Source: Aureococcus anophagefferens (Eukaryota; Sar; Pelagophyceae; Pelagomonadales; Pelagomonadaceae). From it: DNA of 64,000 nt. The stretch covers positions 1,667,529 through 1,731,528 of the forward strand of contig NW_008705568.1 of NCBI RefSeq assembly GCF_000186865.1, in the 5' to 3' direction. How positions within the stretch are numbered: the stretch's first letter is position 1; every line of letters begins with the position of its first letter. Position numbers and translations under genes: made by a program. Below the pieces are notes generated by a model. That model ran no database searches. It saw nothing but the letters and a program-made list of their open reading frames with translations, and was not told the origin of the DNA. This document shows positions 1 through 64,000 of the stretch, one piece after another.

Positions 1-431
1 TCACCGGAATCCGAGTCTTCTTCGAACGCGCCGGAATCCGCCGGCGCGTCCTCCGAGTCGGAGCCGGCGGCGCACGCGTCGTCCTTCCACTCGCAGCCCC
101 TCTTGCCGGCCACGCGCTTCGACTTGCAGTCCCGCTTCGCGTCGATCTCCTCGCACTTGACCTTGCGGCAGGCCTCCGTCGCGAAGCTCCACTGGCAGAA
201 GTTGTGGTACTTGGACTTGCGGCAGTTCTTCTTCGCGAGCGAGCCGCACGCCTTCCGCTTGCCCTTGCACTTCTTCTTGCCCTTGCTCCAGGAGCACGTG
301 CTCTTGTAGGCGGCGCTCTTGCACACCTTGCGGTTCGTGATCTCCGAGCACTTGACGGCGAGCGCGCGAGACGCGCCGCCGGCGACGATCAACGAGAGAA
401 GGACGCCGAAGTTCGCGAGGGGCGCGCGCAT
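1..431 (-). CDS. Secreted Cys/Lys-rich repeat protein (3' end off window)
   Basis: The start codon is at 431-429 and the frame is still open at base 1, so 143 residues are seen and the C-terminus is missing. Residues 1 to about 25 form a signal peptide (hydrophobic core, then ALA). The mature part is three approximate repeats of about 30 residues with spacing C-x7/8-C-x8/10-C-x-W-x5/6-C, very rich in Lys, followed by an acidic Ser/Asp tail. The regular Cys spacing suggests disulfide-stabilised modules in an extracellular or luminal protein. I do not recognise the family and infer no function. A second minus-strand frame over 1-351 is a shadow: it lacks the signal peptide and scrambles the Cys pattern. 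Confidence 0.7.
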   Translation of the reverse strand, partial: MRAPLANFGVLLSLIVAGGASRALAVKCSEITNRKVCKSAAYKSTCSWSKGKKKCKGKRKACGSLAKKNCRKSKYHNFCQWSFATEACRKVKCEEIDAKRDCKSKRVAGKRGCEWKDDACAAGSDSEDAPADSGAFEEDSDSG

Positions 432-954
432 GGTCCGCGGCCTGGCGGGGGCGGGGGTCGGGCGGTGCGCGGCCGGGGGGGGGGGGGGTCGGAGGGTCTC
501 TGCGCGTTCCCCCCGGCGTCTGGCGCGTCGCCGGCGCGTTCCGAGAGGTCGAGAGCCTCTTGGGCGAGTTCGGCGGCGCCTTCGGTCGAGGGCGTCGGTC
601 GGGGGGTCCTGGGCGCGTCGCCAGGCGCGCCGGAGGGGTCGGGGGTAGGTCGCGCGAGGAGCCGGGGGCGGCGTTGGGGGCGGCGCGGGTATGGGGCGCC
701 GGCGCGCGCCCAATCTGTTGCTCGTGCGTCGTGAAATTGGCTTGGCCCCTGAGGTGCGCTCGGCGGCCGACTTATTTGCGGCGCGGCGACGAGGCCGCGC
801 GTCGCTTCGCGACTTGCTTCGCGACTTGCTTCGCGATCCCCCATAGACTCGCACGAAGAGGGGGGCATTAAGAATCGCAGAGGCCGCGGCGGGGACGTCG
901 CGGCGTCGGGGGCGCGCGCGCGGCGCGGCGGGCCGCGGCGGCCGCGGGCCTCGC
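432..954. other. Intergenic, 523 bp
   Basis: This lies between the start of the Cys-rich gene and the end of the thiolase gene. It holds a run of about a dozen G near 477-488 and a 12-bp tandem repeat at 804-837. The ORFs here on both strands are low-complexity Arg/Gly/Pro translations of GC-rich DNA. No convincing exon or RNA gene is seen. Confidence 0.6.
804..837. repeat. 12-bp tandem repeat
   Basis: The unit gcttcgcgactt occurs at 804-815 and 816-827, with a partial third copy to 837. It is a short direct repeat in intergenic DNA with no evident function. Confidence 0.85.
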
Positions 955-2765
955 TCAGTTCGGGTAGCGCTCGAGGAGGCAGGAGTGGCCGATGCCGCCG
1001 TCGGCGCAGGCGGCGACGAGGGCGAACTGCTCGCCGGAGCGCTGGAGGCGGTTCGACGCGGTCGTGACGATGCGGCTGCCCGTCGCGCCGAAGGGGTGGC
1101 CGAGGCTCAGGCTGCCGCCCTGCGTGTTGACCTGGGCAGGACAAGAGTGATTCAAGTTCGCTTCAACGTGAGTGTTCCGCGCGCGCGCGTTCCGGAAAAA
1201 TCATCCACGCTTCGAGGCCGTTCCAAGAGATGATCGCTCGTCCAAAAATCAGCCGAAACGAGTGGAAAACGGCCGAGAGAGGAGCCTTTGAAGTTGGGAA
1301 TTTCGCACTCTTTTCCCGCCCATTGTGTTGACCTTGGCGAAGTCCATCTCGCCGAGCTTCTGCGTGCGGTTCGGGAGGAAGTCCGCGGCGAACTTGTCGC
1401 TGTTCATGGCCGCGAAGTTGGACAGGACCTGGCCCGCGAAGGCCTCGTGCATCTCGACGACGCCGACCTGGGCCGGCATCGAATCTTCGACCCGACGTCG
1501 ACGTAAGCGACTGCGACGGTGTCGACGCGAGGCGTTCCGCCGTGCGTCGAGCACTCGACGAGCGCGATCGATTCGTCCAAAAGCCGGCCGCATCGACGTC
1601 GATTCGACCGAGCTCGAGAGGTTTGAAGTTTGGCCGGAAGAACCCGACCGGCGGTCGATTTCGGCGCGGGCGCCGACGTCCTTGAGGTCGAGCTTCGCGT
1701 CGTTGAGCACCTTGGAGACGGCGTAGGTCGGGCCCAGCAACAGCTCCTCGAAGGGGTCGACGGCGGCGAAGGTCCAGTGGCGCAGGTAGGCCTTGGGCTT
1801 GAAGCCCAGCGCGAGCGCCTTCTCCTCGGACATGACGAGCGTCGCGGCCGCGCCGTCCGTGAGGAAGGACGAGTTCGCCGCCGTGTGCGTGCCCGTCTCG
1901 TTCTTGATGAAGGCGGGCTTGAGCTTGGCCAGCTTCTCCGGCGTCGAGCCGGCCTTGATGCCGTTCTCCGAGAGGTCCGCGCCCTGCACGCCCGGCACGA
2001 GCTCCTCGGCGTAGAGGCCGTCGTCGTGGGCCTGCTGGGCCCGCGTGTGGCTCATGAGCGTGTAGTCGTCCTGGTCCTTGCGCGAGATGCCGAACTTGGC
2101 CGCGAGGCGGTCCGAGCTGTGGCCCATCACTTCTCCCGTCGTGAAGTTGGAGATGCTCGGCGCCTCCGGCGCCAGGTCCTTGAGCTTGAGGCCCTTCAAG
2201 AGGCCCAGGGCGCCCGCGGGCCCCTTCTTCAGGGCCTTGGCCGCGCCGAGGAGCCGCTTGCGCACGGGGCGGCTGTAGCGGATCGGCACGTCGGAGAACG
2301 TCTCGCAGCCGCCCGCGACGACGACGTCGGCCTGGCCCGCGAGGATCTTCTCGGCGCCCTGGCAGATGGCGGCGTTGGAGCTCACGCAGGCCAGGGTGAC
2401 CGTGTGGGCGGGCACGTCGATCGGGTAGCCCGCGTGCATGGCCGCCTCGCGGGCGATGTTCGACGTGCGGCTCTCCTGGATGACGGTGCCGTAGAGGACG
2501 TAGTCCACGAGGGACGCGTCGAGGCCCGTCTTCTGCATGAGCCCCGTGAGCGACATCTTCGCGAGGTCCACGGCCATGACGTCCTGGTAGATGGTCTGCG
2601 ACAGCGCGAAGGGGATGCGCACGCCGTCGACGATGACGACGTTCTTGCCCCCCGTGGAGAGGGACCGGGCGCGCGACGACAGCGCGCGCGACGACAGCGA
2701 CTTGAGGCCTGCGGGGGTCGGGGGTGGGACGCGTTGTTTGCGGGCTCCGGCGACGCACCCAACAT
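955..2765 (-). CDS. HADHB: Mitochondrial acetyl-CoA acyltransferase (trifunctional beta-type thiolase)
   Basis: This enzyme cleaves 3-ketoacyl-CoA with CoA in the last step of beta-oxidation. Exons on the minus strand are 2765-2759, 2708-1678, 1467-1333 and 1131-955, giving 449 residues in one frame. The N-terminus ([19 protein letters not shown]) is a typical mitochondrial presequence; it comes from a 7-nt first exon and a 50-nt intron that I inferred. Catalytic landmarks are present: nucleophile Cys in [10 protein letters not shown], His in [18 protein letters not shown], and the C-terminal CADGGIGH loop. The region before [14 protein letters not shown] matches the HADHB subfamily rather than cytosolic thiolases. 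Two introners interrupt it (1132-1332 and 1468-1677). It is divergent from the membrane-protein gene at 2893, with about 127 bp between the starts. Confidence 0.88.
1132..1332 (-). mobile_element. Introner F1 in thiolase (201 nt, GT-AG)
   Basis: The target duplication GTCAACAC lies on both sides in gene sense. The left copy gives the GT donor, and the terminal repeat ends CCTGCCCAG as acceptor. The 5' terminal repeat is mutated to AATGGGCGGG. Removal joins FAKV to NTQGG in frame. Confidence 0.93.
1468..1677 (-). mobile_element. Degenerate introner F2 in thiolase (210 nt, GT-AG)
   Basis: Both terminal repeats have diverged, reading CCGCGCCG and CCGGCCCAG instead of the CTGTGTGG/CCACACAG pair. 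The internal core (ggcttttggacgaatcgat) is recognisable. The target duplications GTCGGCGC and GTCGGCGT differ by one base. Removal joins LKD to [10 protein letters not shown]. This is an older copy than the others. Confidence 0.85.
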
Positions 2766-2892
2766 TGTGTTGCTTGAGAACACTGTGGCAGAATTGTCAA
2801 GTTCAGGTGCAACGCAAACCCAAGATGATGCTGCCCAGATGCGGCATCGCTGCCCGGGCCCACGCGACATTCGAGAAGTCTTTTGCTGCGCG

Positions 2893-3375
2893 ATGGTGTC
2901 GATCTTCGCGCGGTTGCTCGCGGCCCTCGTGGTGGGCTTGGCCATTGGTCAGGATCCGACCCTCTCCCCCACCGCCGCCAGCAACGCGACGGCGCCCACC
3001 GCGACGCCCGCGCCGTCCGTGGCGGCGGCCAACGCGACGGCGCCGACCGCGACGACGGCGCCGTCGTCCTCGTCGACCACGCCGAGCCCGAGCCTGTCTC
3101 CGGCCCCGAGCACCACGTCTCCGGCCCCGAGCACCGCGACCTCCACCGACGCGCCGACGGCGGCCGGCGGCGGCGGCGGCGGCGGCTCCGACGACGACGA
3201 CGACGGGATGAGCGGCGGCATGATCGCCTTCGTGACCATCCTCTGCATCGTCGTCTTCGTCGCCGTCATCCTCTTCGCCGGCTTCAAGATGCGCGCGGAC
3301 CGCCGGGGCCTCGGCGAGTTCCGCGAGGGCCTCTCGCCCGGCGCGCAGAACCCCCTGGGCAACGACCGCCTGTAA
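2893..3375 (+). CDS. Type I membrane protein with Ser/Thr/Pro stalk
   Basis: The product is 160 residues. A signal peptide (about 1-19, ending GLAIGQ) is followed by a stalk of about 80 residues of Ala, Thr, Ser and Pro with several Asn-Ala-Thr sequons, probably heavily glycosylated. A Gly run and five Asp come next, then one membrane segment (about 109-131, Ile/Val/Phe-rich) and a basic cytosolic tail of about 28 residues. The start was chosen at 2893 because it begins the signal peptide; upstream in-frame codons belong to the promoter shared with the thiolase. The layout resembles small cell-surface mucin-like proteins. I do not recognise a family. Confidence 0.75.
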   Translation: MVSIFARLLAALVVGLAIGQDPTLSPTAASNATAPTATPAPSVAAANATAPTATTAPSSSSTTPSPSLSPAPSTTSPAPSTATSTDAPTAAGGGGGGGSDDDDDGMSGGMIAFVTILCIVVFVAVILFAGFKMRADRRGLGEFREGLSPGAQNPLGNDRL

Positions 3376-3438
3376 GCCACGTCGCCGCGAGGACCAGGGC
3401 CATAGCCGGGGCCAAGGCCACGCAAGGAGAGAGCAAGG

Positions 3439-3952
3439 TTACGCCTCGACCTCGTGGCGGCAGACGGGGCAGGTCCGGTGGTCCCGGAACCACGTGAGCA
3501 GCGCCGGCTTCTCGAAGCAGTGGCCGCAGGGCAGGTCGTAGACGACGGCGCCCGGCGCGACGAGGGACCGCGTGATGAGGTCCTCGACGCGCTCGCCGGG
3601 CCGCACGGCGCGCCGGGGCAGCGCGCGGATCGCCGCGAGGCTCAGGCCCCGTTTGGGCACGTCCTCGTCCAAGCGCAGCAGCTCGTCGTAGTCGTCGCCG
3701 CCGGACCGCTCCGCGCGGTGCACGCGCTCCTCGCGGTGGACGTCGCCGCGGCCCGCGCGGCCCCCGCCGCCGCGCCGGGGCCCGCCGAGCGCCGCCGCGC
3801 GGCCGCCGGCCTCGAGGCGCGGGGCGCCAAAGGCCGCGTCCTCGCGGTCCATCGCACCTGCGGTCGCGCCTCGCGCGATGGGCGACCGGCGGCGCGCACG
3901 CACCCTTCATCTCGTCGAAGGACATGGCCGCCATCGCGCCCATGCGCGCCAT
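3439..3952 (-). CDS. Variant RING-type protein lacking zinc site I
   Basis: Exons are 3952-3904 and 3857-3439 around a 46-nt GT-AG intron, giving 155 residues. The C-terminal 60 residues follow the RNF126-like layout: a GLS..AI..LP lead, then LPCGHCFEKPALLTWF and TCPVCRHE. RING site II ligands (C3, H4, C7, C8) are present. All four site I ligands are absent: the first CxxC is replaced by a segment without Cys, the fifth ligand is Glu and the sixth is Ala. No intron or other frame supplies the missing Cys pair. A single-zinc fold as in SP-RING is possible, so E2 recruitment or ubiquitin ligase activity cannot be assumed. The N-terminal half is Met- and Gly/Arg-rich and unassigned. It is convergent with the gene ending at 3375. 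Confidence 0.72.
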
Positions 3953-4129
3953 CGCGTTCCGTCGAGCTCTCCCAACGCTGTATTACTTCAGTGCTGTATT
4001 TAGAAACGGCCAAGTTGAACTTCAAGTTGACTAAGTTATTGAAGGGGCCGTGCGCCCGCGTGCGCCCGACTGGCGCCCGCCGGTGAGAGGAGCCCGAGAA
4101 GCCCGCGGGGGGAACCAAGTTGCCGCCGC

Positions 4130-5086
4130 TTATTCGACGTCGAGGGGCGGCAGGACGTCGCAGCGCGTGATGAAGTCGAGGAGGGGGAATTCGGCGTCGA
4201 GGTAGGCCGCGCCCCGGTTGCGGATCTTGCCGCTCTCCGGCGCGTGGCCGCCGAAGGCGGCCATGTCGCCGTAGCCGGAGTAGAAGCGGTCCAGCGCCGC
4301 GTAGCTCGCCGCGCCGACGACCTTCCCGAAGGGCACCTCCCAGGGCGACCGGCCGAGGCCCGTGTCGCGGTAGGTGAAGAAGAACTCGGTCGTCCGCGAG
4401 TCCGGGCCGGACCCCGCGAAGGCGAGGTAGCCCCGCTTCATGGGCCGCGGCTGCTTCAGGTCGAGCCACTGCGGGTCGTCTTGCACGCGGCCCTTCGCGC
4501 GCCACGCCTTGGACACGGCCACGTCGCCCGCGACGCCCGTCTGGCAGAGGAAGCCCTTGACGGACCGGAACAGGCCCACGCGCGACGAGAAGAAGCCGCC
4601 CTCGACCATGTCGAGGAACCGGCGCGCGCCGACCGGCGCCCACTCGGGAAAGACGTCGACGACGACGGGGCCCGCGGTCGTCGCGCAGGCCACGCGCGTC
4701 TTCGTCGACGGCGGCTCGGCGGCGGCCGCCTCCGGCCCCGCGGGCAGGCCGGGCACCTGCTGCAGGGGCCGCGCGAGGTACCGCGCGTCCGCGTCCCTCC
4801 GCTCGCGCTCGCGGTCCGCGGCCGCGGCGCGCCGCGCCTCCTCCGCGGCCGCGACCGCCGCGTCGTGCGCGCCCTTGCGGAGCACGCCGTCCGTGCTCAG
4901 CCACGCGTGCTGCTGGCTCTGGGGCTCGGACTGGGACACGTAGAGCGCGGCGCCGACCATGACGACGAGGAAGGCGACGACGGCGACCTGGAAGCAGGCG
5001 CTCTCGCTCTTGTCGCTCTTCTCCTGGCTGTCGTCGTCGTCGGCGGCGGTCTGGCCCTCGACGTCCTTCGCCGGGCCGCGCCGCAT
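4130..5086 (-). CDS. Membrane-anchored cyclophilin-type peptidyl-prolyl isomerase
   Basis: The product is 318 residues as a single exon, starting at 5086. A cytosolic N-terminus with an acidic patch is followed by one membrane segment at about 31-50, then a charged Ala/Glu/Arg helix, then a cyclophilin-like domain from about 135 to the end (TAGPVVVDVFPEWAPVGARR, FRSVKGFLCQTG, TEFFFTYRDT, PFGKVV). The topology is type II, putting the isomerase domain in the secretory lumen. Canonical active-site residues are only partly kept, since the FxxQxG motif reads FLCQTG. Activity is therefore uncertain, as in many divergent algal cyclophilins. The longer upstream reading begins at a TTG and was not used. 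Confidence 0.75.
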   Translation of the reverse strand: MRRGPAKDVEGQTAADDDDSQEKSDKSESACFQVAVVAFLVVMVGAALYVSQSEPQSQQHAWLSTDGVLRKGAHDAAVAAAEEARRAAAADRERERRDADARYLARPLQQVPGLPAGPEAAAAEPPSTKTRVACATTAGPVVVDVFPEWAPVGARRFLDMVEGGFFSSRVGLFRSVKGFLCQTGVAGDVAVSKAWRAKGRVQDDPQWLDLKQPRPMKRGYLAFAGSGPDSRTTEFFFTYRDTGLGRSPWEVPFGKVVGAASYAALDRFYSGYGDMAAFGGHAPESGKIRNRGAAYLDAEFPLLDFITRCDVLPPLDVE

Positions 5087-5215
5087 ATCGCGCCCGCTAC
5101 GCTGGTTGCGGAGACAAGCGATTGCCAAGCTCTCTCACATAAGCCTCTGCCACACGCTTCGGCCACAGCTCGCCGCGCGCGCCCGCAGCGCCCTTCCGGA
5201 TGCGCACCCGCGCGC

Positions 5216-6049
5216 TTACGAGCCGGGCCGCGCGAACCGCAGGATCGACAGGAGCTCGTTGCCTGCGCGGGCGGCCCCGTCATTGCCTGCGCGGCGCCCC
5301 TCGCGGCGCGGGCCCGCGGACGCGCGCGCTTCGTGGCGACCGTGGTCCGCTCGAGGCCGTCCGCGGCGAGGATGCGCGCGATGTCGTCCGGGTCGTTCTC
5401 CTCGACGACGACGACGTAGAAGCGGCCCCGCGGCGAGAGCGCGCGGGTCACGTCCGGCAGGAGGCGGTCGAGGACCTCGCGGCCTGCGGCGCGGCGGTCG
5501 AAATGGCGCGCGGCGACTTCCGCACGCACCGCGGTCGCCGCCGGCCCAGCTCGCCTCGATGCCCGCGCCGCCGACCTCGGCCCGCGGCGTCGGCACGTAC
5601 GGCGGGTTGAATACGAGGACGTCGACGGAGCCGCGCGCGAGGCACCTGCGGGCGCCGCGTGATGCCTTCCGCGCCGCCGAGGGACGCCGCCGTACGCGCG
5701 TCGCGAGGTCGCCGCGGACGACGTCGACGCGCGCGCCGTTCGCCGCCGCGGTCCGCGCGGACAGCGCGCAGGCCCGAGGATTGACGTCGACGCAGACCAC
5801 GCGCGGCGCCTGCGCCGCGAGCAGCGCGGCGACGTAGGCCGACACGACGCCGCTGCCGGGCCCGACCTCGACGACGGTCGCGTCGCCCAGGGCCCGCAGG
5901 GACGACCGCTCGGCAAAGAGGGCGTCGAGGAGGAGGAAGGTGTCCTCCGCCGGCTCGTAGACCGCGTCCCAGTCGGCGAACGACGCGTGGTCCAGCGACG
6001 GCACGAAGCCGTCGAGCGCGGCGTCGGACGCGTCCAGTTGTGCTGCCAT
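5216..6049 (-). CDS. N6AMT1: HEMK2-type protein-glutamine N5-methyltransferase
   Basis: Exons are 6049-5530, 5483-5322 and 5262-5216, with introns of 46 and 59 nt, giving 242 residues. This SAM-dependent enzyme methylates the GGQ glutamine of eukaryotic release factor eRF1, normally with a TRMT112 partner. The match to the family is strong: YEPAEDTFLLLDAL at the N-terminus, the SAM motif VEVGPGSGVVSAY, the catalytic NPPY in FNPPYVPTP, GIEASWAGG, and the C-terminal ELLSILRF. Between the DLATR and VDVLVF segments there is an insert of about 15-20 residues rich in Arg/Ala relative to the human protein. It might be an unrecognised short intron, but no GT-AG pair there keeps the frame. Confidence 0.85.
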   Translation of the reverse strand: MAAQLDASDAALDGFVPSLDHASFADWDAVYEPAEDTFLLLDALFAERSSLRALGDATVVEVGPGSGVVSAYVAALLAAQAPRVVCVDVNPRACALSARTAAANGARVDVVRGDLATRVRRRPSAARKASRGARRCLARGSVDVLVFNPPYVPTPRAEVGGAGIEASWAGGDRGACGSRRAPFRPPRRRPRGPRPPPAGRDPRALAAGPLLRRRRRGERPGRHRAHPRRGRPRADHGRHEARASAGPRREGRRAGNDGAARAGNELLSILRFARPGS

Positions 6050-6217
6050 TATATGTGCACTCAGCGGCGCGACGCGCTCGCCATGCTCTCCCTGCCAAGC
6101 TTGAAGCGGCATCAACCTCGGCGTCAAGATGAAGGCAACGACTTTGTCACAAGTTGGGGCAGCCCCGCCGGTTGCTCGCTTGCGCGTCGCAGCGCCTCTC
6201 TGCCGCAGCGCCCCGCC

Positions 6218-7201
6218 ATGGTCGAGGCGTCGACGTCGACGGCGCCCGCCGTGGACGGTGCGCCCCGCGTCGACGCGGGCACGGCGACGGACCCGAAGGA
6301 GGCGACGCACTGCTTCGACGTGCCCATCGTCGACCTGCGCGACCAGCGGCCGCCGTCGGCGCCGCCGCGGGGCGCGCGCGCGCCGACGCCCGGCGCCCTG
6401 GGGAGCCCGGGCCTGCCGCCCGGGGCCCGCGAGGGCATCTACGGCGGCGACGACCTCGCGGCGGGCGGCGCGGGCCTCGGCGCCATGGACCTCCGGGGCC
6501 TCACGCCGCGGTCCGCGGCCGCGCGGCCGCCGCCCCCGCCGCACGGGAGCCCGGCGGCTTCGGCGGTCCGCAACGCCCCGGAGAGCCCCCGGAGCCCGGC
6601 GTCGCCCGGCGGCGGTTTCGGCGCGGAGCTCAACGTCTGCGACCACTGCGGGAAGAACGGCGCGGAGAAGCGCTGCGGCCGCTGCTGGACCGCGCGCTAT
6701 TGCGGCGAAAACTGCCAGCGCGAGGCCTGGCTCACGCACAAGACGGCCTGCCGCCGGCGGCCGAAGCCCAGCGCGGACGAGGACTTCTCGCGGAAGCACG
6801 GGCCCAAGATCGACGGCGTGCCCGTCGCCGCGACGACGACCTTCTCGCTCTGCGCGCGCTGCCACCGCTTCGACCAGACCAAGGAGCCCGAGCAGCTCCT
6901 CGGCGTCTTCGCGATCTCGGGCAAGGAGGTGCTCGCCGACGACTACGGCGGCGACTCGTCGGAGCACCGCGGCCGCCACACGTGCAAGGAGCGCGGCGTC
7001 GAGCGGACCAAGTGGAAGTGCGTCTGCAAGGGCTGCAACCGGGCCTGGTTCTGCCTCAAGTCCGTCGACCCGGACGGCGTCTTCGACGCGGAGCTCAAGT
7101 GGACGGCGAACCTCGAGGCCTTCAAGAAGTACGACCGCGACCTCGCCGAGATCGACCCCCGCGACCCGCGCCAGGAGGGCGGGCCCCGCATGAAGGTCTA
7201 G
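6218..7201 (+). CDS. MYND zinc-finger protein
   Basis: The product is 327 residues as a single exon. Residues 1 to about 135 are low-complexity Pro/Ala/Gly. A MYND finger covers about 144-182, with all eight ligands in order (CDHCG, RCGRCW, YCGENCQ, HKTAC). The C-terminal half holds a second Cys cluster (LCARCHRF, HTCKE, KCVCKGCNRAWFC) that probably binds another metal. MYND domains usually bind proline-rich partner peptides in chromatin and signalling complexes; no SET domain is present. The start at 6218 was chosen because it has the best ATG context; a longer reading continues upstream with no conserved content. Confidence 0.78.
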   Translation: MVEASTSTAPAVDGAPRVDAGTATDPKEATHCFDVPIVDLRDQRPPSAPPRGARAPTPGALGSPGLPPGAREGIYGGDDLAAGGAGLGAMDLRGLTPRSAAARPPPPPHGSPAASAVRNAPESPRSPASPGGGFGAELNVCDHCGKNGAEKRCGRCWTARYCGENCQREAWLTHKTACRRRPKPSADEDFSRKHGPKIDGVPVAATTTFSLCARCHRFDQTKEPEQLLGVFAISGKEVLADDYGGDSSEHRGRHTCKERGVERTKWKCVCKGCNRAWFCLKSVDPDGVFDAELKWTANLEAFKKYDRDLAEIDPRDPRQEGGPRMKV

Positions 7202-7295
7202 GCGCAGAGCGACCTTAGGGAGCGGGCTCCCGAGCGATCGCGGCGCCACAAACAACAGGGGGGAGGGGGGGGGTTCTTGCGCGCTTCGCGGCGCC

Positions 7296-7871
7296 TCAGC
7301 GCACCTTCGGCGAGCGCGGCGGCGCGGCGATGCGCGTCGCCAGGCGCAGGTCGCCCCGCGGGCTCAGATGCACGGCGACGTCGCCGTCCGCGTAGACCGC
7401 GTCGAGCGCGCGCGGCAGCGAAACTTCCAGGTTCCGCCACCGCGGCGCGCAGGCGGCGTCGCCCCGCGCGAGCATGCGGCCCACGGCGAGGCACTCGTCC
7501 GGCACGGCGAGGCGCGCCCGCGTGCGCCGCCACTCGGCGCCGAACGTCGCGTCCGCGACGGCGACGTCCAGGTCCTCCGCCGCGGCCCACCTGCGGGCTC
7601 TGGGTTCCGGGCGCGCCCCGAGCGGTCGCGCGCGCGCGGGGGGGGCGACGCACCGGCAGGAGCGGCTCGCGAGCGCCGCGCCGCGCCGCCGCGCGCCGAG
7701 GCGCGAAAGGATTCCTTCGAAGGTGTGGCCTTCCCGGCTGCTGGTGCCACTCTTCTGGCGACTGACGCAGATGTCGATGAGCTCCGCGATGTCCGCGGCG
7801 CGGCCGTCGATGCCCGGCGCGACGGCCGTGGCTATCAACGCCAGCCAGGGCACGACTCGCCGCACGACCAT
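7296..7871 (-). CDS. Secreted or organelle-targeted protein, weak fibrillin-like C-terminus
   Basis: Exons are 7871-7654 and 7590-7296 around a 63-nt GT-AG intron that keeps the frame, giving 170 residues. The N-terminus is a hydrophobic signal (VPWLALIATAVAPG). The C-terminal stretch LDAVYADGDVAVHLSPRGDL recalls the end of PAP/fibrillin plastid lipid-associated domains, which have a Leu-x-x-x-Tyr-x-Asp-x-x-Leu pattern there. The similarity is too short to assign. The intron was inferred because its translation is Arg/Pro-rich and its borders fit (GTGCGTCG to CCCGCAG), like other short introns nearby. Confidence 0.55.
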   Translation of the reverse strand: MVVRRVVPWLALIATAVAPGIDGRAADIAELIDICVSRQKSGTSSREGHTFEGILSRLGARRRGAALASRSCRCVAPPARARPLGARPEPRARRWAAAEDLDVAVADATFGAEWRRTRARLAVPDECLAVGRMLARGDAACAPRWRNLEVSLPRALDAVYADGDVAVHLSPRGDLRLATRIAAPPRSPKVR

Positions 7872-8293
7872 GCCGTGACCGGCCTTCTTTGGCTCGTGTT
7901 TGGATGCGATGTGTTCGCTTAATTTTAATTATACGCTTCAAGTTTCTATAAATTGAAGCGCGCTAATTGTGTGAGGCTTGTGCGCGGATTTGTGGGCGCT
8001 CGCGCTCGCACCGGTGGACCTGGATGCGCGACGGCACCCACCGTCGCCGACGAGAAGACCACGACGACCGTCGAAGAAGAGGAGTGACTACAGAAGACGG
8101 CCGCTTACGCGGCTCACAGGTCGCGGCCCCGGCGCGTCGCGGGGCCGCCGCGCGGGCCGCCGGGCGGGACCCGCGCGGCCGCCCCGGCGCCGCGAGGGTG
8201 CGCGAGGACTCCCTCCGCCGGAGCACGATGTGGAGCCGAGCCGAAAGGGACGGGGAAAGCGCGAGGGGACGAGGCGAACGGGACGCGGCGGCG
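7872..8293. other. Intergenic, 422 bp
   Basis: This lies between the start of the 7871 gene and the 3' end of the 8725 gene. A markedly AT-rich patch at about 7908-7968 contrasts with the GC-rich surroundings and is a candidate core promoter for the upstream minus-strand gene. Nothing else is identified. Confidence 0.5.
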
Positions 8294-8725
8294 CTAGAGC
8301 TCCGAGTGGAGCTCCGCGTAGAGCTTCGGCGACGGCGTGGGCGCGTCGTCGCCGTCGATGTCGTCGTCGCCGCCGATGGCGACGGAGCCGTCGACGGAGA
8401 GGACGACCTCATCCTCCTCCTCCTCCTCCGCGAAGGTCTCGACGAAATCCTGCGCGAACGCGCCCTTGCCCTCCATGAGCTCCGTGAACTTGCGCGCCTT
8501 CTTGTGCTCGATGACGGCGTCCTTGATGTTCTGGTTCAGCGAGATGACGTGCGTCTCCCACTCGGCGTCGTTGCCGTGGTTCTCGAGCCAGATGAGGCCG
8601 ATGGGGCTGCTCTTGACGATGTCGATGTCGCCGTCGCCGTCGAAGTCGATGGGATGCATGCTGCTCGAGCCGGGCTGGCACCACCCTCTCCAGAGGAGCA
8701 GCGACCCCACCAGGGCCCGGAGCAT
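8294..8725 (-). CDS. Secreted FG-GAP/VCBS-like protein fragment
   Basis: The product is 143 residues. The start at 8725 was chosen because it begins a signal peptide (MLRALVGSLLLWRGWCQPG). Residues about 24-50 form one FG-GAP/VCBS-type calcium loop (DFDGDGDIDIV followed by GLIWLENHG), the repeat unit of integrin-like beta-propellers. One blade cannot make a propeller, so this may be a truncated paralogue, or further exons may be missed. The rest is helical and ends in acidic runs. It is divergent from the hydrolase-like gene at 8865. Confidence 0.6.
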   Translation of the reverse strand: MLRALVGSLLLWRGWCQPGSSSMHPIDFDGDGDIDIVKSSPIGLIWLENHGNDAEWETHVISLNQNIKDAVIEHKKARKFTELMEGKGAFAQDFVETFAEEEEEDEVVLSVDGSVAIGGDDDIDGDDAPTPSPKLYAELHSEL

Positions 8726-8864
8726 GGCGGCGATCTGGCGCGCGTCCACGCGGCCGCCAGACGGCGAAAAAATAGTCGGCGCCTTCCAACAAAAAGGAAA
8801 CATCTTTCATTGAACATTTGGGGCAGCCCGATGTTCTCGCGCGCGATGCCGTAGCTCGCCCAGC

Positions 8865-10247
8865 ATGGCGGCCCACTACGTACGCCTCGCCGTCGCCCTG
8901 GCCTCCATCGACGCCCTCGTCTACACGCCGCCGCGGAACATCAGCATGTACGACGCGTGGCTCTACGTCGACGACGGCGCGTTTACGGCCTACTACCTCG
9001 CGAAGCCGGCGAACGCGTCGGGGTCGGGCGCGAAGCCGGCCTGGGATAGGGTGATGACGATAACGTCCGACGACGGCGCAACCTGGTCCGACGCCGGCGT
9101 CGCCGTGGCCAAGGCCCCCGGCGCCAAGTGGCTGGGCTCCGGGTCCGTCTGGCGAACCGGCGACGCGTTCGTCCTCAGCTACTCGCAGGAGGGCTACGGC
9201 TGCGCGGGCGACCCCGGCGGCGGGCCGACGGGCGACCCGACCTGGTGCCAGTCGCTCTTCTTCGCGACGGCGCCGACGCCGCGCGGGCCCTGGACGACGA
9301 CGCCGGCCGGCGCCTTCCCCTACGGCGAGGGCTACGAAATCGGCGGCCGCTGGGACTGCGTCGCCGCGCTCCGCGACGGCGACGGCGGGGTTTATGGGTA
9401 TTGGACGGCGTCGCCGCGGGACGGCGGCTGCGACTCCTGCGGCGCGGGCTTCGGGTACTCGAAGGACGGCGTCACCTGGGCCGCGCGGCCGACGCCGGGG
9501 CCCGAGATCAAGGGCGAGGTCGGCGGCGTCGCGCGCGCGGGGGGGCGCGTCGTCATGCTCTTCGACGCGGGCCGCGCGTTCTGGAGCGACGCGCCCGCGG
9601 GGCCCTTCGCGGCCGCGGCGCTGAACCCGTCGTTCCTCGGCCAAGCGCTCGGCGCGCGGTTCCCGCGGATCTGGGGCTCCGACGTGACGGGCGGCCCGCT
9701 GTTGGCGACGCACCACCAGATGACGGGGCCCGACTGCTCCGGCGACGGGGGGTTGGAGTGCCCCGTGTACCTGGGCCTCGTGAAGCGGGCGACGCTCGGC
9801 GCCGACGGCGGCCTCCGGGCGACGTGGTTCGAGGGCAACGACAACCTCCGCGGCGAAGAGCTCGCGCGCGTCGCCGACGCGGACCTGGACCGGGGCCTCT
9901 GGCTCGAGGGCACGCTGGGCGCCGGCGGCGGCTTCGCCGTCGGCCTCGCGGGCGGCGGCGGCGACGCCGCCGTCGTGGTCCTCGCAAACGGGTCCTTCGC
10001 GCTGGGGCTTACGAGAAACGGCGCCTGGACGGCGCCGCCGCACGTCGTGGACCGGTCCCTGGCGCCGCCGTCGAACGCGACGTGGCGCGCGCTCGTCCGG
10101 AACTCGGCCACCGGCTTCGGCATGCTCGAGGCCTACGTCGGCGGCGTCCTGGCGCTGCCCTGGACGCTCCCCGGGCCCGCCGCGCCGCGCGCCGCGCCCG
10201 TCGGCGCCGCGACGCTCGACCGCGCCTATGAGCTCCGCGCCTCTTAG
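8865..10247 (+). CDS. Secreted beta-propeller protein, glycoside hydrolase/sialidase-like
   Basis: The product is 460 residues as a single exon with an N-terminal signal-like segment. Two Asp-box motifs (S-x-D-x-G-x-x-W: SDDGATWSD near residue 67 and SKDGVTWAA near 200) and repeated W-G/W-D strands indicate a five- or six-bladed beta-propeller. Propellers of this layout occur in GH32/43/68 and sialidase folds. Catalytic acids could not be assigned with confidence. Several Cys and Asn-x-Ser/Thr sites fit secretion. The stop codon overlaps the stop of the convergent sulfotransferase-like gene. Confidence 0.68.
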   Translation: MAAHYVRLAVALASIDALVYTPPRNISMYDAWLYVDDGAFTAYYLAKPANASGSGAKPAWDRVMTITSDDGATWSDAGVAVAKAPGAKWLGSGSVWRTGDAFVLSYSQEGYGCAGDPGGGPTGDPTWCQSLFFATAPTPRGPWTTTPAGAFPYGEGYEIGGRWDCVAALRDGDGGVYGYWTASPRDGGCDSCGAGFGYSKDGVTWAARPTPGPEIKGEVGGVARAGGRVVMLFDAGRAFWSDAPAGPFAAAALNPSFLGQALGARFPRIWGSDVTGGPLLATHHQMTGPDCSGDGGLECPVYLGLVKRATLGADGGLRATWFEGNDNLRGEELARVADADLDRGLWLEGTLGAGGGFAVGLAGGGGDAAVVVLANGSFALGLTRNGAWTAPPHVVDRSLAPPSNATWRALVRNSATGFGMLEAYVGGVLALPWTLPGPAAPRAAPVGAATLDRAYELRAS

Positions 10248-11743
10248 ACGTGGCGCTCCGGCGCGTAGGGCGACGGCGCCTCCGCGGTCCGCGCGGCCAG
10301 GTCCACCGTCGCCGCGAGCCGCGGCGCGACGTCGGGCGTCTTCGACGACGGCGCGAAGCACGTGAGCGCGTCCTCGAGGTCCGCCGCGTCGACGCGCGCG
10401 AAGGCCGCGAGGCGCCCCACCAACCCCGTCGCGTCGCCGGAGTAGTGCGCCGCGACCAAATCCTCGTAGTCGAGCCAGCGCCAGTCCTTGGCCGGCGCGG
10501 CGCAGGCGTCGCAGAGCGGCGACAGCGGCCGCCGCGCGCACGCGTCGCAGAGCCGCGGCTCCCGGAGGAAGTCGCAGACGTAGCGCGCGAGCGCCGCGTT
10601 GCTCTCCGCGTGGCGCCCGAAGCTCCCGTCCCACTCGCGGTGGCTCCAGGCCGCGCGCACGGGGTCGCGCCGGAGGACGAGATACTTCGCCTCGACGAAG
10701 TCGAGCGTCGCGAAGGCCGCGTGCCAGTCGTCCAAATTCACGGAGTCGCCCGGGTGCGGCTCGTCGCGGTCCGCGGCGGCCTGTGTCGAAATCAAATCTT
10801 CAACCCGACTTCAATGTGCGCGTATGCGACCGTTTCGACGCGAGGCTTTCTGCTGTGCTTCGAGAACTCGACGAGAGCAATCGATTCGTCCAAAAATCAG
10901 CCGAATCGACTTCGATTTGATTGAGATAGAGAGTTCTGAAGTTTGGTGGGGACCCCCCAAACCAGTGGTTGGAATCCACACAGGCGGCGGCGCTCGCGAA
11001 GCGCGTGGACGCGCCCGCGCGGCCCTCGGCCGTGCCCCAGGGGAAGGACGCGAACTCGAAGACGACGCAGGGCCGGCCGCGCGCCGCGAGCGGCGCGAGC
11101 AGCGCCGCGACGGCCGCGCGGCGCCGCGCGAGCCGCGCCGCGGGCGTCTCCGTCGCGTCGCACGGCGATTTGTAGAGCGACGTGCCGTCGCTGACGACGG
11201 AGTCGGGCAGGAAGACGTCGCGGAGGCCGCGCCACCAGAGGTACGTGTCGCGCCAGCCGTACCTTCGGACGAACGCGTAGCCGAGCACCTGGGCAGGACA
11301 AGAGAGATTCAACGTCGCTTCAACGTGAGCGTGCCGCGCGCGCGCGTTCCGGAAAAAGCATCCACGCTTCGAGACCGTTCCGAGGGATGTTCGCTCGTCC
11401 AAAAATCAGCCGAAACGAGTGGAAAACGGCCGAGATATGAGCCTTGGAAGGTGGGCATGTCGCTCTCTTGTCCTGCCCTGCCGAGCACGGGCGTGAGCCC
11501 GTGGTGCCCGACGCCCTCGACGCCGACGACGTAGACGACCTGGACGAAGCGCGCCGTCTTCGCCGGCGCGACGCGCGGCGCCGCCGCGCAGGGCAGCGCG
11601 CCGCCGCCGCGCGCGAAGGCGGCGAGCGTGCGCAGGAGCCAGAGGTTCATCTCGATCCGGTCCTTCGTCGTCGCGCCCTCGTGCCACGTCGACCCGTCGT
11701 CGCCGTCGAGCGCGCGCGCAACCAGCGTGTCGGCGGCGGCCAT
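10244..11743 (-). CDS. Sulfotransferase-like protein
   Basis: Exons are 11743-11489, 11288-10992 and 10780-10244, giving 362 residues. A P-loop-like segment (VGVEGVGHHGLTPVLG) corresponds to the 5'-phosphosulfate-binding loop of PAPS-dependent sulfotransferases. YLVLRRDPVRAAWSHREW fits the 3'-phosphate-binding segment, and DWRWLDYEDL fits the conserved Tyr-Glu-Asp-Leu region near the C-terminus. The substrate is unknown. No signal peptide is obvious; a transferase in the secretory path would need an upstream exon. Two introners (one F1, one F2) split it; the first falls inside the P-loop region, after LTP. Confidence 0.65.
10781..10991 (-). mobile_element. Introner F2 in sulfotransferase-like gene (211 nt, GC-AG)
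   Basis: The target duplication is GCCGCCGC; terminal repeats are CTGTGTGG (5') and CGACACAG (3'). The donor is GC. Removal joins RFAS to AAADRDEP in frame. Confidence 0.92.
11289..11488 (-). mobile_element. Introner F1 in sulfotransferase-like gene (200 nt, GT-AG)
   Basis: The target duplication GTGCTCGG is perfect. Terminal repeats are CAGGGCAGGACAAGAG and CTCTTGTCCTGCCCAG. Removal joins GLTP to VLGYAF in frame. Confidence 0.95.
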
Positions 11744-11918
11744 CGTGCCGCAGCGTCGCGCTCTCAGGGGCTGCTGGGCTCCATGTCAGACCTCTAGAGA
11801 GGGAGAGCTTCTTCAATGAGAATTATTATGGAGGTTTGTAACCAGAGCGCTAGAATCACCGGCGGGCGCCCACAAATCCGCCAAGGCGAACAAGGAGGGT
11901 CATCTGCGTCTTAGAGAT

Positions 11919-14900
11919 CTACTCCTCCTCGAAGAGGAAGCGCTTCGTGTTCGGGTCGACGAGGGGCACCCAGCCGCGGCCGTCGGCGACCTTGAGGAAG
12001 GTCGCCCCCGAGTCGTGGCCCGCCGCCGGGTCGTCTTCGTGCGCGAACGCGCCGTCGACGGGGAGCCGCTCGCCCGCGATGGCGCTCTCGTCGGCCGCGG
12101 CCGCGTCGAAGGTCGGGCCTTTGCGGAGCTGGACGGGGAGCGCGCCGCGGAAGAGGTGGTAGTGGGCCCGGTCCCCCCGCCAGGTCCCCCGGACGGGCTC
12201 GAGCCCCTCCGCGGCCGTCCACCCGCCGTCCGCGCGGACGAACGTGTCGCCGCCCGCGCGGACGAAGCGGCTCGCGAGGAAGAGGTCCCCGGGCTTGAGC
12301 CGCGCGCCCGTGAGCGGCGCGTCGCGCGCCGCGCGGGCCCGCAGGGGCAGGGGCGCGGCGCCCGCGACGCGGTAGACCGCCGCGTCCGAGGCGCGCGCGG
12401 CCTCGGGCGCGGGCGCGGCGGGCCCCGCGCCGTCGTCCGCGGCGGCGATCTGGGCGTTCAGCGCCGCGATCCAGGCCGCGAGGTCCGCCTCGTCGGGCGC
12501 GACGAGGAACCAGCGCTGGCCGCCCGTCTCGACGCAGAAGCAGTTCTCCGTGTCCGTGAAGGAGCACACGGAGCCGCCGTCGAGGCGCATGACCTTTTTC
12601 TCGCCGCCCGCGCGGCGCCGCGCGCCGCTGCCGCCGTCGCTCTGGGACCGCTTGTCGTAGTACTCGAGCACGGAGTCCTCGAGGACGAACCAGCGCGGCT
12701 TCCACCGCGACGTGTAGCGGCCCTGCTTCATGAGGTAGCCGTCGCGCCGCGTCGCCGCGAGCCGCGCGAGCTCGTCGGCGCCGAAGCGCCCGGAGACGCG
12801 CGAGTCCGACGACGGCGCCCGGCCCCGCGGGGTCCGCGACGAGCGCTGGGACGACCGCGCGGGCGCCGCGGGCGGCTCCCACTGCGTCTCGCCCGAGACG
12901 GTGTTGAAGTAGTAGAAGAGGCCGTAGTGCTCGTCGAAGTGGCTCTCCCAGCCCCGCGGCGGCGCGGGGACGACGAGGGAGCACTCCTCCGTGACCTGCC
13001 GCGACGTCGTCGGCGCCGCGGACGCCGTCGGCGGGAGGCCCGACACGCGGACGGTCCGCCGGCGCATGGTCGTCGGCCGCGACGACGACGACGACGCTGC
13101 GGCGGCGGGGAGGCCCGAATCCGGGAGTCCCGCGTCCGGGAGGCCCGCGTCCGGGAGCCCCGAGTCCGGGAGGCCCAGCGCCGGCGCGGCGCCGGTCGGC
13201 GGCGGCGGCGCCGGGGGCAGCGCGGCGGGCGGCGCGGCGGCCTCCGCCGCCGGCGGCGCCGGCGGCGGCCGCGGCCTTGGTCGCCGCGGCGATCTGGACC
13301 CGCGCCGCGCGCGTCGCCGCGGCCGCGGCCTCGGCCGCCGCGCGCGTCGCGAGCGCCTCGAGCGCCGGGAGCGCGTCCCACGCTCTGACGCGCGCGGCCT
13401 CGCCGCGCTTCAGCAGCGGCGCCGCCTCCGCCGCCGCGGCGACGACGGCGTCCCTCGCGGCCGTCACAGAAGCCGCGTCGACGGCCGCGCGGCGCGCGGC
13501 CCATTGCGCGGCGTCCGCCGCGCGGCGCTCCGCGGAGTCCCTCAGCCGCTTGAGCGCCGCGGCCGTGAGGGCCGTCTTCTTCGACGAGCGCTGCAACAAG
13601 TCGCGCACGGCGCCGGCGGCCTCGGACGCCGCGTCGCGGCTCGCGGCGGCGCCGTCCGCGAGGGTCCGCGCGCCGTCCGCGGCCGCGCGCGCGCGCTCCA
13701 ACCGTTCGGCGACGCCGCGCGCCGCGGCCGGGTCCGACGCGTCAAAATCTAAGACGCGCTGCACATCCGCGAGGGCCGACGCGGGGAAGAAGATCTTGGT
13801 GGCGCCTAAAAAGTAGCTCGCGGCGTCGACTTCGAACGCGACCAGCGCGCACGCGACCAGCGTCTCCCTCGGGCGGCCCGCGAACAAGGCCGCGGCGTCG
13901 CCCGGCAGCTTCGCCACGACGTCGCCGTAGGGGACGCGCGTCGGCAGCCCGACCTTGAGCACCTCGCAGGCCGCGAGCAGGCCCAGCGCGCGGAGCTGGC
14001 AACACGCGGCCGCGGCGTCGAAGTCGCCCGCGCGCATCGACGGCGCGGGCTTGACGCAGCGGATGAAGCCGCAGTCGCAGGCTTTGAGGGTCGCGTGGAG
14101 CGCCTGCATGGACTTGACGAACGTCGACGCGACCGTCGGCTTCTTGCGGGACGTTTTCGGAGGCGGGAGCAGGAGCGCCTTCGCGAAGGGCAGTTGTGCG
14201 CCCTCCTTCGCCAGGTCGAGGAAGTCGGCGTCGACGCCGTCGACGTTGCCCTTCGTCCAGGCGCCCGGCCCGCCGCAGACGTCGTAGGCGACGTGCGCGG
14301 CGTAGTGGCGCACGGTGAAGCGCCGGCGCAAATCCTTCGGGTGCGTCCGCGCGGCGCCCGGGTGGCCTGTGTGGAAATCAAATCTCCAACCCGACTTCAA
14401 TGTGAGTGTAGTCGGACGAGTTGCGCCATACTCTTCGGTTGTGCTTCGAGAACTCAATGAGAGCAATCGATTCGTCCAAAAATCAGCCGAATCGACGTCG
14501 ATTTGATCGAGATAGAGAGTTCTGAAGTTTGGTCAGGACCACCCAAACCAGTGGTTGAATTCGGCACAGCGGGTGGCGCGCCAAATCCCGGTGCACGGAC
14601 GCGAGGAACTTCGCGTCGTCCTTGGCGCCGTCGCCCGTGGCCGTGGCGCAGGCCGCGTCGAGGAGGCGCAGGACGCCCGGGGGCCGCGCCGCGACGAGGA
14701 ACTCCAGAGTGGCGCCCGAGTCCGGCGGCGCGGGCACGTCGGGCCGCTCCAAACCCTCGGCCTCGAAGAGGCGCAGCTCCGCGGCGAAGACGGCGTCGCA
14801 GAAGTGCTGCTGGAGCGCCTCGTTGGCGTAGTTGATCAATAACGTCTCGAAGCCGTTGACCTCGAAGGCCTCGAAGCCGAAGACGTCGAGGACTCCCACC

Positions 14901-16564
14901 GGGTTGCCGCCCGCGGCGTCGCGGCGGAGCCGCTCGTCGCAGGCCGCGACGAGGGCGTCGAAGAGCCGCCCGTAGAGGTGGCGCGCCAGCGCCTGGACGG
15001 CGAGCTGCGTCTGCGCCGGGGTCAACGCCCGGCAGAACGACTCGCCGCGCGTCCGCACGACCGTCTCCGCCAGAGACCGCGCGACCTCGTCGCCAAAGTG
15101 CGCGTCGAAGCCCAGGTTCCGTGCAAACAATTCAAAGGGGCACCCGGGGTGCTGGTCGATCTGGCCCCGGTCCTCGCCGAACACCAGGACGTCGCCGAGA
15201 TGGACGACGGCCGCGCAGACGCGCCACACCGCGGACGCGTCGCCTGTGTGGAAACCAAATATTCAACCCGACTTCAATGTGCGCATATGCGACCGTTTCG
15301 AAGCGAGGTCTTCTGTCGTGCTTCGAGAACTCGACGAGAGCAATCGATGCGTCCAAAAATCAGCCGAATCGACGTCGATGTGACCGAGCTAGAGAGTTCT
15401 GAAGTTTGGTCAGGACCACCCAAACCAGTGGTTGAATTCGGCACAGCGCGTCGCCCTGGATGAGCAATTCCAGCGCCGCGTTCACGGCCTTGTCCCGCGG
15501 CGCCTTGTCGCTGTAGGCGAAGCCCCCGGGCAGCACGCGGCACTCGCCGAGGGGCGTCATGCCCTTGAGCCGCCGGAGCGTATAAAGGGCGTGGTAGTTC
15601 GACTCGCCGGGCGCCTGGGAACGGGGTGATGCAACGTCGCTTCAACGTGAGCGTTTTTCGAGCGCGCAATCCAGGAAAAAACATCCGCGCTTCGAGGACG
15701 CTCCGAGACATGGTCGCTCGTCCAAGAATCAGCCGAAACGAGTGGAAAGCGGCCGAGAGAGAAGTCGGGCACGTCGCGCGCTTTTCCCGCCCGGCCCGGC
15801 GCCTGCCGGACGACGCGCGCGACCTCGAGGAGGTAGGTCTCGAGGCCGCCGCCCCGGAGCCGGCCGTCGCCGTCGAAGTACAGCTTCAGGAACTTGCCGA
15901 AGCGGCTCGAGTTCGGGTTCCGCGACGTCGCGGCGTTCCCAAAGGCCTCCAGCGCGGGCGCGACCGCGTCGAGCGCCTCCGAGAGCGACGCGCCCGCGTC
16001 GTCGCCGCCGCCGCGCCAGGCGAGGTAGGCCAAGACGATCTTCGACGTCTCCGTCTTGCCCGCGCCGCTCTCGCCGGCGACGACGAGCGCCTGGGGCGCG
16101 CCCGATTTCAGGCGCTGGAAGCACAGCTCCGCGAGGTCGTAGGGGTGCGGCGCCCCGGACCCGAAGGCCGCGTCGGCGTAGGCCCGCATGCGCGGCTGGG
16201 GGATGGCCTTGAGCGGGTTGACGGCGACGAGCACCGTGCCGACGCGCGTGTAGGCCTCGTCCGCGAGGTAGCGCGCGCGGAGCGTGTGGAGCAGCTCGGG
16301 CTCGTTGAGGTGGCGCATGGCCGTCGCGTCGTCGTAGGAGCCGCCGACGCCGCCGCCGGGGCCGTTGGCGCGGTGGAGCTCGCCGAAGCCGAGGTCCAGC
16401 TCGTGCTCCGCGCCGTCCTCGAGCTCGAGCGTCACCAGCGTGTTCGCCTGGGCCAGGACCTCGCCCCTCACCCAGGCGCCGTCCCTCGGGACCCAGAGCC
16501 GCTCGCCGGGCGCCACGGCCGGGGCGCTCATGAGCTTCTGGGACACGCTGCGACGCATGGTCAT
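11919..16564 (-). CDS. Unconventional myosin with WW and PH domains in the tail
   Basis: Exons are 16564-15803, 15614-15455, 15243-14578, 14366-13300 and 13241-11919, giving 1325 residues. The motor domain carries P-loop GESGAGKT (164-171), switch I NAATSRNPNSSRFGKF, switch II in GVLDVFGFEAF, the actin-binding surface, FIRCVKP and the converter ending in a GATKIFF segment. No clear IQ motif follows; instead there is an Ala/Arg-rich helical stretch. A Pro-rich linker with LPDAG/LPDSG repeats leads to a WW domain (GWESHFDEHYGLFYYFN), then a PH domain (GYLMKQGR to WIAALNAQI) and a C-terminal beta-rich region. The last intron (13242-13299, 58 nt, acceptor GGAG) is inferred from a frame change and is the least certain. 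Three introners split the motor. The tail suggests cargo or membrane phosphoinositide binding. Confidence 0.85.
14367..14577 (-). mobile_element. Introner F2 in myosin (211 nt, GC-AG)
   Basis: The target duplication is GCCACCCG, so the donor is GC. Terminal repeats are CTGTGCCG (5') and CCACACAG (3'). Removal joins DLAR to HPGAART. Confidence 0.93.
15244..15454 (-). mobile_element. Introner F2 in myosin (211 nt, GC-AG)
   Basis: The target duplication is GCGACGCG, so the donor is GC. The copy is close to that at 14367. Removal joins LIQG to DASAVWRV. Confidence 0.93.
15615..15802 (-). mobile_element. Introner F1 in myosin (188 nt, GC-AG)
   Basis: The target duplications GCGCCGGG and GCGCCCGG differ by one base. 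The element is about 12 nt shorter than the family norm and its ends are mutated (CCGGGCGGG, TTCCCAG). Removal joins VVRQ to APGESNYHAL. Confidence 0.88.
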
Positions 16565-16630
16565 CAGGGCGCGGTGCGCGGTGCGCGGCGTCTAATCGGG
16601 AAGCCCCAGCGTCACGCAAGCCAGGGGCTG

Positions 16631-16662
16631 GATGTGGTAAGAAACCGATGTGGTAAGAAACC
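16631..16662. repeat. 16-bp perfect tandem duplication
   Basis: The unit gatgtggtaagaaacc occurs twice in the 168-bp divergent promoter between the myosin and the kinase-PP2C gene. It is a candidate regulatory duplication; no known motif is recognised. Confidence 0.85.
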
Positions 16663-16732
16663 GACGTTGCTTTGCCACAGGCCGAGGGCCTTGCTGAGAT
16701 GGGATGACCTGTACGCGGAGCTGCGAGCAGCC

Positions 16733-19214
16733 ATGACCGAACCCGCACCAACGGAAGTCGTCTGGCCGTCGTCGGCAGTCATCGACGACGGCTCGCTCGT
16801 GCTCGTCGACGGCGCGCGGAGCCGCGTGTCCCTCTGCCGCTGCGCCGGCGGCGTCGCCGTGGTCAAGCGCTTCCGCGGCGCGACGGCCAACCGGCACCGC
16901 GACGCGGCGAGCCGCCGCTTCGCGGCGGAGCGGCGCGCGGCCTGGGCGCTCGCCGACGCGTCGCCCTTTGTTTTGCGGCCGCTCGCGACGGTCGTCGACG
17001 CGCCGGTCATGGCCGTAGTGCTGCCGTTCTGCGGACGGTTCCGGTCGCTCGACGTGCTCCTCCACGGCGGGGCCACCCACGACTGGTCCCCGGCCGGCGA
17101 CCGGGGGTGCGTGACGCCCTCCAGAGCCTGGCGCGCGCTCCTCGCGTTCGACGCCGCGCGCGGCGTCGCGGCCGCGCACGCTTCGGGCGTCGTGCTGCGC
17201 GACGTCAAGCCCGCGAACGTCCTCGTCGGCGACGACGGCGTCGGCCGCCTCGCGGACTTTGAACTGAGCTTCTTCGCCGGCGACCCGGCGGCGGAGGCCG
17301 CGGGCGGCGGCGGGCCCGCGTCGAAGCCGCGGCGGATCTTCGAGGGCACCCCGCAGTACGTCGCCCCCGAGCAGATCCGCGCGTACGACGGCGTCGTGCT
17401 CCACGGCGCCCTCGCGGACCCCATGCGCTCCGCGTCGACGGCCGCGGCGGACGTCTACGCGTTGGCCGTCTCCGCGAACGAGGCGGGGACCAGGGCAGCA
17501 AAAGAGAGCGAAATTCCCAACTTCAAAGGCTCCTATCTCGGCCGTTTTCCACTCGTTTCGGCTGATTTTTGGACGAGCGATCATCTCTCGGAACGGCCTC
17601 GACGCGTGGATGCTTTTTTTCCGGAACGCGCGCGCGCGGAACACTCACGTTGAAGCGACGTTGAATCACCTTGTGCTGCCCAGGCGGGGACGACGGTCGT
17701 GCCGTTCACGGACGTGACGCGCACGGACGCGCAATTACAGACCGTCGTCGAGGTCAAGTACTCGACGACGGCGCTCTGCCGCGCCGTCGCCAGCGAGGGC
17801 CTGCGGCCCGCGCTCGTCGACGCGAGTTTCGGTGGTCTGGAATTTTGCGACTTGGTGAGGGAAAGCTGGGCCGACGCGCCGGCGGCGCGGCCGCGCGCGG
17901 CGGCCTTCGCGGAAAGGCTCGCGGCGTGCTTCGCCGGGGACGCCATCTTCGAGCGAGGGGTTTCAGTGAAAGGACGCGGCGCGCTCGCGGCGGACGCCGA
18001 CGAGCCGCTCTGGACCTGCGACGCGGCGGCCGCGGAACCGCCGGCCGTCGAGGAAGCTCTAGGTCCTCTGACGGACGCGGAGCGAGACGCCGTCGACGCG
18101 ATGGGCCGGCGGCGCCGGCGCCGGCCGCCGCGGCGCGGCTGGGCCTGGGAGGCCCATCGGGGCCCCCGGGACGCCATGGAGGACGCGGCCGGCGGCCTGG
18201 ACTACGGCCCGCACGCGGGCTGCTACGTCGTCTCGGACGGCCACGGCGGCGCCGCCGTCGCGCGCCTCGCCGTCGATTCGTTGCCGACGCTCGTGGCGCG
18301 CTCCCTGGCGGCGACGACGGGCGGCGACGGCGACGTCCGGGCCGCGCTCGTCGACGCCTTCCACGCCTGCGAGGCCCGCTGCGGCGCGTTGGCCGGCGGC
18401 GCGTGCGTCGTCCTCGCTTTGTTGTTGGGCGACGACCTCTTTGTGGCCCACGTCGGCGACTGCCGGGCCGTGTTGGACCGCGACGGCGACGAGGGCTGGA
18501 CCTGGTCCCGGGCGCACGGCCCGGCGCCCGACGCGTTGGCGGGCCCCTTCGCCGGCGGCGTCGCGCGCTTGACGGAGGACCACGCGCCCGCGGGGCGCGA
18601 GGCCGCGCGCGTCGCCAAGGCGGGCGGGCGCCTCCTCGAGACGAGGGACGGCAAGGTCCGCGTGGGGCGCACGCGCGGCCCCGGCGGCCTCGCCGTGTCC
18701 CGGGCCCTCGGCGACGCGGGCGAGTACTGCGGCGTCGTCGCGTCGCCGGCTGTGTGGAATTCAACCGCTGGTTTGGGTGGTCCTGACCAAACTTTGAAAT
18801 TCTCCAGCTCGATCAATTCGAAGTCGATTCGGCTGATTTTTGGACGAATCGATTGCTCTCGTCGAGTTCTCGAAGCACGGCCGAAGGCGTTGCGTCGAAA
18901 CTGTCGCGTACGCCCACATTGAAGTCGGGTTGAAGATTTGAATTCCACACAGGTCGCCGGACGTCGCCGGGCCCGTGCGGCTCGGGCCGCGCGACGCGAC
19001 GCTCGCGCTCGGCACGGACGGCCTCTTCGACGTGTTAGGCGACGACGCCGTCGCGCGGGTGCTGCGCGACACGGCGCCCGAGCCCCACTTCGGCCCCAAG
19101 GCCCTCGTCGGGGCCGCGCTGGACGGCCGGGCGGCGGACAACGTCGCCGCGCTCGTCGTCTACCTCCACCGCCACCCGGAGGACGGCGACGCCCGCGGCT
19201 GCGCCCTCGCGTAG
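16733..19214 (+). CDS. Protein kinase-like / PP2C phosphatase fusion
   Basis: Exons are 16733-17482, 17684-18741 and 18953-19214, giving 689 residues. Residues about 20-250 are kinase-like: a Lys in VAVVKRFRG, the catalytic loop as VVLRDVKPANVLV (HRD is LRD), DFE in place of DFG, and APE in YVAPEQI. Residues about 375-680 are a PP2C (PPM) phosphatase: RDAMEDA, the metal-binding DGHGG, FVAHVGDCRAVL, LTEDHAP, LAVSRALGD, TDGLFDV and DNVAALVV all appear in order. The metal-binding Asp residues look intact, so the phosphatase half is probably active; the kinase half has changed catalytic motifs and may be weak or regulatory. Two introners split it, one in the kinase C-lobe and one in the PP2C domain. 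It ends 7 bp from the stop of the convergent TPR gene. Confidence 0.85.
17483..17683 (+). mobile_element. Introner F1 in kinase-PP2C gene (201 nt, GC-AG)
   Basis: The target duplication is GCGGGGAC, so the donor is GC. Terminal repeats are CAGGGCAGCAAAAG and TGTGCTGCCCAG. Removal joins ANE to AGTTVVPF. Confidence 0.94.
18742..18952 (+). mobile_element. Introner F2 in kinase-PP2C gene (211 nt, GT-AG)
   Basis: The target duplication GTCGCCGG and the 15-bp terminal repeats CTGTGTGGAATTCAA / TTGAATTCCACACAG are perfect. This is the best reference copy of F2 in the window. Removal joins GVVA to SPDVAG. Confidence 0.96.
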
Positions 19215-19221
19215 GCCTTCT

Positions 19222-20432
19222 TTAGGACACGACGCGCTTCTTGCGCTTCTTCTCGCGGGGCGGGTACTTGGACTGGGTCACGAGGAGCTTCTTGCGCTCC
19301 TTGTAGGCCTCCTTGGCGACGCCCGTCTCCTTGGCGATCATGTTGAGGCCCTGGTCGAAGTCGCAGTGGATGCACGTGTCGAGGGCGCGGTGCGCCTGGA
19401 CGTAGTCGCGCCGCGCGTGGTGGGCCATGCCCTTGCGCAGGTAGGCCTTGACGACGGAGGCCCCGAACTCGCGGAGCCAGTGGATCTGGTCCTGCTCGTC
19501 GCACTCGCGCATGACGTGGGCCTTGGCGGCCTGGCCGAGGCGGATGGCCTCGTCGCACTTCTCGATGCACTTCTCGTACTGGGTCTCGCCCCACTTGGGC
19601 GCGAGCATGAGGTGGCAGTAGGCCTTGTTGACGACGGCGGGGATGTAGTACTTCCGGCCCTCCTGGACCTCCGTGTTGTTCCAGTCCATGGAGAACTTGG
19701 CGAGCTCCATGGCCCGCTCGTACTTGTCGCAGGCCTTGGAGAAGTCGCCGCGCTTCGCGCAGCGGTTGCCCTCCTCGCGCATGGCCTTGGACTCGGCGAA
19801 CTTCTTGAGCAGCGCCGTCGCGGCGCGCTTCGCGAACTTGGGCTTCTCCTGGGCAGCACAAGAGAGATGCAACGTCGCTTCAACGTGAGTGTTCCGCGCG
19901 CGCGCGTTCCGGAAAAAGCATCCACGCTTCGAGACCGTTCCGAGAGATGATCGCTCGTCCAAAAATCAGCCGAAACGAGCGGAAAACGGCCGAGAGAGGA
20001 GCCTGTGAAGTTGGGAATGTCGCTCTCTTGTGCTGCCCTGGGCTTTTCCTCCTTAAAGTCGGGGTCCAGGTCCTTCTCCGCCTCGACGTACATGGTGCCG
20101 TACTTGTCGTAGTTCGTCAGCGAGTGGTCCCGGGCCTTGGCGGGCTCCGCGGCGGGGTCCCGGGGGAGCTCGCGGATCCCGACGGGCTCCAGCAATTCGT
20201 CGTCGCTCTCGGACTCGACCTCCGGCGCGTCGTCGATGGCCGTCGCGACGCAGGCGCCGTCGACGGCCCAGGTGAGCCGGAGGTGCTCCGGCGCGAGGTG
20301 GATCTTGTTGCTCACGGCGATGACGAGCTCCTCCTCGTCGTCCATGCCCGACGCCTCGACCTCGAACTCCCGGTCCTTCCAGCGCACGGTGACCGTCGCG
20401 GACTCGTCGATGGCCTGCTCGAGGGCGCTCAT
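19222..20432 (-). CDS. Ubiquitin-like/TPR protein
   Basis: Exons are 20432-20049 and 19848-19222, giving 336 residues. Residues about 10-70 look like a beta-grasp (ubiquitin-like) domain: TVTVRWKDREFEVEASG, then a helix with AVSNKIHLAPEHLRL. The C-terminal half has at least three tetratricopeptide-like helical pairs (EEGNRCAKRGDFSKACDKYE, VNKAYCHLML, YLRKGMAHHARRDYVQAHRA) and ends in a basic KKRKKR tail. TPR modules of this kind bind chaperone C-termini or serve as scaffolds; the partner is unknown. The two halves are separated by an introner whose predicted donor is the unusual GA. Confidence 0.72.
19849..20048 (-). mobile_element. Introner F1 in TPR gene (200 nt, GA-AG?)
   Basis: The target duplications are GAAAAGCC (left) and GAGAAGCC (right), one base apart. 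Both ends of the element are intact. The reading frame is kept only if the exon ends at a codon boundary, which makes the intron start with GA; no in-frame GT or GC donor is available in the duplication. Confidence 0.88.
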
Positions 20433-20614
20433 GGTACCGAGGCCGGCGCCCGCGTCCGGGGGGCTGCGGCGGTGGCCGAGACGACTTCTCTATCGTGCTC
20501 CACTCGTGTGGGCTGCCGGCGAAGCCCAAGGTGCCGGGCAACATTGGACCTCGCCGCCGCTTCGCCGCGCGCGAGTCGACGAGCAGCAGCGCATCCGCCG
20601 GCCTATTGTACGCC

Positions 20615-20974
20615 ATGGCCCAACCCGCCCCCAACTGCAAGGGCACGACCTTCGAGATCAAGAAGGCCGGCAACGGCGGCAAGGCCATCGCCAAGGGCTC
20701 GAACGCGACGGTCCACGCGACGGGCGTCGTCAAGGAGACGGGCAAGAAGTTCTGGAGCACCAAGGACCCCGGCCAGCAGCCCTTCTCCTACCAGGCCGGC
20801 GTCGGCGGCGTCATCAAGGGCTGGGACCAGGGCTGCCTCGGCATGACCGTCGGCGAGGTCCGCGAGCTCGTCATCCCCGCGGACGAGGGCTACGGCGCGA
20901 ACGGCTTCCCCGCGTGGGGCATCCCGCCGGGCGGTACGCTCAACTTCACGCTCGAGTGCCTCGAAGTCCAGTAG
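20615..20974 (+). CDS. FKBP-type peptidyl-prolyl isomerase
   Basis: The product is 119 residues, the size of a single-domain FKBP12-like protein, as a single exon. Conserved FKBP elements appear in order: VHATGVV, KKFWSTKDPGQQPFSY, VGGVIKGWDQG (pocket Val-Ile and Trp), EVRELVIPADEGYGANGF, and IPPGGTLNFTLECLEV. The usual Tyr of VHYTG is Ala, while the other pocket aromatics are kept. No targeting signal is seen, so it is probably cytosolic. It is divergent from the TPR gene. Confidence 0.88.
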   Translation: MAQPAPNCKGTTFEIKKAGNGGKAIAKGSNATVHATGVVKETGKKFWSTKDPGQQPFSYQAGVGGVIKGWDQGCLGMTVGEVRELVIPADEGYGANGFPAWGIPPGGTLNFTLECLEVQ

Positions 20975-21076
20975 GCGCGGCGGCGCCGGACGGGACGGCG
21001 GGAGGCCGCCGCGCGCCCTCCGGCGCGCCGGACCTCGGACGCGCGCCCGGCGGCGGCGCGGAGCCGGGGCGCGCTA

Positions 21077-22430
21077 CTACTTCCCGGGCGCCTTAATGAG
21101 GACGTACTCCCGCGTCGAGTGGCCGAACTGGAGCATGTCCTTCTCGCGGAGCTCGACGTAGCGCGCCGGCGCGATGCGCTCGCCGTTGAGCGTCGTGCCG
21201 TTCGTGCTCTCGAGGTCGAGGACGTAGGGCAGCACCGCGCGGCTCTCGACGTTCGTGGTCGGATCCACGGAGACCTTCAGCCGGAACTGGATGACGGCGT
21301 GCTGGCCGCTGCAGGACGGGTGCATGGTCAGGATGTCGGCGATCTCCTTGACGCGGCCGACGAGGTACGCGGACTGGCGGTGGATGTGCATGACCTTCTC
21401 CTCTTGGCCGTTCTTGAACTCGTAGACGCGCCAGCGCGACGTGGGCTGGCGCGCGTCGTCGGGCTCGGACCACTTGAGCACGTGGCCCCGGTAGATGTTG
21501 CCCGTGGTCTCGTCCTTGGCGAGCGCGCCCGAGAGGCCGAAGTCGGGTTTAAGCGCGTCGGCGTCCGCGGTCTCCGCGGCGAGTTTCTCCGCGTCGAGAT
21601 CGTCCTCGGCCCGCGTGCCCCACTTGTCGCGCGCCGGCGGCGCCGAGAACGCGCCGCCGCGGGGCATGCCGCCGCCGGGGCCGCCCTTGTGCTCGGCCTC
21701 GTTCACGCGGACCTGTGTGGAATTCAACCACTGGTTTGGGTGGTCCTGACCAAACTTGAGAATTCTCTAGCTCGATCAAATCGAAGTCGATTCGGCTGAT
21801 TTTTGGACGAATCGATTGCTCTCGTCGAGTTCTCGAAGCACAGCCGAAGAGCTTGCGTCGAAACTGTCGCATATGCGCACATTGAAGTCGGGTTGAAGAT
21901 TTGAATTCCGCACAGACGCGGACGGTCCGGCCGTCGAGCTCCGCGCCGTCGGCCTCGGCGACGGCGGCCCTCGCGTCGCCCGCGTCGCGGAAGGTCACGA
22001 AGCCGAAGCCGCGGGAGCCGCCCTTGTCCCGGTCCTGGGGCAGGAAGCAGTCGACGACGGGGCCCCACTTGGAGAAGTAGCTCTCGAGCGCGGCGCCGTC
22101 GGTCTCGAACGACAAGTTCCCGACGAAGAGGCGGCAGCCGGGCGCGGGCGGCGGCCGCCGCGGCGGCGGCCGCGCGGGCGCGCCGCCGGGCTCGCGGGCG
22201 CCGCGCCAGGAGCCGCGAACCGGGCTCCGGCTCCGGCGCCGCGGCGACGGCGACCGGCTCCGGCTCCGGCGCCGCGGCGACGGCGACCGCGACGACGACC
22301 GGTCGCGGCGGCGCACCGGCGACGACGACCGCCGCGGCGGGGAGCGCGAGCGGCTGCGCCGCCGCCGCGGGCTGTGGGATCGATCGCGGCCCATCGGCTC
22401 GGCCAGCCCTTGGCTCGTTGCAGTCATCAT
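21077..22430 (-). CDS. RS-domain, RRM and SNIP1-type FHA protein
   Basis: Exons are 22430-21924 and 21712-21077, giving 380 residues. Residues about 15-70 are an Arg-Ser-rich domain with repeated SPRRRSRSRSP units. An RRM follows at about 85-165 (RNP2 LFVGNLSF, RNP1 as RGFGFVTF). The C-terminal half is an FHA domain of the SNIP1/DDL type (KWSEPDDARQPTSRWRVYEF, HIHRQSAYLVGR, HPSCSGQHAVIQFR, DLESTNGTTLNG). SNIP1-like FHA proteins belong to spliceosomal and microRNA-processing complexes, but they normally lack an RRM. The introner lies exactly between the RRM and the FHA part. It is divergent from the UBA-like gene, 27 bp away. Confidence 0.85.
21713..21923 (+). mobile_element. Introner F2, reverse to its host gene (211 nt, GT-AG)
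   Basis: The target duplication GTCCGCGT is perfect. The family consensus reads on the plus strand while the gene is on the minus strand, so the element is antisense to its host and still provides CGCACAG/CACACAG ends. Removal joins GRT to VRVNEAE. Confidence 0.94.
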
Positions 22431-22457
22431 TGAACCGACAGCGCAAAGGGCAGCACG

Positions 22458-24230
22458 ATGATGCGCCGCTTCGGCTCCAAGAAGGAGTCGAAGCCGGAGC
22501 CCGGCGCCGACGAGTCCGCCGCCGCGCGGCGGTCGACGAAGGAGGCCCCGGGCTACGAGTCGCCGGACGCCCCGGCGCGGTCCTACCGCACGATCACGCC
22601 GGCCTTTTTTGCGCGGAAGCGCTGGGACGACGAGGACGACGAGGACGAGGCGAGCATCGCCTCGAGCGCCAAGTCGAGCATACGCCTGCCGACCTTCTTC
22701 GGGCGGCGGCGGAAGAAGGAGTCCGTGAAGCTGCCCGAGCTCGCGGGGCCCGCGCCCGCGCCGCGACCGGTCGCGCGCGGCTTCGAGCCGCGAATAAAAC
22801 GCGACGCCTTCGGCAACGCCGTCGCGCCCGAGGCGGCGCCCGCGCCGGACGAGGAACCGCCGCCGTCGCCGACCCGGGGTCTCGCGACGTTCCTCGTGCC
22901 CGCGGAGCGGCCGCCCGAGAGCCCGAGCCGACGGAATCTCAAACGCCTCGAGCGCTCCGACTCGAAGAAGACGATCCGCGACCCCCAGGAGATGGTCAGG
23001 GAGATCAAGAAGCGCCAGAAGAAGAAGGAGAAGCGCGTGAAGAAGATGCGCAAGCGGCTCCGGGCGGACCTGGAGAAGAAGAACCCGCCGGCGTCGCCGC
23101 GCAAGCCGCCGCCGGAGCCCAGGGTCCCCGAGGACGACGGCGACTTCGCCGCGTCGTCCCGCGACGACCTCAGCGCCTACGTGACGGACATCCAGGCCGC
23201 CGTCGCCGCCATCTTCGAACGGGACGCCGCGGAGCGCGCGCTCCGCGAGAAGCTGGACGCCGGCGAAATAGAAGACGACGCGCAGTCGTCGAGCACCTTC
23301 ACCTCCGGCCCGCCGGACCTCGACACCTACGAGATGGAGCAGGCCCTGGCGAAGCCGGACCAGGACGTCCCGGGGGGCTTCGAAGGCGCGGGCCACGGCG
23401 GCGCTCTGAGGACGACGGACACGGAGAAGTCGCTCGTCCGGACCGTCGTGTCGACGCTGGCCGCCACGCTCGACGCCGCGGAGAGCGCGCGCGTCGCCGA
23501 GCCGCCGCAGCGGGCCGTGCGCAAGAACTGGCGCATGCCGGACTTCGACTACGGCGACCCGATCGTCACGGCGACGACGATCGACGCGCTCCACCGCGCG
23601 GACCCCTTCGCCGAACCCTTCGCCCGGCCCTTGCTCCCCGTCGCCGCGCTGCGCCTCGACCTCGCCGTGACCCTCGACGCGCCGTCCTACGCCCACCGCC
23701 CCGCGGGCGCGGACGCCGTCTGCGTCGCCGCGACGCCCGCGCGCAGGGCGACGCGGACCTACACGTGCCCCTGCGGCGCGCGGTGCGACTACGCGACGCG
23801 CGACGCGCACCTCGTCGCGTGCAAGGCGTTCAAGGAGGCCTGGGAGGAGGCGCTGCGGCGTCTGGTCGAGGAGTTCACCGCGGCGCAGGTGCGGCGCTAC
23901 CTCAGCCGCATGTCGCAGTACAAGCTGGTGGACGACGCGGCCGCGTTCTGCGCGCTCGCGGAGACGCGGGGCGACGTCGACGAGGCCGTGAGCCGCCTCG
24001 GCGACGACCAGTACCGCCGCGACATGCAGCTCGCGGGCACGCTCCACGGCCTCAAGAGCCTCGACAAGGAGCGGCGCGCGCCCTACGTGCCGGGCGACTC
24101 CGGGAGCGACCAGGTCACGGAGGTCGTGCGGAACGCGGCCTTCCGCGGCGCGAGCCGCCAGAAGTCCCGGGAGGACGTCCACTTCGAGGACAGCGACCTC
24201 AAGGAGCGGCGCCTCTACTACGTCGACTAA
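22458..24230 (+). CDS. Basic coiled-coil protein with Cys cluster and UBA-like segment
   Basis: The product is 590 residues as a single exon. Features in order: a charged N-terminus; a Lys/Arg helix (EIKKRQKKKEKRVKKMRKR) likely to be coiled coil and nuclear-localising; a disordered acidic middle; a short Cys/His cluster (YTCPCGARCDYATRDAHLVAC) resembling a C2HC finger; and a UBA-like helix set (AAFCALAETRGDVDEAVSRL with the GD..EAV..L signature). I do not recognise the family. A UBA-like segment would suggest ubiquitin binding. The second of two adjacent ATG codons at 22458/22461 could equally start. Confidence 0.72.
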   Translation: MMRRFGSKKESKPEPGADESAAARRSTKEAPGYESPDAPARSYRTITPAFFARKRWDDEDDEDEASIASSAKSSIRLPTFFGRRRKKESVKLPELAGPAPAPRPVARGFEPRIKRDAFGNAVAPEAAPAPDEEPPPSPTRGLATFLVPAERPPESPSRRNLKRLERSDSKKTIRDPQEMVREIKKRQKKKEKRVKKMRKRLRADLEKKNPPASPRKPPPEPRVPEDDGDFAASSRDDLSAYVTDIQAAVAAIFERDAAERALREKLDAGEIEDDAQSSSTFTSGPPDLDTYEMEQALAKPDQDVPGGFEGAGHGGALRTTDTEKSLVRTVVSTLAATLDAAESARVAEPPQRAVRKNWRMPDFDYGDPIVTATTIDALHRADPFAEPFARPLLPVAALRLDLAVTLDAPSYAHRPAGADAVCVAATPARRATRTYTCPCGARCDYATRDAHLVACKAFKEAWEEALRRLVEEFTAAQVRRYLSRMSQYKLVDDAAAFCALAETRGDVDEAVSRLGDDQYRRDMQLAGTLHGLKSLDKERRAPYVPGDSGSDQVTEVVRNAAFRGASRQKSREDVHFEDSDLKERRLYYVD

Positions 24231-24345
24231 GGACTCAGTGGTCGTCTTCGGGGGCGGCGGGCGGGGTGGGTGGTGCGCGGAGGCGCGTCGGCCTCAACCC
24301 CCGTCGAGATCGGGCTCGCCTGCGTCCACCACCGCGCGAGCGCCG

Positions 24346-24395
24346 GTGATTCAACGTCGCTTCAACTTGAGTGCTCCGCAGAGCGCTCGCGCGAG
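24346..24395 (-). mobile_element. Introner F1 remnant in a 5' flank
   Basis: The stretch ggtgattcaacgtcgcttca and its continuation match the 3' end of F1 read on the opposite strand, over about 35 nt. The terminal repeat itself and the rest of the element are absent. It sits about 90-140 bp upstream of the start at 24486, outside coding sequence. Confidence 0.75.
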
Positions 24396-24485
24396 TCCTC
24401 TCCGGTGCCTGCGCCACCGCGTTCATCGGCACCGCCGAGCCACCGTTTGCTCGTGCTGAGCTTCTCTTTACTTCATCAAACGACG

Positions 24486-25400
24486 ATGAAGGTCGACAAG
24501 TTCGGCGTCGACATCCTCGTGGGCTCGAAACCACTCAAGGAGTACACGCCGCCGCCGAAACTCCCTGGTCGCTGCCTCGTCGCGTACAGCCTCCACGACC
24601 CGAGCTCGTTTCCCATGGACTTCGAGGAGTCCGACCCGTTCGGGGAGACCTACACGCAGAAGTGGCCCGTGACGCCCTACGAGGTCCGCGTCTCGAACGA
24701 CGCTGAATTTCCCTGCTGGGCGACGGTCGTCGTCGACGGCCGCGGCGCCGGCAGCGTCTTCGTGCCGAGCCGCGGGGCCGCCGTCATGCGCGGCTTCCGC
24801 GTGACCGACGAGCGCGGGCGGCGCGGGACCCGCCAGTTCCTCTTCTCCATGCCGCGGCAGATGCGCTCCGGCGAAACCGTCGCGCTCAGGGACGCCGCGG
24901 ACGTCGCGACGATCAGGGTCTGCGTCCGCGAGGCCGTCTTCTCGCACGAGGAGGACGCGGCGGCCTACGACCGCCGCCGGCCGCCGGGCACCGGCCACGA
25001 CGCGGTCAACAAGCACGTCGCCAAGCTCGCCAAGTCCGGCTCCGTCTCCCGCGCGGGCGAGGCGACGTACGAGCCCGCGCGCGCACGGGGCTCGGGCGCG
25101 ACCCGCATCTACAAGTTCGGCGAGGCCAAGGCGACGCTCGTCTTCGACTACTGCACCGTCGGCGCGCTCGCGGCCAAGGGCGTCGACGTCGAAGAGGACG
25201 AGCCGCCGGAGCCGTCCTGGTGGGCGGCGGCCTTCGGCGGCCTCCGGGGGCTTCTGGGCCGCTGGCTCGGCGGCGGAGCGCCCGCGCCCGCCAAGCGCAA
25301 GCGCGACGACGACGCGGGCGGCCCGTCGAAGAAGCCGGCGACGGACGCCGACGACGACGACGACGACGACGATGACATCGTCGACCTCACGGAGGAGTAG
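24486..25400 (+). CDS. Nuclear protein with NLS, acidic tail and SUMO-interacting motif
   Basis: The product is 304 residues as a single exon. The N-terminal 210 residues are beta-rich with an unrecognised fold (KEYTPPPKLPGRCLVAYSL near the start, WATVVVDGRGAGSVFVPSRG later). The C-terminus has a Trp-containing Gly-rich segment, a basic KRKRDDD nuclear signal, a run of nine Asp, and a closing IVDLTEE. That ending matches the classic SUMO-interacting motif (two beta-branched hydrophobics, Asp, Leu, Thr) next to acids. A nuclear SUMO-binding role is inferred from the motif only. Confidence 0.7.
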   Translation: MKVDKFGVDILVGSKPLKEYTPPPKLPGRCLVAYSLHDPSSFPMDFEESDPFGETYTQKWPVTPYEVRVSNDAEFPCWATVVVDGRGAGSVFVPSRGAAVMRGFRVTDERGRRGTRQFLFSMPRQMRSGETVALRDAADVATIRVCVREAVFSHEEDAAAYDRRRPPGTGHDAVNKHVAKLAKSGSVSRAGEATYEPARARGSGATRIYKFGEAKATLVFDYCTVGALAAKGVDVEEDEPPEPSWWAAAFGGLRGLLGRWLGGGAPAPAKRKRDDDAGGPSKKPATDADDDDDDDDDIVDLTEE

Positions 25401-25425
25401 GGGGCCGTCTAAAAGTGAAGCAACC

Positions 25426-25965
25426 CTAGTCGTTAGGACCCGGCGGGCGAGCCGCGGCGTCGGCCGCCGGAGCCGCGTCGCCGGCCTTGAGCCGCGCGAC
25501 GTCCTTGTGGTGCGCGAGGACGATGGCGACGTAGCCGTCGCGGCCGAGCAGGTCCGCCGGCGCCGCGGTCTCGTTGAGCTCCAGCACCCGGCCCCGGATG
25601 CCCGCGACGACGGGAAAGGTTTCGCCTGATTCGCACTCGACGTGTGCGACGACGTCGTCCGGCATCACCTCGACGGCCCCGCGCTTCTTCTTGCCGCTCA
25701 GGCCGCTCGCGGCCACGGCGAAGCGCAGGCGCAGCGGCACGACGCCGTCGCAAAAGGCCGGGTGGGCCGGCGCGAGGCGCACGACGCAGACGTGCGACGG
25801 CGCGCAGGACACGAACTGCGTGCCGCCGGCGACGGCGACGGTGTCGTAGTAGCGCTCCCAGCTGCCCAGCGCCGGCCGCGCGGCCGGGTCCGCGTCCATC
25901 GGCGCCGTCGACTCGACCGTCGCGGCGCTCGAGGCCACCGCGTCGCGGTCGATCGCGGCGGCCAT
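25426..25965 (-). CDS. ABITRAM: Abitram/Simiate-like (FAM206) protein
   Basis: The product is 179 residues. The start at 25965 was preferred over an upstream in-frame codon. The order of conserved pieces fits the FAM206/Simiate family: YYDTVAVAGGTQFVSCAPS, VCVVRLAPAHPAF, GKKKRGAVEVMPDDVVAHVE, GIRGRVLELNE and GYVAIVLAHH. In animals the protein is nuclear and neuronal and its biochemical function is not settled; the fold resembles biotinyl/lipoyl-type beta barrels. It is convergent with the gene ending at 25400 and lies 25 bp from it. Confidence 0.72.
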   Translation of the reverse strand: MAAAIDRDAVASSAATVESTAPMDADPAARPALGSWERYYDTVAVAGGTQFVSCAPSHVCVVRLAPAHPAFCDGVVPLRLRFAVAASGLSGKKKRGAVEVMPDDVVAHVECESGETFPVVAGIRGRVLELNETAAPADLLGRDGYVAIVLAHHKDVARLKAGDAAPAADAAARPPGPND

Positions 25966-26234
25966 CAGTGCTCGTTGAGGCAACGAATCGCCAAGCTCGG
26001 CGCTCAGCGCCAAACCGCGCAGCGCCAAACGTCTTCGTCGTTGTTGCATTCGGGTGACGGCCAGTTATATAGTGGGGGAGGGGGTTGGTGGTGCGTCGGG
26101 CTCAAGAACGAGCCCGCCGCGAGCGGAGTGGCGGCCGCCGCCGTCCGGTGGTGTCCGGCGCGGTCCGCGCCGCCGTCGGGCCTTGTTCCGACGGCGGCGC
26201 GGGCGCGCGCCGGACGAGGCGGGCGCGCCCCGCC

Positions 26235-27374
26235 CTAGATGGTGACCTCGCCCTCGACGCAGGCCTTCTCGTAGAAGGCCTTGGAGGCCGCCTTGCGGTT
26301 CTTGTCGACCTTGGCCTGCTTGGCCTTCTTCTGCGCCTTCGCCGCGCGCATCTCGGACGCGCGGTGGACCTCGTGGTAGGGGTTGAGGGCGAGCATGGCG
26401 TCGAGGCACTTGAGGGGGTTGCGCTTGGGCGCCTTGGGCCGCTGCGTGTCCTTCTCGGCCGGGCGGACGACGGACTGGATCTCGTCGCTGTTGATGAGGC
26501 GCGCGAGGTCCGCGTTGAGCATGCAGGGGCGGGGGAGGCTGTAGTCCTTCTTGAGCTCGGACTTGACGCCGACGCCGCCGTAGAGCGCGTCGAGCTTCGC
26601 GAAGGCGCCGGACGTCCAGACGCAGAAGCGGCCGACGTGGCCGCCGGGCGCGAGGAGCAGGAGGTTGAGGCGGTCGATGTGGCAGAGGTCGACGCCGGGG
26701 AGGTTGCGCACGGCGCGCGGGAGCTCGGCGTCCTTGTCCTCGTAGATGACGAGGGGGCCCTTGCGGCCGACGTAGCGGCGGTTGCGCATCTTGCCCTTGC
26801 CCGCGCGGAGCTTCTTCGACGCGGCGCACTTGTCGGCGTCGGCCTCGGCGCCGAGCGCCTTGAGGAGCGCGACGGCGGCCTTGGTCTTGGCGACGGAGCC
26901 CTCGACGGAGCCGTCGACGACGAGCGGCATCTCGGGCACGGCGTCGACGACGTGGCCCCGCGCCATGACGAGCGGCGGGCACGCGGACGCGGCGATGGCG
27001 GAGCAGATGGCGTAGCGGCGCTCGTTGAGGTTCACCTTGCGGTGCCACTTGCGCCAGGTCTTCGTCGGCGCGAACATGCGGCCGCCGCGGCACATGTTGC
27101 CGAAGGCGCCCTGGCCGGAGCGCTGCGTGCCGCCGCCCTGGACGCGCGGGATGCGCGACACGGCGCGGCCCGTGCCCCACGACTCGGCGCTCGTCTGGTG
27201 GCCCGCCTTCATGTTGACGGCGTAGGCCTGGCGCGCGTTCTTCGCGATGTTCGTGTGCACGAAGCGCACGAGGTCCGGGCGGATCGGCGCGTTGAACACC
27301 GCGGGGAGCGGCGTCGTCGACGCGACGGCGCCCTCGGGCGAGTAGACGGAAACGACGGGGCGCGTCTCGGCCAT
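26235..27374 (-). CDS. RPL4: Cytosolic 60S ribosomal protein L4 (uL4)
   Basis: The product is 379 residues as a single exon. Diagnostic eukaryotic uL4 segments are present: VSVYSPEG at the start, [29 protein letters not shown], the rRNA-contacting loop [36 protein letters not shown], and [22 protein letters not shown] basic C-terminal extension ([22 protein letters not shown]) is typical of the eukaryotic protein. The gene is intron-free in its coding part. Its upstream region carries an 86-bp tandem duplication. Confidence 0.96.
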
Positions 27375-27420
27375 GGTGTCTGACCTACGAGGCGGTTCGC
27401 GGTGAGCGTCGCGCGCGGCG

Positions 27421-27592
27421 GGGGCGGGCGGCGGGGAGGGGGCGGCGGCGCGACGGCGGGGGCGACGGCGACAGTGACAGAGCGACGGCGACGGCCGGGC
27501 CGAGGCGGGGGCGGGCGGCGGGGAGGGGGCGGCGCCGCGACGGCGGGGGCGACGGCGACAGTGACAGAGCGACGGCGACGGCCGGGCCGAGG
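27421..27592. repeat. 86-bp tandem duplication in RPL4 promoter
   Basis: Two adjacent copies (27421-27506 and 27507-27592) are nearly identical, differing around one ggcggcg/ggcgccg site. Each includes the distinctive block gacggcgacagtgacagagc. The position, 47 bp upstream of the start codon and beyond, suggests duplicated promoter or 5'UTR sequence. Confidence 0.85.
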
Positions 27593-27951
27593 CCGAGACC
27601 GGGCGCTCCGCTCGGCGCGGAGCCCGCCGGCCCGCAGCGACGGCGCAGCGGTCCACCGCACGACGTCCGCGGCCACGAGAAGGGGCCGTAGAGCGCCGCG
27701 CAGCGGTCCCGTCCGCGAGCTGCCGACCGCGCAGGCCGTCGTCGGGCGAGACCGCGGCGGAGAGCACTCTCCGCGCGGTTCACGTCCCGATTTTCGGCAC
27801 ACGCGTTCCGCAGCCGCCGTCGTCGTCGTGTCACATCGTCGCCGCGCCGTACACCGTCAACGTCGCGCGGCGTGGGTAGGAGAGGGCGGGCGTCGCCCAC
27901 CTTGCGACTGAGGCGCAAAGAGCGAGTATCGCGGACGAGCCCCGGAGATGT

Positions 27952-27989
27952 CCTCGACCCCCGGCGACCATCCTCGCCGGGGGTCGAGG
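27952..27989. repeat. Perfect inverted repeat (16-bp arms, 6-nt loop)
   Basis: The arm cctcgacccccggcga at 27952-27967 pairs perfectly with tcgccgggggtcgagg at 27974-27989, leaving loop ccatcc. It lies 64 bp beyond the stop of the methyltransferase gene that ends at 28053, so it may be in its 3'UTR as a very stable hairpin. Confidence 0.9.
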
Positions 27990-28052
27990 GGCTGCGGACG
28001 TGTCCGACGCAAAAAATCCGCTGTGCCGCATAACAGACCCACCCCACGACCA

Positions 28053-29075
28053 TTACGACCCCGCCCCCAGCGCCGCCAGCGCCGTCCGCAGTTCCGGGGA
28101 CCCCGGCGTCGGCCGCATGCCCAGGGCCGTCGCCGCGTCGACGGCCGCGCGGCGCTCGGACTCGCACGCCGCCGCGGCGAGGCGCTCGAGCGCGGCGCGC
28201 ACGGCGCCCGGCGGCGTGGATGGCGGGAGGTGCATGCGCTCCTGCCAGACGCGGTAGTCGAGCGTGCGGCGGCCCGCGGCGTCGCGGAGCGTGAGCGTCG
28301 ACCGACTCGCCGCGCGCCGCGCGCGCGCGTCGTCGCGGCGGCACGCGACGACGACGCAGATGTGGGGCGGCCGGCCCGCCTTGAAGACGACGTCGACGCG
28401 GTCGATCACGACCAGGCCGTGGCGCGCCGGGCAGGCGTCGTTGCGGCCGTCGGCCGCCGCCATGACCCACGCGAACGTCCCGCCCCGCGCGAGGCTCCGC
28501 GCCGCGGCCGCGCAGTACTCGTCGAGCCCGCCGCGGTACTCCAGACGACAATAGGCCTTCTGGTCGTGGGCGCTCGGCACGCCGTCGCGCGGGTCGAAGT
28601 AGGGAGGGCTGCCCGTGACGAGGTCGTAGCCGCGGCCGCCGTCGAAGTCCCGGAGGTCCGCGTGGACGCAGGCGACGCGGTGTTCGAGCCCGTTGCGCGC
28701 CACCGTGCGCCGGCAGAGCTCGTGGGAGATGCGCTGGGCCTCGACGCAGCAGAGCGTCGCGGCGGCGCCGCAGCGGGAGAGCGCGGTCAGTCCCACGCTG
28801 CCGACGCCCGCGCCCAGGTCCAGGAGCCGCGTCGCGCCCGGGTGCGCCTCGACGGCGCGGCACGCCGTGAGCTGGTCGTCGTTGGAGAAGCGGTGGCCTT
28901 TGGCGAGCTGGCAGATGACGACGCCGGGCGCCAGCGCGTCCCAGGTCACCGCGGCGCCGACGGAGCGCCGCTCCAGCGCGCTGAAGCGCCGCGTCTTGAC
29001 GAGCACGACGGCCGCGGGCCGCGGCAGCACGCAGCCGCTCGGCGACAGCTGGTCGAGCTTCTCCGGGTCGTGCAT
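28053..29075 (-). CDS. TrmN6-like (tRNA adenine-N6) class I methyltransferase
   Basis: The product is 340 residues. The SAM-binding motif is LLDLGAGVGSVGL, and the catalytic tetrapeptide is SPPY in TGSPPYFDPRDGVPSA, the form seen in TrmN6/YfiC proteins that methylate A37 of a tRNA. A TrmN6-type lead (QLAKGHRFSNDDQLTA) precedes motif I. The C-terminal 100 residues are extra relative to the bacterial enzyme and contain RVWQERMHLPPSTPPGAV. The substrate is inferred from family only; rRNA or protein methylation remains possible. Confidence 0.72.
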   Translation of the reverse strand: MHDPEKLDQLSPSGCVLPRPAAVVLVKTRRFSALERRSVGAAVTWDALAPGVVICQLAKGHRFSNDDQLTACRAVEAHPGATRLLDLGAGVGSVGLTALSRCGAAATLCCVEAQRISHELCRRTVARNGLEHRVACVHADLRDFDGGRGYDLVTGSPPYFDPRDGVPSAHDQKAYCRLEYRGGLDEYCAAAARSLARGGTFAWVMAAADGRNDACPARHGLVVIDRVDVVFKAGRPPHICVVVACRRDDARARRAASRSTLTLRDAAGRRTLDYRVWQERMHLPPSTPPGAVRAALERLAAAACESERRAAVDAATALGMRPTPGSPELRTALAALGAGS

Positions 29076-29360
29076 CTTTTGAGCGGGTGCTTATTAGTCC
29101 ATAATCGCAGAATCACCACTGCAACGTGCGATACGTAAAGTGCAACCTTTCTGCATTCATTGAGGGAGCGCTGGGCCGTGCTCTCTGGCGGAACAGGCCG
29201 AGGCGGCCCGCCGCGGGCGCTCTTCCTTGCCGTCTCGCTCCGCGGCGCCGGGGTCCGCGCCGCCGGCCGCGGACGCGGCCGCCGCCCGCGGCGCGGAGAC
29301 CGCCCTCGCCGCTCGGAGGCAGCCCCGCCGGCTCGGCGGCGGGCGCGGCCCCGACCAGCC

Positions 29361-32337
29361 ATGGTGAAATTCTCCCTCGGCGCCAAGCCCGACCACAGCT
29401 ACGAGGAGGCGAAGGAGCAGGACAAGAAGATGGCGGCCCTGCAGCAGGCCTTCAAGCCCAGCGAGTCGGTGGTCTCGCGCCTCGACATGAAGCGCGAGGC
29501 GTCGCTGCGCCGGGGCATGTCGCTGCGGGACCTGTACGAGAAGATCCCCGAGACGCCCGTGGAGCGCTGGCTGCGGCGCATGGACGTCGAGTACCCCGTC
29601 TGGAACCCGCTGAGCAGCTGGCAGCTGACGTGGCAGGGCGGCATGGTCGTGACCGTGCTCGTCGCGCTCGTGCTCATGCCGTACCAGCTGTGCATTCCCT
29701 ACTTCGGGGCCTCGTTCCCCTGGACCCACCCGCTGGAGATTTTAGGGCTGCACCTCGACGTGCTGCTGTCGGTGGACATTCTGGTGACCTTCAACGTCGC
29801 GCTGCTGCCCGCCGACGCGCACACGGAGGCGCTCATCAGGGCAGGAAAAGAGTGATTCAAGTTCGCTTCAACGTGGGTGTTCCGCGCGCGCGCGTTCCGG
29901 AAAAAGCATCCACGCTTCGAGAGCGCTCCGAGAGATGATCGCTCGTCCAAAAATTAGCCGAAACGAGTGGAAATCGACCGAGATATGAGCCTCCAAAGTT
30001 GGACATTTCGCACTCTTTTCCTGCCCAGGCGCTCATCACGGATCGAAAGACCATCATACGGCGCTACCTCGCGTCCTGGTTCTTGGCGGACGTCGCCTCG
30101 AGCGTGCCCTTCTCCCACATCGCCGTGATCTCCGGGCACAGTGCCGGCAACATGAGCAAGATCCTGAAGTCCATTAGAGTGTTGCGCGTCGTCAAGATCG
30201 CGCGGTTTTTAAAGTTGGTGCGCCTCCTCGCCAAGGTGCGCTCCAAGGACAAGTGGGAGGAGCAGGACGGCTACGACCTGTCGACGATCGTGACGCGGCT
30301 GTCGAACCTCACGGGGCTCGTGTTCCTCATCGCGCACTACGCGGCCTGCGTCTTCGTCGCGCTCGCCTACGGCCGCGACGACGGCTGGCGGGCGAACACG
30401 TGGGTCGCGCAGTACTTCGCCAACGGCGAGGACTTCACCATCGACGAGGCGACCTGCGGGGACCTGGCCTGGTACCTCCACGACGCGAACGCGTCGACGC
30501 TCCTCGACGGGCTCGGGTCCGCCACGAAGATCCAGGACGTGACGGCGCTGCGCTGCGGCATCGTCGACGCTTTGACGGACGTGGACCGGCGCCTGCCGCC
30601 TCGAATCCGCCTCTGGTGCGTGGCCATGTACTGGGCGATGACCAGGGCAGCAAAAGAGAGCGAAATTCCCAACTTCAAAGGCTCCCTTCTCGGCCGTTTT
30701 CCACTCGTTTCGGCTGATTTTTGGACGAGCGATCATCTTTCGGAACGGCCTCGAAGCGTGGGCGCCTTTTTCGGAACGCGCGCGCGCGGAACATTCAAGT
30801 TGAAGCGACGTTGAATCACTCTTTTGCTGCCCAGGCGATGACGACGCTGACGACGGTGGGGTACGGCGACATCTACCCCGTGTCGAACGTCGAGATGGCC
30901 TACACGTGCGGCATCCAGTTCACGGGCTCCTGCGTGCTGGGCTACGTCATGGGCCAGGTCGTCGAGATCTGCACGCGCGAGGACACGTCCGCGCGGTTGA
31001 TCCGGAAGAAGATCGACAGCATCAACTCGTACATGCGGCACCGGAATCTCCCGTACGAGCTCAAGGTGCTGATCCGGCGCCACTATTCCTATTCCTGGAA
31101 GCACTCGTCGATCTTCAACGAGCAGCTGATCCTGGAGGAGCTGCCCATGTCCATCCGGTGCCGCATCGTCATGGCCATCAACCGGCCCGTGCTCGAGAAG
31201 ATCTCGTTCCTGGAGGGGCTGAGCAACCACATCAAGACGGCGATCTGCCTCAAGGTGAGCCACACGCAGGTCGTCCCCGGCGAGCACGTCGTCGTCGAGG
31301 GCGACGTGGGCAACGACTGTTTTATAGTGTCCCGGGGGCGCCTCGACGCGTACGTCCGCGCGGCGTCGCAGCTGGCGGACTCGCTCGACATCGACCGCAT
31401 GCTGAACATCCTCACCTTCGCCGACGGCGACATCTTCGCGGAGTACACGCTCTTCAAGGGCAACTCCGCGAAGCACCCCTACACGGTCATGGGCAACCAC
31501 CGCGCCGCGGAGCTGCTCTGTCTGACGTCGAAGAACTTCCGGCGGCTCTGCGGCGAGTTCCCCATCCTCGAGGACATCTTCAAGAAGGTCGCCATGGAGA
31601 ACTTCGAGGCCATGATCGCCACGCTGTCGAGCCGCCAGCGGATCAAGGCGAAAGCCAAGGGCGCGGGCGACGCCGCGGCGCGCCGCGACCGCGACCCGAC
31701 GTGCCGCGAGCGGTTCTTCCCCTGCTGCGACTGCCTCGACGACGGCCGGGCCCACGCGACGAACCAGATCCTCGTGGCGCCCGCGGACCTCGACGAGGCC
31801 TCGGAGAACGACCTCGACGGCGACGGCTGCGACGACGACGTCCAGGGCATCGACCCCGAGGAGCTCGCGGAGCTGCGGAAGCGGCGCGACGAGTTCGGCG
31901 CGTTGTCGAACCAGACGAAGCTCAAGGCCCAGCTCTGGGCGAAGCGGGGCGTCATGAAGTCGACGATGCGGCGGACGCTGTTGACGGACGCGGACGAGCC
32001 GTCGACGCCCGGGTCGCCCTTCGGGAGCCGGGGCACGCCGCCGAACTCCGCGCGGTCGCCGGCGCCGGCGAGCTCGCCCTTCGGCCGCGCCAACTCCCAG
32101 GGCGCCGCGGCCGCCGCGCCGCGCGTCGACGCGCTCGAAAGGGCCGTCGCGGCCATCGGCGACACGCTCGCGCGCCACTCGACGATCCTCGAGCGCCTCG
32201 CGGACAAGCTCGACCTCGACGCGCAGCCCGCCCTCGCGGAGCAGGACGGGTCCCTGGACCTGCTCGAGCGCCTCGCCGAGGGCGGCGACGAGGACGAGGA
32301 GCCGAGCGCGGCCCGGCACCGGCGGGCGAGCATGTAA
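29361..32337 (+). CDS. Voltage-gated K+ channel of the EAG/CNBD type
   Basis: Exons are 29361-29828, 30029-30634 and 30835-32337, giving 858 residues. Six membrane segments are seen: S1 at about 95-115, an S4 with regularly spaced basic residues (ILKSIRVLRVVKIARFLKLV) and a pore helix with selectivity filter TTLTTVGYGDIYP, characteristic of K+ channels. A C-linker and a cyclic-nucleotide-binding fold follow (VVPGEHVVVEGDVGNDCF, FADGDIFAEYTLF). The cassette reads FAE instead of FGE and the phosphate-binding Arg is not evident, so cyclic nucleotides may not bind. The tail is Ser/Pro-rich and ends in a coiled coil (DALERAVAAIGDTLARHSTI). Two introners split it, the second directly before the pore signature. 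Confidence 0.88.
29829..30028 (-). mobile_element. Introner F1, reverse to its host (200 nt, GC-AG)
   Basis: The target duplication GCGCTCAT is perfect, so the donor is GC. The interior reads antisense to the gene, yet the ends on the coding strand are still CAGGGCAGG and CCTGCCCAG. Removal joins HTE to ALITDRK. Confidence 0.95.
30635..30834 (+). mobile_element. Introner F1 before the channel pore (200 nt, GC-AG)
   Basis: The target duplication GCGATGAC is perfect, so the donor is GC. Terminal repeats are CAGGGCAGCAAAAGAG and CTCTTTTGCTGCCCAG, a perfect 16-bp pair except for the second base. Removal joins AMYW to AMTTLTTVGYGD. Confidence 0.96.
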
Positions 32338-32350
32338 CACTAGCGCCTTC

Positions 32351-33073
32351 TTAGGTCTCGTCCATGGGCTCGTCGTCGGGCCACCAGGTCGTGGGCCCGA
32401 GGCCGTCCTCGTTGATGGAGCCCGTGATCTCCATGGCGGAGGGCAGCGGCGCGGACGCGTCGAGGTCCACGGAACTCGACCGCTGGCGCACGTTGCCGGG
32501 GGCCGCCGCCGCGGACGCGCCGGGCACCTCGATGGTCGACGTCGTCGCCTGGAGCCCCCGCTTGTGCTTGGAGACCCTGGTGAAGTTGATCGCGGCGACG
32601 CGGAAGCGCAGCTCGAGGCCCACGTCGAGGTGGAAGCAGGCGTCGTCGCCGCCGCCGCCGTCCTCGTCGTCGCCGAGGTCGGGCCGCCAGGTCCAGATGT
32701 TCGAATCCTTGTCGTAGTAGGCGGGCGTCGGGAGGAACTTGGACGGGATGTTGACGTCCTCGAAGAAGCCGAGCGACGCGCGGACGCCTTCCGGGCCGGA
32801 CGCGACGATCGTCGCGGTAGCGATCTCGCCGACGAAGGGCCGAAAAACCAAGAGGCTGAACGTCGCCTTGTAGGTCGCCCCGCCGTCGAGGGGGTACACG
32901 AGGCCGTCGCCGACGTCGAGCACGTCGCGGCAGCAGACGCAGAGGCCCACGTCGTTCACGACGCGCGCGGCGTACTTGGCGTCGACCTCGGCCTTGACGA
33001 TGTCCGTCGTCGGCTTCCCAAAGGCCCCGGGCGCCACGCGCACCGTGTCCTGCATCTCCGCGAGCACGAACAT
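32351..33073 (-). CDS. POLR3H: RNA polymerase III subunit RPC8 (Rpb7-like)
   Basis: The product is 240 residues; the start at 33073 gives the family N-terminus MFVLAEMQDTVRVAP. Conserved stretches follow: VVNDVGLCVCCRDVLDVGDG, FSLLVFRPFVGEI, ASGPEGVRASLGFFEDVNIP, GLELRFRV and the closing GSINEDGLGPTTWW. RPC8 pairs with RPC9 to form the stalk of Pol III, which makes tRNA and 5S rRNA. An acidic Gly-rich insert (DLGDDEDGGGGDDA) and a Ser/Ala linker lengthen it relative to the human 204-residue protein. Confidence 0.93.
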   Translation of the reverse strand: MFVLAEMQDTVRVAPGAFGKPTTDIVKAEVDAKYAARVVNDVGLCVCCRDVLDVGDGLVYPLDGGATYKATFSLLVFRPFVGEIATATIVASGPEGVRASLGFFEDVNIPSKFLPTPAYYDKDSNIWTWRPDLGDDEDGGGGDDACFHLDVGLELRFRVAAINFTRVSKHKRGLQATTSTIEVPGASAAAAPGNVRQRSSSVDLDASAPLPSAMEITGSINEDGLGPTTWWPDDEPMDET

Positions 33074-33300
33074 TTTGTGATGGTGCGCCGGAGAGCTTAG
33101 GCTTGGCGCATCGCCTCGCGGAGCTCTGCTAAGGGTTGAGGGCCTACTTGAACCCGCGTTGCAGCGAGCCGCGCTCGTCAAAGAGAGGTCGTTAGGGGAG
33201 GGCGCGGGCCGCGCGTCGTCGTCGTCGCGCCGCGCGCGCCCGGCGGCGTAGTTCCGCCGGGCGGCGGCCCCGCGGTGCGCGCGCCCCGCCCCGGGCCGAG

Positions 33301-36300
33301 CTAGTGGTGGCCGTGGTCGTGGCCGCCGCCGCCGTGGCCGCCGCCGTGGTCGCCGTGGCCGTGGTCGCCGTGGCCGTGGTCGCCGTGGCCGTGGTCGCCG
33401 TGGCCGTGGTCGCCGTGGCCGTGGCCGCCGTGGTGCGCCTCCGCGGGCGGCGCGAACTGGCAGCCGACGCGGTTGAGCAGGAGGTGGAACTCGTGGATGT
33501 CCAACGCGCCGTTGCCGTCGTCGTCGATGTCCTTGATGAGGTTGTAGACCTAGGGACGACGGTTTTGTAAACCCCCGGGGGCGGAATTCGGGGAGGGGTC
33601 GGGGAAAGGGGGTCGCGTGCTACGGAAATGGATGGCGCTTCACATGTCAGCATGGGCCGAGTGCGAGTCGGGTTCAGCCCGGTGCGCCCGAGGGCGCCCG
33701 GCACAAAGGAAGGGTATCGTCATCGCACGCGTTCGAACGACGAAAGAGAGAGGGACGCCGGGAGAAACGTCGTCGACGGACAGCTCCTGGCCGATCTCCG
33801 AGATCGTCTGGTGGAGCTCCTGGACCGTGATCAACCCGCCGCGGTCCTCGTCGATGATGTCGAACATGTCCTGGATGAGCTCCGCCGGGTCCACGCTCGT
33901 GGCCACGTGGCGCTCGAGCGCGCGCCCGAAGACGAAGAACTCGTCGAACGAGATCTCGCCCGAGCCGTCGTCGTCCAGGAGCTTGATGATCTTGTCGATC
34001 TGCTCCGACCCGGCCGGCGAGGAGTCGTCGGAGAACTTCGACAGGAGCGCCTTCATCTCGTCGTGGTCGATGGACCCCTCGTGGTCGTTGTCGAAGACGT
34101 TGAAGATCGCGCGCCACGACCGCTCCTGGCGGTCGTCCTCGGCGCGCGCGATCTCGATGCGCTCGCGGCGCGCGTGCTCGTCCTCGTTGGTCCGGCTCTG
34201 GGCCATGGCGTGCTCGTGGCGCGTCATCGTCGCCGCGCCGTCGCCCTCCAGGACCCGCGCGACGACGTCGGGCTTCCGCAGGAAGGAGACCACCTTCAAC
34301 GCTTCGAACGCCGCCTCCGTCTTCTGGCGGCGGATGACCTGCTCGACGTTCCGCAGGTTCTGGAGCGATTCCACGTTGGCCACGACCGCAAAGTCCTGGA
34401 CGATGCGGGGGAGCTTGTACTGGCAGACCATGGGCGGGCCCAGGGCCACGAAGACCCACGCCAAACGGAACAGGAACGGGAAGGGCTTGAAGACCTGGGC
34501 AGGACAAGGGTGATTCAACGTCGCTTCAATGTGAGTGTTCCGCGCGCGCGCGTCCCGGAAAAAGCATCCGCGCTTCGAGACCGTTCCGAGAGATGATCGC
34601 TCGTCCAAAAATCAGCCGAAACGAGTGGAAACCGGCCGAGATAGGAGCCTTTGAAGTTGGGAATTTCGCTCTCTTGTGCTGCCCTGTTGAAGACCTGGTC
34701 CTCGAAGAGCTGGGGCAGGTAGACCAAGAGGAGCACGGCGATGTAGATGGCCATGCCCAGCGGGATCGTGCGCAGGATGTCGAGCGTGAAGTGGGCCTTG
34801 TGCGTCTCGCCGTACCAGAACTTGCACTGGTAGCGCGGGTCGACGCCTGTATGGCAAACAAAAATCTTCAACGCGACTTCAAAATTCTCGAGCTCGGTCA
34901 CATCGAAGCCGATTCGGCTCATTTTCGGACGAATCGATGGCTCTCGTCGGATTTTCGAAGCACGATCGAAGCGCGTGCGTCGAAACGGTGGGATACGCGC
35001 ACATTGAAGTCGGATCGAAGATTTCGGCGCCGGTCGACGCCCGGCGGGATCGACACGGACGCGCGCTTCCGGTGGCGCACGGCGATGTTCTCGCCGCCCT
35101 TGGCGAAGCCCAGGATCGCGTCGACCAAGGGCTTGACGCGGTCGTCGTAGAAGAGCAGCAGCCGCTCGAGCCACTCGGGCTTGTGTCGGGGCCGATAATC
35201 CTCGACGCCGCGCGCGACGCTCTGGTAGCCCCCGCGGCGCACCTCCACGTCGACGACGTGCGCGTCCGGCGCCGGCGGCGCGCCGCCCTCGCCCCCCTTC
35301 TCCTCGTCGGACTCCTCCTCGAGCACGCGGTCGCCGAAGAGCTTGTTGCGCGTCGACGACTTCATGATCGTCAGACTCTCCGCGCGGATGGACTCGCGCT
35401 TCTTCTTCAAAGGGCTCGACCGGCTCAGCGCCCGGCGCGGCGGCAGGAGCTTCGTCGCCTTGAGCAGGCCCGCGCCGCCGCCGCGCGCTTCCGCGCGCGT
35501 GAGCAGCGGCGCCGTGTGCTCGAGGAGAATCTGCCGGATCTTCGCGTGGACGGCAAAGGTCACGAAGAGCAAAGAATAGCCAATAAACACCCAGAAGACG
35601 AAGCGCATGGACCGGTCCATGACGTTGTCCATCTGCCAGAAGACGAGGAGCACGACCTCGAGCTGGAGCCACGTCTTCACGGGCACCTCGACGATCTCCG
35701 CGAGCGTCTTTCCCAGCGCCTGGGCAGCAAAAGGGTGATTCAACGTCGCTTCAACGTGAGTGTTCCGCGCGCGCGCGTTCCGGAAAAAGCATCCACGCTT
35801 CGAGACCGTTCCGAGAGATGATCGCTCGTCCAAAAATCAGCCAAAACGAGTGGAAAACAGCTGAGATATGAGCCTCCAAAGTTGGGAATTTCGCTCTCTT
35901 TTGCTGCCCTGCCCAGCGCGATGCCGAGGTACGACGCGAACTCGAAATCCGCGGGGTTCAGCCGGTGGGCCATGATGAAGCGATCCCGGCAGAGCGCGTG
36001 GAGCAGGATGCGCGTGTGCTCCGGCAGCCCCGCGATGAAGATGAGCTCGAAGAACGACGCGTGCGATAAAGATTTCGCGTCGACGATGGCCTTGGGCGAG
36101 AACGACTCGATCTTGCGCTGCTCCCAGGTCTTCCAGGTGGACAGGATGCGCTCGCCCATCTGGGCCATGAGCACGGCCTGGGCCAGGAAGATGACCATGA
36201 TGAGGAAGAGGACCATGTGCACGGCTTCCCCTAACTCCGTGATCTCGTTCTCCTCGCCGTAGAGCTTCTCGCTCAGCTCCTTGAGCCAGGCCATCTTGAA

Positions 36301-36668
36301 GACGAGGAACAGGGTCAACCCGATGAACCCGAGCAGCGTCAGCTCGCTGAAGAGCGACTCGACGATGGGCCGCATCGTCTCCGACGTGTGCTCGAGGAGG
36401 TGCTCGTGGCCGAACTCGAACGCGAGCGAGATGGCCTATAACAAGGGGATTTTTCGGGGCCGTGGGACGTGCCGGGCGGGACGCGGGGGCGACGCACGAC
36501 GAGGATGGTCACGGTGAGCACGATGATGTTCAACTTGAGCACGCGCTCCTCGTTCTCCTCCTCGTTGATTTTTTCCCAGTCCTCGTCGCTGAGCTCCTTC
36601 TCGCCGGCGCCGAAGCGCAGGAGCCCCGCGAGCAGCAGGGCGCGGGCCGACGCCGCGAGGGAGGCCAT
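33301..36668 (-). CDS. Multi-pass membrane protein (MLO-like) with four EF-hands and His-rich tail
   Basis: Exons are 36668-36498, 36435-35920, 35719-35041, 34846-34695, 34494-33769 and 33549-33301, giving 830 residues. After a signal-like start, several hydrophobic segments include SELTLLGFIGLTLFLV, which resembles a conserved MLO helix; the MLO assignment is tentative. A basic cytosolic region follows, then more membrane spans, then four EF-hands with good loops (DNDHEGSIDHDE, DDDGSGEISFDE, DEDRGGLITVQE, DDDGNGALDIHE). The C-terminus is a tract of HGHGD repeats likely to bind Zn2+ or Ni2+. The fourth EF-hand and the tail are on the last exon, behind a 219-nt ordinary intron. Three introners split the gene. 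Confidence 0.78.
33331..33426 (-). repeat. 15-bp coding minisatellite (HGHGD repeats)
   Basis: About six copies of a 15-bp unit (gtggtcgccgtggcc on the plus strand) encode the pentapeptide HGHGD in the tail of the EF-hand protein. The copies are nearly identical, as expected of a recently expanded or homogenised tract. Confidence 0.88.
34495..34694 (-). mobile_element. Introner F1 in EF-hand membrane protein (200 nt, GT-AG)
   Basis: The target duplication GTCTTCAA is perfect. Terminal repeats are CAGGGCAGCACAAGAG and CCTTGTCCTGCCCAG. Removal joins FEDQ to VFKPFPF. Confidence 0.95.
34847..35040 (+). mobile_element. Degenerate introner F2, reverse to its host (194 nt, GC-AG)
   Basis: The target duplication GCGTCGAC is perfect, but the element has lost about 17 nt and its 5' terminal repeat now reads CGGCGCCG. 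The family core survives as ggctcattttcggacgaatc. Removal joins PPG to VDPRYQC. Confidence 0.87.
35720..35919 (-). mobile_element. Introner F1 in EF-hand membrane protein (200 nt, GC-AG)
   Basis: The target duplication GCGCTGGG is perfect, so the donor is GC. Both terminal repeats are intact. Removal joins YLGI to ALGKTL. Confidence 0.94.
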
Positions 36669-37487
36669 GAGTTATGCGGCCGCGGCGCTATGCGTCGAGC
36701 GGCTGCCGCGGCTTTTCTGAGGGCGATCGCTGGCGGCCGCGCGCCGAGGGTACGGGAGGGCCGCCCGTGCGCGGCCCGGCCGCGAGACCCGGCGCCGGCG
36801 CGCCGCCTCGGGTCCGCGGACCTCTCGGGGGCGGCTACTCCTGGCGTAGGCGAGGCGCGCCGCGGCTCGCGGCGGCGACGCTGTCCTCAGGGCAGCTCTG
36901 AAGTTTGTGGCAAGGGCCTCACCTACAAAATTCCCTCGCCGGGGGTCATGGATGGAAACCTAACCACGCCCTTCGCGCCGCCGCCGCCGCCCTCCCGCCC
37001 ACCACCGCCCATCCCGCGGCCCCGACGGTCCACGACGGCCCCGAGAGCGACAACGTGCGCCCGAACCGTCGCAGAGAACGTCCCGCTTCCTGCTTCGGCC
37101 CCGATTTCGGTCTCGGGCGCGACGTGCCGTCGCCCGACGGCCCCGAGACATGGTCTCCGGGCCCAAGCGTCGGTTCCCGCGTCCAAGGGCGCCTAAATTA
37201 CGAAGAACAAGAAAGGATGTTGCTTCGTTTCCGTTCATTGTGCCGTCACGACCCGAATAAAATCGGTGCATTTTGGTGTGTTTGCGTCTCACGAGTACCC
37301 CGGCGCCGGCGCCAATACCGCCTCGTCGTCGCGAGTGGCCGGCCTCGTGACACGTTCGGCGCCCGCCTGGCCCCGCGTTTGCGCATCGGTCCCCCCGCGC
37401 GCCGCGCCCGCCCGGCCATCCGCGCGCCCGGGCCCGACGCGCCCGCGAGCCGCCTCACCAAAAGCCACCGAAGCGGCGGAAGCCGGC
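36669..37487. other. Divergent promoter region, 819 bp
   Basis: This lies between the starts of the EF-hand membrane protein and the PHD protein. An AT-richer patch at about 37195-37270, just ahead of the PHD gene, is a candidate promoter/TSS. The frame upstream of 37488 stays open to 37266, so the PHD protein could be longer. No other gene is seen. Confidence 0.5.
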
Positions 37488-40400
37488 ATGGAGGCCCCCG
37501 GCGTCCCCGGCGTCCCGGCGGCCCCGCTGCTCCCCGCGCCGCGGACGCCGGCGCCCGGCGCCCCCGCGGCGCCCGCGCCCGCGCCGAGCCCGGCGAACGC
37601 CGCCGACGACGACGGCTACTGCGGCGTCTGCGGTTCCGCGCACAGCGAGGAGGGCGACGCGCTGCTCTTCTGCGACGGCCCCGGGTGCGGCGTCGCCGTG
37701 CACCAGCTCTGCTACGGCATCCGCGCCCTGCCGCCCGAGGACGAGCCCTGGTTCTGCGAGCCCTGCCACTGCGACTCCGTCGCGTTCGAAGCGGCGCGGG
37801 CGGCCGCCGACGCGGCGCCGTCGCCGCCCGGGGCGCGCGCGCCGACGTCCCTCGACTTCCCGCGCACGGAGCGCGCGTGCGCCATCTGCGCCGGCGGCCC
37901 CGACGGGCCCGTCGTCGACGGCGCGGCGAAGATCCCTCTCGCGTTCAAGCGCGCGACGACGCTTCCGAAGTCCGACGCGAAGACCAGAGACGTCGGCGAC
38001 GCCGCCTGGCAGGACGCCTGGGCCCACGTCGCCTGCGCGGCCTGGATCGAGGAGGCGGGCTTCGCCGACGAGCGGCGCCTGTCGGTCGCGCTCTGCGGCG
38101 ATCTGAGCGCCGCGCGCGGCGCGCTGCGCTGCGAGCTCTGCGGCAAGCGCGGCCAGGCCGTCCAGTGCCGCCGCAAGAAGTGCGTCGCCGCCTTCCACCC
38201 GGCCTGCGTGCTCCGCGAGCTCATGGGCCCGAAGGAGTGGCGCCGCGGCGGCGGCGGCGCCGCGCGGCCGGGCGGCGCGGCCAAGGCCATCGGCGACCTG
38301 CTCTGCGGCCGCCACTGCGGCAAGGGCGGCCGGTCCGCGGCGCCCAGGTGCGAGGTCGTCGTCGAGAAGAGCGACTACGAGAAGGAGCGCGACGCGCGCA
38401 TCGCGCGGAACGCGGAGTTCCTCCAGTCGCTCGGCCTCGGCGGCGGCGCCGGCGGCGCGCTGGCCGCGGGCAGGGCGCCGCCGAAGAAGCGGGCGTCGAC
38501 GCCCAAGGCGGAGACGACGCCGAGCCGCAAGTCGAGCCGCGCGGGCAGCGAGCACAAGCCGGGCATGTACGCGATCAGCCGCACGGGCCGCTCCGCGGAG
38601 GAGATCGCCGAGGCGCGCGAGGAGAAGGAGCAGGCGCGCCTCGAGAAGCTCCTCAAGCGCGCGGACCGCGCCGTCGCCAACGCCGTCGCCGACGACGCCA
38701 AGCACGCGAACCGCGAGCGGCGCCACGAGGACGCGCGGCGCCACGCGCTCGAGCAGGCCGTGCTCCAGGAGCAGCGGCGCATCCTCTTCCAGCACCAGGC
38801 TATTCTCCGCGCGCAGCAGCTCGAGGTGCTGCGCCAGCAGCGCGTCCAGGAGCGGGAGGAGCGTGAGCGCCAGGTCGAGGAGGACCGCCGCGCCGCCGCG
38901 CTCAAGCGCGACGCGGAGAAGGCGGCGCGGGTCGCGGACAAGGCCATGGCCGCCATGGCCGCGCGCGACGCGCGGCGCGCGGCCAAGTTCGTCAAGGAGA
39001 TGGCCAAGTCACCGCGAGTCGCTCGCCGAGGCGAAGGCGCGGAGCAAGCTCGCGAAGACCCAGAAGTCGTCGGACGCCGCCCAGCAGGCCGACGCCATCG
39101 CGAGCGAGTCCACGGTGAGCGTCATCCTCGAGCGCGAGGCGCGGCGCACGGGCGCGCCGGCCCGCGCGGCGCCGGCGGCGCCGCCGCCGCCCTTCGCGCC
39201 GCCCTTCGCCGCGGGCGGCGCGCCCGCGCCCTGGGGCGCCTACGACGGCGCCGGCGCCTTCGCGGCGGCATCCTACGCCCACGCGGGCTACGGCGGCTTC
39301 GAGCCGCCCTACGCGGCCGACTACGACTTCGGCGGCGACTTTGGGCCGCCGCCGCCGCTCGGGCCGCCGCCGGAGGCGCCGCGCTACGCCTACGCGTCCG
39401 CGTCCTACGCCGCCGAGCGGGCGCCGCCCGACGGCGGCGTGTCCTACGAGCGGGGCGCGCCGCGGAGCCCGGCGGCCTACTGCCCCGTCGCGGCGCCGCC
39501 GGCCGCGCCGCCGCCGCAGCAGCTCACGGCCGCGGACGTCGCGCGCCTCCTGCCGCCCTGCTGCTTCTGCGGCGGCGACGCCAACGACCCGGACTCGGCC
39601 GAGGGCGCCATGATCGCCTCCGTCTTCCTCGGGCCCGCGACGAAGGCGCGGCCCGAGGGCACGCTGTACCGCGCGCACGAGCGCTGCGCGGAGCTGTCGC
39701 CCGAGGTCTTCCTCGACGACCACGGCGCCTACCACAACGTCGTCAAGGCCGCAAAGCGCGGCGCGCAGCTCCGCTGCTTCGCCTGCGACGGTCGCGGCGC
39801 GACGATCGGCTGCCACGTCGCGAGTTGCCAGCGGTCGTACCACGCGCCCTGCGCCGTGAGCTCGCGCTGGCGCTTCGGGGGCCTGCGGCGCTTCTGGTGC
39901 GCGGAGCACCGCGGGCTCGCGGAGGGCGGGGGCCTCGCGGACCACGACGCTCAAGACGCGACGACCGTCGGCCGGCTCTTGGGCGCGGCGTCGGGGAGGT
40001 GGTGCCCCCACTGCGAGCGCTTCGACCCGAACGCGCTCGACGGCTACGTGTCCTGCGACGGCTGCAACAACTGGTGGCACCCGGCCTGCGCGCAATTGGA
40101 CGACGAGACGCGCGCGTGGCTCGCGGCGCACGAGGGCGACCCGACCGCGACGTGGCACTGCCCGCACTGCGAGGCGCGCCGCGCGGCGCTCGAGAACCAG
40201 GTCGTCTGCGTCTGCAAGGCGTCGGCGGCGTCGTGCCAGAACACGTTCATGCTCATGTGCGACGCGTGCGACGTCTGGCACCACCCGGCGTGCGTCGGCC
40301 TCTCGGCGTCCGTGGCCGGCGCGCTCGGCGAGAGCGACGCGCGGTGGCACTGCCCGACGTGCGTCGCCGCGGGCATCATCTGCGTCTGCCAGGCGCGCGG

Positions 40401-41160
40401 GCGGCCCGGCGAGGTCACGCTGACCTGCGAGGGCTGCGCGGGCGAGTTCCACCCGAAGTGCGTCAACGTCGCCGACGCCGACGTCGCCGCGTACGGCAAA
40501 CCCGCGAGCGACCCGGACCGCAAGATCCTGATCTGCCCGGCGTGCTACGACGCGAACCGCAAGAAGCGGGGCGGCGACGACGCCGGCGACCGGCCCCGGG
40601 CGCCGCCGCGGAGGCCCGCGGCGCCGCGGGGCCGGAAGCGGTGCCGCGGCGAGCCGTCGGGGCTCCGCGTCCGCGTCGCCGTGTCGCCCAAGGGCGCGCG
40701 GTCCAAGAAGCGGCCGCGCGACGCGCCGCTGCGCGTCCGGCGCGTGGCCCTCGTCCTCGGCGGCGCCGCCGTGCGCGCGGGCGCGGGGTCCCTCGAGGAC
40801 GACGACGGCGACGACGGCCCGCGGAAGCCGCTCGCCGCGCTGCCGCACGGCCTCTGGCCCGAGCCCGTCGTCGTCCGCTACACGGCCCTGGCGCCCATCG
40901 CCGAGGCGCCGGCCCCGGCGGCCGGCGGCGCGGATGACGCGGCCGGCGACGCGGCGGACGCGGCCGGCGGCGCGGCGGACGCCGACGCGGCCGTGGCCGA
41001 GGCGCCGGCGGACGCCGACGCGGCCGTGGCCGAGGCGCCGGCGGATGCCGACGCGGCCATGGCCGAGGCGCCGGCGGACGCCACGGTGGAGGTCGCGGAC
41101 GCCGAACCGCCCGTAGCCGACGCCATGGAGGACGACTCGGAGGCGCCCCTCGACGTCTAA
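37488..41160 (+). CDS. Six-module PHD/ePHD chromatin protein, frame break near 39010
   Basis: The frame from 37488 continues to about 39010; the rest, to 41160, is in another frame, giving about 1220 residues together. N-terminal part: PHD1 (YCGVCGSAHSEEGDALLFCD to WFCEPC), then an extended PHD (CAICAGGPDGP to LLCGRHC), then a long Glu/Arg/Gln coiled coil. C-terminal part: a Pro/Ala/Tyr-rich linker, a second extended PHD (CCFCGGDAN to FWCAEH) and three more PHD fingers (WCPHCERF, CVCKASAAS, CVCQARGRP as first ligands). The tail has repeats of APADADAAVAE. ePHD-PHD sets are typical of JADE/BRPF/MLL-type histone readers. The break may be a real indel, a sequencing error or a very short intron; see findings. 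Confidence 0.8.
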
Positions 41161-41473
41161 ACATCCCCGGGTCATCTCGTGCCGGACTAGGACGTCGCCG
41201 GATGGAAGCGTGCTCGAACGAACCTGGGGCCCACTGGAGACTTTGAACTTTGAAAGTGGCCCGACCAGTGGGTTCGTACGGGTAGTAGTATTTTAAAATG
41301 CACATACATAGCAGGGGCGGCAACCTTGTGCAAGGCCCGCGCCGCGGAGGAAGCAAAAAAGGGTCGGGGGTCGACGACGACGACGTCGACGACGGGGGAG
41401 TGCCGTTGAAATTTGCACGCGTGTTGAGGAACTTCAAAAGAGGGGGGGGGCTGCGGCGGCGGCGGCGGCTTGA
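41161..41473. other. Intergenic, 313 bp, between convergent genes
   Basis: It contains a weak inverted repeat (cccactgg at 41230-41237, ccagtggg at 41265-41272), a short G run and a GGC triplet tract before 41473. These are consistent with two 3'UTRs; no gene is seen. Confidence 0.5.
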
Positions 41474-42308
41474 CTAGGCGTCGCCTTCACTGAGGGATTT
41501 TTTGATCGCGCTGACGGCGGCGCGCTTGGCGTGGCGGACGATGGACTTCTTGTTGCAGAGCCGCCACCGGCCAATGACGAAGGGCTTGGACGGCGCGCCC
41601 GCGGTCGGAGAGCGCTGCTCCAAGTTCAAGGGCGCGAAGAAGATGGCGACGACGACGGCGATCGACGCGGCGGCACCGCCTAGGGTGGCCCAGACGCCCG
41701 CCCAGGTGCCCTTGGGAACTTCCTTCCTCTTCGTGCGCGAGACCTGCATCGTATCCATGTGCATGAAGACGCGCTGGTCGGAAAAGATCGTGCCGTCTCC
41801 CCACTTCGTGTAGCGGCCGGCGGCGCCGGGCGAGACCTCGAGCGCGCGGGGGCTCCCGGCCCGAAGCGCCCCGGGCGGCCTTCGCCCGCGGCGCGGGAGG
41901 TCCCGCTCGTTTCGCGACGGGCTCGAGCGGCCGCGCGTGGTCGTAGAGGCGCCGCGCGAGCTCCGCCGCGGTCCCGCTCGACGGGAGCCCCAGGTACGTC
42001 AGCTGGCGACGGAGCGCGGCCGGCCCCTCGGCCTCGAGGTCCGGGAGGGAGGCGCGCGCCGCGTGGTCGCGGATGGTCCCTCGCAGGCCCGCGATCTTCT
42101 CGACGTACGCGAGCAGCGCCGTCGTGAACCCGCCCTCGGCCGCGCTCGCGACCTTCGACCCCGCTTCCCGGCCCGCTTGAGTCGTGTGGTACAGCTGCCG
42201 CAGCTCCTCCTGGCTCACGCCGCTCGCGCGCGACAGCATGCGGAGCGCGTCTTCCACCGTCTCCGTTCCCACGGAGGGCAGCGCGACCTGCCCACCCTTC
42301 GTCATCAT
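41474..42308 (-). CDS. SAP-like motif protein with one membrane segment
   Basis: Exons are 42308-41919 and 41836-41474 around an 82-nt GT-AG intron inferred from a frame change, giving 250 residues. The N-terminal half is helical and includes a SAP-type helix-extended loop-helix (ALRRQLTYLGLPSSGTAAEL). The second exon carries a KWGDGTIF segment, one membrane span (WAGVWATLGGAAASIAVVVA) and a basic C-terminus. SAP motifs normally bind DNA or RNA, so a membrane-tethered nucleic-acid contact, for instance at the nuclear envelope or in an organelle nucleoid, is conceivable but inferred. I do not recognise the family. Confidence 0.62.
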
Positions 42309-42930
42309 GCTCTCCCAAGCTAAGATCCGCGTCTTAGATGTCAGTTCTCACACGATCAAGGCTTCAAGGTCCAATGTTGAAGATACAAGATTTGCGGTTG
42401 AACTTCGGCAGCGCCGCCTCACATATCCCGCCGTCGGCGAGATGTGTTCTGCCGTCCGAGGGGCCGACTCGGAGCCGATGGCCCGGTCTCGGACAGCGTC
42501 GCCGGCGGGTGCGTGAACTCCGAGTCGCCCAAGGTGGTGAAGGCGACTCGGAGCTGATCGCGCGGGCCTCCCTTCCGGCAGCTCTCGCGCTGCGGCCCTC
42601 GCAGATACTCTTCGCGGCGCGGAGGCCGATGATGTGGACGCCGACCGAGGAGAACACGAAAGGAAGAGCTCTCGCTTCTTCGTGAACCACAATTTGAGTT
42701 CACGGTCCGAATTAATCCGAAGCACCGCGAAGCAAAATCGTGCGGCACCCACGGTGCACCACCCCGGCCAGACCGAGTCAAGCCGCGTCGTCGGCCGCCG
42801 GCACGTCCGCCGCTCGACCCCGCGGGTCCAACGCGGCGCCCCGCGCCGTCCCCCCGTGCACCGCCGCCCGTTTCGTCGACCCGCGCGCCGGACCCCGACG
42901 AATCCCGAAGCCGCGGCGACACTTCATGCG
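42309..42930. other. Intergenic, 622 bp, with an LPD gene scrap
   Basis: This separates the divergent SAP/membrane gene and the chimeric PHD paralogue. It contains a short fragment identical in 31 of 32 bases to the plastid LPD gene (entered separately). The frame upstream of 42931 stays open but without conserved content. Confidence 0.55.
42599..42645 (-). pseudogene. Scrap of dihydrolipoamide dehydrogenase gene
   Basis: On the minus strand this reads VGVHIIGLRAAKSIC, against [15 protein letters not shown] in the LPD gene. At DNA level 42613-42644 matches 44902-44933 in 31 of 32 positions; the match fades outside. It is too short to code and is isolated from any related exon, so it is a copied fragment. 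Confidence 0.7.
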
Positions 42931-44679
42931 ATGAGCGGTGCGGCTCGCCGTAAGAGCGCTCGAAAGGCCCCGGACCCCCCCGCGGCCGCGGACGCCCCGC
43001 GCCGGAAACTCTGCAACGCCGCCACCAAGGGCCGGCGCGCGGTGCTGCGCGAGGCCATCCCGGGCGTCACGGCCCCCGCGATCCGCCGCCTCGCGCGCCG
43101 CGGCGGCGTCGTAAGAGCGGCCGGCCTCGACTACGCGCGGCGCATGCCCGCGACGCTCTCCGCGCCGCGCAGCCGGACGCCGACGCCGCCGCCCGTCGTC
43201 GAGAAGAGCGACTACGAGAAGGAGCGCGACGCGCGCATCGCGCGGAACGCGGAGTTCCTCAAGTCGCTCGGCCTCGGCGGCGGGTCCGGCGGCGCGCTGT
43301 CCGCGAGCAAGCCGAAGAAGCCCAAGGTGTCGACGCCCAAGCCCAAGGCGACGCCGAGCCGCCAGTCGAGCCGCAGCGAGCACAAGCCGGGCATGTACGC
43401 GGTGTCGCGGACGGGCGCGCAGCGCTCCGCGGAGGAGATCGCCGAGGCGCGCGAGGAGAAGGAGCAGACGCGCCTCGAGAAGCTCCTCCGGCGCGCGGAC
43501 CGCGCCGCCGCCAACGCCGTCGCCGACGACGCCAAGCACGCGAACCGCGAGCGGCGCCACGAGGACGCGCGGCGCCACGCGCTCGAGCAGGCCGTGCTCC
43601 AGGAGCAGCGGCGCGTCCTCTTCCAGCACCAGCAGCTGCTCCGCGCGCAGCAGGTCGAGCTCCGGCGCCAGCAGCGCGTCCAGGAGCGGGAGGAGCGCGA
43701 GCGCCAGGTCGAGGAGGACCGCAAGGCCGCCGCGCTGAAGCGCGACGCGGAGCGCGCGGCCAGGGTCGCGGACCGCGCGATGGCCGCCATGGCCGTGCGC
43801 GACGCGCGGCGCGCGGAGGCCGACCGGAAGCGCGCCGCCAAGGACCTGGCCAAGTCCGAGCGGTCCGCCGAGGTCCAGCGCCAGCGCCTCGAGGCCAAGG
43901 CCCAGCGCGAGGCGCTCGCGGAGGCCAAGGCCCGCGCGCGGCCCCGGGGCCGCGGCGGCCGCGGCCGGAAGCGGTGCCACGGCGAGCCGTCGGGCCTCCG
44001 CGTCCGCGTCGCCGTGTCGCCGAAAGGCGCGCGGTCCAAGAAGCGGCCGCGCGACGTGCCGCTGCGCGTCAAGCGCGTGGCCCTCGTCCTCGGCGGCGCC
44101 GCCGTGCGCGCGGGCGCGGGGTCCCTCGACGACGACGACGACGGCGACGGCGGCCCGCGGAAGCCGCTCGCCGCGCTGCCGCACGGCCTCTGGCCCGAGC
44201 CCGTCGTCGTCCGCTACACGGCCCTGGCGCCCGTCGCCGACGTGCCGCTGCGCGTCAAGCGCGTGGCCCTCCTGCTCGGCGGCGCCGTCGTGCGCGCGGG
44301 CGCGGGGTCCCTCGACGACGACGACGACGGCGGCGGCGGCCCGCGGAAGCCGCTCGCCGCGCTGCCGCACAGCCTCTGGCCCGAGCCCGTCGCCGAGGCG
44401 CCGGCCCCGGCGGACGGCGGCGAGGCGCCGGCGGACGGCGAGGCGCCGGCGGACAACGGCGAGGCGCCGGCGGACGGCGGCGAGGAGGCGCCGGCGGCCA
44501 CGGCGGAGGCGGCGGACGGCGGCGAGGAGGCGGCGGACGCCGACGCGGCCATGGCGGAGGCGCCGGCGGCGGACGCCGACGCGGCCATGGGCGAGGCGCC
44601 GGCGGACGCCGCGGTCGAGGCCGCGGACGCCGGACCCGACGCCGAGCCCGACGCCGCGGACGCGCCCCTCGACGCGTAA
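42931..44679 (+). CDS. Chimeric PHD-protein paralogue with histone H4-like N-terminus and no PHD fingers
   Basis: The product is 582 residues as a single exon. Residues about 33-70 resemble histone H4 (GRRAVLREAIPGVTAPAIRR, with PAIRRLARRGGV identical to H4 over 12 residues). From residue about 88 on it matches the PHD protein at 37488: the segment starting VVEKSDYEKERDARIARNAE, the whole coiled coil, then the RGRKRCHGEPSG region and the acidic tail. All six zinc modules are absent. The segment VPLRVKRVALVLGGAAVRAG and its acidic follower are duplicated in tandem (about 44060-44220 and 44240-44400). The open frame and synonymous changes against the paralogue suggest a maintained gene, although expression is unknown. 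Confidence 0.75.
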   Translation: MSGAARRKSARKAPDPPAAADAPRRKLCNAATKGRRAVLREAIPGVTAPAIRRLARRGGVVRAAGLDYARRMPATLSAPRSRTPTPPPVVEKSDYEKERDARIARNAEFLKSLGLGGGSGGALSASKPKKPKVSTPKPKATPSRQSSRSEHKPGMYAVSRTGAQRSAEEIAEAREEKEQTRLEKLLRRADRAAANAVADDAKHANRERRHEDARRHALEQAVLQEQRRVLFQHQQLLRAQQVELRRQQRVQEREERERQVEEDRKAAALKRDAERAARVADRAMAAMAVRDARRAEADRKRAAKDLAKSERSAEVQRQRLEAKAQREALAEAKARARPRGRGGRGRKRCHGEPSGLRVRVAVSPKGARSKKRPRDVPLRVKRVALVLGGAAVRAGAGSLDDDDDGDGGPRKPLAALPHGLWPEPVVVRYTALAPVADVPLRVKRVALLLGGAVVRAGAGSLDDDDDGGGGPRKPLAALPHSLWPEPVAEAPAPADGGEAPADGEAPADNGEAPADGGEEAPAATAEAADGGEEAADADAAMAEAPAADADAAMGEAPADAAVEAADAGPDAEPDAADAPLDA

Positions 44680-44760
44680 AGAGTGCCCCCTCGTCGGAAG
44701 CCCGAGGATTATAGGCAAAGCGCCGGGCGCGACTTGGTGCGCCCGGGGGCGCGAGCGCCC

Positions 44761-46384
44761 CTAGTGGGCGTGCATGCCGACGCACTCCTTGAACGCGCCG
44801 TCGATGACCTCGGACAGCGTCGGGTGCGTGTGCGTCGTGAAGGCGAGCTCGCGGACCGTCGTCCCGGCGGCCTTGGCGTTGGCGCACTCCTGGATGAGGT
44901 CCGCGGCGTGGAGGCCGATGATGTGGACGCCGAGGATCTGCTCCGTGTCCTTGTTGAAGAGCACCTTGGCGATGCCGTCGCCCTCGCCCTCCGCGAGCGC
45001 TTTGGAGTTCGCGCGGAAGTGGCCCACGGCCTTGCCGAGCTCGAAGCCCTCGGCCTCGGCGCGGTCCTTCGCCGCGTCCTCGTCGATGCCGACCTGGGCG
45101 ACCTCCGGGTGCGTGAAGCACGCCGCGGGGATGTCCTCGTGGTTGACGACGTGCTTGCGGCCGCAGATGTTCTCGATGGCGCTGACGCCCTGGGTCGACG
45201 CCGTGTGGGCGAGCATCTGGATGCCGTTGGCGTCGCCGATGCAGTAGAGGTGCTCGTCGGCGACGGCGCCGCCGGGGCCCGCGAGCACGCGCATCGTCTC
45301 GTCGACCTGCACGAAGCCCCGCGGCGTCTCGATGCCGTGCTTGTCCAACCCGAGCTTGCCCGTGTTCGGCACGCGGCCCGTGGCGACCATGCACGTGTCC
45401 ACCTCGAGGACCTCGACGAGCTCCTTCGTCTCCGCGTCGATCATCTCGATGACGACGGGCTTTTCGCCGAGCTTGCCCGGCGTCACCTTCGACGCGAAGA
45501 CGCCGGTCCGGTAGTCGATGCCGCGCGGCGTCAGCAGGAGCCGCTCGGCCTGCTTGGCGATCTCGCGGTCGAAAGCGGGCATGAGCTTGGGCAGCGCCTC
45601 GATGAGCGTGCACTCGGAGCCGAGCGCCGTGTAGACGTCGGAGAACTCGAGGCCGATGATGCCGCTGCCGATGATCGCGCAGTACTCGGGCACGTGCTCC
45701 AGGCGCAGGCCCTCGTCGGACGTGTAGACCGTCTCGCCGTCGATGGTCACGCCCGGCGGCACGAAGGGCACGGAGCCCGGGGCGAGGATGATGTCCTGGG
45801 CCGTGACCTTCTTGCCGTTGCCGAGCTCGACGGTGTTGGGCCCGCCGTACGCGCCGAACTCGGGGATGAGCTCGACGCCCAGGCGGCCCAGGGACCCCTC
45901 GAGGCCGCCGCGGACCTTGTTCACGAGCTGCTCCGCGTGGGCCGCGATGCCCGCGCGGTCGAACTCGACGCCGCCCGGCACCGTGATGCCCATGGACCTA
46001 CGACGCGCGATGGTTCCTTGGGTGCCCGGTCGACAGCTCTCGAACGTCGCCGCGGCCGCGGGACGCCGCCGTCGACTCCAAATGCTTCTCGTCGCCCATG
46101 TCGCGCACGCGGCCCGACGCGGCGAGGAGCGCCTTCGACGGCACGCAGCCCCGGTTCACGCACGTGCCCCCGACGTCGCCGCCGGAGAGCACGGCGCAGC
46201 TCAGGCCCTGGGACCGCGCGTGCAGCGCCGCGCCGTGGCCGCCGACGCCGCAGCCGACGATGACGACGTCGTAGTCGAAGTCGTGCATCTGGAGGGCCGA
46301 CCGCGAGGCGCGCACCGACCGCGCGGGCAGCTTGGGCACGAGGCCATGGGCGAGGGCCGTCAACGCAATGAGCTTCCACGCCAT
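44761..46384 (-). CDS. LPD: Plastid-type dihydrolipoamide dehydrogenase (E3)
   Basis: Exons are 46384-46077 and 45997-44761 around a 79-nt GT-AG intron, giving 514 residues. It reoxidises dihydrolipoamide with NAD+ in 2-oxoacid dehydrogenase complexes, here probably plastid pyruvate dehydrogenase. FAD-binding [17 protein letters not shown], the redox disulfide [19 protein letters not shown]-binding [23 protein letters not shown], and the active-site His-Glu in HTHPTLSEV are all intact. The sequence type ([17 protein letters not shown]) is the plastid clade. A signal-like N-terminus followed by a basic Ser/Arg/Ala stretch fits the bipartite targeting of algae with complex plastids. It is divergent from the DUF218 gene, 85 bp away. 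Confidence 0.92.
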
Positions 46385-46469
46385 AATCGTACGTCGCGGC
46401 GCGTCGAGGCCTTCAAGCTCGCGAGCTCCGACGAATATTGAACTCCAGCGTGCCTTGCACTTGTAGACG

Positions 46470-47423
46470 ATGGCAGCCCCAGAGACGCCAGCCCCGCCGC
46501 CCGCCAATCCAGCTCCGCTGCCCGTCAAGCAAGCCCCGGAGTACCTCTACTCGTCCTGCGTCGCCGCGTGCGCGGCGATGGCGGCCTACGCCAACAACGC
46601 CTGGCAGATGCAGTGCCTCGCCGCGCTCGTCTGCGCCTACGTCGGCGGCCTCCTCTACCAGAACCGGCGCCGGCTCGGCGAGCCGCCCGTCGCCTGGTCC
46701 TGGTTTCCCACGGGGCGGCGGCGCCGCCTGGGCGACGGCCCGCCCCTCGTCGCGGGCAGCGCCGAGTGGCGCTGGGCGGAGGCGGTCTGGGACTTCATGA
46801 ACGTCGGCCACGCGGTCGAACCCGCCGACGGCATCCTCGTGCTCTGCAGCCACGACGTCCGCGTCGCCGACAAGGCCGTCGAGCTCTACGACGCGGGCAT
46901 GGGTCACTATATCTGCTTCTCCGGCGGCTTCGGCGCGGGCCCCCACAGCGGCGCGAATTTGAACGGCTGGACCCGGCCCGAGGCCGACGTCTTCGCGGAC
47001 CGCGCGCGCGCCGCGGGCGTGCCCGAGGACGCCGTCCTCGTGGAGAACGCGGCGACGAACACGGGCGAGAACTGCCGCTTCTCCGCGGCGCTCCTCGACC
47101 GCGCGGGCCGGGCCCGCGGCTCGCTGATCGTCGTGCAAAAGCCGTTCATGGAAAAAAGAAGCTACGCGACGTTGCTGAAGCAGTGGCCCGGAAAAACGCC
47201 GCGCGTCGCCGTCACCTCGCCGTCCATCTCCTTCATGGACTACCCGGACGCCCATGTCTCCCGCGAGGCCGTCGTGAGCATCATGGTCGGCGACCTCCAG
47301 CGGCTGCGACTCTACGCGACGCCCGAGCGCGACTTCCAGGCCCCCGTGGCCATCCCGGACGACGTCTGGGCGGCCTACGAGGGGCTCGTCGCCGCGGGCT
47401 ACGACGGCAACGTCCTCAAGTAA
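46470..47423 (+). CDS. DUF218 (YdcF/SanA-type) membrane protein
   Basis: The product is 317 residues as a single exon. An N-terminal hydrophobic span (about 30-62) anchors a DUF218 domain: [20 protein letters not shown], the FSGG motif in YICFSGGFG, an EAD motif with the catalytic-like acid, the Asn-Thr-Glu/Gly turn in [11 protein letters not shown], and [14 protein letters not shown], which matches the family's QKP(Y/F)MERR signature. DUF218 proteins are linked to cell-envelope metabolism in bacteria; no reaction is established. The bacterial-like sequence in an alga may reflect an old transfer. Confidence 0.82.
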
Positions 47424-47433
47424 CACGCGAATC

Positions 47434-47871
47434 TTAGTCGTCCTGCCCCGGGCCGATCTTCCGGACCTCCTTGAGCCGCGCGCGCATCTCGAGCAGGTCC
47501 TGGCACCGGAGGTACTTGGGCGTCTGCGACCGGATGGAGAGCAGGAAGCAGCCCGTGTCGAGCTTCTGGTCCCGCAGCCGCGACACGGCCGTCGCGTCCG
47601 CGCACAGGTTCTGCACGTACCTGCGGCCGCGCGCGCTACCGCGCGCGCCGCTCCCCGGTCGCCGGACGCCGGCGCCGCGCTGGACGACGAGCTTCTCGAC
47701 GAGGGCCACGGACTCGACGTTGGGCTTCTCCGCGTCGCCGAAGCCGTACCTGCGCGGGCGTCGTTGCGCACGGTCGCGCGCGCCCGCGGCGCCGGCGGCG
47801 CACATCATGCCGACGAGGTCGCTCTGGAGGTTCACGTTGCGGCCGCGCGACCGCTTGTTGTCGCTCGACAT
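47434..47871 (-). CDS. TAF13: TFIID subunit TAF13
   Basis: Exons are 47871-47804, 47749-47681 and 47620-47434, giving 107 residues. After removal of introns of 54 nt (GT-AG) and 60 nt (GC-AG) the protein aligns without gaps to the TAF13 histone fold: VGMMYGFGDAEKP, ESVALVEKLVVQYVQNLC, LDTGCFLLSIRSQTPKYLRC, DLLEMRARLKEVRK. TAF13 pairs with TAF11 in TFIID at RNA polymerase II promoters. Without these introns the frame stays open by chance but inserts Arg/Gly/Ala-rich pieces in the middle of the fold. It is convergent with the DUF218 gene, 10 bp apart. Confidence 0.87.
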   Translation of the reverse strand: MSSDNKRSRGRNVNLQSDLVGMMCAAGAAGARDRAQRRPRRYGFGDAEKPNVESVALVEKLVVQRGAGVRRPGSGARGSARGRRYVQNLCADATAVSRLRDQKLDTGCFLLSIRSQTPKYLRCQDLLEMRARLKEVRKIGPGQDD

Positions 47872-48115
47872 GCTGTCTGGCAAACGCGGCGCGCCGCGGC
47901 GGCGCGCGGCGGCCGGGTGGAGGGCGGGAACGCGCTCAGGCCTGGCGTCCAGGCTCTCTCTTTTTACCACTTTTTGCTCGCTTTGATTCTTGCGGTTTTG
48001 CTTGAATGCTTTGTGGTAAATCCATCGAGCGAAGCATGTTAGGCTGCCATGTTCTGCATCGCCGCGGCCGGGAGCGTCGTCCTAGCTGCTAACTAGAGGC
48101 GACACACACCCACAA

Positions 48116-48881
48116 ATGTCGGAGCTCGACCTCCACGCCCTCGCCGCGGCGCAGTCGCCGATTTTATTCCTCGACGTCGACGGCGTGCTCAACACGTCGC
48201 AGATGCCCGGCAAGCACGCGCTGCACCCCAAGCTCCTGCGGCGCCTCAAGGGTGTCGTCGACGCCACGGCCTGCGACATCGTGCTCAGCACGACGTGGCG
48301 GCTCCAGCGGGAGAACGAGGGCGTGCTGCTCGCGGCGCTCGAGGCCGCGGGCATCCCCCGGGCGACGGTCGCGGGCCGCACGCCGTCGCTCGGCGTCCAG
48401 GACCTGCGCTGGCACACGGGCGGCGCGAAGCGGCTCGGCGAGGCGCGGCGCGCGGCGGAGATCGTCGCGTACCTCGACGCGCGGCCCGAGATCACGACGT
48501 TCGCGGCTGTGTGGAAACCAAATCTTCAACCCGACTTCAATGTGCGCATAATCGAACGATTTGGACCAGAAACTTCCGCTGTGCTTCGAGAACTCGATGA
48601 GAGCGATCGATTCGTCCAAAAGTCAGCCGAATCGACTTCGATTTGACCGAGCTAGAGAATTCTCAAGTTTGGCCCCGACGTCCCAGCTCACTGGTTGATT
48701 TCCACACAGGTTCGCGGTCGTCGACGACATCGACGTCCTCGCCGTCGACGACGAGACCATGCGCGCCAAGCTCGCGCCCCACTTCGTCCGCACGATGGTC
48801 GAGAGCGGCCTGAGCGAGCGGTGCTGCGAGCGCCTCGGCGCCGTGCTCCGGGGCACGCCGATCCCCCAGAAGTCGTGCTAG
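48116..48881 (+). CDS. HAD-like hydrolase domain protein
   Basis: Exons are 48116-48498 and 48710-48881, giving 184 residues. HAD motif I is ILFLDVDGVLNT with both Asp residues. Motif II is the Ser/Thr of VLSTTWR. A downstream Lys/Arg-rich helix and VVDDIDVL fit motifs III-IV. This compact form resembles the HAD domain found in Swiss-army-knife RNA-repair proteins and small nucleotide phosphatases. The substrate is unknown. The introner lies between the HAD core and the acidic motif IV strand. Confidence 0.78.
48499..48709 (-). mobile_element. Introner F2, reverse to its host (211 nt, GT-AG)
   Basis: The target duplication GTTCGCGG is perfect. Terminal repeats are CTGTGTGGAAA and TTTCCACACAG. 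The interior is antisense to the gene. Removal joins EITT to FAVVDDID. Confidence 0.95.
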
Positions 48882-48889
48882 TTAGACGT

Positions 48890-51800
48890 CTAGACGCGGA
48901 CGCCACCGGGCGCGTCGACGGGGTGCGCCTCGCCGGCGAGGCCGTCGGCGTCCGTGCAGCCGCCGCAGGCGAGGAAGTTGAGGTAGCCCTCGACGAGGCG
49001 CGCGTCCCCGCCGGACCCGCGGCGGACGATGGCGAGCTCGTCCTCGGACCCGGAGAACGTGTCCTCGACCGCCGGCGCCGCGGCGTCGTCCTCGCGGTGC
49101 ACGGCGTCCGCGACCTGGTAGAAGAACTCCTCGCGCTTCGCCGGGGACTTGGGCGGCGACTCCGGGTCCACCGCGTCCGGCGCGGGCCCCCCGCGCAGGC
49201 CCGCGCGCCGCAGGGCCGAGTCGTAGAGCCGCGCGACCGTGATCAAATCGAAGTCGAAGCCAAAGTCGACGTCGAAGGCCTCGAGGTCGTCCATGACGAT
49301 GGACGCGATGCCCGCGAGCGGCGCGACGACGACGTTCAGGAAGACCATGAACGGCGCCGCGACGGGCGTCGGGATGCCCGTCGACACGTCCTCGTCCTCG
49401 ATGTTCGCGTCCGCGTGGAGGACCAGCGTGAACAGTAAATTCAAGAACAGGAGCCCCTGCATGAAGTTCGCGAAGGCGTCCATCGTGTCCGAGATGAAGG
49501 GCCGCAGGTACGCGTAGAGCGACGCGAAGAACAAGGCGGCCATGCACGCGAAGACGATCTGCCCGAGCGACTCCGCGTGGATCACGGGCACGGGCAGCAC
49601 CGCCGTCAACAGCAGCCGGCGCACGCACTCGAGGCACTCGAAGTACCAGCAGGGCGGGTCGTACTCGCCGAACAGGAACTCGAGGTGCGCGCTCGAGTCC
49701 TCGATGTCGCGCGACGTGATGACGAGCTCGTGGCCGAGCACGCGGCACGTCGCCGCCGCCGCCGCCGCCGTCGCCTGCGTGCGCCGCGCCGTCTTGCCGT
49801 TGACGTAGTCCTCGAGCTGGTAGTCCGCGCCGGCGACGGCCAGCGACGCGCGGCTCCGGTGCGCCTTGAGCGCGGGCACCTTGCGCTCCGGCGCTTTTTC
49901 GGCGTCGGCGCTGAGGCGCCGCGCGAGGTCGCGGTCGCCGACGTCCACGAAGTCCGCGACCGTGCCCGTCGTCTCCTGCGCGGCCGCGGGCCCCCCGCCG
50001 TGCGGCGCCTGGAAGAAGAACTGCTCCGCCTCGCCGGCCGTCGCTTTCGCCTCCGCGCGCTTGTAGTCCTTCGTGGCCTTGGACGTCACGGACCCCCGCC
50101 GCCGGATCGAGTCGTACATGGACGCGTCCCCGGCGCGCGCGAGCGGCGTCTCCGCGATGACCTTGTTCTCGCGCTCCGCCTCGCCGCACTCGCGCACCGT
50201 CGCCAGGTACTCGAAGGCCTGGCCCCGGAGCTCTCCTCTTTTAATCGCCAATAGCAGGTCCTCCTCCTGCTTCCGCTTGTAGAATTTCAGGAGCGTCGCG
50301 CCGATCCACCCGCTGTGGCGCTCCTCCTCCTCGTCCTCGTGCTCCAAGAACTTCGTGACCTCGCGGCGCTCGCGCCGGATGTCCGCGCCGACGTTTTCCG
50401 TCTCCTCGACGATGCGCTCCGCGAGCAGCGTGATGTTCGACGGCGCGATCGTGTCCTTGGCGCCGAGGAGCATGAAAAAATAAACAAAAGGGATGCCCAC
50501 GGGGTAGCAGAACACCATCAGGATCGCGTAGACGCGGTGCAGCGCGTAGCGGTTCGATTGGCAGGACACGGAGTAGTCCGCGTAGAGGTACGCGTCGCGG
50601 TAGTAGCGCGAGTGGACGCTATCTTTAAAATCGTCGTCGCACTGCAGGCTCCGGATGACGACCGTGGACGTCGTCGAGTAGACCGTGTAGGTCATCAACA
50701 AAAACACGAGGAAGACCATGCGCTTGAACGTCGCGCGGTCCTCCCTGTCCGCGCGCGTCCACGTCACCTGCGCGGACATCAAATCTTCAACCCGACTTCA
50801 ATGTACGCGCATGTGAATGGTTTGACACGAGCACGTCCGCTGTGCTTCGAGAACTCGACGAGAGCGATCGATTCGTCCAAGAATCAGCCGAGTCGACTTC
50901 GACTTGGCCGAGCGAGAGCATTTCAAAGTTTGGTCGGGACGTCCCGAACCGGCGGTTGATTTCCACACAGCACGTCACGTAGAGCCCGTAGGACCCGAAG
51001 AGCGACAGCGCGACGCAGATGGGCGCGGCCGTCGCGGCGACGAGCGTGTGCAGATAGTCGAACTCGCCGACGCACGTGTCCGCGACGAAGTCGCCCAAGG
51101 AGATGCCCAGCGCGGCCGCGCGGCGCGCCATCGCCGCGAACGACGGGGGCAGGTTCACGTTCGGGAACGACAGCGTGATGGACCCCAGAATCTGGAAGAA
51201 GACGAGCAGCACCTTGCACCGCGCGACCACGACGATCGCCGCGTCCGACGCCGCCGTCAGCGCCGACGCCAGGATCATGGCCACGTCCTTGAAGCGGCGC
51301 AGCGCGCAGAACGTCGCCACGCCGAAGATGAAGAACACGCCGCCGACGGCGCCCAGAATCGCCCGGCCCTGGGTCCGCCCGCCGGCGTCGCAGAAGACGC
51401 ACTTGCCCGAGGCCGAGTTGAGCTGGTAGCCGTCCTCGCAGAGCGCGCACAGAGGCCCCTCGTGGTGCCGCGTGCACTGCGCGTCGCTGTCGCGGATGGT
51501 CCCGTTGGGCCACAGGTCCACGCCGCCCGGGCACGCGTCCGCGAAGCGGCACCGCCGCGTCTCGCCCGAGTCGTAGGCGCTCCGCCAGAACTCGGCCTTG
51601 GCGACGACGTTCGAGCCCCCGGCGCACGTCGAGTGCTTCGGGCACTCCGCGCACGGCGCGCCCGCGACGACGGAGTAGGTGCCCGCGTCGCACTCGTAGC
51701 AGCGCTTGTCGGCCTGGTTCTCCTCGCCCGTCGCGCAGTCGCGCAGCGACATGGGCAGCTCGGAGAAGTAGGTCGCGTCGCCCACGGACGACTCGAAGCG

Positions 51801-54800
51801 CATGGCCACGGTCGACGCGGGCGCCTTGGTCATCGTCAGCGCGCCCGCGGCGTACGTCGCGACGCCCGACCCGAAGCCGTGCTGCAGCGCGCCGGAGTAG
51901 GCCGTCACGTTGTCGAGCCAGGCCATGAGCGTCGTCGTCGACGCGCCGCCGACGGTGCGCACGACCTGGCCGAAGCCGTCGAGCGCCTCGAGCACGACGG
52001 CGTCGGCCGTCGGCGCGCCGGACCGCTCGACGCCCGTGCGGTGGCTGGCGGCCACGCGCGCGACGCTCGACGCGCACAGGTTGCCGTAGAACGCGCGGTT
52101 CCCGTTGGCCGCGGCGCCGCAGACCTTGTAGGCGAGCCGGTAGAAGACGTCCGCCGACGCGCCGGCCTTCCCCGCGAAGTGCGCCGCGAGGTCGCTCGCG
52201 TTCAAGTCGCGCGCGGCCTCCTCGAAGAAGACGCCGCCGCCGCCTGTGCCGAATTAAAATCTTCAACCCGACTTCAATGTGAGCGTACGCGACAGTTTCG
52301 ACGAGATCCATTCGGTTGTGCTTCGAGACCTCGACGAGAGCAATCGATTCGTCCAAAAATCAGCCGAATCGACTTCGATTTGATCGAGCTAGAGAATTCT
52401 CAAGTTTGGTCAGGACCACCCAAACCAGTGGTTGAATTCGGCACAGGCCGCCGCCCGCCGGCGCCGCGTTGTTCGTCGACGAGTCCTCGAGGCGGAGCTC
52501 GCCCGACGCAAAGGCCGCGGTGAGGTTCGCCTCGACGTCGAAGGACGACGCCGCGTCGATGTAGAGCACGCCGCCGTTGCCCTTCTCGGCCTCGTTGCCG
52601 TCGAAGACGTTGCCGCCGCGCGAGAGGATCGCCGACCCGGCCTCCACGGCGAAGACGCCGCCGTGCGCCGCCGCGCCGTTGGCGACGATCTCCGAGTCCG
52701 CGACCGTGCCGTTCGCGGAACCGTAGAGCCGCGCGACGCCGCCGTTGCCGCCGGCCGCGTTGCCCGACGCCGTGACGTTGACGAGAGAGAAGGACGCGCC
52801 CGCCGTCGCCGCCGCGGCGCCGCCGCCGTCGGCGGCCTCGTTGCCGAGGAAGGCGCAATCGACGACGGACGCGTCGAGGGGCCCCTTGAGCGACAGCGCG
52901 CCGCCGGAGTCCGCCTGTGTGGAAATCAAATCTTCAACCCGACTTCAATGTGCAAGTGATCGAACGGTTTGGACCAGACTCTTTCGCTCTGCTTCGAGAA
53001 CTCGACGAGAGCGATCGATTCGTCCAAAAATCAGCCGAATCGACTTCGATTTGATTGAGCTAGAGAGTTCTGAAGTTTGGTGGGGACCCCCCAACCCAGT
53101 GGTTGATTTCCACACAGGAGTCCGCGGCGTTGCCCTCGCAGGTGCAGTTCGCGACGAAGACGCGCGGCCGCTTCGCGACCTCGTCCGTGTCCTCGAAGTG
53201 GAACGCGCCGCCGCGCTCCGCGGCGGCGTTCAGGGACGCGCGGACGTTCTCGAGCAGAAACGTCCCGAAGTTGGCGCCGAAGACCGCGGCGCCGGAGCCG
53301 CGCGCGGCGTTGCCCTCGAAGACGGCGTCGGCGAGGGCGACGGCGGCCGCGCCCGAGCCGTAGACGACGCCCGAGCCGACGTCGCTCTGCGAGAAGGACG
53401 CCGCGGACACGTCGAGCGTCGCGCCGGGTCCGGCGTAGAGCACGCCCGAGAAGCCCGCGGCGTCGCCGACGGAGACGACGTTCGTCAAGACCGACGCCGT
53501 GTCCGGGCTCGCGTAGAGGAGCGCGCCGTCGGCGACGGCCTCGTTGGCCGAACTCGCGACGCCGTCGGCGTCGAGGGACGCGCCCAGCGCGAGGAACACG
53601 GCGCCGAACGTCGCGACGTTGGCCCGCACGTCGAGGTCCGTCGCCGTCGCGGCGACGTCGGCCGCGAGGTAGACCGCGGCGCCCTCGACGGCGGCGTTGC
53701 GCTCGAAGACGGTCGCCGTCGCGGCGATGGCGCAGTCGGACGCGCAGAAGACGGCGCCGCCCTGGAGCCGCGCCTCGTTGCCGGAGAGGACGCCGCCGTC
53801 GAAGGTTAAAGGCGCGGGCGTGGCCGCGTGGATGCCCGCGCCAAAGTTCGCGCTGCCGCCCATTAATGTCGATTTTTGTACGGTGAGAAAAGCGTCCGCG
53901 AGGGAGAGCAGGCCGCCCTCGTCGCCCGCGGCGCCGCCGCGCAGCGTCGTTCCGACGATGTCGAGGACGCCCGCGCCGTCGACGCGCGCGACGCCGCCGC
54001 GCGCGCCCGCGGCGCCGCCGGCGAAGGCGCCGCCCTTGAGCGTGACGTTGCCGTAGGCCGACAGCTCGGCCTTGAGGAAGCCGCCGTCGTCGCCCGCGGC
54101 GCCGCCGGACGCGTCGACGCCGTCGAAGAGCACGAGGCCGGAGGAATAGGAGCAGAAATAGACGCCGCCGTCGGCGGCCGCGCTGTTGTTCGCGTAGGTC
54201 GAATCATAAACGGCGAGGGACCCGGGCCAGTACTCGGCGTGGACGCCGCCGGACCCGCCCGCGGCGTGCCCCGAGAAGGCGCCGCCGCGGACGACCATCG
54301 TCGACGAGTCGGACAGCGAGAAGCCGCCGTCCTCCGCGGCGGAGTTGTTAACGGCGACGACGTCGTCGAGGAAGACGCCCGCGCCCGCGACGCCGTCGTT
54401 CTCCGTGCCGTACTCCGTGCAGAGGACGCCGCCGTTGGCGCCCGCGGCGTTGTCCGCGAAGGTCGTCCCTTCGAAGGCCAGTCGCGACTTGTAGCCCATG
54501 ACCGCGCCGCAGGCCGACGCCGCGGCGTTCCGCGATATGGCGCCGCCCGCCGCCTCGACCGTCGACGACGCCGCGTAGAGGGCGCCGCCCATGGGCGCCC
54601 GGTTGTCCACCAGGGCCCAGTCGCCGGCCAGCGCGAGCGCCGCGCCGTCGTAGAGGGCTATCGCCCCCCCGAGATCGCCGCACGCGCAGTNTTCGACGGT
54701 CACGTCCGTGAGCTCGACGCGGCCGCCGGCGGCGTGGATGGCGCCGCCGTCGGACGAGTCGTAGCCGTCGACGAGCCGCACATTGGCGAGCGCGAGCCGG

Positions 54801-56341
54801 CCGCCGGCCTCGACGTTGAAGAAGCGGGTCCGGCCGCCGCCGTCGAGCGCGAAGCCGTTGCCGTCCACGGTGACGTTGCCCGCGACAGCGATCTCCTCGT
54901 CGACGGCGATGGCCTGGGCGAGCTGCACGCGGCCCGCGGTCGCGATGCCCGCGACGAGCTCGTCGAAGGTGGCCACGACCAGCAAATCCGGCGTCGGCGA
55001 CGCCGTCGCCGTCGGCGCGGGCGTCGCCGTCGGCGCGGCCGTCGGCGCGCGCGTCTCCGTCGGCGCGGACGTCGCGCAGCCGTCGACGACGGCGCCGTTC
55101 CGCACGGCGAACTCGTCGTCGTGGGGCGCGCCGCCGCTCACGGAGCCGCCCAGCGTCCACGACTTCTCCTCGTGGAACGATCCCCAGCCGACGTGGAGCC
55201 GGTGGCAGAGGTCGTCCTCGACGCAGACCTCGACCTCCTCGTAGCCGCCCGAGGCCATGGTCCCGCTCACGACCAGCGCCCCGCTCTCGTACTCCGTGAT
55301 CGTGTAGTAGGTCCCGTCCCAGCCGTCCGCGTACTCGTCTTCCAAGACGAGCGTGACGCACGTACTCGCCGACGACGACGACGCCTCGCAGGCGTCCTCG
55401 GCCACGGCGCCGTCGGCGTCGACGGAGAAGTCGGCGTCGTAGGGCGCGCCGCCGGCCAGCGCGCCCAGGGTCCAGGACTTCTCGCTCAGGTAGTCGCCGC
55501 CGTCGACGACGAACGCGTAGCAGCCCGGCGCCAGGCAGACGACGTCCGTCTCGTTGGCCGCCTCGGTCTCCATGGTGCCCGTGGCGACGGCGGTGCCGTC
55601 CTCGTCGGTGATGGTGTAGGTCGTGCCGTCCCACGTGTCCGCGTAGGCGTCGAAGAGGACGAGGTCGACGCAGACCTCCGCGTCGCCGTCGCCGCAGCCG
55701 TCCGCGACGGCGCCGTCCGCGTCGACGGAGAAGTCGGCGTCGTAGGGCGCGCCGCCGCTCAGCGCGTCGAGCGTCCAGGACTTCTCGCTCAGGTAGTCGC
55801 CGCCGTCGACGACCAACGCGTAGCAGCCGGCCGCGGGGAAGCAGATCGCGTCTGTCTCGTTGTCGGCTTCGGCGTCCATCGTGCCCGACGCCACCGCGGC
55901 GCCGTCGTCCGACGCGAAGGCGTAGGTCGTGCCGTCCCAGGTATCGGCGTAGCTGTCCCTCATGACGAAGTCGACGCAGATCGCGCACCCGTCCGCGACG
56001 GAGCCGTCGGCGCCCGCGGTGAAGGCGCCGTCGTAGGGCGCGCCGCCGCTCAGCGCGCCCAGGGTCCAGCCCTTCTCGCTCAGGTAGTCGCCGCCGTCGA
56101 CGACGAGCGCGTAGCAGCCGGGCGCCAGGCAGACGACGTCCGTCTCGTTGGCCGCCTCGGTCTCCATGGTGCCCGTGACGACGGCGGCGCCGTCCTCGTC
56201 GGTGATCGTGTAGGTCGTGCCGTCCCACGTGTCCGCGTAGGAATCCGTCAGCACCATGTCGAAGCACGACTCCTCCTCGAGCCGCCGGGCGCTCGCCGCC
56301 GCCGCCGCCGTGACGAAGAGGCGCAGGGGCAGCCCCATCAT
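48890..56341 (-). CDS. Giant receptor-like protein: beta-repeats, beta-helix, Cys-rich module, multi-pass membrane domain
   Basis: Exons are 56341-53126, 52914-52455, 52243-50979 and 50767-48890, giving 2272 residues. A signal peptide is followed by four tandem repeats of about 95 residues with a DSYADTWDGTTYTI strand and a YLSEKGWTL strand. A Pro/Thr-rich linker leads to a right-handed beta-helix of the Pmp/pectate-lyase type, with dozens of GGA/GGV turns over about 900 residues. Then comes a Cys-rich ephrin-receptor/GCC-like module (CYECDAGTYSVVAG, CALCEDGYQL) and a C-terminal region with several membrane spans and a long charged cytosolic loop. This suits a cell-surface adhesin or sensor. 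A single N at 54691 leaves one residue unknown. Three F2 introners split the C-terminal half. Confidence 0.85.
50768..50978 (-). mobile_element. Introner F2 in receptor-like gene (211 nt, GT-AG)
   Basis: The target duplication GTGACGTG is perfect. The 3' end is mutated to GTCCGCGCAG, which still gives AG. Removal joins YGLY to VTWTRADR, within a membrane region. Confidence 0.93.
52244..52454 (-). mobile_element. Introner F2 in receptor-like gene (211 nt, GC-AG)
   Basis: The target duplication is GCGGCGGC, so the donor is GC. Terminal repeats are CTGTGCCGAATT and AATTCGGCACAG, a perfect pair. Removal joins APAG to GGGVFFEE. Confidence 0.93.
52915..53125 (-). mobile_element. Introner F2 in receptor-like gene (211 nt, GC-AG)
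   Basis: The target duplication is GCGGACTC, so the donor is GC. Terminal repeats are CTGTGTGGAAATCAA and TTGATTTCCACACAG or close to it. Removal joins EGNA to ADSGGALS within the beta-helix. Confidence 0.94.
54691..54691. other. Ambiguous base
   Basis: One N in the first exon of the receptor-like gene. The frame continues on both sides, so it is a single unresolved base and not a gap. Confidence 0.95.
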
Positions 56342-56434
56342 GGCCGGACTTCCCGTCACGTCCTGATAATAATGCCCGTAGAAAACGCAAACGTTAACCA
56401 TTCGCGACGATTGCCTTTTCGATATACGCTGCCC

Positions 56435-56927
56435 ATGGCTCGCAGCGTCGCGCTCATCTTCGCGTGCCTCGCGGGTGCCGTCGCCAAGGATTCCTGCAAC
56501 GACTCCAAGGCGCCGTGCTCCGGGAAATCGACGTTCAAGACGCTCTTCGCCGAGCTCGCCGGCGCGTCGGCGCAGAGCGCCACATCCGCCGACCTGTCGC
56601 TCAAGTACACGGACTTCTCCGTCACGGAGATCGACTACGGTAAGACCTGGGTGACCTACACCCAGGGCGGCAAGGGCGACGCCAAGTCGTCCTGCAAGCT
56701 CCCGGCGAGCTGCAGCGACGTGTCGAAGATGACGACGAAGGCGCGTCGCGCCCCCGCCGCCGCGCGCGCGCGCGGCCTCGCGCGTCCCGCGAGCCGCCCC
56801 CCACGCATCGCCGCGCGCCCCGCCGCAGAAATTCTGCGACAAGCCCAACGCGTCCTTCATGGGCGGCACGGCCAAGTCCTACTCGAAATCCCAGGTCGAC
56901 ACGTTCCAGAAAAAAAACTGCAAGTAG
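56435..56927 (+). CDS. Small secreted protein
   Basis: Exons are 56435-56740 and 56829-56927, giving 134 residues. A signal peptide (MARSVALIFACLAGAVA) is followed by a Lys/Ser-rich domain with six or seven Cys (SCNDSKAPC, SSCKLPASC, FCDKPNASF, KKNCK at the end). The 88-nt intron has a GC donor (GCGCGTCG) and acceptor CCGCAG; this choice is fixed because it alone joins the exons in frame as MTTK to KFCDKP. The family is unknown. It is divergent from the giant receptor-like gene, with only 93 bp between the starts. Confidence 0.72.
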
Positions 56928-56988
56928 GCGTCTCAGTTGAGCCTTGTCGTAATCTCCCCCTCGCTGCGACGGTCTCGCTTCGCTTCGC

Positions 56989-58293
56989 TTACTCGCCTGG
57001 CGGGGAGGCGGGGGGGAAGAAGGTCAGTATCTCCTCGATGGTCTGGCCGTCGGCCAGGTTGGCATCGAGCACGCTATCGGGCGGCTGTTGTTGCGCTCGC
57101 TGCGCGGCGGGCTTGCTGGGAGACCCCGTCGTCGCCTCGGCGTATCGGGCGCCGGGCTCGTTTCGACTGAGATACTCGTCCAGAGTGTGCTCGAGGCCGC
57201 CGGGATCGGCCTTGATCCTCTCCTCGAGGCTCGCCACGAGGCCCCCCTTTCCGCCGGTGATGTCCATGCTGTAGAAGACGGAAAAGAGCAGCTTGATCTC
57301 GGGCACAGTGAGCGACGACACGTCGCCGCCCGCCCGCTCCAGCTTGGCCCGTGCGGCGGCCGCCTGGCGGTATCGCGCGGTGTCGTGCGTGCGCCGCGCG
57401 GCGTCGACGCGCGCCTTGACGGCCGTGACCGCCGCCGCGGTCTCGCCGGCCGGCCGGCCCGCCTCGCAGGCGTCGAGCGCCGCGTCGACGGTGAAGCAGT
57501 CGGGCACGACCCACGACTTCATGCCCCAGACCGCGTCGTACTCGACGACGCCGTAGTAGCCGTAGCCCTGGAGCGTCGTCTTCGGCAGTTCGTCGTAGCG
57601 CGCGCCGCCCGTCGGCGTCGCGAAGAGCCGGTCGCGGAGCTGGCGCGGCAGGCGCCGCTTCCGGTCCGACTCCGGGGCCTTGACGTAGTCGAGCCCTGCC
57701 AGGAGCGGCCGCGCGCAGGCCTCGTGCGCGAAGACGCCCCAGGGCTCGAGCACGGCCCCGGTCCAGGGCTTCCCGCAAAGGCAGCAGGTGCCCGCGGCGA
57801 GGTGCGCCGCCATGCGCGGCGACGGCCGGGAGATTCGCCAGAGCGTGTCGCGGGCGCGCTTCGGCACGGACGCGCTCAGGTGGATCCGCCAGCCCGGCGG
57901 CCCACCGCCGGCGCAGAGCACGCGCGCGAGGGCCGCGCCGCGCCGGCAGAGCCGCTGGAGGTGGACCGCGGCGTCGAAGTCGACGGCGACGTACGCGAGC
58001 GTCGACCGCCACGACAGCCCGTCGAGGCGCCGCAGCCGGCAGCCGGGCGGCCAGTCGGGACTCGAGTCCACCGCGCCCGTGCCCGCGACGCGCGCGAGGC
58101 CCGCGGCCGCGAGGCCGTCCGCCGACGCGGGCGGCGGCGGCGCCGGCTTGGCCTTGGGCGCCTTGGGCGCGCCTTTCGGCGCCTTGCGCCGGCGCGACGG
58201 GGCCTCGTCCTCGGAATCCGTCAAATTCGCCGTCGCATCCTCGTTGCGCACCTCCTTGCGCGCGCGCCCGCTCCGGCGCGGCGGCGCCGACAT
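56989..58293 (-). CDS. Nuclear Cys/His-cluster protein of unknown family
   Basis: The product is 434 residues as a single exon; the start at 58293 was chosen over an upstream in-frame codon. The N-terminus is basic and disordered with several possible nuclear signals (RRSGRARKEV, SRRRKAPKGAPKAPK). The middle has a Trp-rich beta region and one short zinc-like cluster (CCLCGKPW then FAHEAC). The C-terminal third is helical with a segment resembling a SAP or HeH motif (VPEIKLLFSVFYSMDITGGK, GLVASLEERI). A DNA-associated role is plausible from composition, but nothing decisive is seen. Confidence 0.65.
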   Translation of the reverse strand: MSAPPRRSGRARKEVRNEDATANLTDSEDEAPSRRRKAPKGAPKAPKAKPAPPPPASADGLAAAGLARVAGTGAVDSSPDWPPGCRLRRLDGLSWRSTLAYVAVDFDAAVHLQRLCRRGAALARVLCAGGGPPGWRIHLSASVPKRARDTLWRISRPSPRMAAHLAAGTCCLCGKPWTGAVLEPWGVFAHEACARPLLAGLDYVKAPESDRKRRLPRQLRDRLFATPTGGARYDELPKTTLQGYGYYGVVEYDAVWGMKSWVVPDCFTVDAALDACEAGRPAGETAAAVTAVKARVDAARRTHDTARYRQAAAARAKLERAGGDVSSLTVPEIKLLFSVFYSMDITGGKGGLVASLEERIKADPGGLEHTLDEYLSRNEPGARYAEATTGSPSKPAAQRAQQQPPDSVLDANLADGQTIEEILTFFPPASPPGE

Positions 58294-58385
58294 GGGGCTG
58301 CGAGCGGCGGTGTCGAGAGGCAAAAGGATGACCAAAACGCGGCACAGGCGGCGACGGAGGGCGCAGGCCCCTGAGAGCACCCCAG

Positions 58386-58745
58386 ATGCTTAGAAGATGC
58401 TCGACTCGAATTCGAGAGCAAGGACTGCAACTTGCAGTTCAAGACCGTGTGGCGGGCTTTTTGCGGGCTCCTCCAGGTGTGCACGCCCGCAGGGCAGCCC
58501 GCGGGTCTTCCCGGACTGCAGGCGACTTTGTCGCGGCGGTAAGAAGAGGGGTCTTGGATCACGCGCCTCCGAGTCCGCCGCACGGCCTGGCCCGGCGGCC
58601 CGGCCCTCGAGCTCCGATCGCCGAGTCCGTCGCGAAGAAGGAGCGCGAGATCGCCATCCGCAAGGCCGCCATCACGTGCGCCGTCGTCCTCATCTTCGTC
58701 GGCCTCGCGGCGGCTGCCTGGCGCTTCTTCTCCCTAGCGCGCTAG
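58386..58745 (+). CDS. Possible tail-anchored small protein
   Basis: The product would be 119 residues. Only the last 45 residues look like real protein: a charged helix (ESVAKKEREIAIRKA) and a C-terminal membrane span (AITCAVVLIFVGLAAAAWRF) ending SLAR, the layout of a tail-anchored protein such as a SERP/RAMP4-like or SNARE-like component. The N-terminal 70 residues are Arg/Ala/Pro-rich and may be intron or UTR, in which case the true first exon lies elsewhere. Confidence 0.4.
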   Translation: MLRRCSTRIREQGLQLAVQDRVAGFLRAPPGVHARRAARGSSRTAGDFVAAVRRGVLDHAPPSPPHGLARRPGPRAPIAESVAKKEREIAIRKAAITCAVVLIFVGLAAAAWRFFSLAR

Positions 58746-59144
58746 CGCGAACCGCGCTTGCGCACTGGCATTGAACTAGATATTTGAAGCCGACTGCCAG
58801 TGGCCGCCGGCGAGATTATGGGTCCGCCGCCGGCGGCCGCCAAACAAGACACGACCGTGCCGACGCCGGCCGCCAAGTCAGCGGCCGACAAGCATGCCAA
58901 ATGGTTGCAAGTTGGCGTGGGGCAACATCGACTCCACGCGGCTCGTTGAGGCATCTCAGAGAGGCGATATAGAGCGGACCACCATCATCGGTGAGTGGCC
59001 TCTTCACCAAAAGTTATTGAAGCCCGGGGAAAATTGGGCCGAAAATTGCTCGAGGCTGCTCGGCCGGGGAAGAGGGGCAGCCGGGTGCCGCGCCGGTCCG
59101 CGTCGGCCGGCGAGGCGCCCGCCCCGGAGCCCGGGCCGGGGGCG
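58746..59144. other. Intergenic/5' region of the Rab gene, 399 bp
   Basis: It holds a consensus donor site (cggtgagtgg at about 58989-58998), which could be the end of a 5'UTR exon or of a short exon starting at 58894. Two small ORFs (58819 and 58894) are open but unconvincing. Nothing else is recognised. Confidence 0.45.
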
Positions 59145-60162
59145 ATGGCCGACGCGGACCGCTACGACTNNNNNNNNNNNNNNNNNNNNNNNNNNNNNNN
59201 NNNNNNNNNNNNNNNNNNNGCTTCTCGCCGACCTTCATCACGACCATTGGCATCGACTTCAAGATCAAGGAGGTGCGGCGCTCCTCTCTTCCCGCCGCCG
59301 GCCCCGACGCGCGCGCGCGCCGCCACGGCGCCCCCGCGCGCCTTGACGGCCGCCCCGCGCAGGTCGAGCTCGACGGCCTGCGGGCGCGGACGCGGCGTCC
59401 CGGAAGAAGACGGGAGAACAACGGCGGCGCTCACCCTCGAACGTTCTAGGTGAAGCTCCAGATCTGGGACACCGCGGGGCAGGAGCGGTTCCGCACGATC
59501 ACGGTCTCGTACTTCAAGGGCGCGCACGGCATCGTCCTGGTCTACGACGTCACGGAGCGCGACAGCTTCGAGAACATCCAGCACTGGGTCCACCAGATCC
59601 GGGAGAACGCCGACGAGCGCGTGCGCCTGATCCTTGTCGGCAACAAGTGCGACCGGCGCTCCGAGCGCGTCGTCTCCACGTCCGAGGGCGAGGCCCTCGC
59701 GAAGCAGCGCGGCCCGCCGCGCCCCCGCCGCCGGACGTCCCGCGGCGACCGCGGCGCCCCGTCTTAGGTACGGCGTCGCCTTCTTCGAGACGTCGGCCAA
59801 GGAGAACTGCGCCGTCGACGAGTGCTACACGGCCATCGCGCGGGAGACGAAGGACGCGATTTTAGCGCAGTCCGAGGCGGACGCGCGCGCCGCGGACGCC
59901 CGGGCCGCGCGAAAGGGTGATTCGACGTCGCTTCAACTTGAGTGTTCCGCGCGCGCGCGTTCCAGAGAAAGGATCCACGCTTCGAGAGCGCTCCGAGAGA
60001 TGGTCGCTCGTCCAGAAATCAGCCGAAACGAGTGGAAAACGACCGAGAGAGAAGTTGGGAATCGCGCACCCTTTCGCGGCCCAGGCGGACGCGCTCGCGA
60101 GCCAGGCGGTCACCCTCGAGGGCCTCGGCGACAAGAAGAAACGACGATGTTGTCCCGCGTGA
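59145..60162 (+). CDS. Rab8/Sec4-like small GTPase, interrupted by a sequence gap
   Basis: Exons seen are 59145-59169 (before the gap), 59220-59272, 59363-59383, 59450-59706, 59768-59891 and 60085-60162. G2 is in [18 protein letters not shown]3 is [13 protein letters not shown]4 is VGNKCDRR and G5 is ETSAKEN. The C-terminus is KKKRRCCPA, a CCxx prenylation signal. The P-loop (G1) must lie in the 50-N gap, whose real length is unknown; about 27 residues are missing against Rab8. Rab8-type proteins direct exocytic vesicles to the plasma membrane. Two ordinary introns have the donor GCGCGG, and a degraded reverse introner precedes the last exon. Confidence 0.85.
59170..59219. other. Assembly gap (50 N)
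   Basis: Fifty N, a conventional placeholder, replace the part of the Rab gene that should encode the P-loop GxxxxGKS/T. The true length is unknown. Confidence 0.97.
59892..60084 (-). mobile_element. Degraded introner F1, reverse to its host (193 nt, GC-AG)
   Basis: The target duplication GCGGACGC is perfect, so the donor is GC. Terminal repeats have drifted together (CCGGGCCGCGCGAAAG and CTTTCGCGGCCCAG). The interior is antisense to the gene. Removal joins DARA to ADALASQ. Confidence 0.9.
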
Positions 60163-60493
60163 GAGGCCGAGAGGCCGGTCCCCTGGGCGCGCGGCCGCGC
60201 GCCGCCCGCCCGTGCACACACCTCCGCGCGGCGGGGCGCCCCGCCGCGCCGCCCCCGGCCGCATCTGCGTCGCGCCGCGCCGCCGCCGCCGCGCCCTTCC
60301 TCTGTAACGAGCCCCGAGCGCGAGGTTTCAAAAAGCGCGAGGCGTCCCGTGCGCATGCTAGCCTCGTGAAAAAGCCTCGTGAAAAACCTCGTGCCCCACG
60401 GGCTTCACGTCGGGCTTCACCGATTTCGTTGCCGACGGTTGCCCGTGGTTTGGAGCCGGGGAAGGTGGGCTGCCCGGACGCGTCGCGTCGGCC
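60163..60493. other. Intergenic, 331 bp
   Basis: It contains a 13-bp tandem repeat (gcctcgtgaaaaa, 60361-60386, plus a partial third copy to 60393) about 100 bp before the 7TM gene. No gene is seen. Confidence 0.55.
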
Positions 60494-62184
60494 ATGGCCC
60501 GGCGGCGGTGGGTCCTCGCCCTCGTCGCCGCGGCGGCGACCGCGCTCAAGGTGCGCCCCCGCCCGCCCGGCGCGACCCGCGCGCCGCCATGGCCGCCCCC
60601 GCTCTGTAGGTCGAGAACGCGGAGCTCGACACGCTGTCGCCCTGGCACTTCGTGAACCGGTTCTGCTTCGTGCCGACGCCGGACCGCGTGGAGACGCCGA
60701 CGAACAACGACAAGAACAACTACGGGTATTTCAAGTTCAAGGTCGACTTTCCGACGGGCGCGACGCCCGCGATTCTGCTCTACTACGACGGCTTCGACGA
60801 CTTCATCGACGTCTACAAGGGCGACGAGTCCTGCTCCGAGCGCAAGGCCAAGGCCACCGTGGCTATTGACTTGTCCAAACCGTCCGCCTTCGTCCAGTCC
60901 GTCGAGCCCGACGATCTGAACCGCGTGCTGAAATCTAGAGGACAGGCGTACCTCCGGTCGAAGACGAACACGTGGTTCTTCGTCGTCTTCGCGAACTGCG
61001 CCGACAGCTGCACGAGCGAGACGGGCTACCACAACTGCCAGGGCCCGCTGGTGTTGGACTACACCTTCCACTTCACGAACGGCTCCGAGAACAACGACAA
61101 GGAGTTCTCCGCGGACGACCTCGGGACCGTCGAGACGCTGATCGCGTACACGGTGGCCAACGTCGCGCTGAGCCTGTGGTGCCTCCACCTGCGGGAGCGC
61201 CTCAAGCGGCGGCGCAAGTTCCACCACACGGTCGCCGTCCTCGTCTGGTCCATCTTCGTGCAGACGCTGGGCTGCGCGTTGGGCACGATCCACTTCACCG
61301 TCTTCAGCCGGGACGGCGTGGGCGCGCCGGAGTGCCTCCAGACGGCGCGCTTCCTCTGGCACGGCGCGGACCTGCTGCTCGTGTTGCTGGTTGTATTGCT
61401 GGCCAAGGGCTGGACCATCGTGCGGCGGAAGCTGAGCGCGAACGGGCGCGTGCGCGTCGCGCTCTACGTTACCGTGCTGACGTGGACGACGGTGAGCCTC
61501 GAGCTCTGGCGGCTCCACGTCTTCAACCCGGCGACGTCGGCCTACCACTACGAGTCGCCGCCGGGCTTCGTCCTCGTGTCGCTGCGGGCTTTAGTGTGCG
61601 TGTGGTTCTGGTACGCCGCGTCCACGACGAAAAAACACTACAAGAACAAGCTCGGCTTCTACCAGAAGTTCAACGCCTTCTTCACGCTCTGGCTCGTCGC
61701 CAAGCCCGTGTCCATCGTCGTCGCCGCGTTCCTCAAGGACAACGAGCGCGCGGTCGTCGTGTTGAACATCGAGCTCTTCCTCGTCTTCGCCGCGCAGGCG
61801 ACGCTGGCCTGCATGTACTACCCGGACGCGCGCTGCAACAAGGCGTTCCCCTTCCACGCGAACTCGTCCGTGGACCTGGGCATCTCCGCGGCCTTCATGC
61901 CGGGCGCCGAGGGCGACTACGAGTCGCCCGACGTGCTCAAGGACGAGGACAACGGCGTCGACCTGGACACGGGCGCGCCGACGCACCGGGGCTACGCCGG
62001 CGCCATCGACGGCGCCGGCGGCACCATCAACTACGCCGTCTCGCGCCGCTCCGTCTTCCACCGCATCTCGACGGCCGGCGGCAAGACCGCGCGGCTCATG
62101 CGGACCATGTCCAAGATCTCCGCGGACCTGGACCGCGCGCTCCTGGACCTCCAGGGCGAGATCGAGTGCGACGTCGACCACTAG
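60494..62184 (+). CDS. GPR180/TMEM145-type seven-transmembrane protein
   Basis: Exons are 60494-60550 and 60610-62184 around a 59-nt GT-AG intron, giving 543 residues. A signal peptide encoded by exon 1 (RRRWVLALVAAAATALK) is followed by a luminal domain of about 170 residues with paired Cys and FVNRFCFVP at its start. Seven membrane segments follow, including the family mark LLVVLLAKGWTIVRRKLS (the LAKGW motif of the GpcrRhopsn4/GOST group). The cytosolic tail is about 120 residues. Members act in Golgi/secretory trafficking or as orphan receptors; the ligand is unknown. Confidence 0.82.
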
Positions 62185-62202
62185 GCTTGTTTTCGCGCGC
62201 GC

Positions 62203-63525
62203 TTAAGAGCCGAACGGGTTGTCGTCGTCCGAGTCGCCGGGCGGCGGCGCGGACGCCGCGGGCGCGGCGCCGGACGCGCGCGGCGCGGACGGCGCGTACG
62301 CGGGCGGCGCCGCGGCGTCGACCGATACCGGCGCGTCGTCGACCGGCGGTCGTGTTTCGAAGACGGGCCGCGCGGCGTCCGCCGCGGCCGCGAGGTCCGC
62401 GGCGGTCTTTCCGAGCGCGTCGACGAGCCCGCCGAGCGCGGCCCGGACGGCCGCCTTCTGGGCCGCCGCGAGGCGCAACAGCGCCGGCGACCGCGTCGTG
62501 CCCCAGGCCGCGGCGACGCGCGCGCCGTCCGCGTCGGCCGGCGCGTCGCCCGGCGGCGGCGGTTTCCGATCCCGGAGCTCCTGGAGCGCGTCGAGCGCCG
62601 CGCGCCGCGCGGCGTCCTTCTCGTACTCGAGCCCGACGACGACGGCGTCCGCCGCGTCCGCGAGCGCGCCGAAGACGGGCGCGCCGACGGCGGCCGCGGC
62701 CGCGGCGGCCGCGGCCGCGGCCGGCGGCGCGGCGAGGTCGCGGGGGGAGCAGACGGCGACGGCCCGCGCGGACGCGTCCGCGGCCGCGGCCGCGAGGAGG
62801 TCGTCGTCGGGCTCGAGGTCGCGCAGCGCGGCCGCGAGCTCGCCGCCGGCCGCGACGGCCTCGCGGCATCGCGCCGCGTAGCTCCGGAGCGCCGCGGCCG
62901 CGCGCGCGTGCCGCGCGTCGCGCGCCTCGACGCAGGCGACGATGGCCTCCGCGTCCACGCCCCCCTCCCGGGCGTTGTCGCAGGCCGCGTAGGCGGCGAG
63001 GAGGTCGGCCCACGCGCGCTCCGCGTCGCAGGGAAATTCGGTCGCGGGATCCATGCGCGCGGCCGCGGCCTCGACGTCGTCGGCGCTCTTCCGCAGGTCC
63101 TCCCAGAACGCGCAGGACACGAAAAGCCGCAGGAGCGCGTCGCGCCGGAGCACGGGGTCCTCGCCGAGCGCGGAGAGGAAGCGGCGGAGGTGCGCGGCGC
63201 GGCGGCACTTGAGGCCCGCGTCGAGGAGCCCCGTGTACTGCGCCGGCGGCAGCAGCGGCAGCACCGCGGCGGCGTAGCGGCGCTTCAGCGACTCGCGGAG
63301 GAGCGCGAAGTCGGAGTAGCGCCGTCGCACGACGCCGTAGGGACTTGTCTTAACTTTGTAGGTGACGAAGGACGTCGAACTCAGGCCCAGCATGGCGGGC
63401 TCGCTCGCCTCCTCCGGGTCCGTCACGTCGCAGGCCCAGGGCGGCTCGCGCCGCGCGGACCGCAGGGATCCTCCGCCGCGCTAGTCATGCGTCGCTAGGG
63501 CTGCCTCACCTGGGGCGACTTCCAT
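62203..63525 (-). CDS. PX-domain sorting nexin
   Basis: Exons are 63525-63510 and 63470-62203, giving 427 residues. The PX domain covers about 20-145: CDVTDPEEASEPAML, FVTYKVKT, the phosphoinositide motif VVRRRYSDFALLRESL, and LLPPAQ. The C-terminal part is a long Ala-rich helical region compatible with a BAR domain, then a Pro/Ala tail ending DSDDDNPFGS (an NPF motif, which can bind EH domains). The first exon and a 39-nt intron with donor CAG/GTGAGG are inferred because the PX frame has no ATG upstream. The intron is unusually short and this 5' end is uncertain. It should act in endosomal sorting on PI3P membranes. Confidence 0.78.
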
Positions 63526-63608
63526 AGGCTTCCCCCAAGGTGCACGGGCCGGACCTCCAGGGAGGTGCCAATTGGGAGGTGCTCCTATATTGACCCAAAC
63601 CGAGAGCA

Positions 63609-64000
63609 ATGGGCGGCCTGTGGCAGCTCATCCTCGCGCTCCTGTCGCTGGCAGCGCCGGCCGCCGCCGGCTCCGCCGCCGGCTCCGCCGCCGGCTGCGA
63701 GCGATCCACGTCGGTCTTGCTCTTCGGCGACAGCTTGACGGAGGGCCTGCTCGGCAACGGCTGCTTCCGCCGGGCCCACGCGAACCCTCCCCCGACGCCC
63801 TACCGGGACAAGCGCGGCGACGTCCGCGCGCGGCCCGCGCCGAGCCCCAAAGCCTTCGACAAGCGCGCCTGCTTCTACCCCTACGCGCTGCGGCTCGGCG
63901 AGCGCTACGCGGAGGAGAACGTTACCGTCGCGTTCGAGTTCCTCACGTCGCCGCCGGCGGAGGTTCCGGCCGGGTCGCGCGCCGCGGCGCCCTGCGACGC
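63609..64000 (+). CDS. Secreted SGNH/GDSL-type hydrolase (5' part)
   Basis: The frame is open from 63609 to the end of the window (130 residues). A signal peptide (MGGLWQLILALLSLAAPAAA) and a GSAAGSAAG repeat lead to block I of SGNH hydrolases, VLLFGDSLTEG, with the nucleophile Ser. The rest of the catalytic set (Gly, Asn, Asp-x-x-His) lies beyond the window. It is probably an extracellular esterase or lipase-like enzyme. It is divergent from the sorting nexin, 83 bp apart. Confidence 0.8.
   Translation, partial: MGGLWQLILALLSLAAPAAAGSAAGSAAGCERSTSVLLFGDSLTEGLLGNGCFRRAHANPPPTPYRDKRGDVRARPAPSPKAFDKRACFYPYALRLGERYAEENVTVAFEFLTSPPAEVPAGSRAAAPCD

Follow-up and report, generated by a model that had tools for sequence, protein, structure and literature searches.

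Inverted-repeat DNA transposons as predicted introns in genes of Aureococcus anophagefferens

A 64-kb stretch of Aureococcus anophagefferens DNA (hereafter the window) contains 21 introner copies with inverted terminal ends inside the coding frames of 11 host genes, which raises the question of how these predicted introns arose. DNA-transposon introners, with one splice site carried by the element and the other co-opted, were reportedly described in A. anophagefferens by Huff, Zilberman and Roy in 2016, and the kind of element is therefore already known in this species, to which the uL4 protein encoded in the window also points. Two further articles credit these introners with inverted ends plus direct repeats whose length is constant (PMC7789003) and with a characteristic length of about 210 bp (PMC9481584). 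Here, the copies of the window and of loci elsewhere in the genome were analysed for their borders, splice sites, reading frames and possible source of transposase.

Results

Two related families with 8-bp duplications

The copies within genes comprise two related inverted-repeat elements: family T, a 203-nt element with CTGTGTGG ends (11 copies), and family G, a 192-nt element with CWGGGCAG ends (10 copies). T elements usually feature AG at both ends and occur in both orientations; G elements have AG at a single end and lie with that end downstream. An earlier note on this DNA had proposed 21 elements in two families, F1 (our family G) and F2 (our family T), and this was confirmed by 11 T and 11 G profile matches, one G match being a fragment in non-coding DNA (Table 1). 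The lengths given in that note, 200 nt for F1 and 211 nt for F2, correspond to element plus duplication (192 + 8 and 203 + 8), and the overall extent of 1132 to 60084 agrees with our borders. The duplication is perfect in 18 of 21 window copies and has one mismatch in the other three, so the proposed limit of one mismatch stands, while the proposed count of 17 perfect duplications becomes 18.

Borders were set by a script that selected the best duplication near the predicted end, with a small bonus for CT/CA...AG/TG ends; because their ends are degenerate, the borders of copies 1132, 15615 and 34847 are partly set by the duplication. Together, the window and loci provided 113 unique copies, the loci being sampled with a bias towards copies most similar to two window copies. 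A border filter requiring agreement at 7 or more of 8 duplication positions and at 10 or more of 14 positions in the inverted ends was passed by 94 of the 113, 80 with a perfect duplication. The 19 failures include three copies inside the window, as well as L010, which has good ends and lacks a matching duplication (3 of 8).

Motif searches of the whole genome, allowing up to two mismatches, returned 1409 and 1720 matches, and a reversed-pattern control returned none. The window holds 20 motif matches in 64 kb (one being the fragment) versus 4.1 expected from the genome counts, a density about five times the genome average that bears out its earlier description as very high. A further 35 profile matches were present in 180 kb around 60 loci, some of which overlap the window or one another.

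Table 1. Introner copies and one fragment in the window (positions are those of the window)
Feature	Positions	Strand	Donor	Remarks
Predicted intron, family G, thiolase gene	1132..1332	-	GT	Thiolase_C across junction; far end degenerate
Predicted intron, family T, thiolase gene	1468..1677	-	GT	Thiolase_C across junction; duplication 7/8
Predicted intron, family T, gene without assigned function	10781..10991	-	GC	
Predicted intron, family G, same gene as 10781..10991	11289..11488	-	GT	
Predicted intron, family T, myosin gene	14367..14577	-	GC	Myosin_head across junction
Predicted intron, family T, myosin gene	15244..15454	-	GC	Myosin_head across junction
Predicted intron, family G, myosin gene	15615..15802	-	GC	Myosin_head across junction; duplication 7/8, ends degenerate
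Predicted intron, family G, kinase part of kinase/PP2C frame	17483..17683	+	GC	Pkinase across junction
Predicted intron, family T, PP2C part of kinase/PP2C frame	18742..18952	+	GT	PP2C across junction
Predicted intron, family G, gene with TPR_2 match slightly below cut-off	19849..20048	-	GA	Sole non-GY copy; duplication 7/8; no domain across junction
Predicted intron, family T, RRM gene	21713..21923	-	GT	RRM ends two residues beyond junction
Family G fragment, non-coding, upstream of ORF 24486-25400	24346..24392	+		Profile match
Predicted intron, family G with swapped terminal bases, ion channel gene	29829..30028	+	GC	Ion_trans across junction
Predicted intron, family G, ion channel gene	30635..30834	+	GC	Ion_trans and Ion_trans_2 across junction
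Predicted intron, family G, frame resembling membrane protein (by eye)	34495..34694	-	GT	
Predicted intron, family T, ends degenerate, same frame as 34495..34694	34847..35040	-	GC	
Predicted intron, family G, same frame as 34495..34694	35720..35919	-	GC	
Predicted intron, family T, HAD_SAK_2 gene	48499..48709	+	GT	HAD_SAK_2 across junction
Predicted intron, family T, long frame (7353 nt)	50768..50978	-	GT	
Predicted intron, family T, same 7353-nt frame	52244..52454	-	GC	
Predicted intron, family T, same 7353-nt frame	52915..53125	-	GC	
Predicted intron, family G with altered ends, Rab/Ras-like gene	59892..60084	+	GC	Pfam Ras below cut-off; weak coding score, near 50-N gap

Putative splice sites follow the coding strand

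On the coding strand, the donors of the 21 window copies are GC (12), GT (8) and GA (1). The earlier note had placed the acceptor AG at the element's end and the donor at the first two bases of the duplication; this position rule holds, with the duplication giving GT or GC and the element end giving AG in 20 of 21 copies, but the donor of 19849 is GA (GA-AG). A GY donor (G followed by T or C) plus AG was available in at least one orientation in 92 of the 94 filtered copies as scored, and in 93 once the border of L028, which was misplaced by the script and fits GY-AG on inspection, was corrected. In all 79 confidently scored, unambiguous copies, the coding strand is the GY-AG strand; the other 15 consist of nine ambiguous copies, three unsure, one at a locus edge and two scored as none (L028 and 19849). 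Both family G copies that combine swapped terminal bases with a confident coding strand (29837 and L038:2544) lie in the opposite orientation. Copy 59900 agrees with this swapped-end orientation by its splice sites alone.

Removal of the element gives an open frame at every window junction, and the coding score exceeds that of the opposite strand by at least 67 units at 20 of 21 junctions. The claim that all 11 host frames are restored was thus upheld, with a weak coding score solely at copy 59900 (59892..60084; 1 versus -23), which has a 50-N gap upstream (59170-59219). Retention would cause a frameshift or stop in 88 of the 90 copies whose coding frame is confident, and a Pfam domain aligned across the removed intron at 10 of the 13 window junctions compared (13 of 21). 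Intron phases (37/20/33, n = 90) agree with the availability of GY in codons (p 0.68) and are also compatible with equal phases (p 0.07), with some difference between families T (16/9/23) and G (21/11/10; p 0.06).

GC is the majority donor, accounting for 51 of 90 copies and for 66 of 100 among the family G duplications listed. GT donors are more frequent than their supply in coding DNA (37 of 88 versus 26%, p 0.001; 34 of 100 among those listed, p 0.09). No base exceeds 55% at duplication positions 3-8, and judging by these duplications the 5' splice site seems to require little beyond GY.

Search for an autonomous partner

Searching the genome with five transposase Pfam families (PF05699, PF14372, PF18758, PF10551 and PF21787) and inspecting the surroundings of the sole P-type match for the ends revealed no autonomous element that shares them. 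None of the five matched in the window, in agreement with the earlier statement that it lacks the autonomous transposase. Members of the hAT superfamily make 8-bp duplications and have C-W-G-N-G ends, and families T and G resemble them in duplication length and end form; PF05699 and PF14372 matched neither the genome nor the control genomes, so absence of hAT is not implied. The MULE family PF10551 had no genome match and matched 4 of 14 controls, while the KDZ family PF18758 matched neither the genome nor any control.

The P-element superfamily also makes 8-bp duplications, a feature common to T and G. The P-type family PF21787 (RNase H domain) gave one genome match, outside the window (E 1.4e-9), with in-frame stops, and matched no control. 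Exact CTGTGTGG, CTGGGCAG and CAGGGCAG ends are absent from the readable 2.5 kb around this gene and the next 7 kb, its upstream side consisting of N. An introner-like stretch beside the P-type domain (L069:2299-2432) was considered as an autonomous end and rejected, being located inside the P-type coding region and lacking standard ends; by eye, it is more readily taken for an older introner copy that forms an intron in the P-type gene. A ciliate-like code (TAA/TAG = Gln) was also considered for this gene, as its early stops are TAG by eye, but the downstream piece has stops under that code too and decay of the gene is likelier.

Viral spread was considered by scanning viral contigs for the 19-nt core shared by the elements. 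The one exact match (L072) has a resemblance of 22-28 nt, which was taken as chance. By eye, L072 is a tailed-phage-like contig. Phage records gave no match to the single family G copy that was searched.

Discussion

We are highly confident that these elements are non-autonomous inverted-repeat DNA transposons (introners) of A. anophagefferens, whose splicing we infer. Each new copy would duplicate 8 bp of target, the AG of the element's gene-downstream end would serve as acceptor, and the upstream copy of the duplication would provide the donor, which must be GY. Splicing would then remove duplication and element and bring back the former reading frame, while movement would depend on a transposase acting in trans. 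The earlier note had read inverted ends, 8-bp duplications, a donor from the duplication, an AG from the element and restored frames as the signature of DNA-transposon-born introns, and our sequence analysis supports this reading.

The GY rule could instead be a target preference of the transposase with no bearing on splicing. Genome-wide, GY lies 8 nt upstream of 785 of 819 exact CAGGGCAGSAMAAGAG / CAGGGCAG-type (family G) ends, against about 18% expected both from base composition and in coding DNA, and this is more uniform than random insertion with many non-genic copies would give. A mild symmetric preference may exist, as duplications ending in RC make up 30 of 100 among the family G duplications listed versus 18% by composition (p 0.002). 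However, gene strand should be invisible to a transposase acting on DNA, yet the GY side of family T tracks the coding strand in all 38 decidable copies, with GY-AG possible on both sides in just 9 of 49 (10 with L028 corrected), approximately the chance rate. We consider target preference a very improbable account of the rule. Spread as RNA would fit the presence of 90 of 93 scorable copies in confident coding frames; released introns could splice back in reverse, as has been put forward for introner-like elements of fungi, or the route could be another one tied to splicing, as suggested for Micromonas. In Micromonas, introner elements were seen in transcribed regions only and in sense orientation, which the authors took to hint at a connection with transcription or splicing (PMC3879977). 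Reverse splicing would predict neither inverted ends and 8-bp duplications nor the mixed orientation of family T copies, 19 of which lie in sense and 29 in antisense relative to the gene, and spread as RNA appears more improbable still.

A strong insertion bias towards transcribed coding DNA, beyond selection and with few copies elsewhere, would add to the transposon explanation rather than replace it, and is plausible, if slightly less probable than its absence. GY is missing at just 34 of the 819 exact ends of family G, which suggests that approximately 5% of copies are free from splicing constraint, and copies seem clustered, both in the window and around the sampled loci. A gene-dense genome could give the same picture, and so could quicker erosion of copies in non-coding DNA, of which the fragment at 24346 is an example.

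At the level of sequence, two rules, coding-strand agreement and genome-wide GY, point to surviving insertions being the spliceable ones. Like Huff-type introners, T and G have inverted ends, constant-length repeats, a length of approximately 210 bp and one carried and one co-opted splice site, a likeness by description. Many near-identical copies form predicted introns in unrelated genes (21 copies, 11 genes), terminal inverted repeats accompany a fixed-length target duplication (18 of 21 perfect; 94 of 113 passing the filter), and the putative carried and co-opted splice sites would restore the frame (93 of 94 GY-AG; strand 79 of 79; Pfam 10 of 13). In the survey by Gozashti et al. 2022 (PMC9860276), families of the Fig. 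2B type have TIRs, TSDs, a carried 3' splice site and a 5' site from the duplication, as here, whereas Aureococcus sp. family 4 brings both of its splice sites and leaves an extra 12 bp in the transcript; T and G copies add nothing by frame analysis.

What is added to the known kind is the coding-strand rule, the genome-wide GY rule and a GC donor majority that may explain GC-AG introns. The reported share of GC-AG introns is 39.6% in A. anophagefferens, 22.2% in Micromonas pusilla and 2.7% in Micromonas RCC299; M. pusilla CCMP1545 has over 6000 introners, while RCC299 has far fewer, a small class. Mass co-option of GY sites in GC-rich genes would yield an exceptional share of GC-AG introns, and on balance we favour introners as the origin of those GC-AG introns that had lacked an explanation in A. 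anophagefferens. With over 3000 recognisable copies, this genome presents a clean and quantified case of predicted introns made by DNA transposons, and its GC-donor majority offers a testable answer to the published puzzle of abundant GC-AG introns.

Borders and predicted splice sites

Two related families of introners, short inverted-repeat DNA transposons whose predicted introns consist of the left 8-bp duplication plus the element, are present in the window, and the counts in the earlier note (11 copies of its F2 and 10 of its F1) were reproduced for families T and G, respectively. Mean pairwise identity is 80% among T copies and 88% among G copies, and the relationship between the families follows from their profiles, each of which matches copies of the other family in the same orientation along an interior stretch of up to about 150 nt. 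The duplication is perfect in 18 of the 21 window copies, not 17 as first counted; the remaining three each have one mismatch, within the limit of one base then stated.

Window copies and copies from other loci were pooled (113 unique copies), and 94 passed a border filter of at least 7/8 for the duplication and at least 10/14 for the inverted ends; the 19 excluded copies include the G fragment and the window copies with intron starts 1132, 15615 and 34847. The duplication is perfect in 80 of the 94. The proposal that the donor comes from the start of the duplication and the acceptor AG from the element end was borne out, as GY (GT or GC) and AG were scored at these places, in at least one orientation, in 92 filtered copies. 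The only true non-GY donor among the 94 is the GA of intron 19849-20048; at locus L028 the script misplaced the border, which truly reads GTCGCGGC at both sides. The AG score depends partly on this script, because it slightly prefers CT/CA...AG/TG ends. The genome-wide GY count is independent of it: GY lies 8 nt upstream of 785 of the 819 exact CAGGGCAGSAMAAGAG ends in the whole genome. Among 100 such ends listed, 66 have GC and 34 GT, and no base exceeds 54% at duplication positions 3-8.

Positions of elements, junctions and associated features (window positions unless a locus or contig is named)
Feature	Position	Description
Family T		11 window copies; CTGTGTGG ends; 203 nt
Family G		10 full window copies and one non-coding fragment; CWGGGCAG ends; 192 nt
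Family G remnant	24346-24392	short, inside inverted repeat, non-coding DNA before ORF 24486-25400
Family T copy, locus L010	1501-1703	good ends; duplication matches only 3/8
Domains spanning junctions		thiolase 2, myosin 3, protein kinase 1, PP2C 1, ion channel 2, HAD_SAK_2 1
Junction without spanning domain	19849	TPR_2 match slightly below cut-off, downstream
Junction without spanning domain	21713	RRM stops two residues past junction
Junction without spanning domain	59900 (intron 59892..60084, +)	Ras match below cut-off, stops ahead of junction
Repeated gene-like segments	38589-38888 / 43423-43722; 40627-40818 / 43960-44151	94-95% alike
uL4 ribosomal protein	26235-27374
P-type transposase, locus L069	G000:C25:176872-180318	RNase H domain (PF21787)

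The G remnant is perhaps a decayed, unspliced copy, and the L010 copy is possibly a recombinant of two copies. The stretch holding the repeated gene-like segments is without introners.

Reading frame and orientation

With a codon model trained on eight window frames, an open frame could be assigned with confidence through the junction of 90 of 93 scorable copies, in agreement with the earlier claim that the reading frame is restored once the intron is removed. The coding strand is the GY-AG strand in all 79 unambiguous copies. Donors in the 90 confident-frame copies are GC (51), GT (37), GA (1) and GG (1), the last an artefact of the misplaced L028 border, and retention is predicted to cause a frameshift or stop in 88. 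Intron phases 0, 1 and 2 (37, 20 and 33; n=90) are consistent with how often codons offer GY (p 0.68), and equal phases are also compatible with the counts (p 0.07). Pfam comparison of ten peptides covered 13 of the 21 window junctions, and 10 of these sit within a domain aligning across them.

Relative to the gene, family T is sense in 19 copies and antisense in 29, and family G takes one orientation in 40 and the opposite in two. Both opposite copies, element 29837 (intron 29829..30028, +) and L038:2544 (at another locus), begin with CAGG and finish with CCAG, which places AG at the other end. TTGAA occurs about 20 and 31 nt upstream of AG in 36-37 of 40 antisense G copies and 25-26 of 29 antisense T copies; in sense T copies it lies only about 12 nt from the element end (11 of 19). 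Judged from sequence, this recurrent motif before AG is a possible branch point.

Abundance, host genome and transposase

Across the 49.05 Mb genome (86 contigs), 1409 T and 1720 G motif matches were found with at most two mismatches, and reversed-motif controls gave none. The window holds 20 such matches, including the fragment, versus 4.1 expected, confirming the very high local density reported before.

The top match of the window's uL4 is an environmental protein (99%). Two A. anophagefferens entries match at 87% and 80% by BLAST (covering 46% and 43% of the query) and at 92% and 95% in a multiple alignment, and their differences are concentrated in stretches skipped or shifted in these gene models; the figure for other named pelagophytes is 71-72%. 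The genome studied here resembles, in size and GC content, a published strain assembly of 49.9 Mb with 70.5% GC (PMC11237714), and its species is very probably A. anophagefferens.

The autonomous transposase, noted earlier as absent from the window, was sought across the genome as matches to five transposase domain families, and these searches identified no partner for the T and G elements. The only genome match to the P-type RNase H domain lies on contig C25, in a coding region with in-frame stops and an introner-like stretch that reads as an older copy interrupting the gene; the adjoining upstream stretch is N.

Relation to described introners

Reported shares of GC-AG introns are 39.6% (A. 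anophagefferens), 22.2% (M. pusilla) and 2.7% (Micromonas RCC299), and their abundance has been termed an enigma (PMC3033335). The parts of the GC-AG and Aureococcus literature consulted held no link between GC-AG introns and introners, and one may exist in print. Micromonas CCMP1545 is reported to carry 6,112 IE-A introners and RCC299 a separate class, IE-C, with 180 positions in comparison with another strain (PMC3879977). Introners have been surveyed in Aureococcus (PMC9860276), and A. anophagefferens elements are described as always having constant-length direct repeats and TIRs (PMC7789003); a characteristic element length of about 210 bp is cited in PMC9481584. Both the observation in the earlier note and its interpretation as Aureococcus introners are upheld: the window elements are of the kind already described in A. 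anophagefferens.
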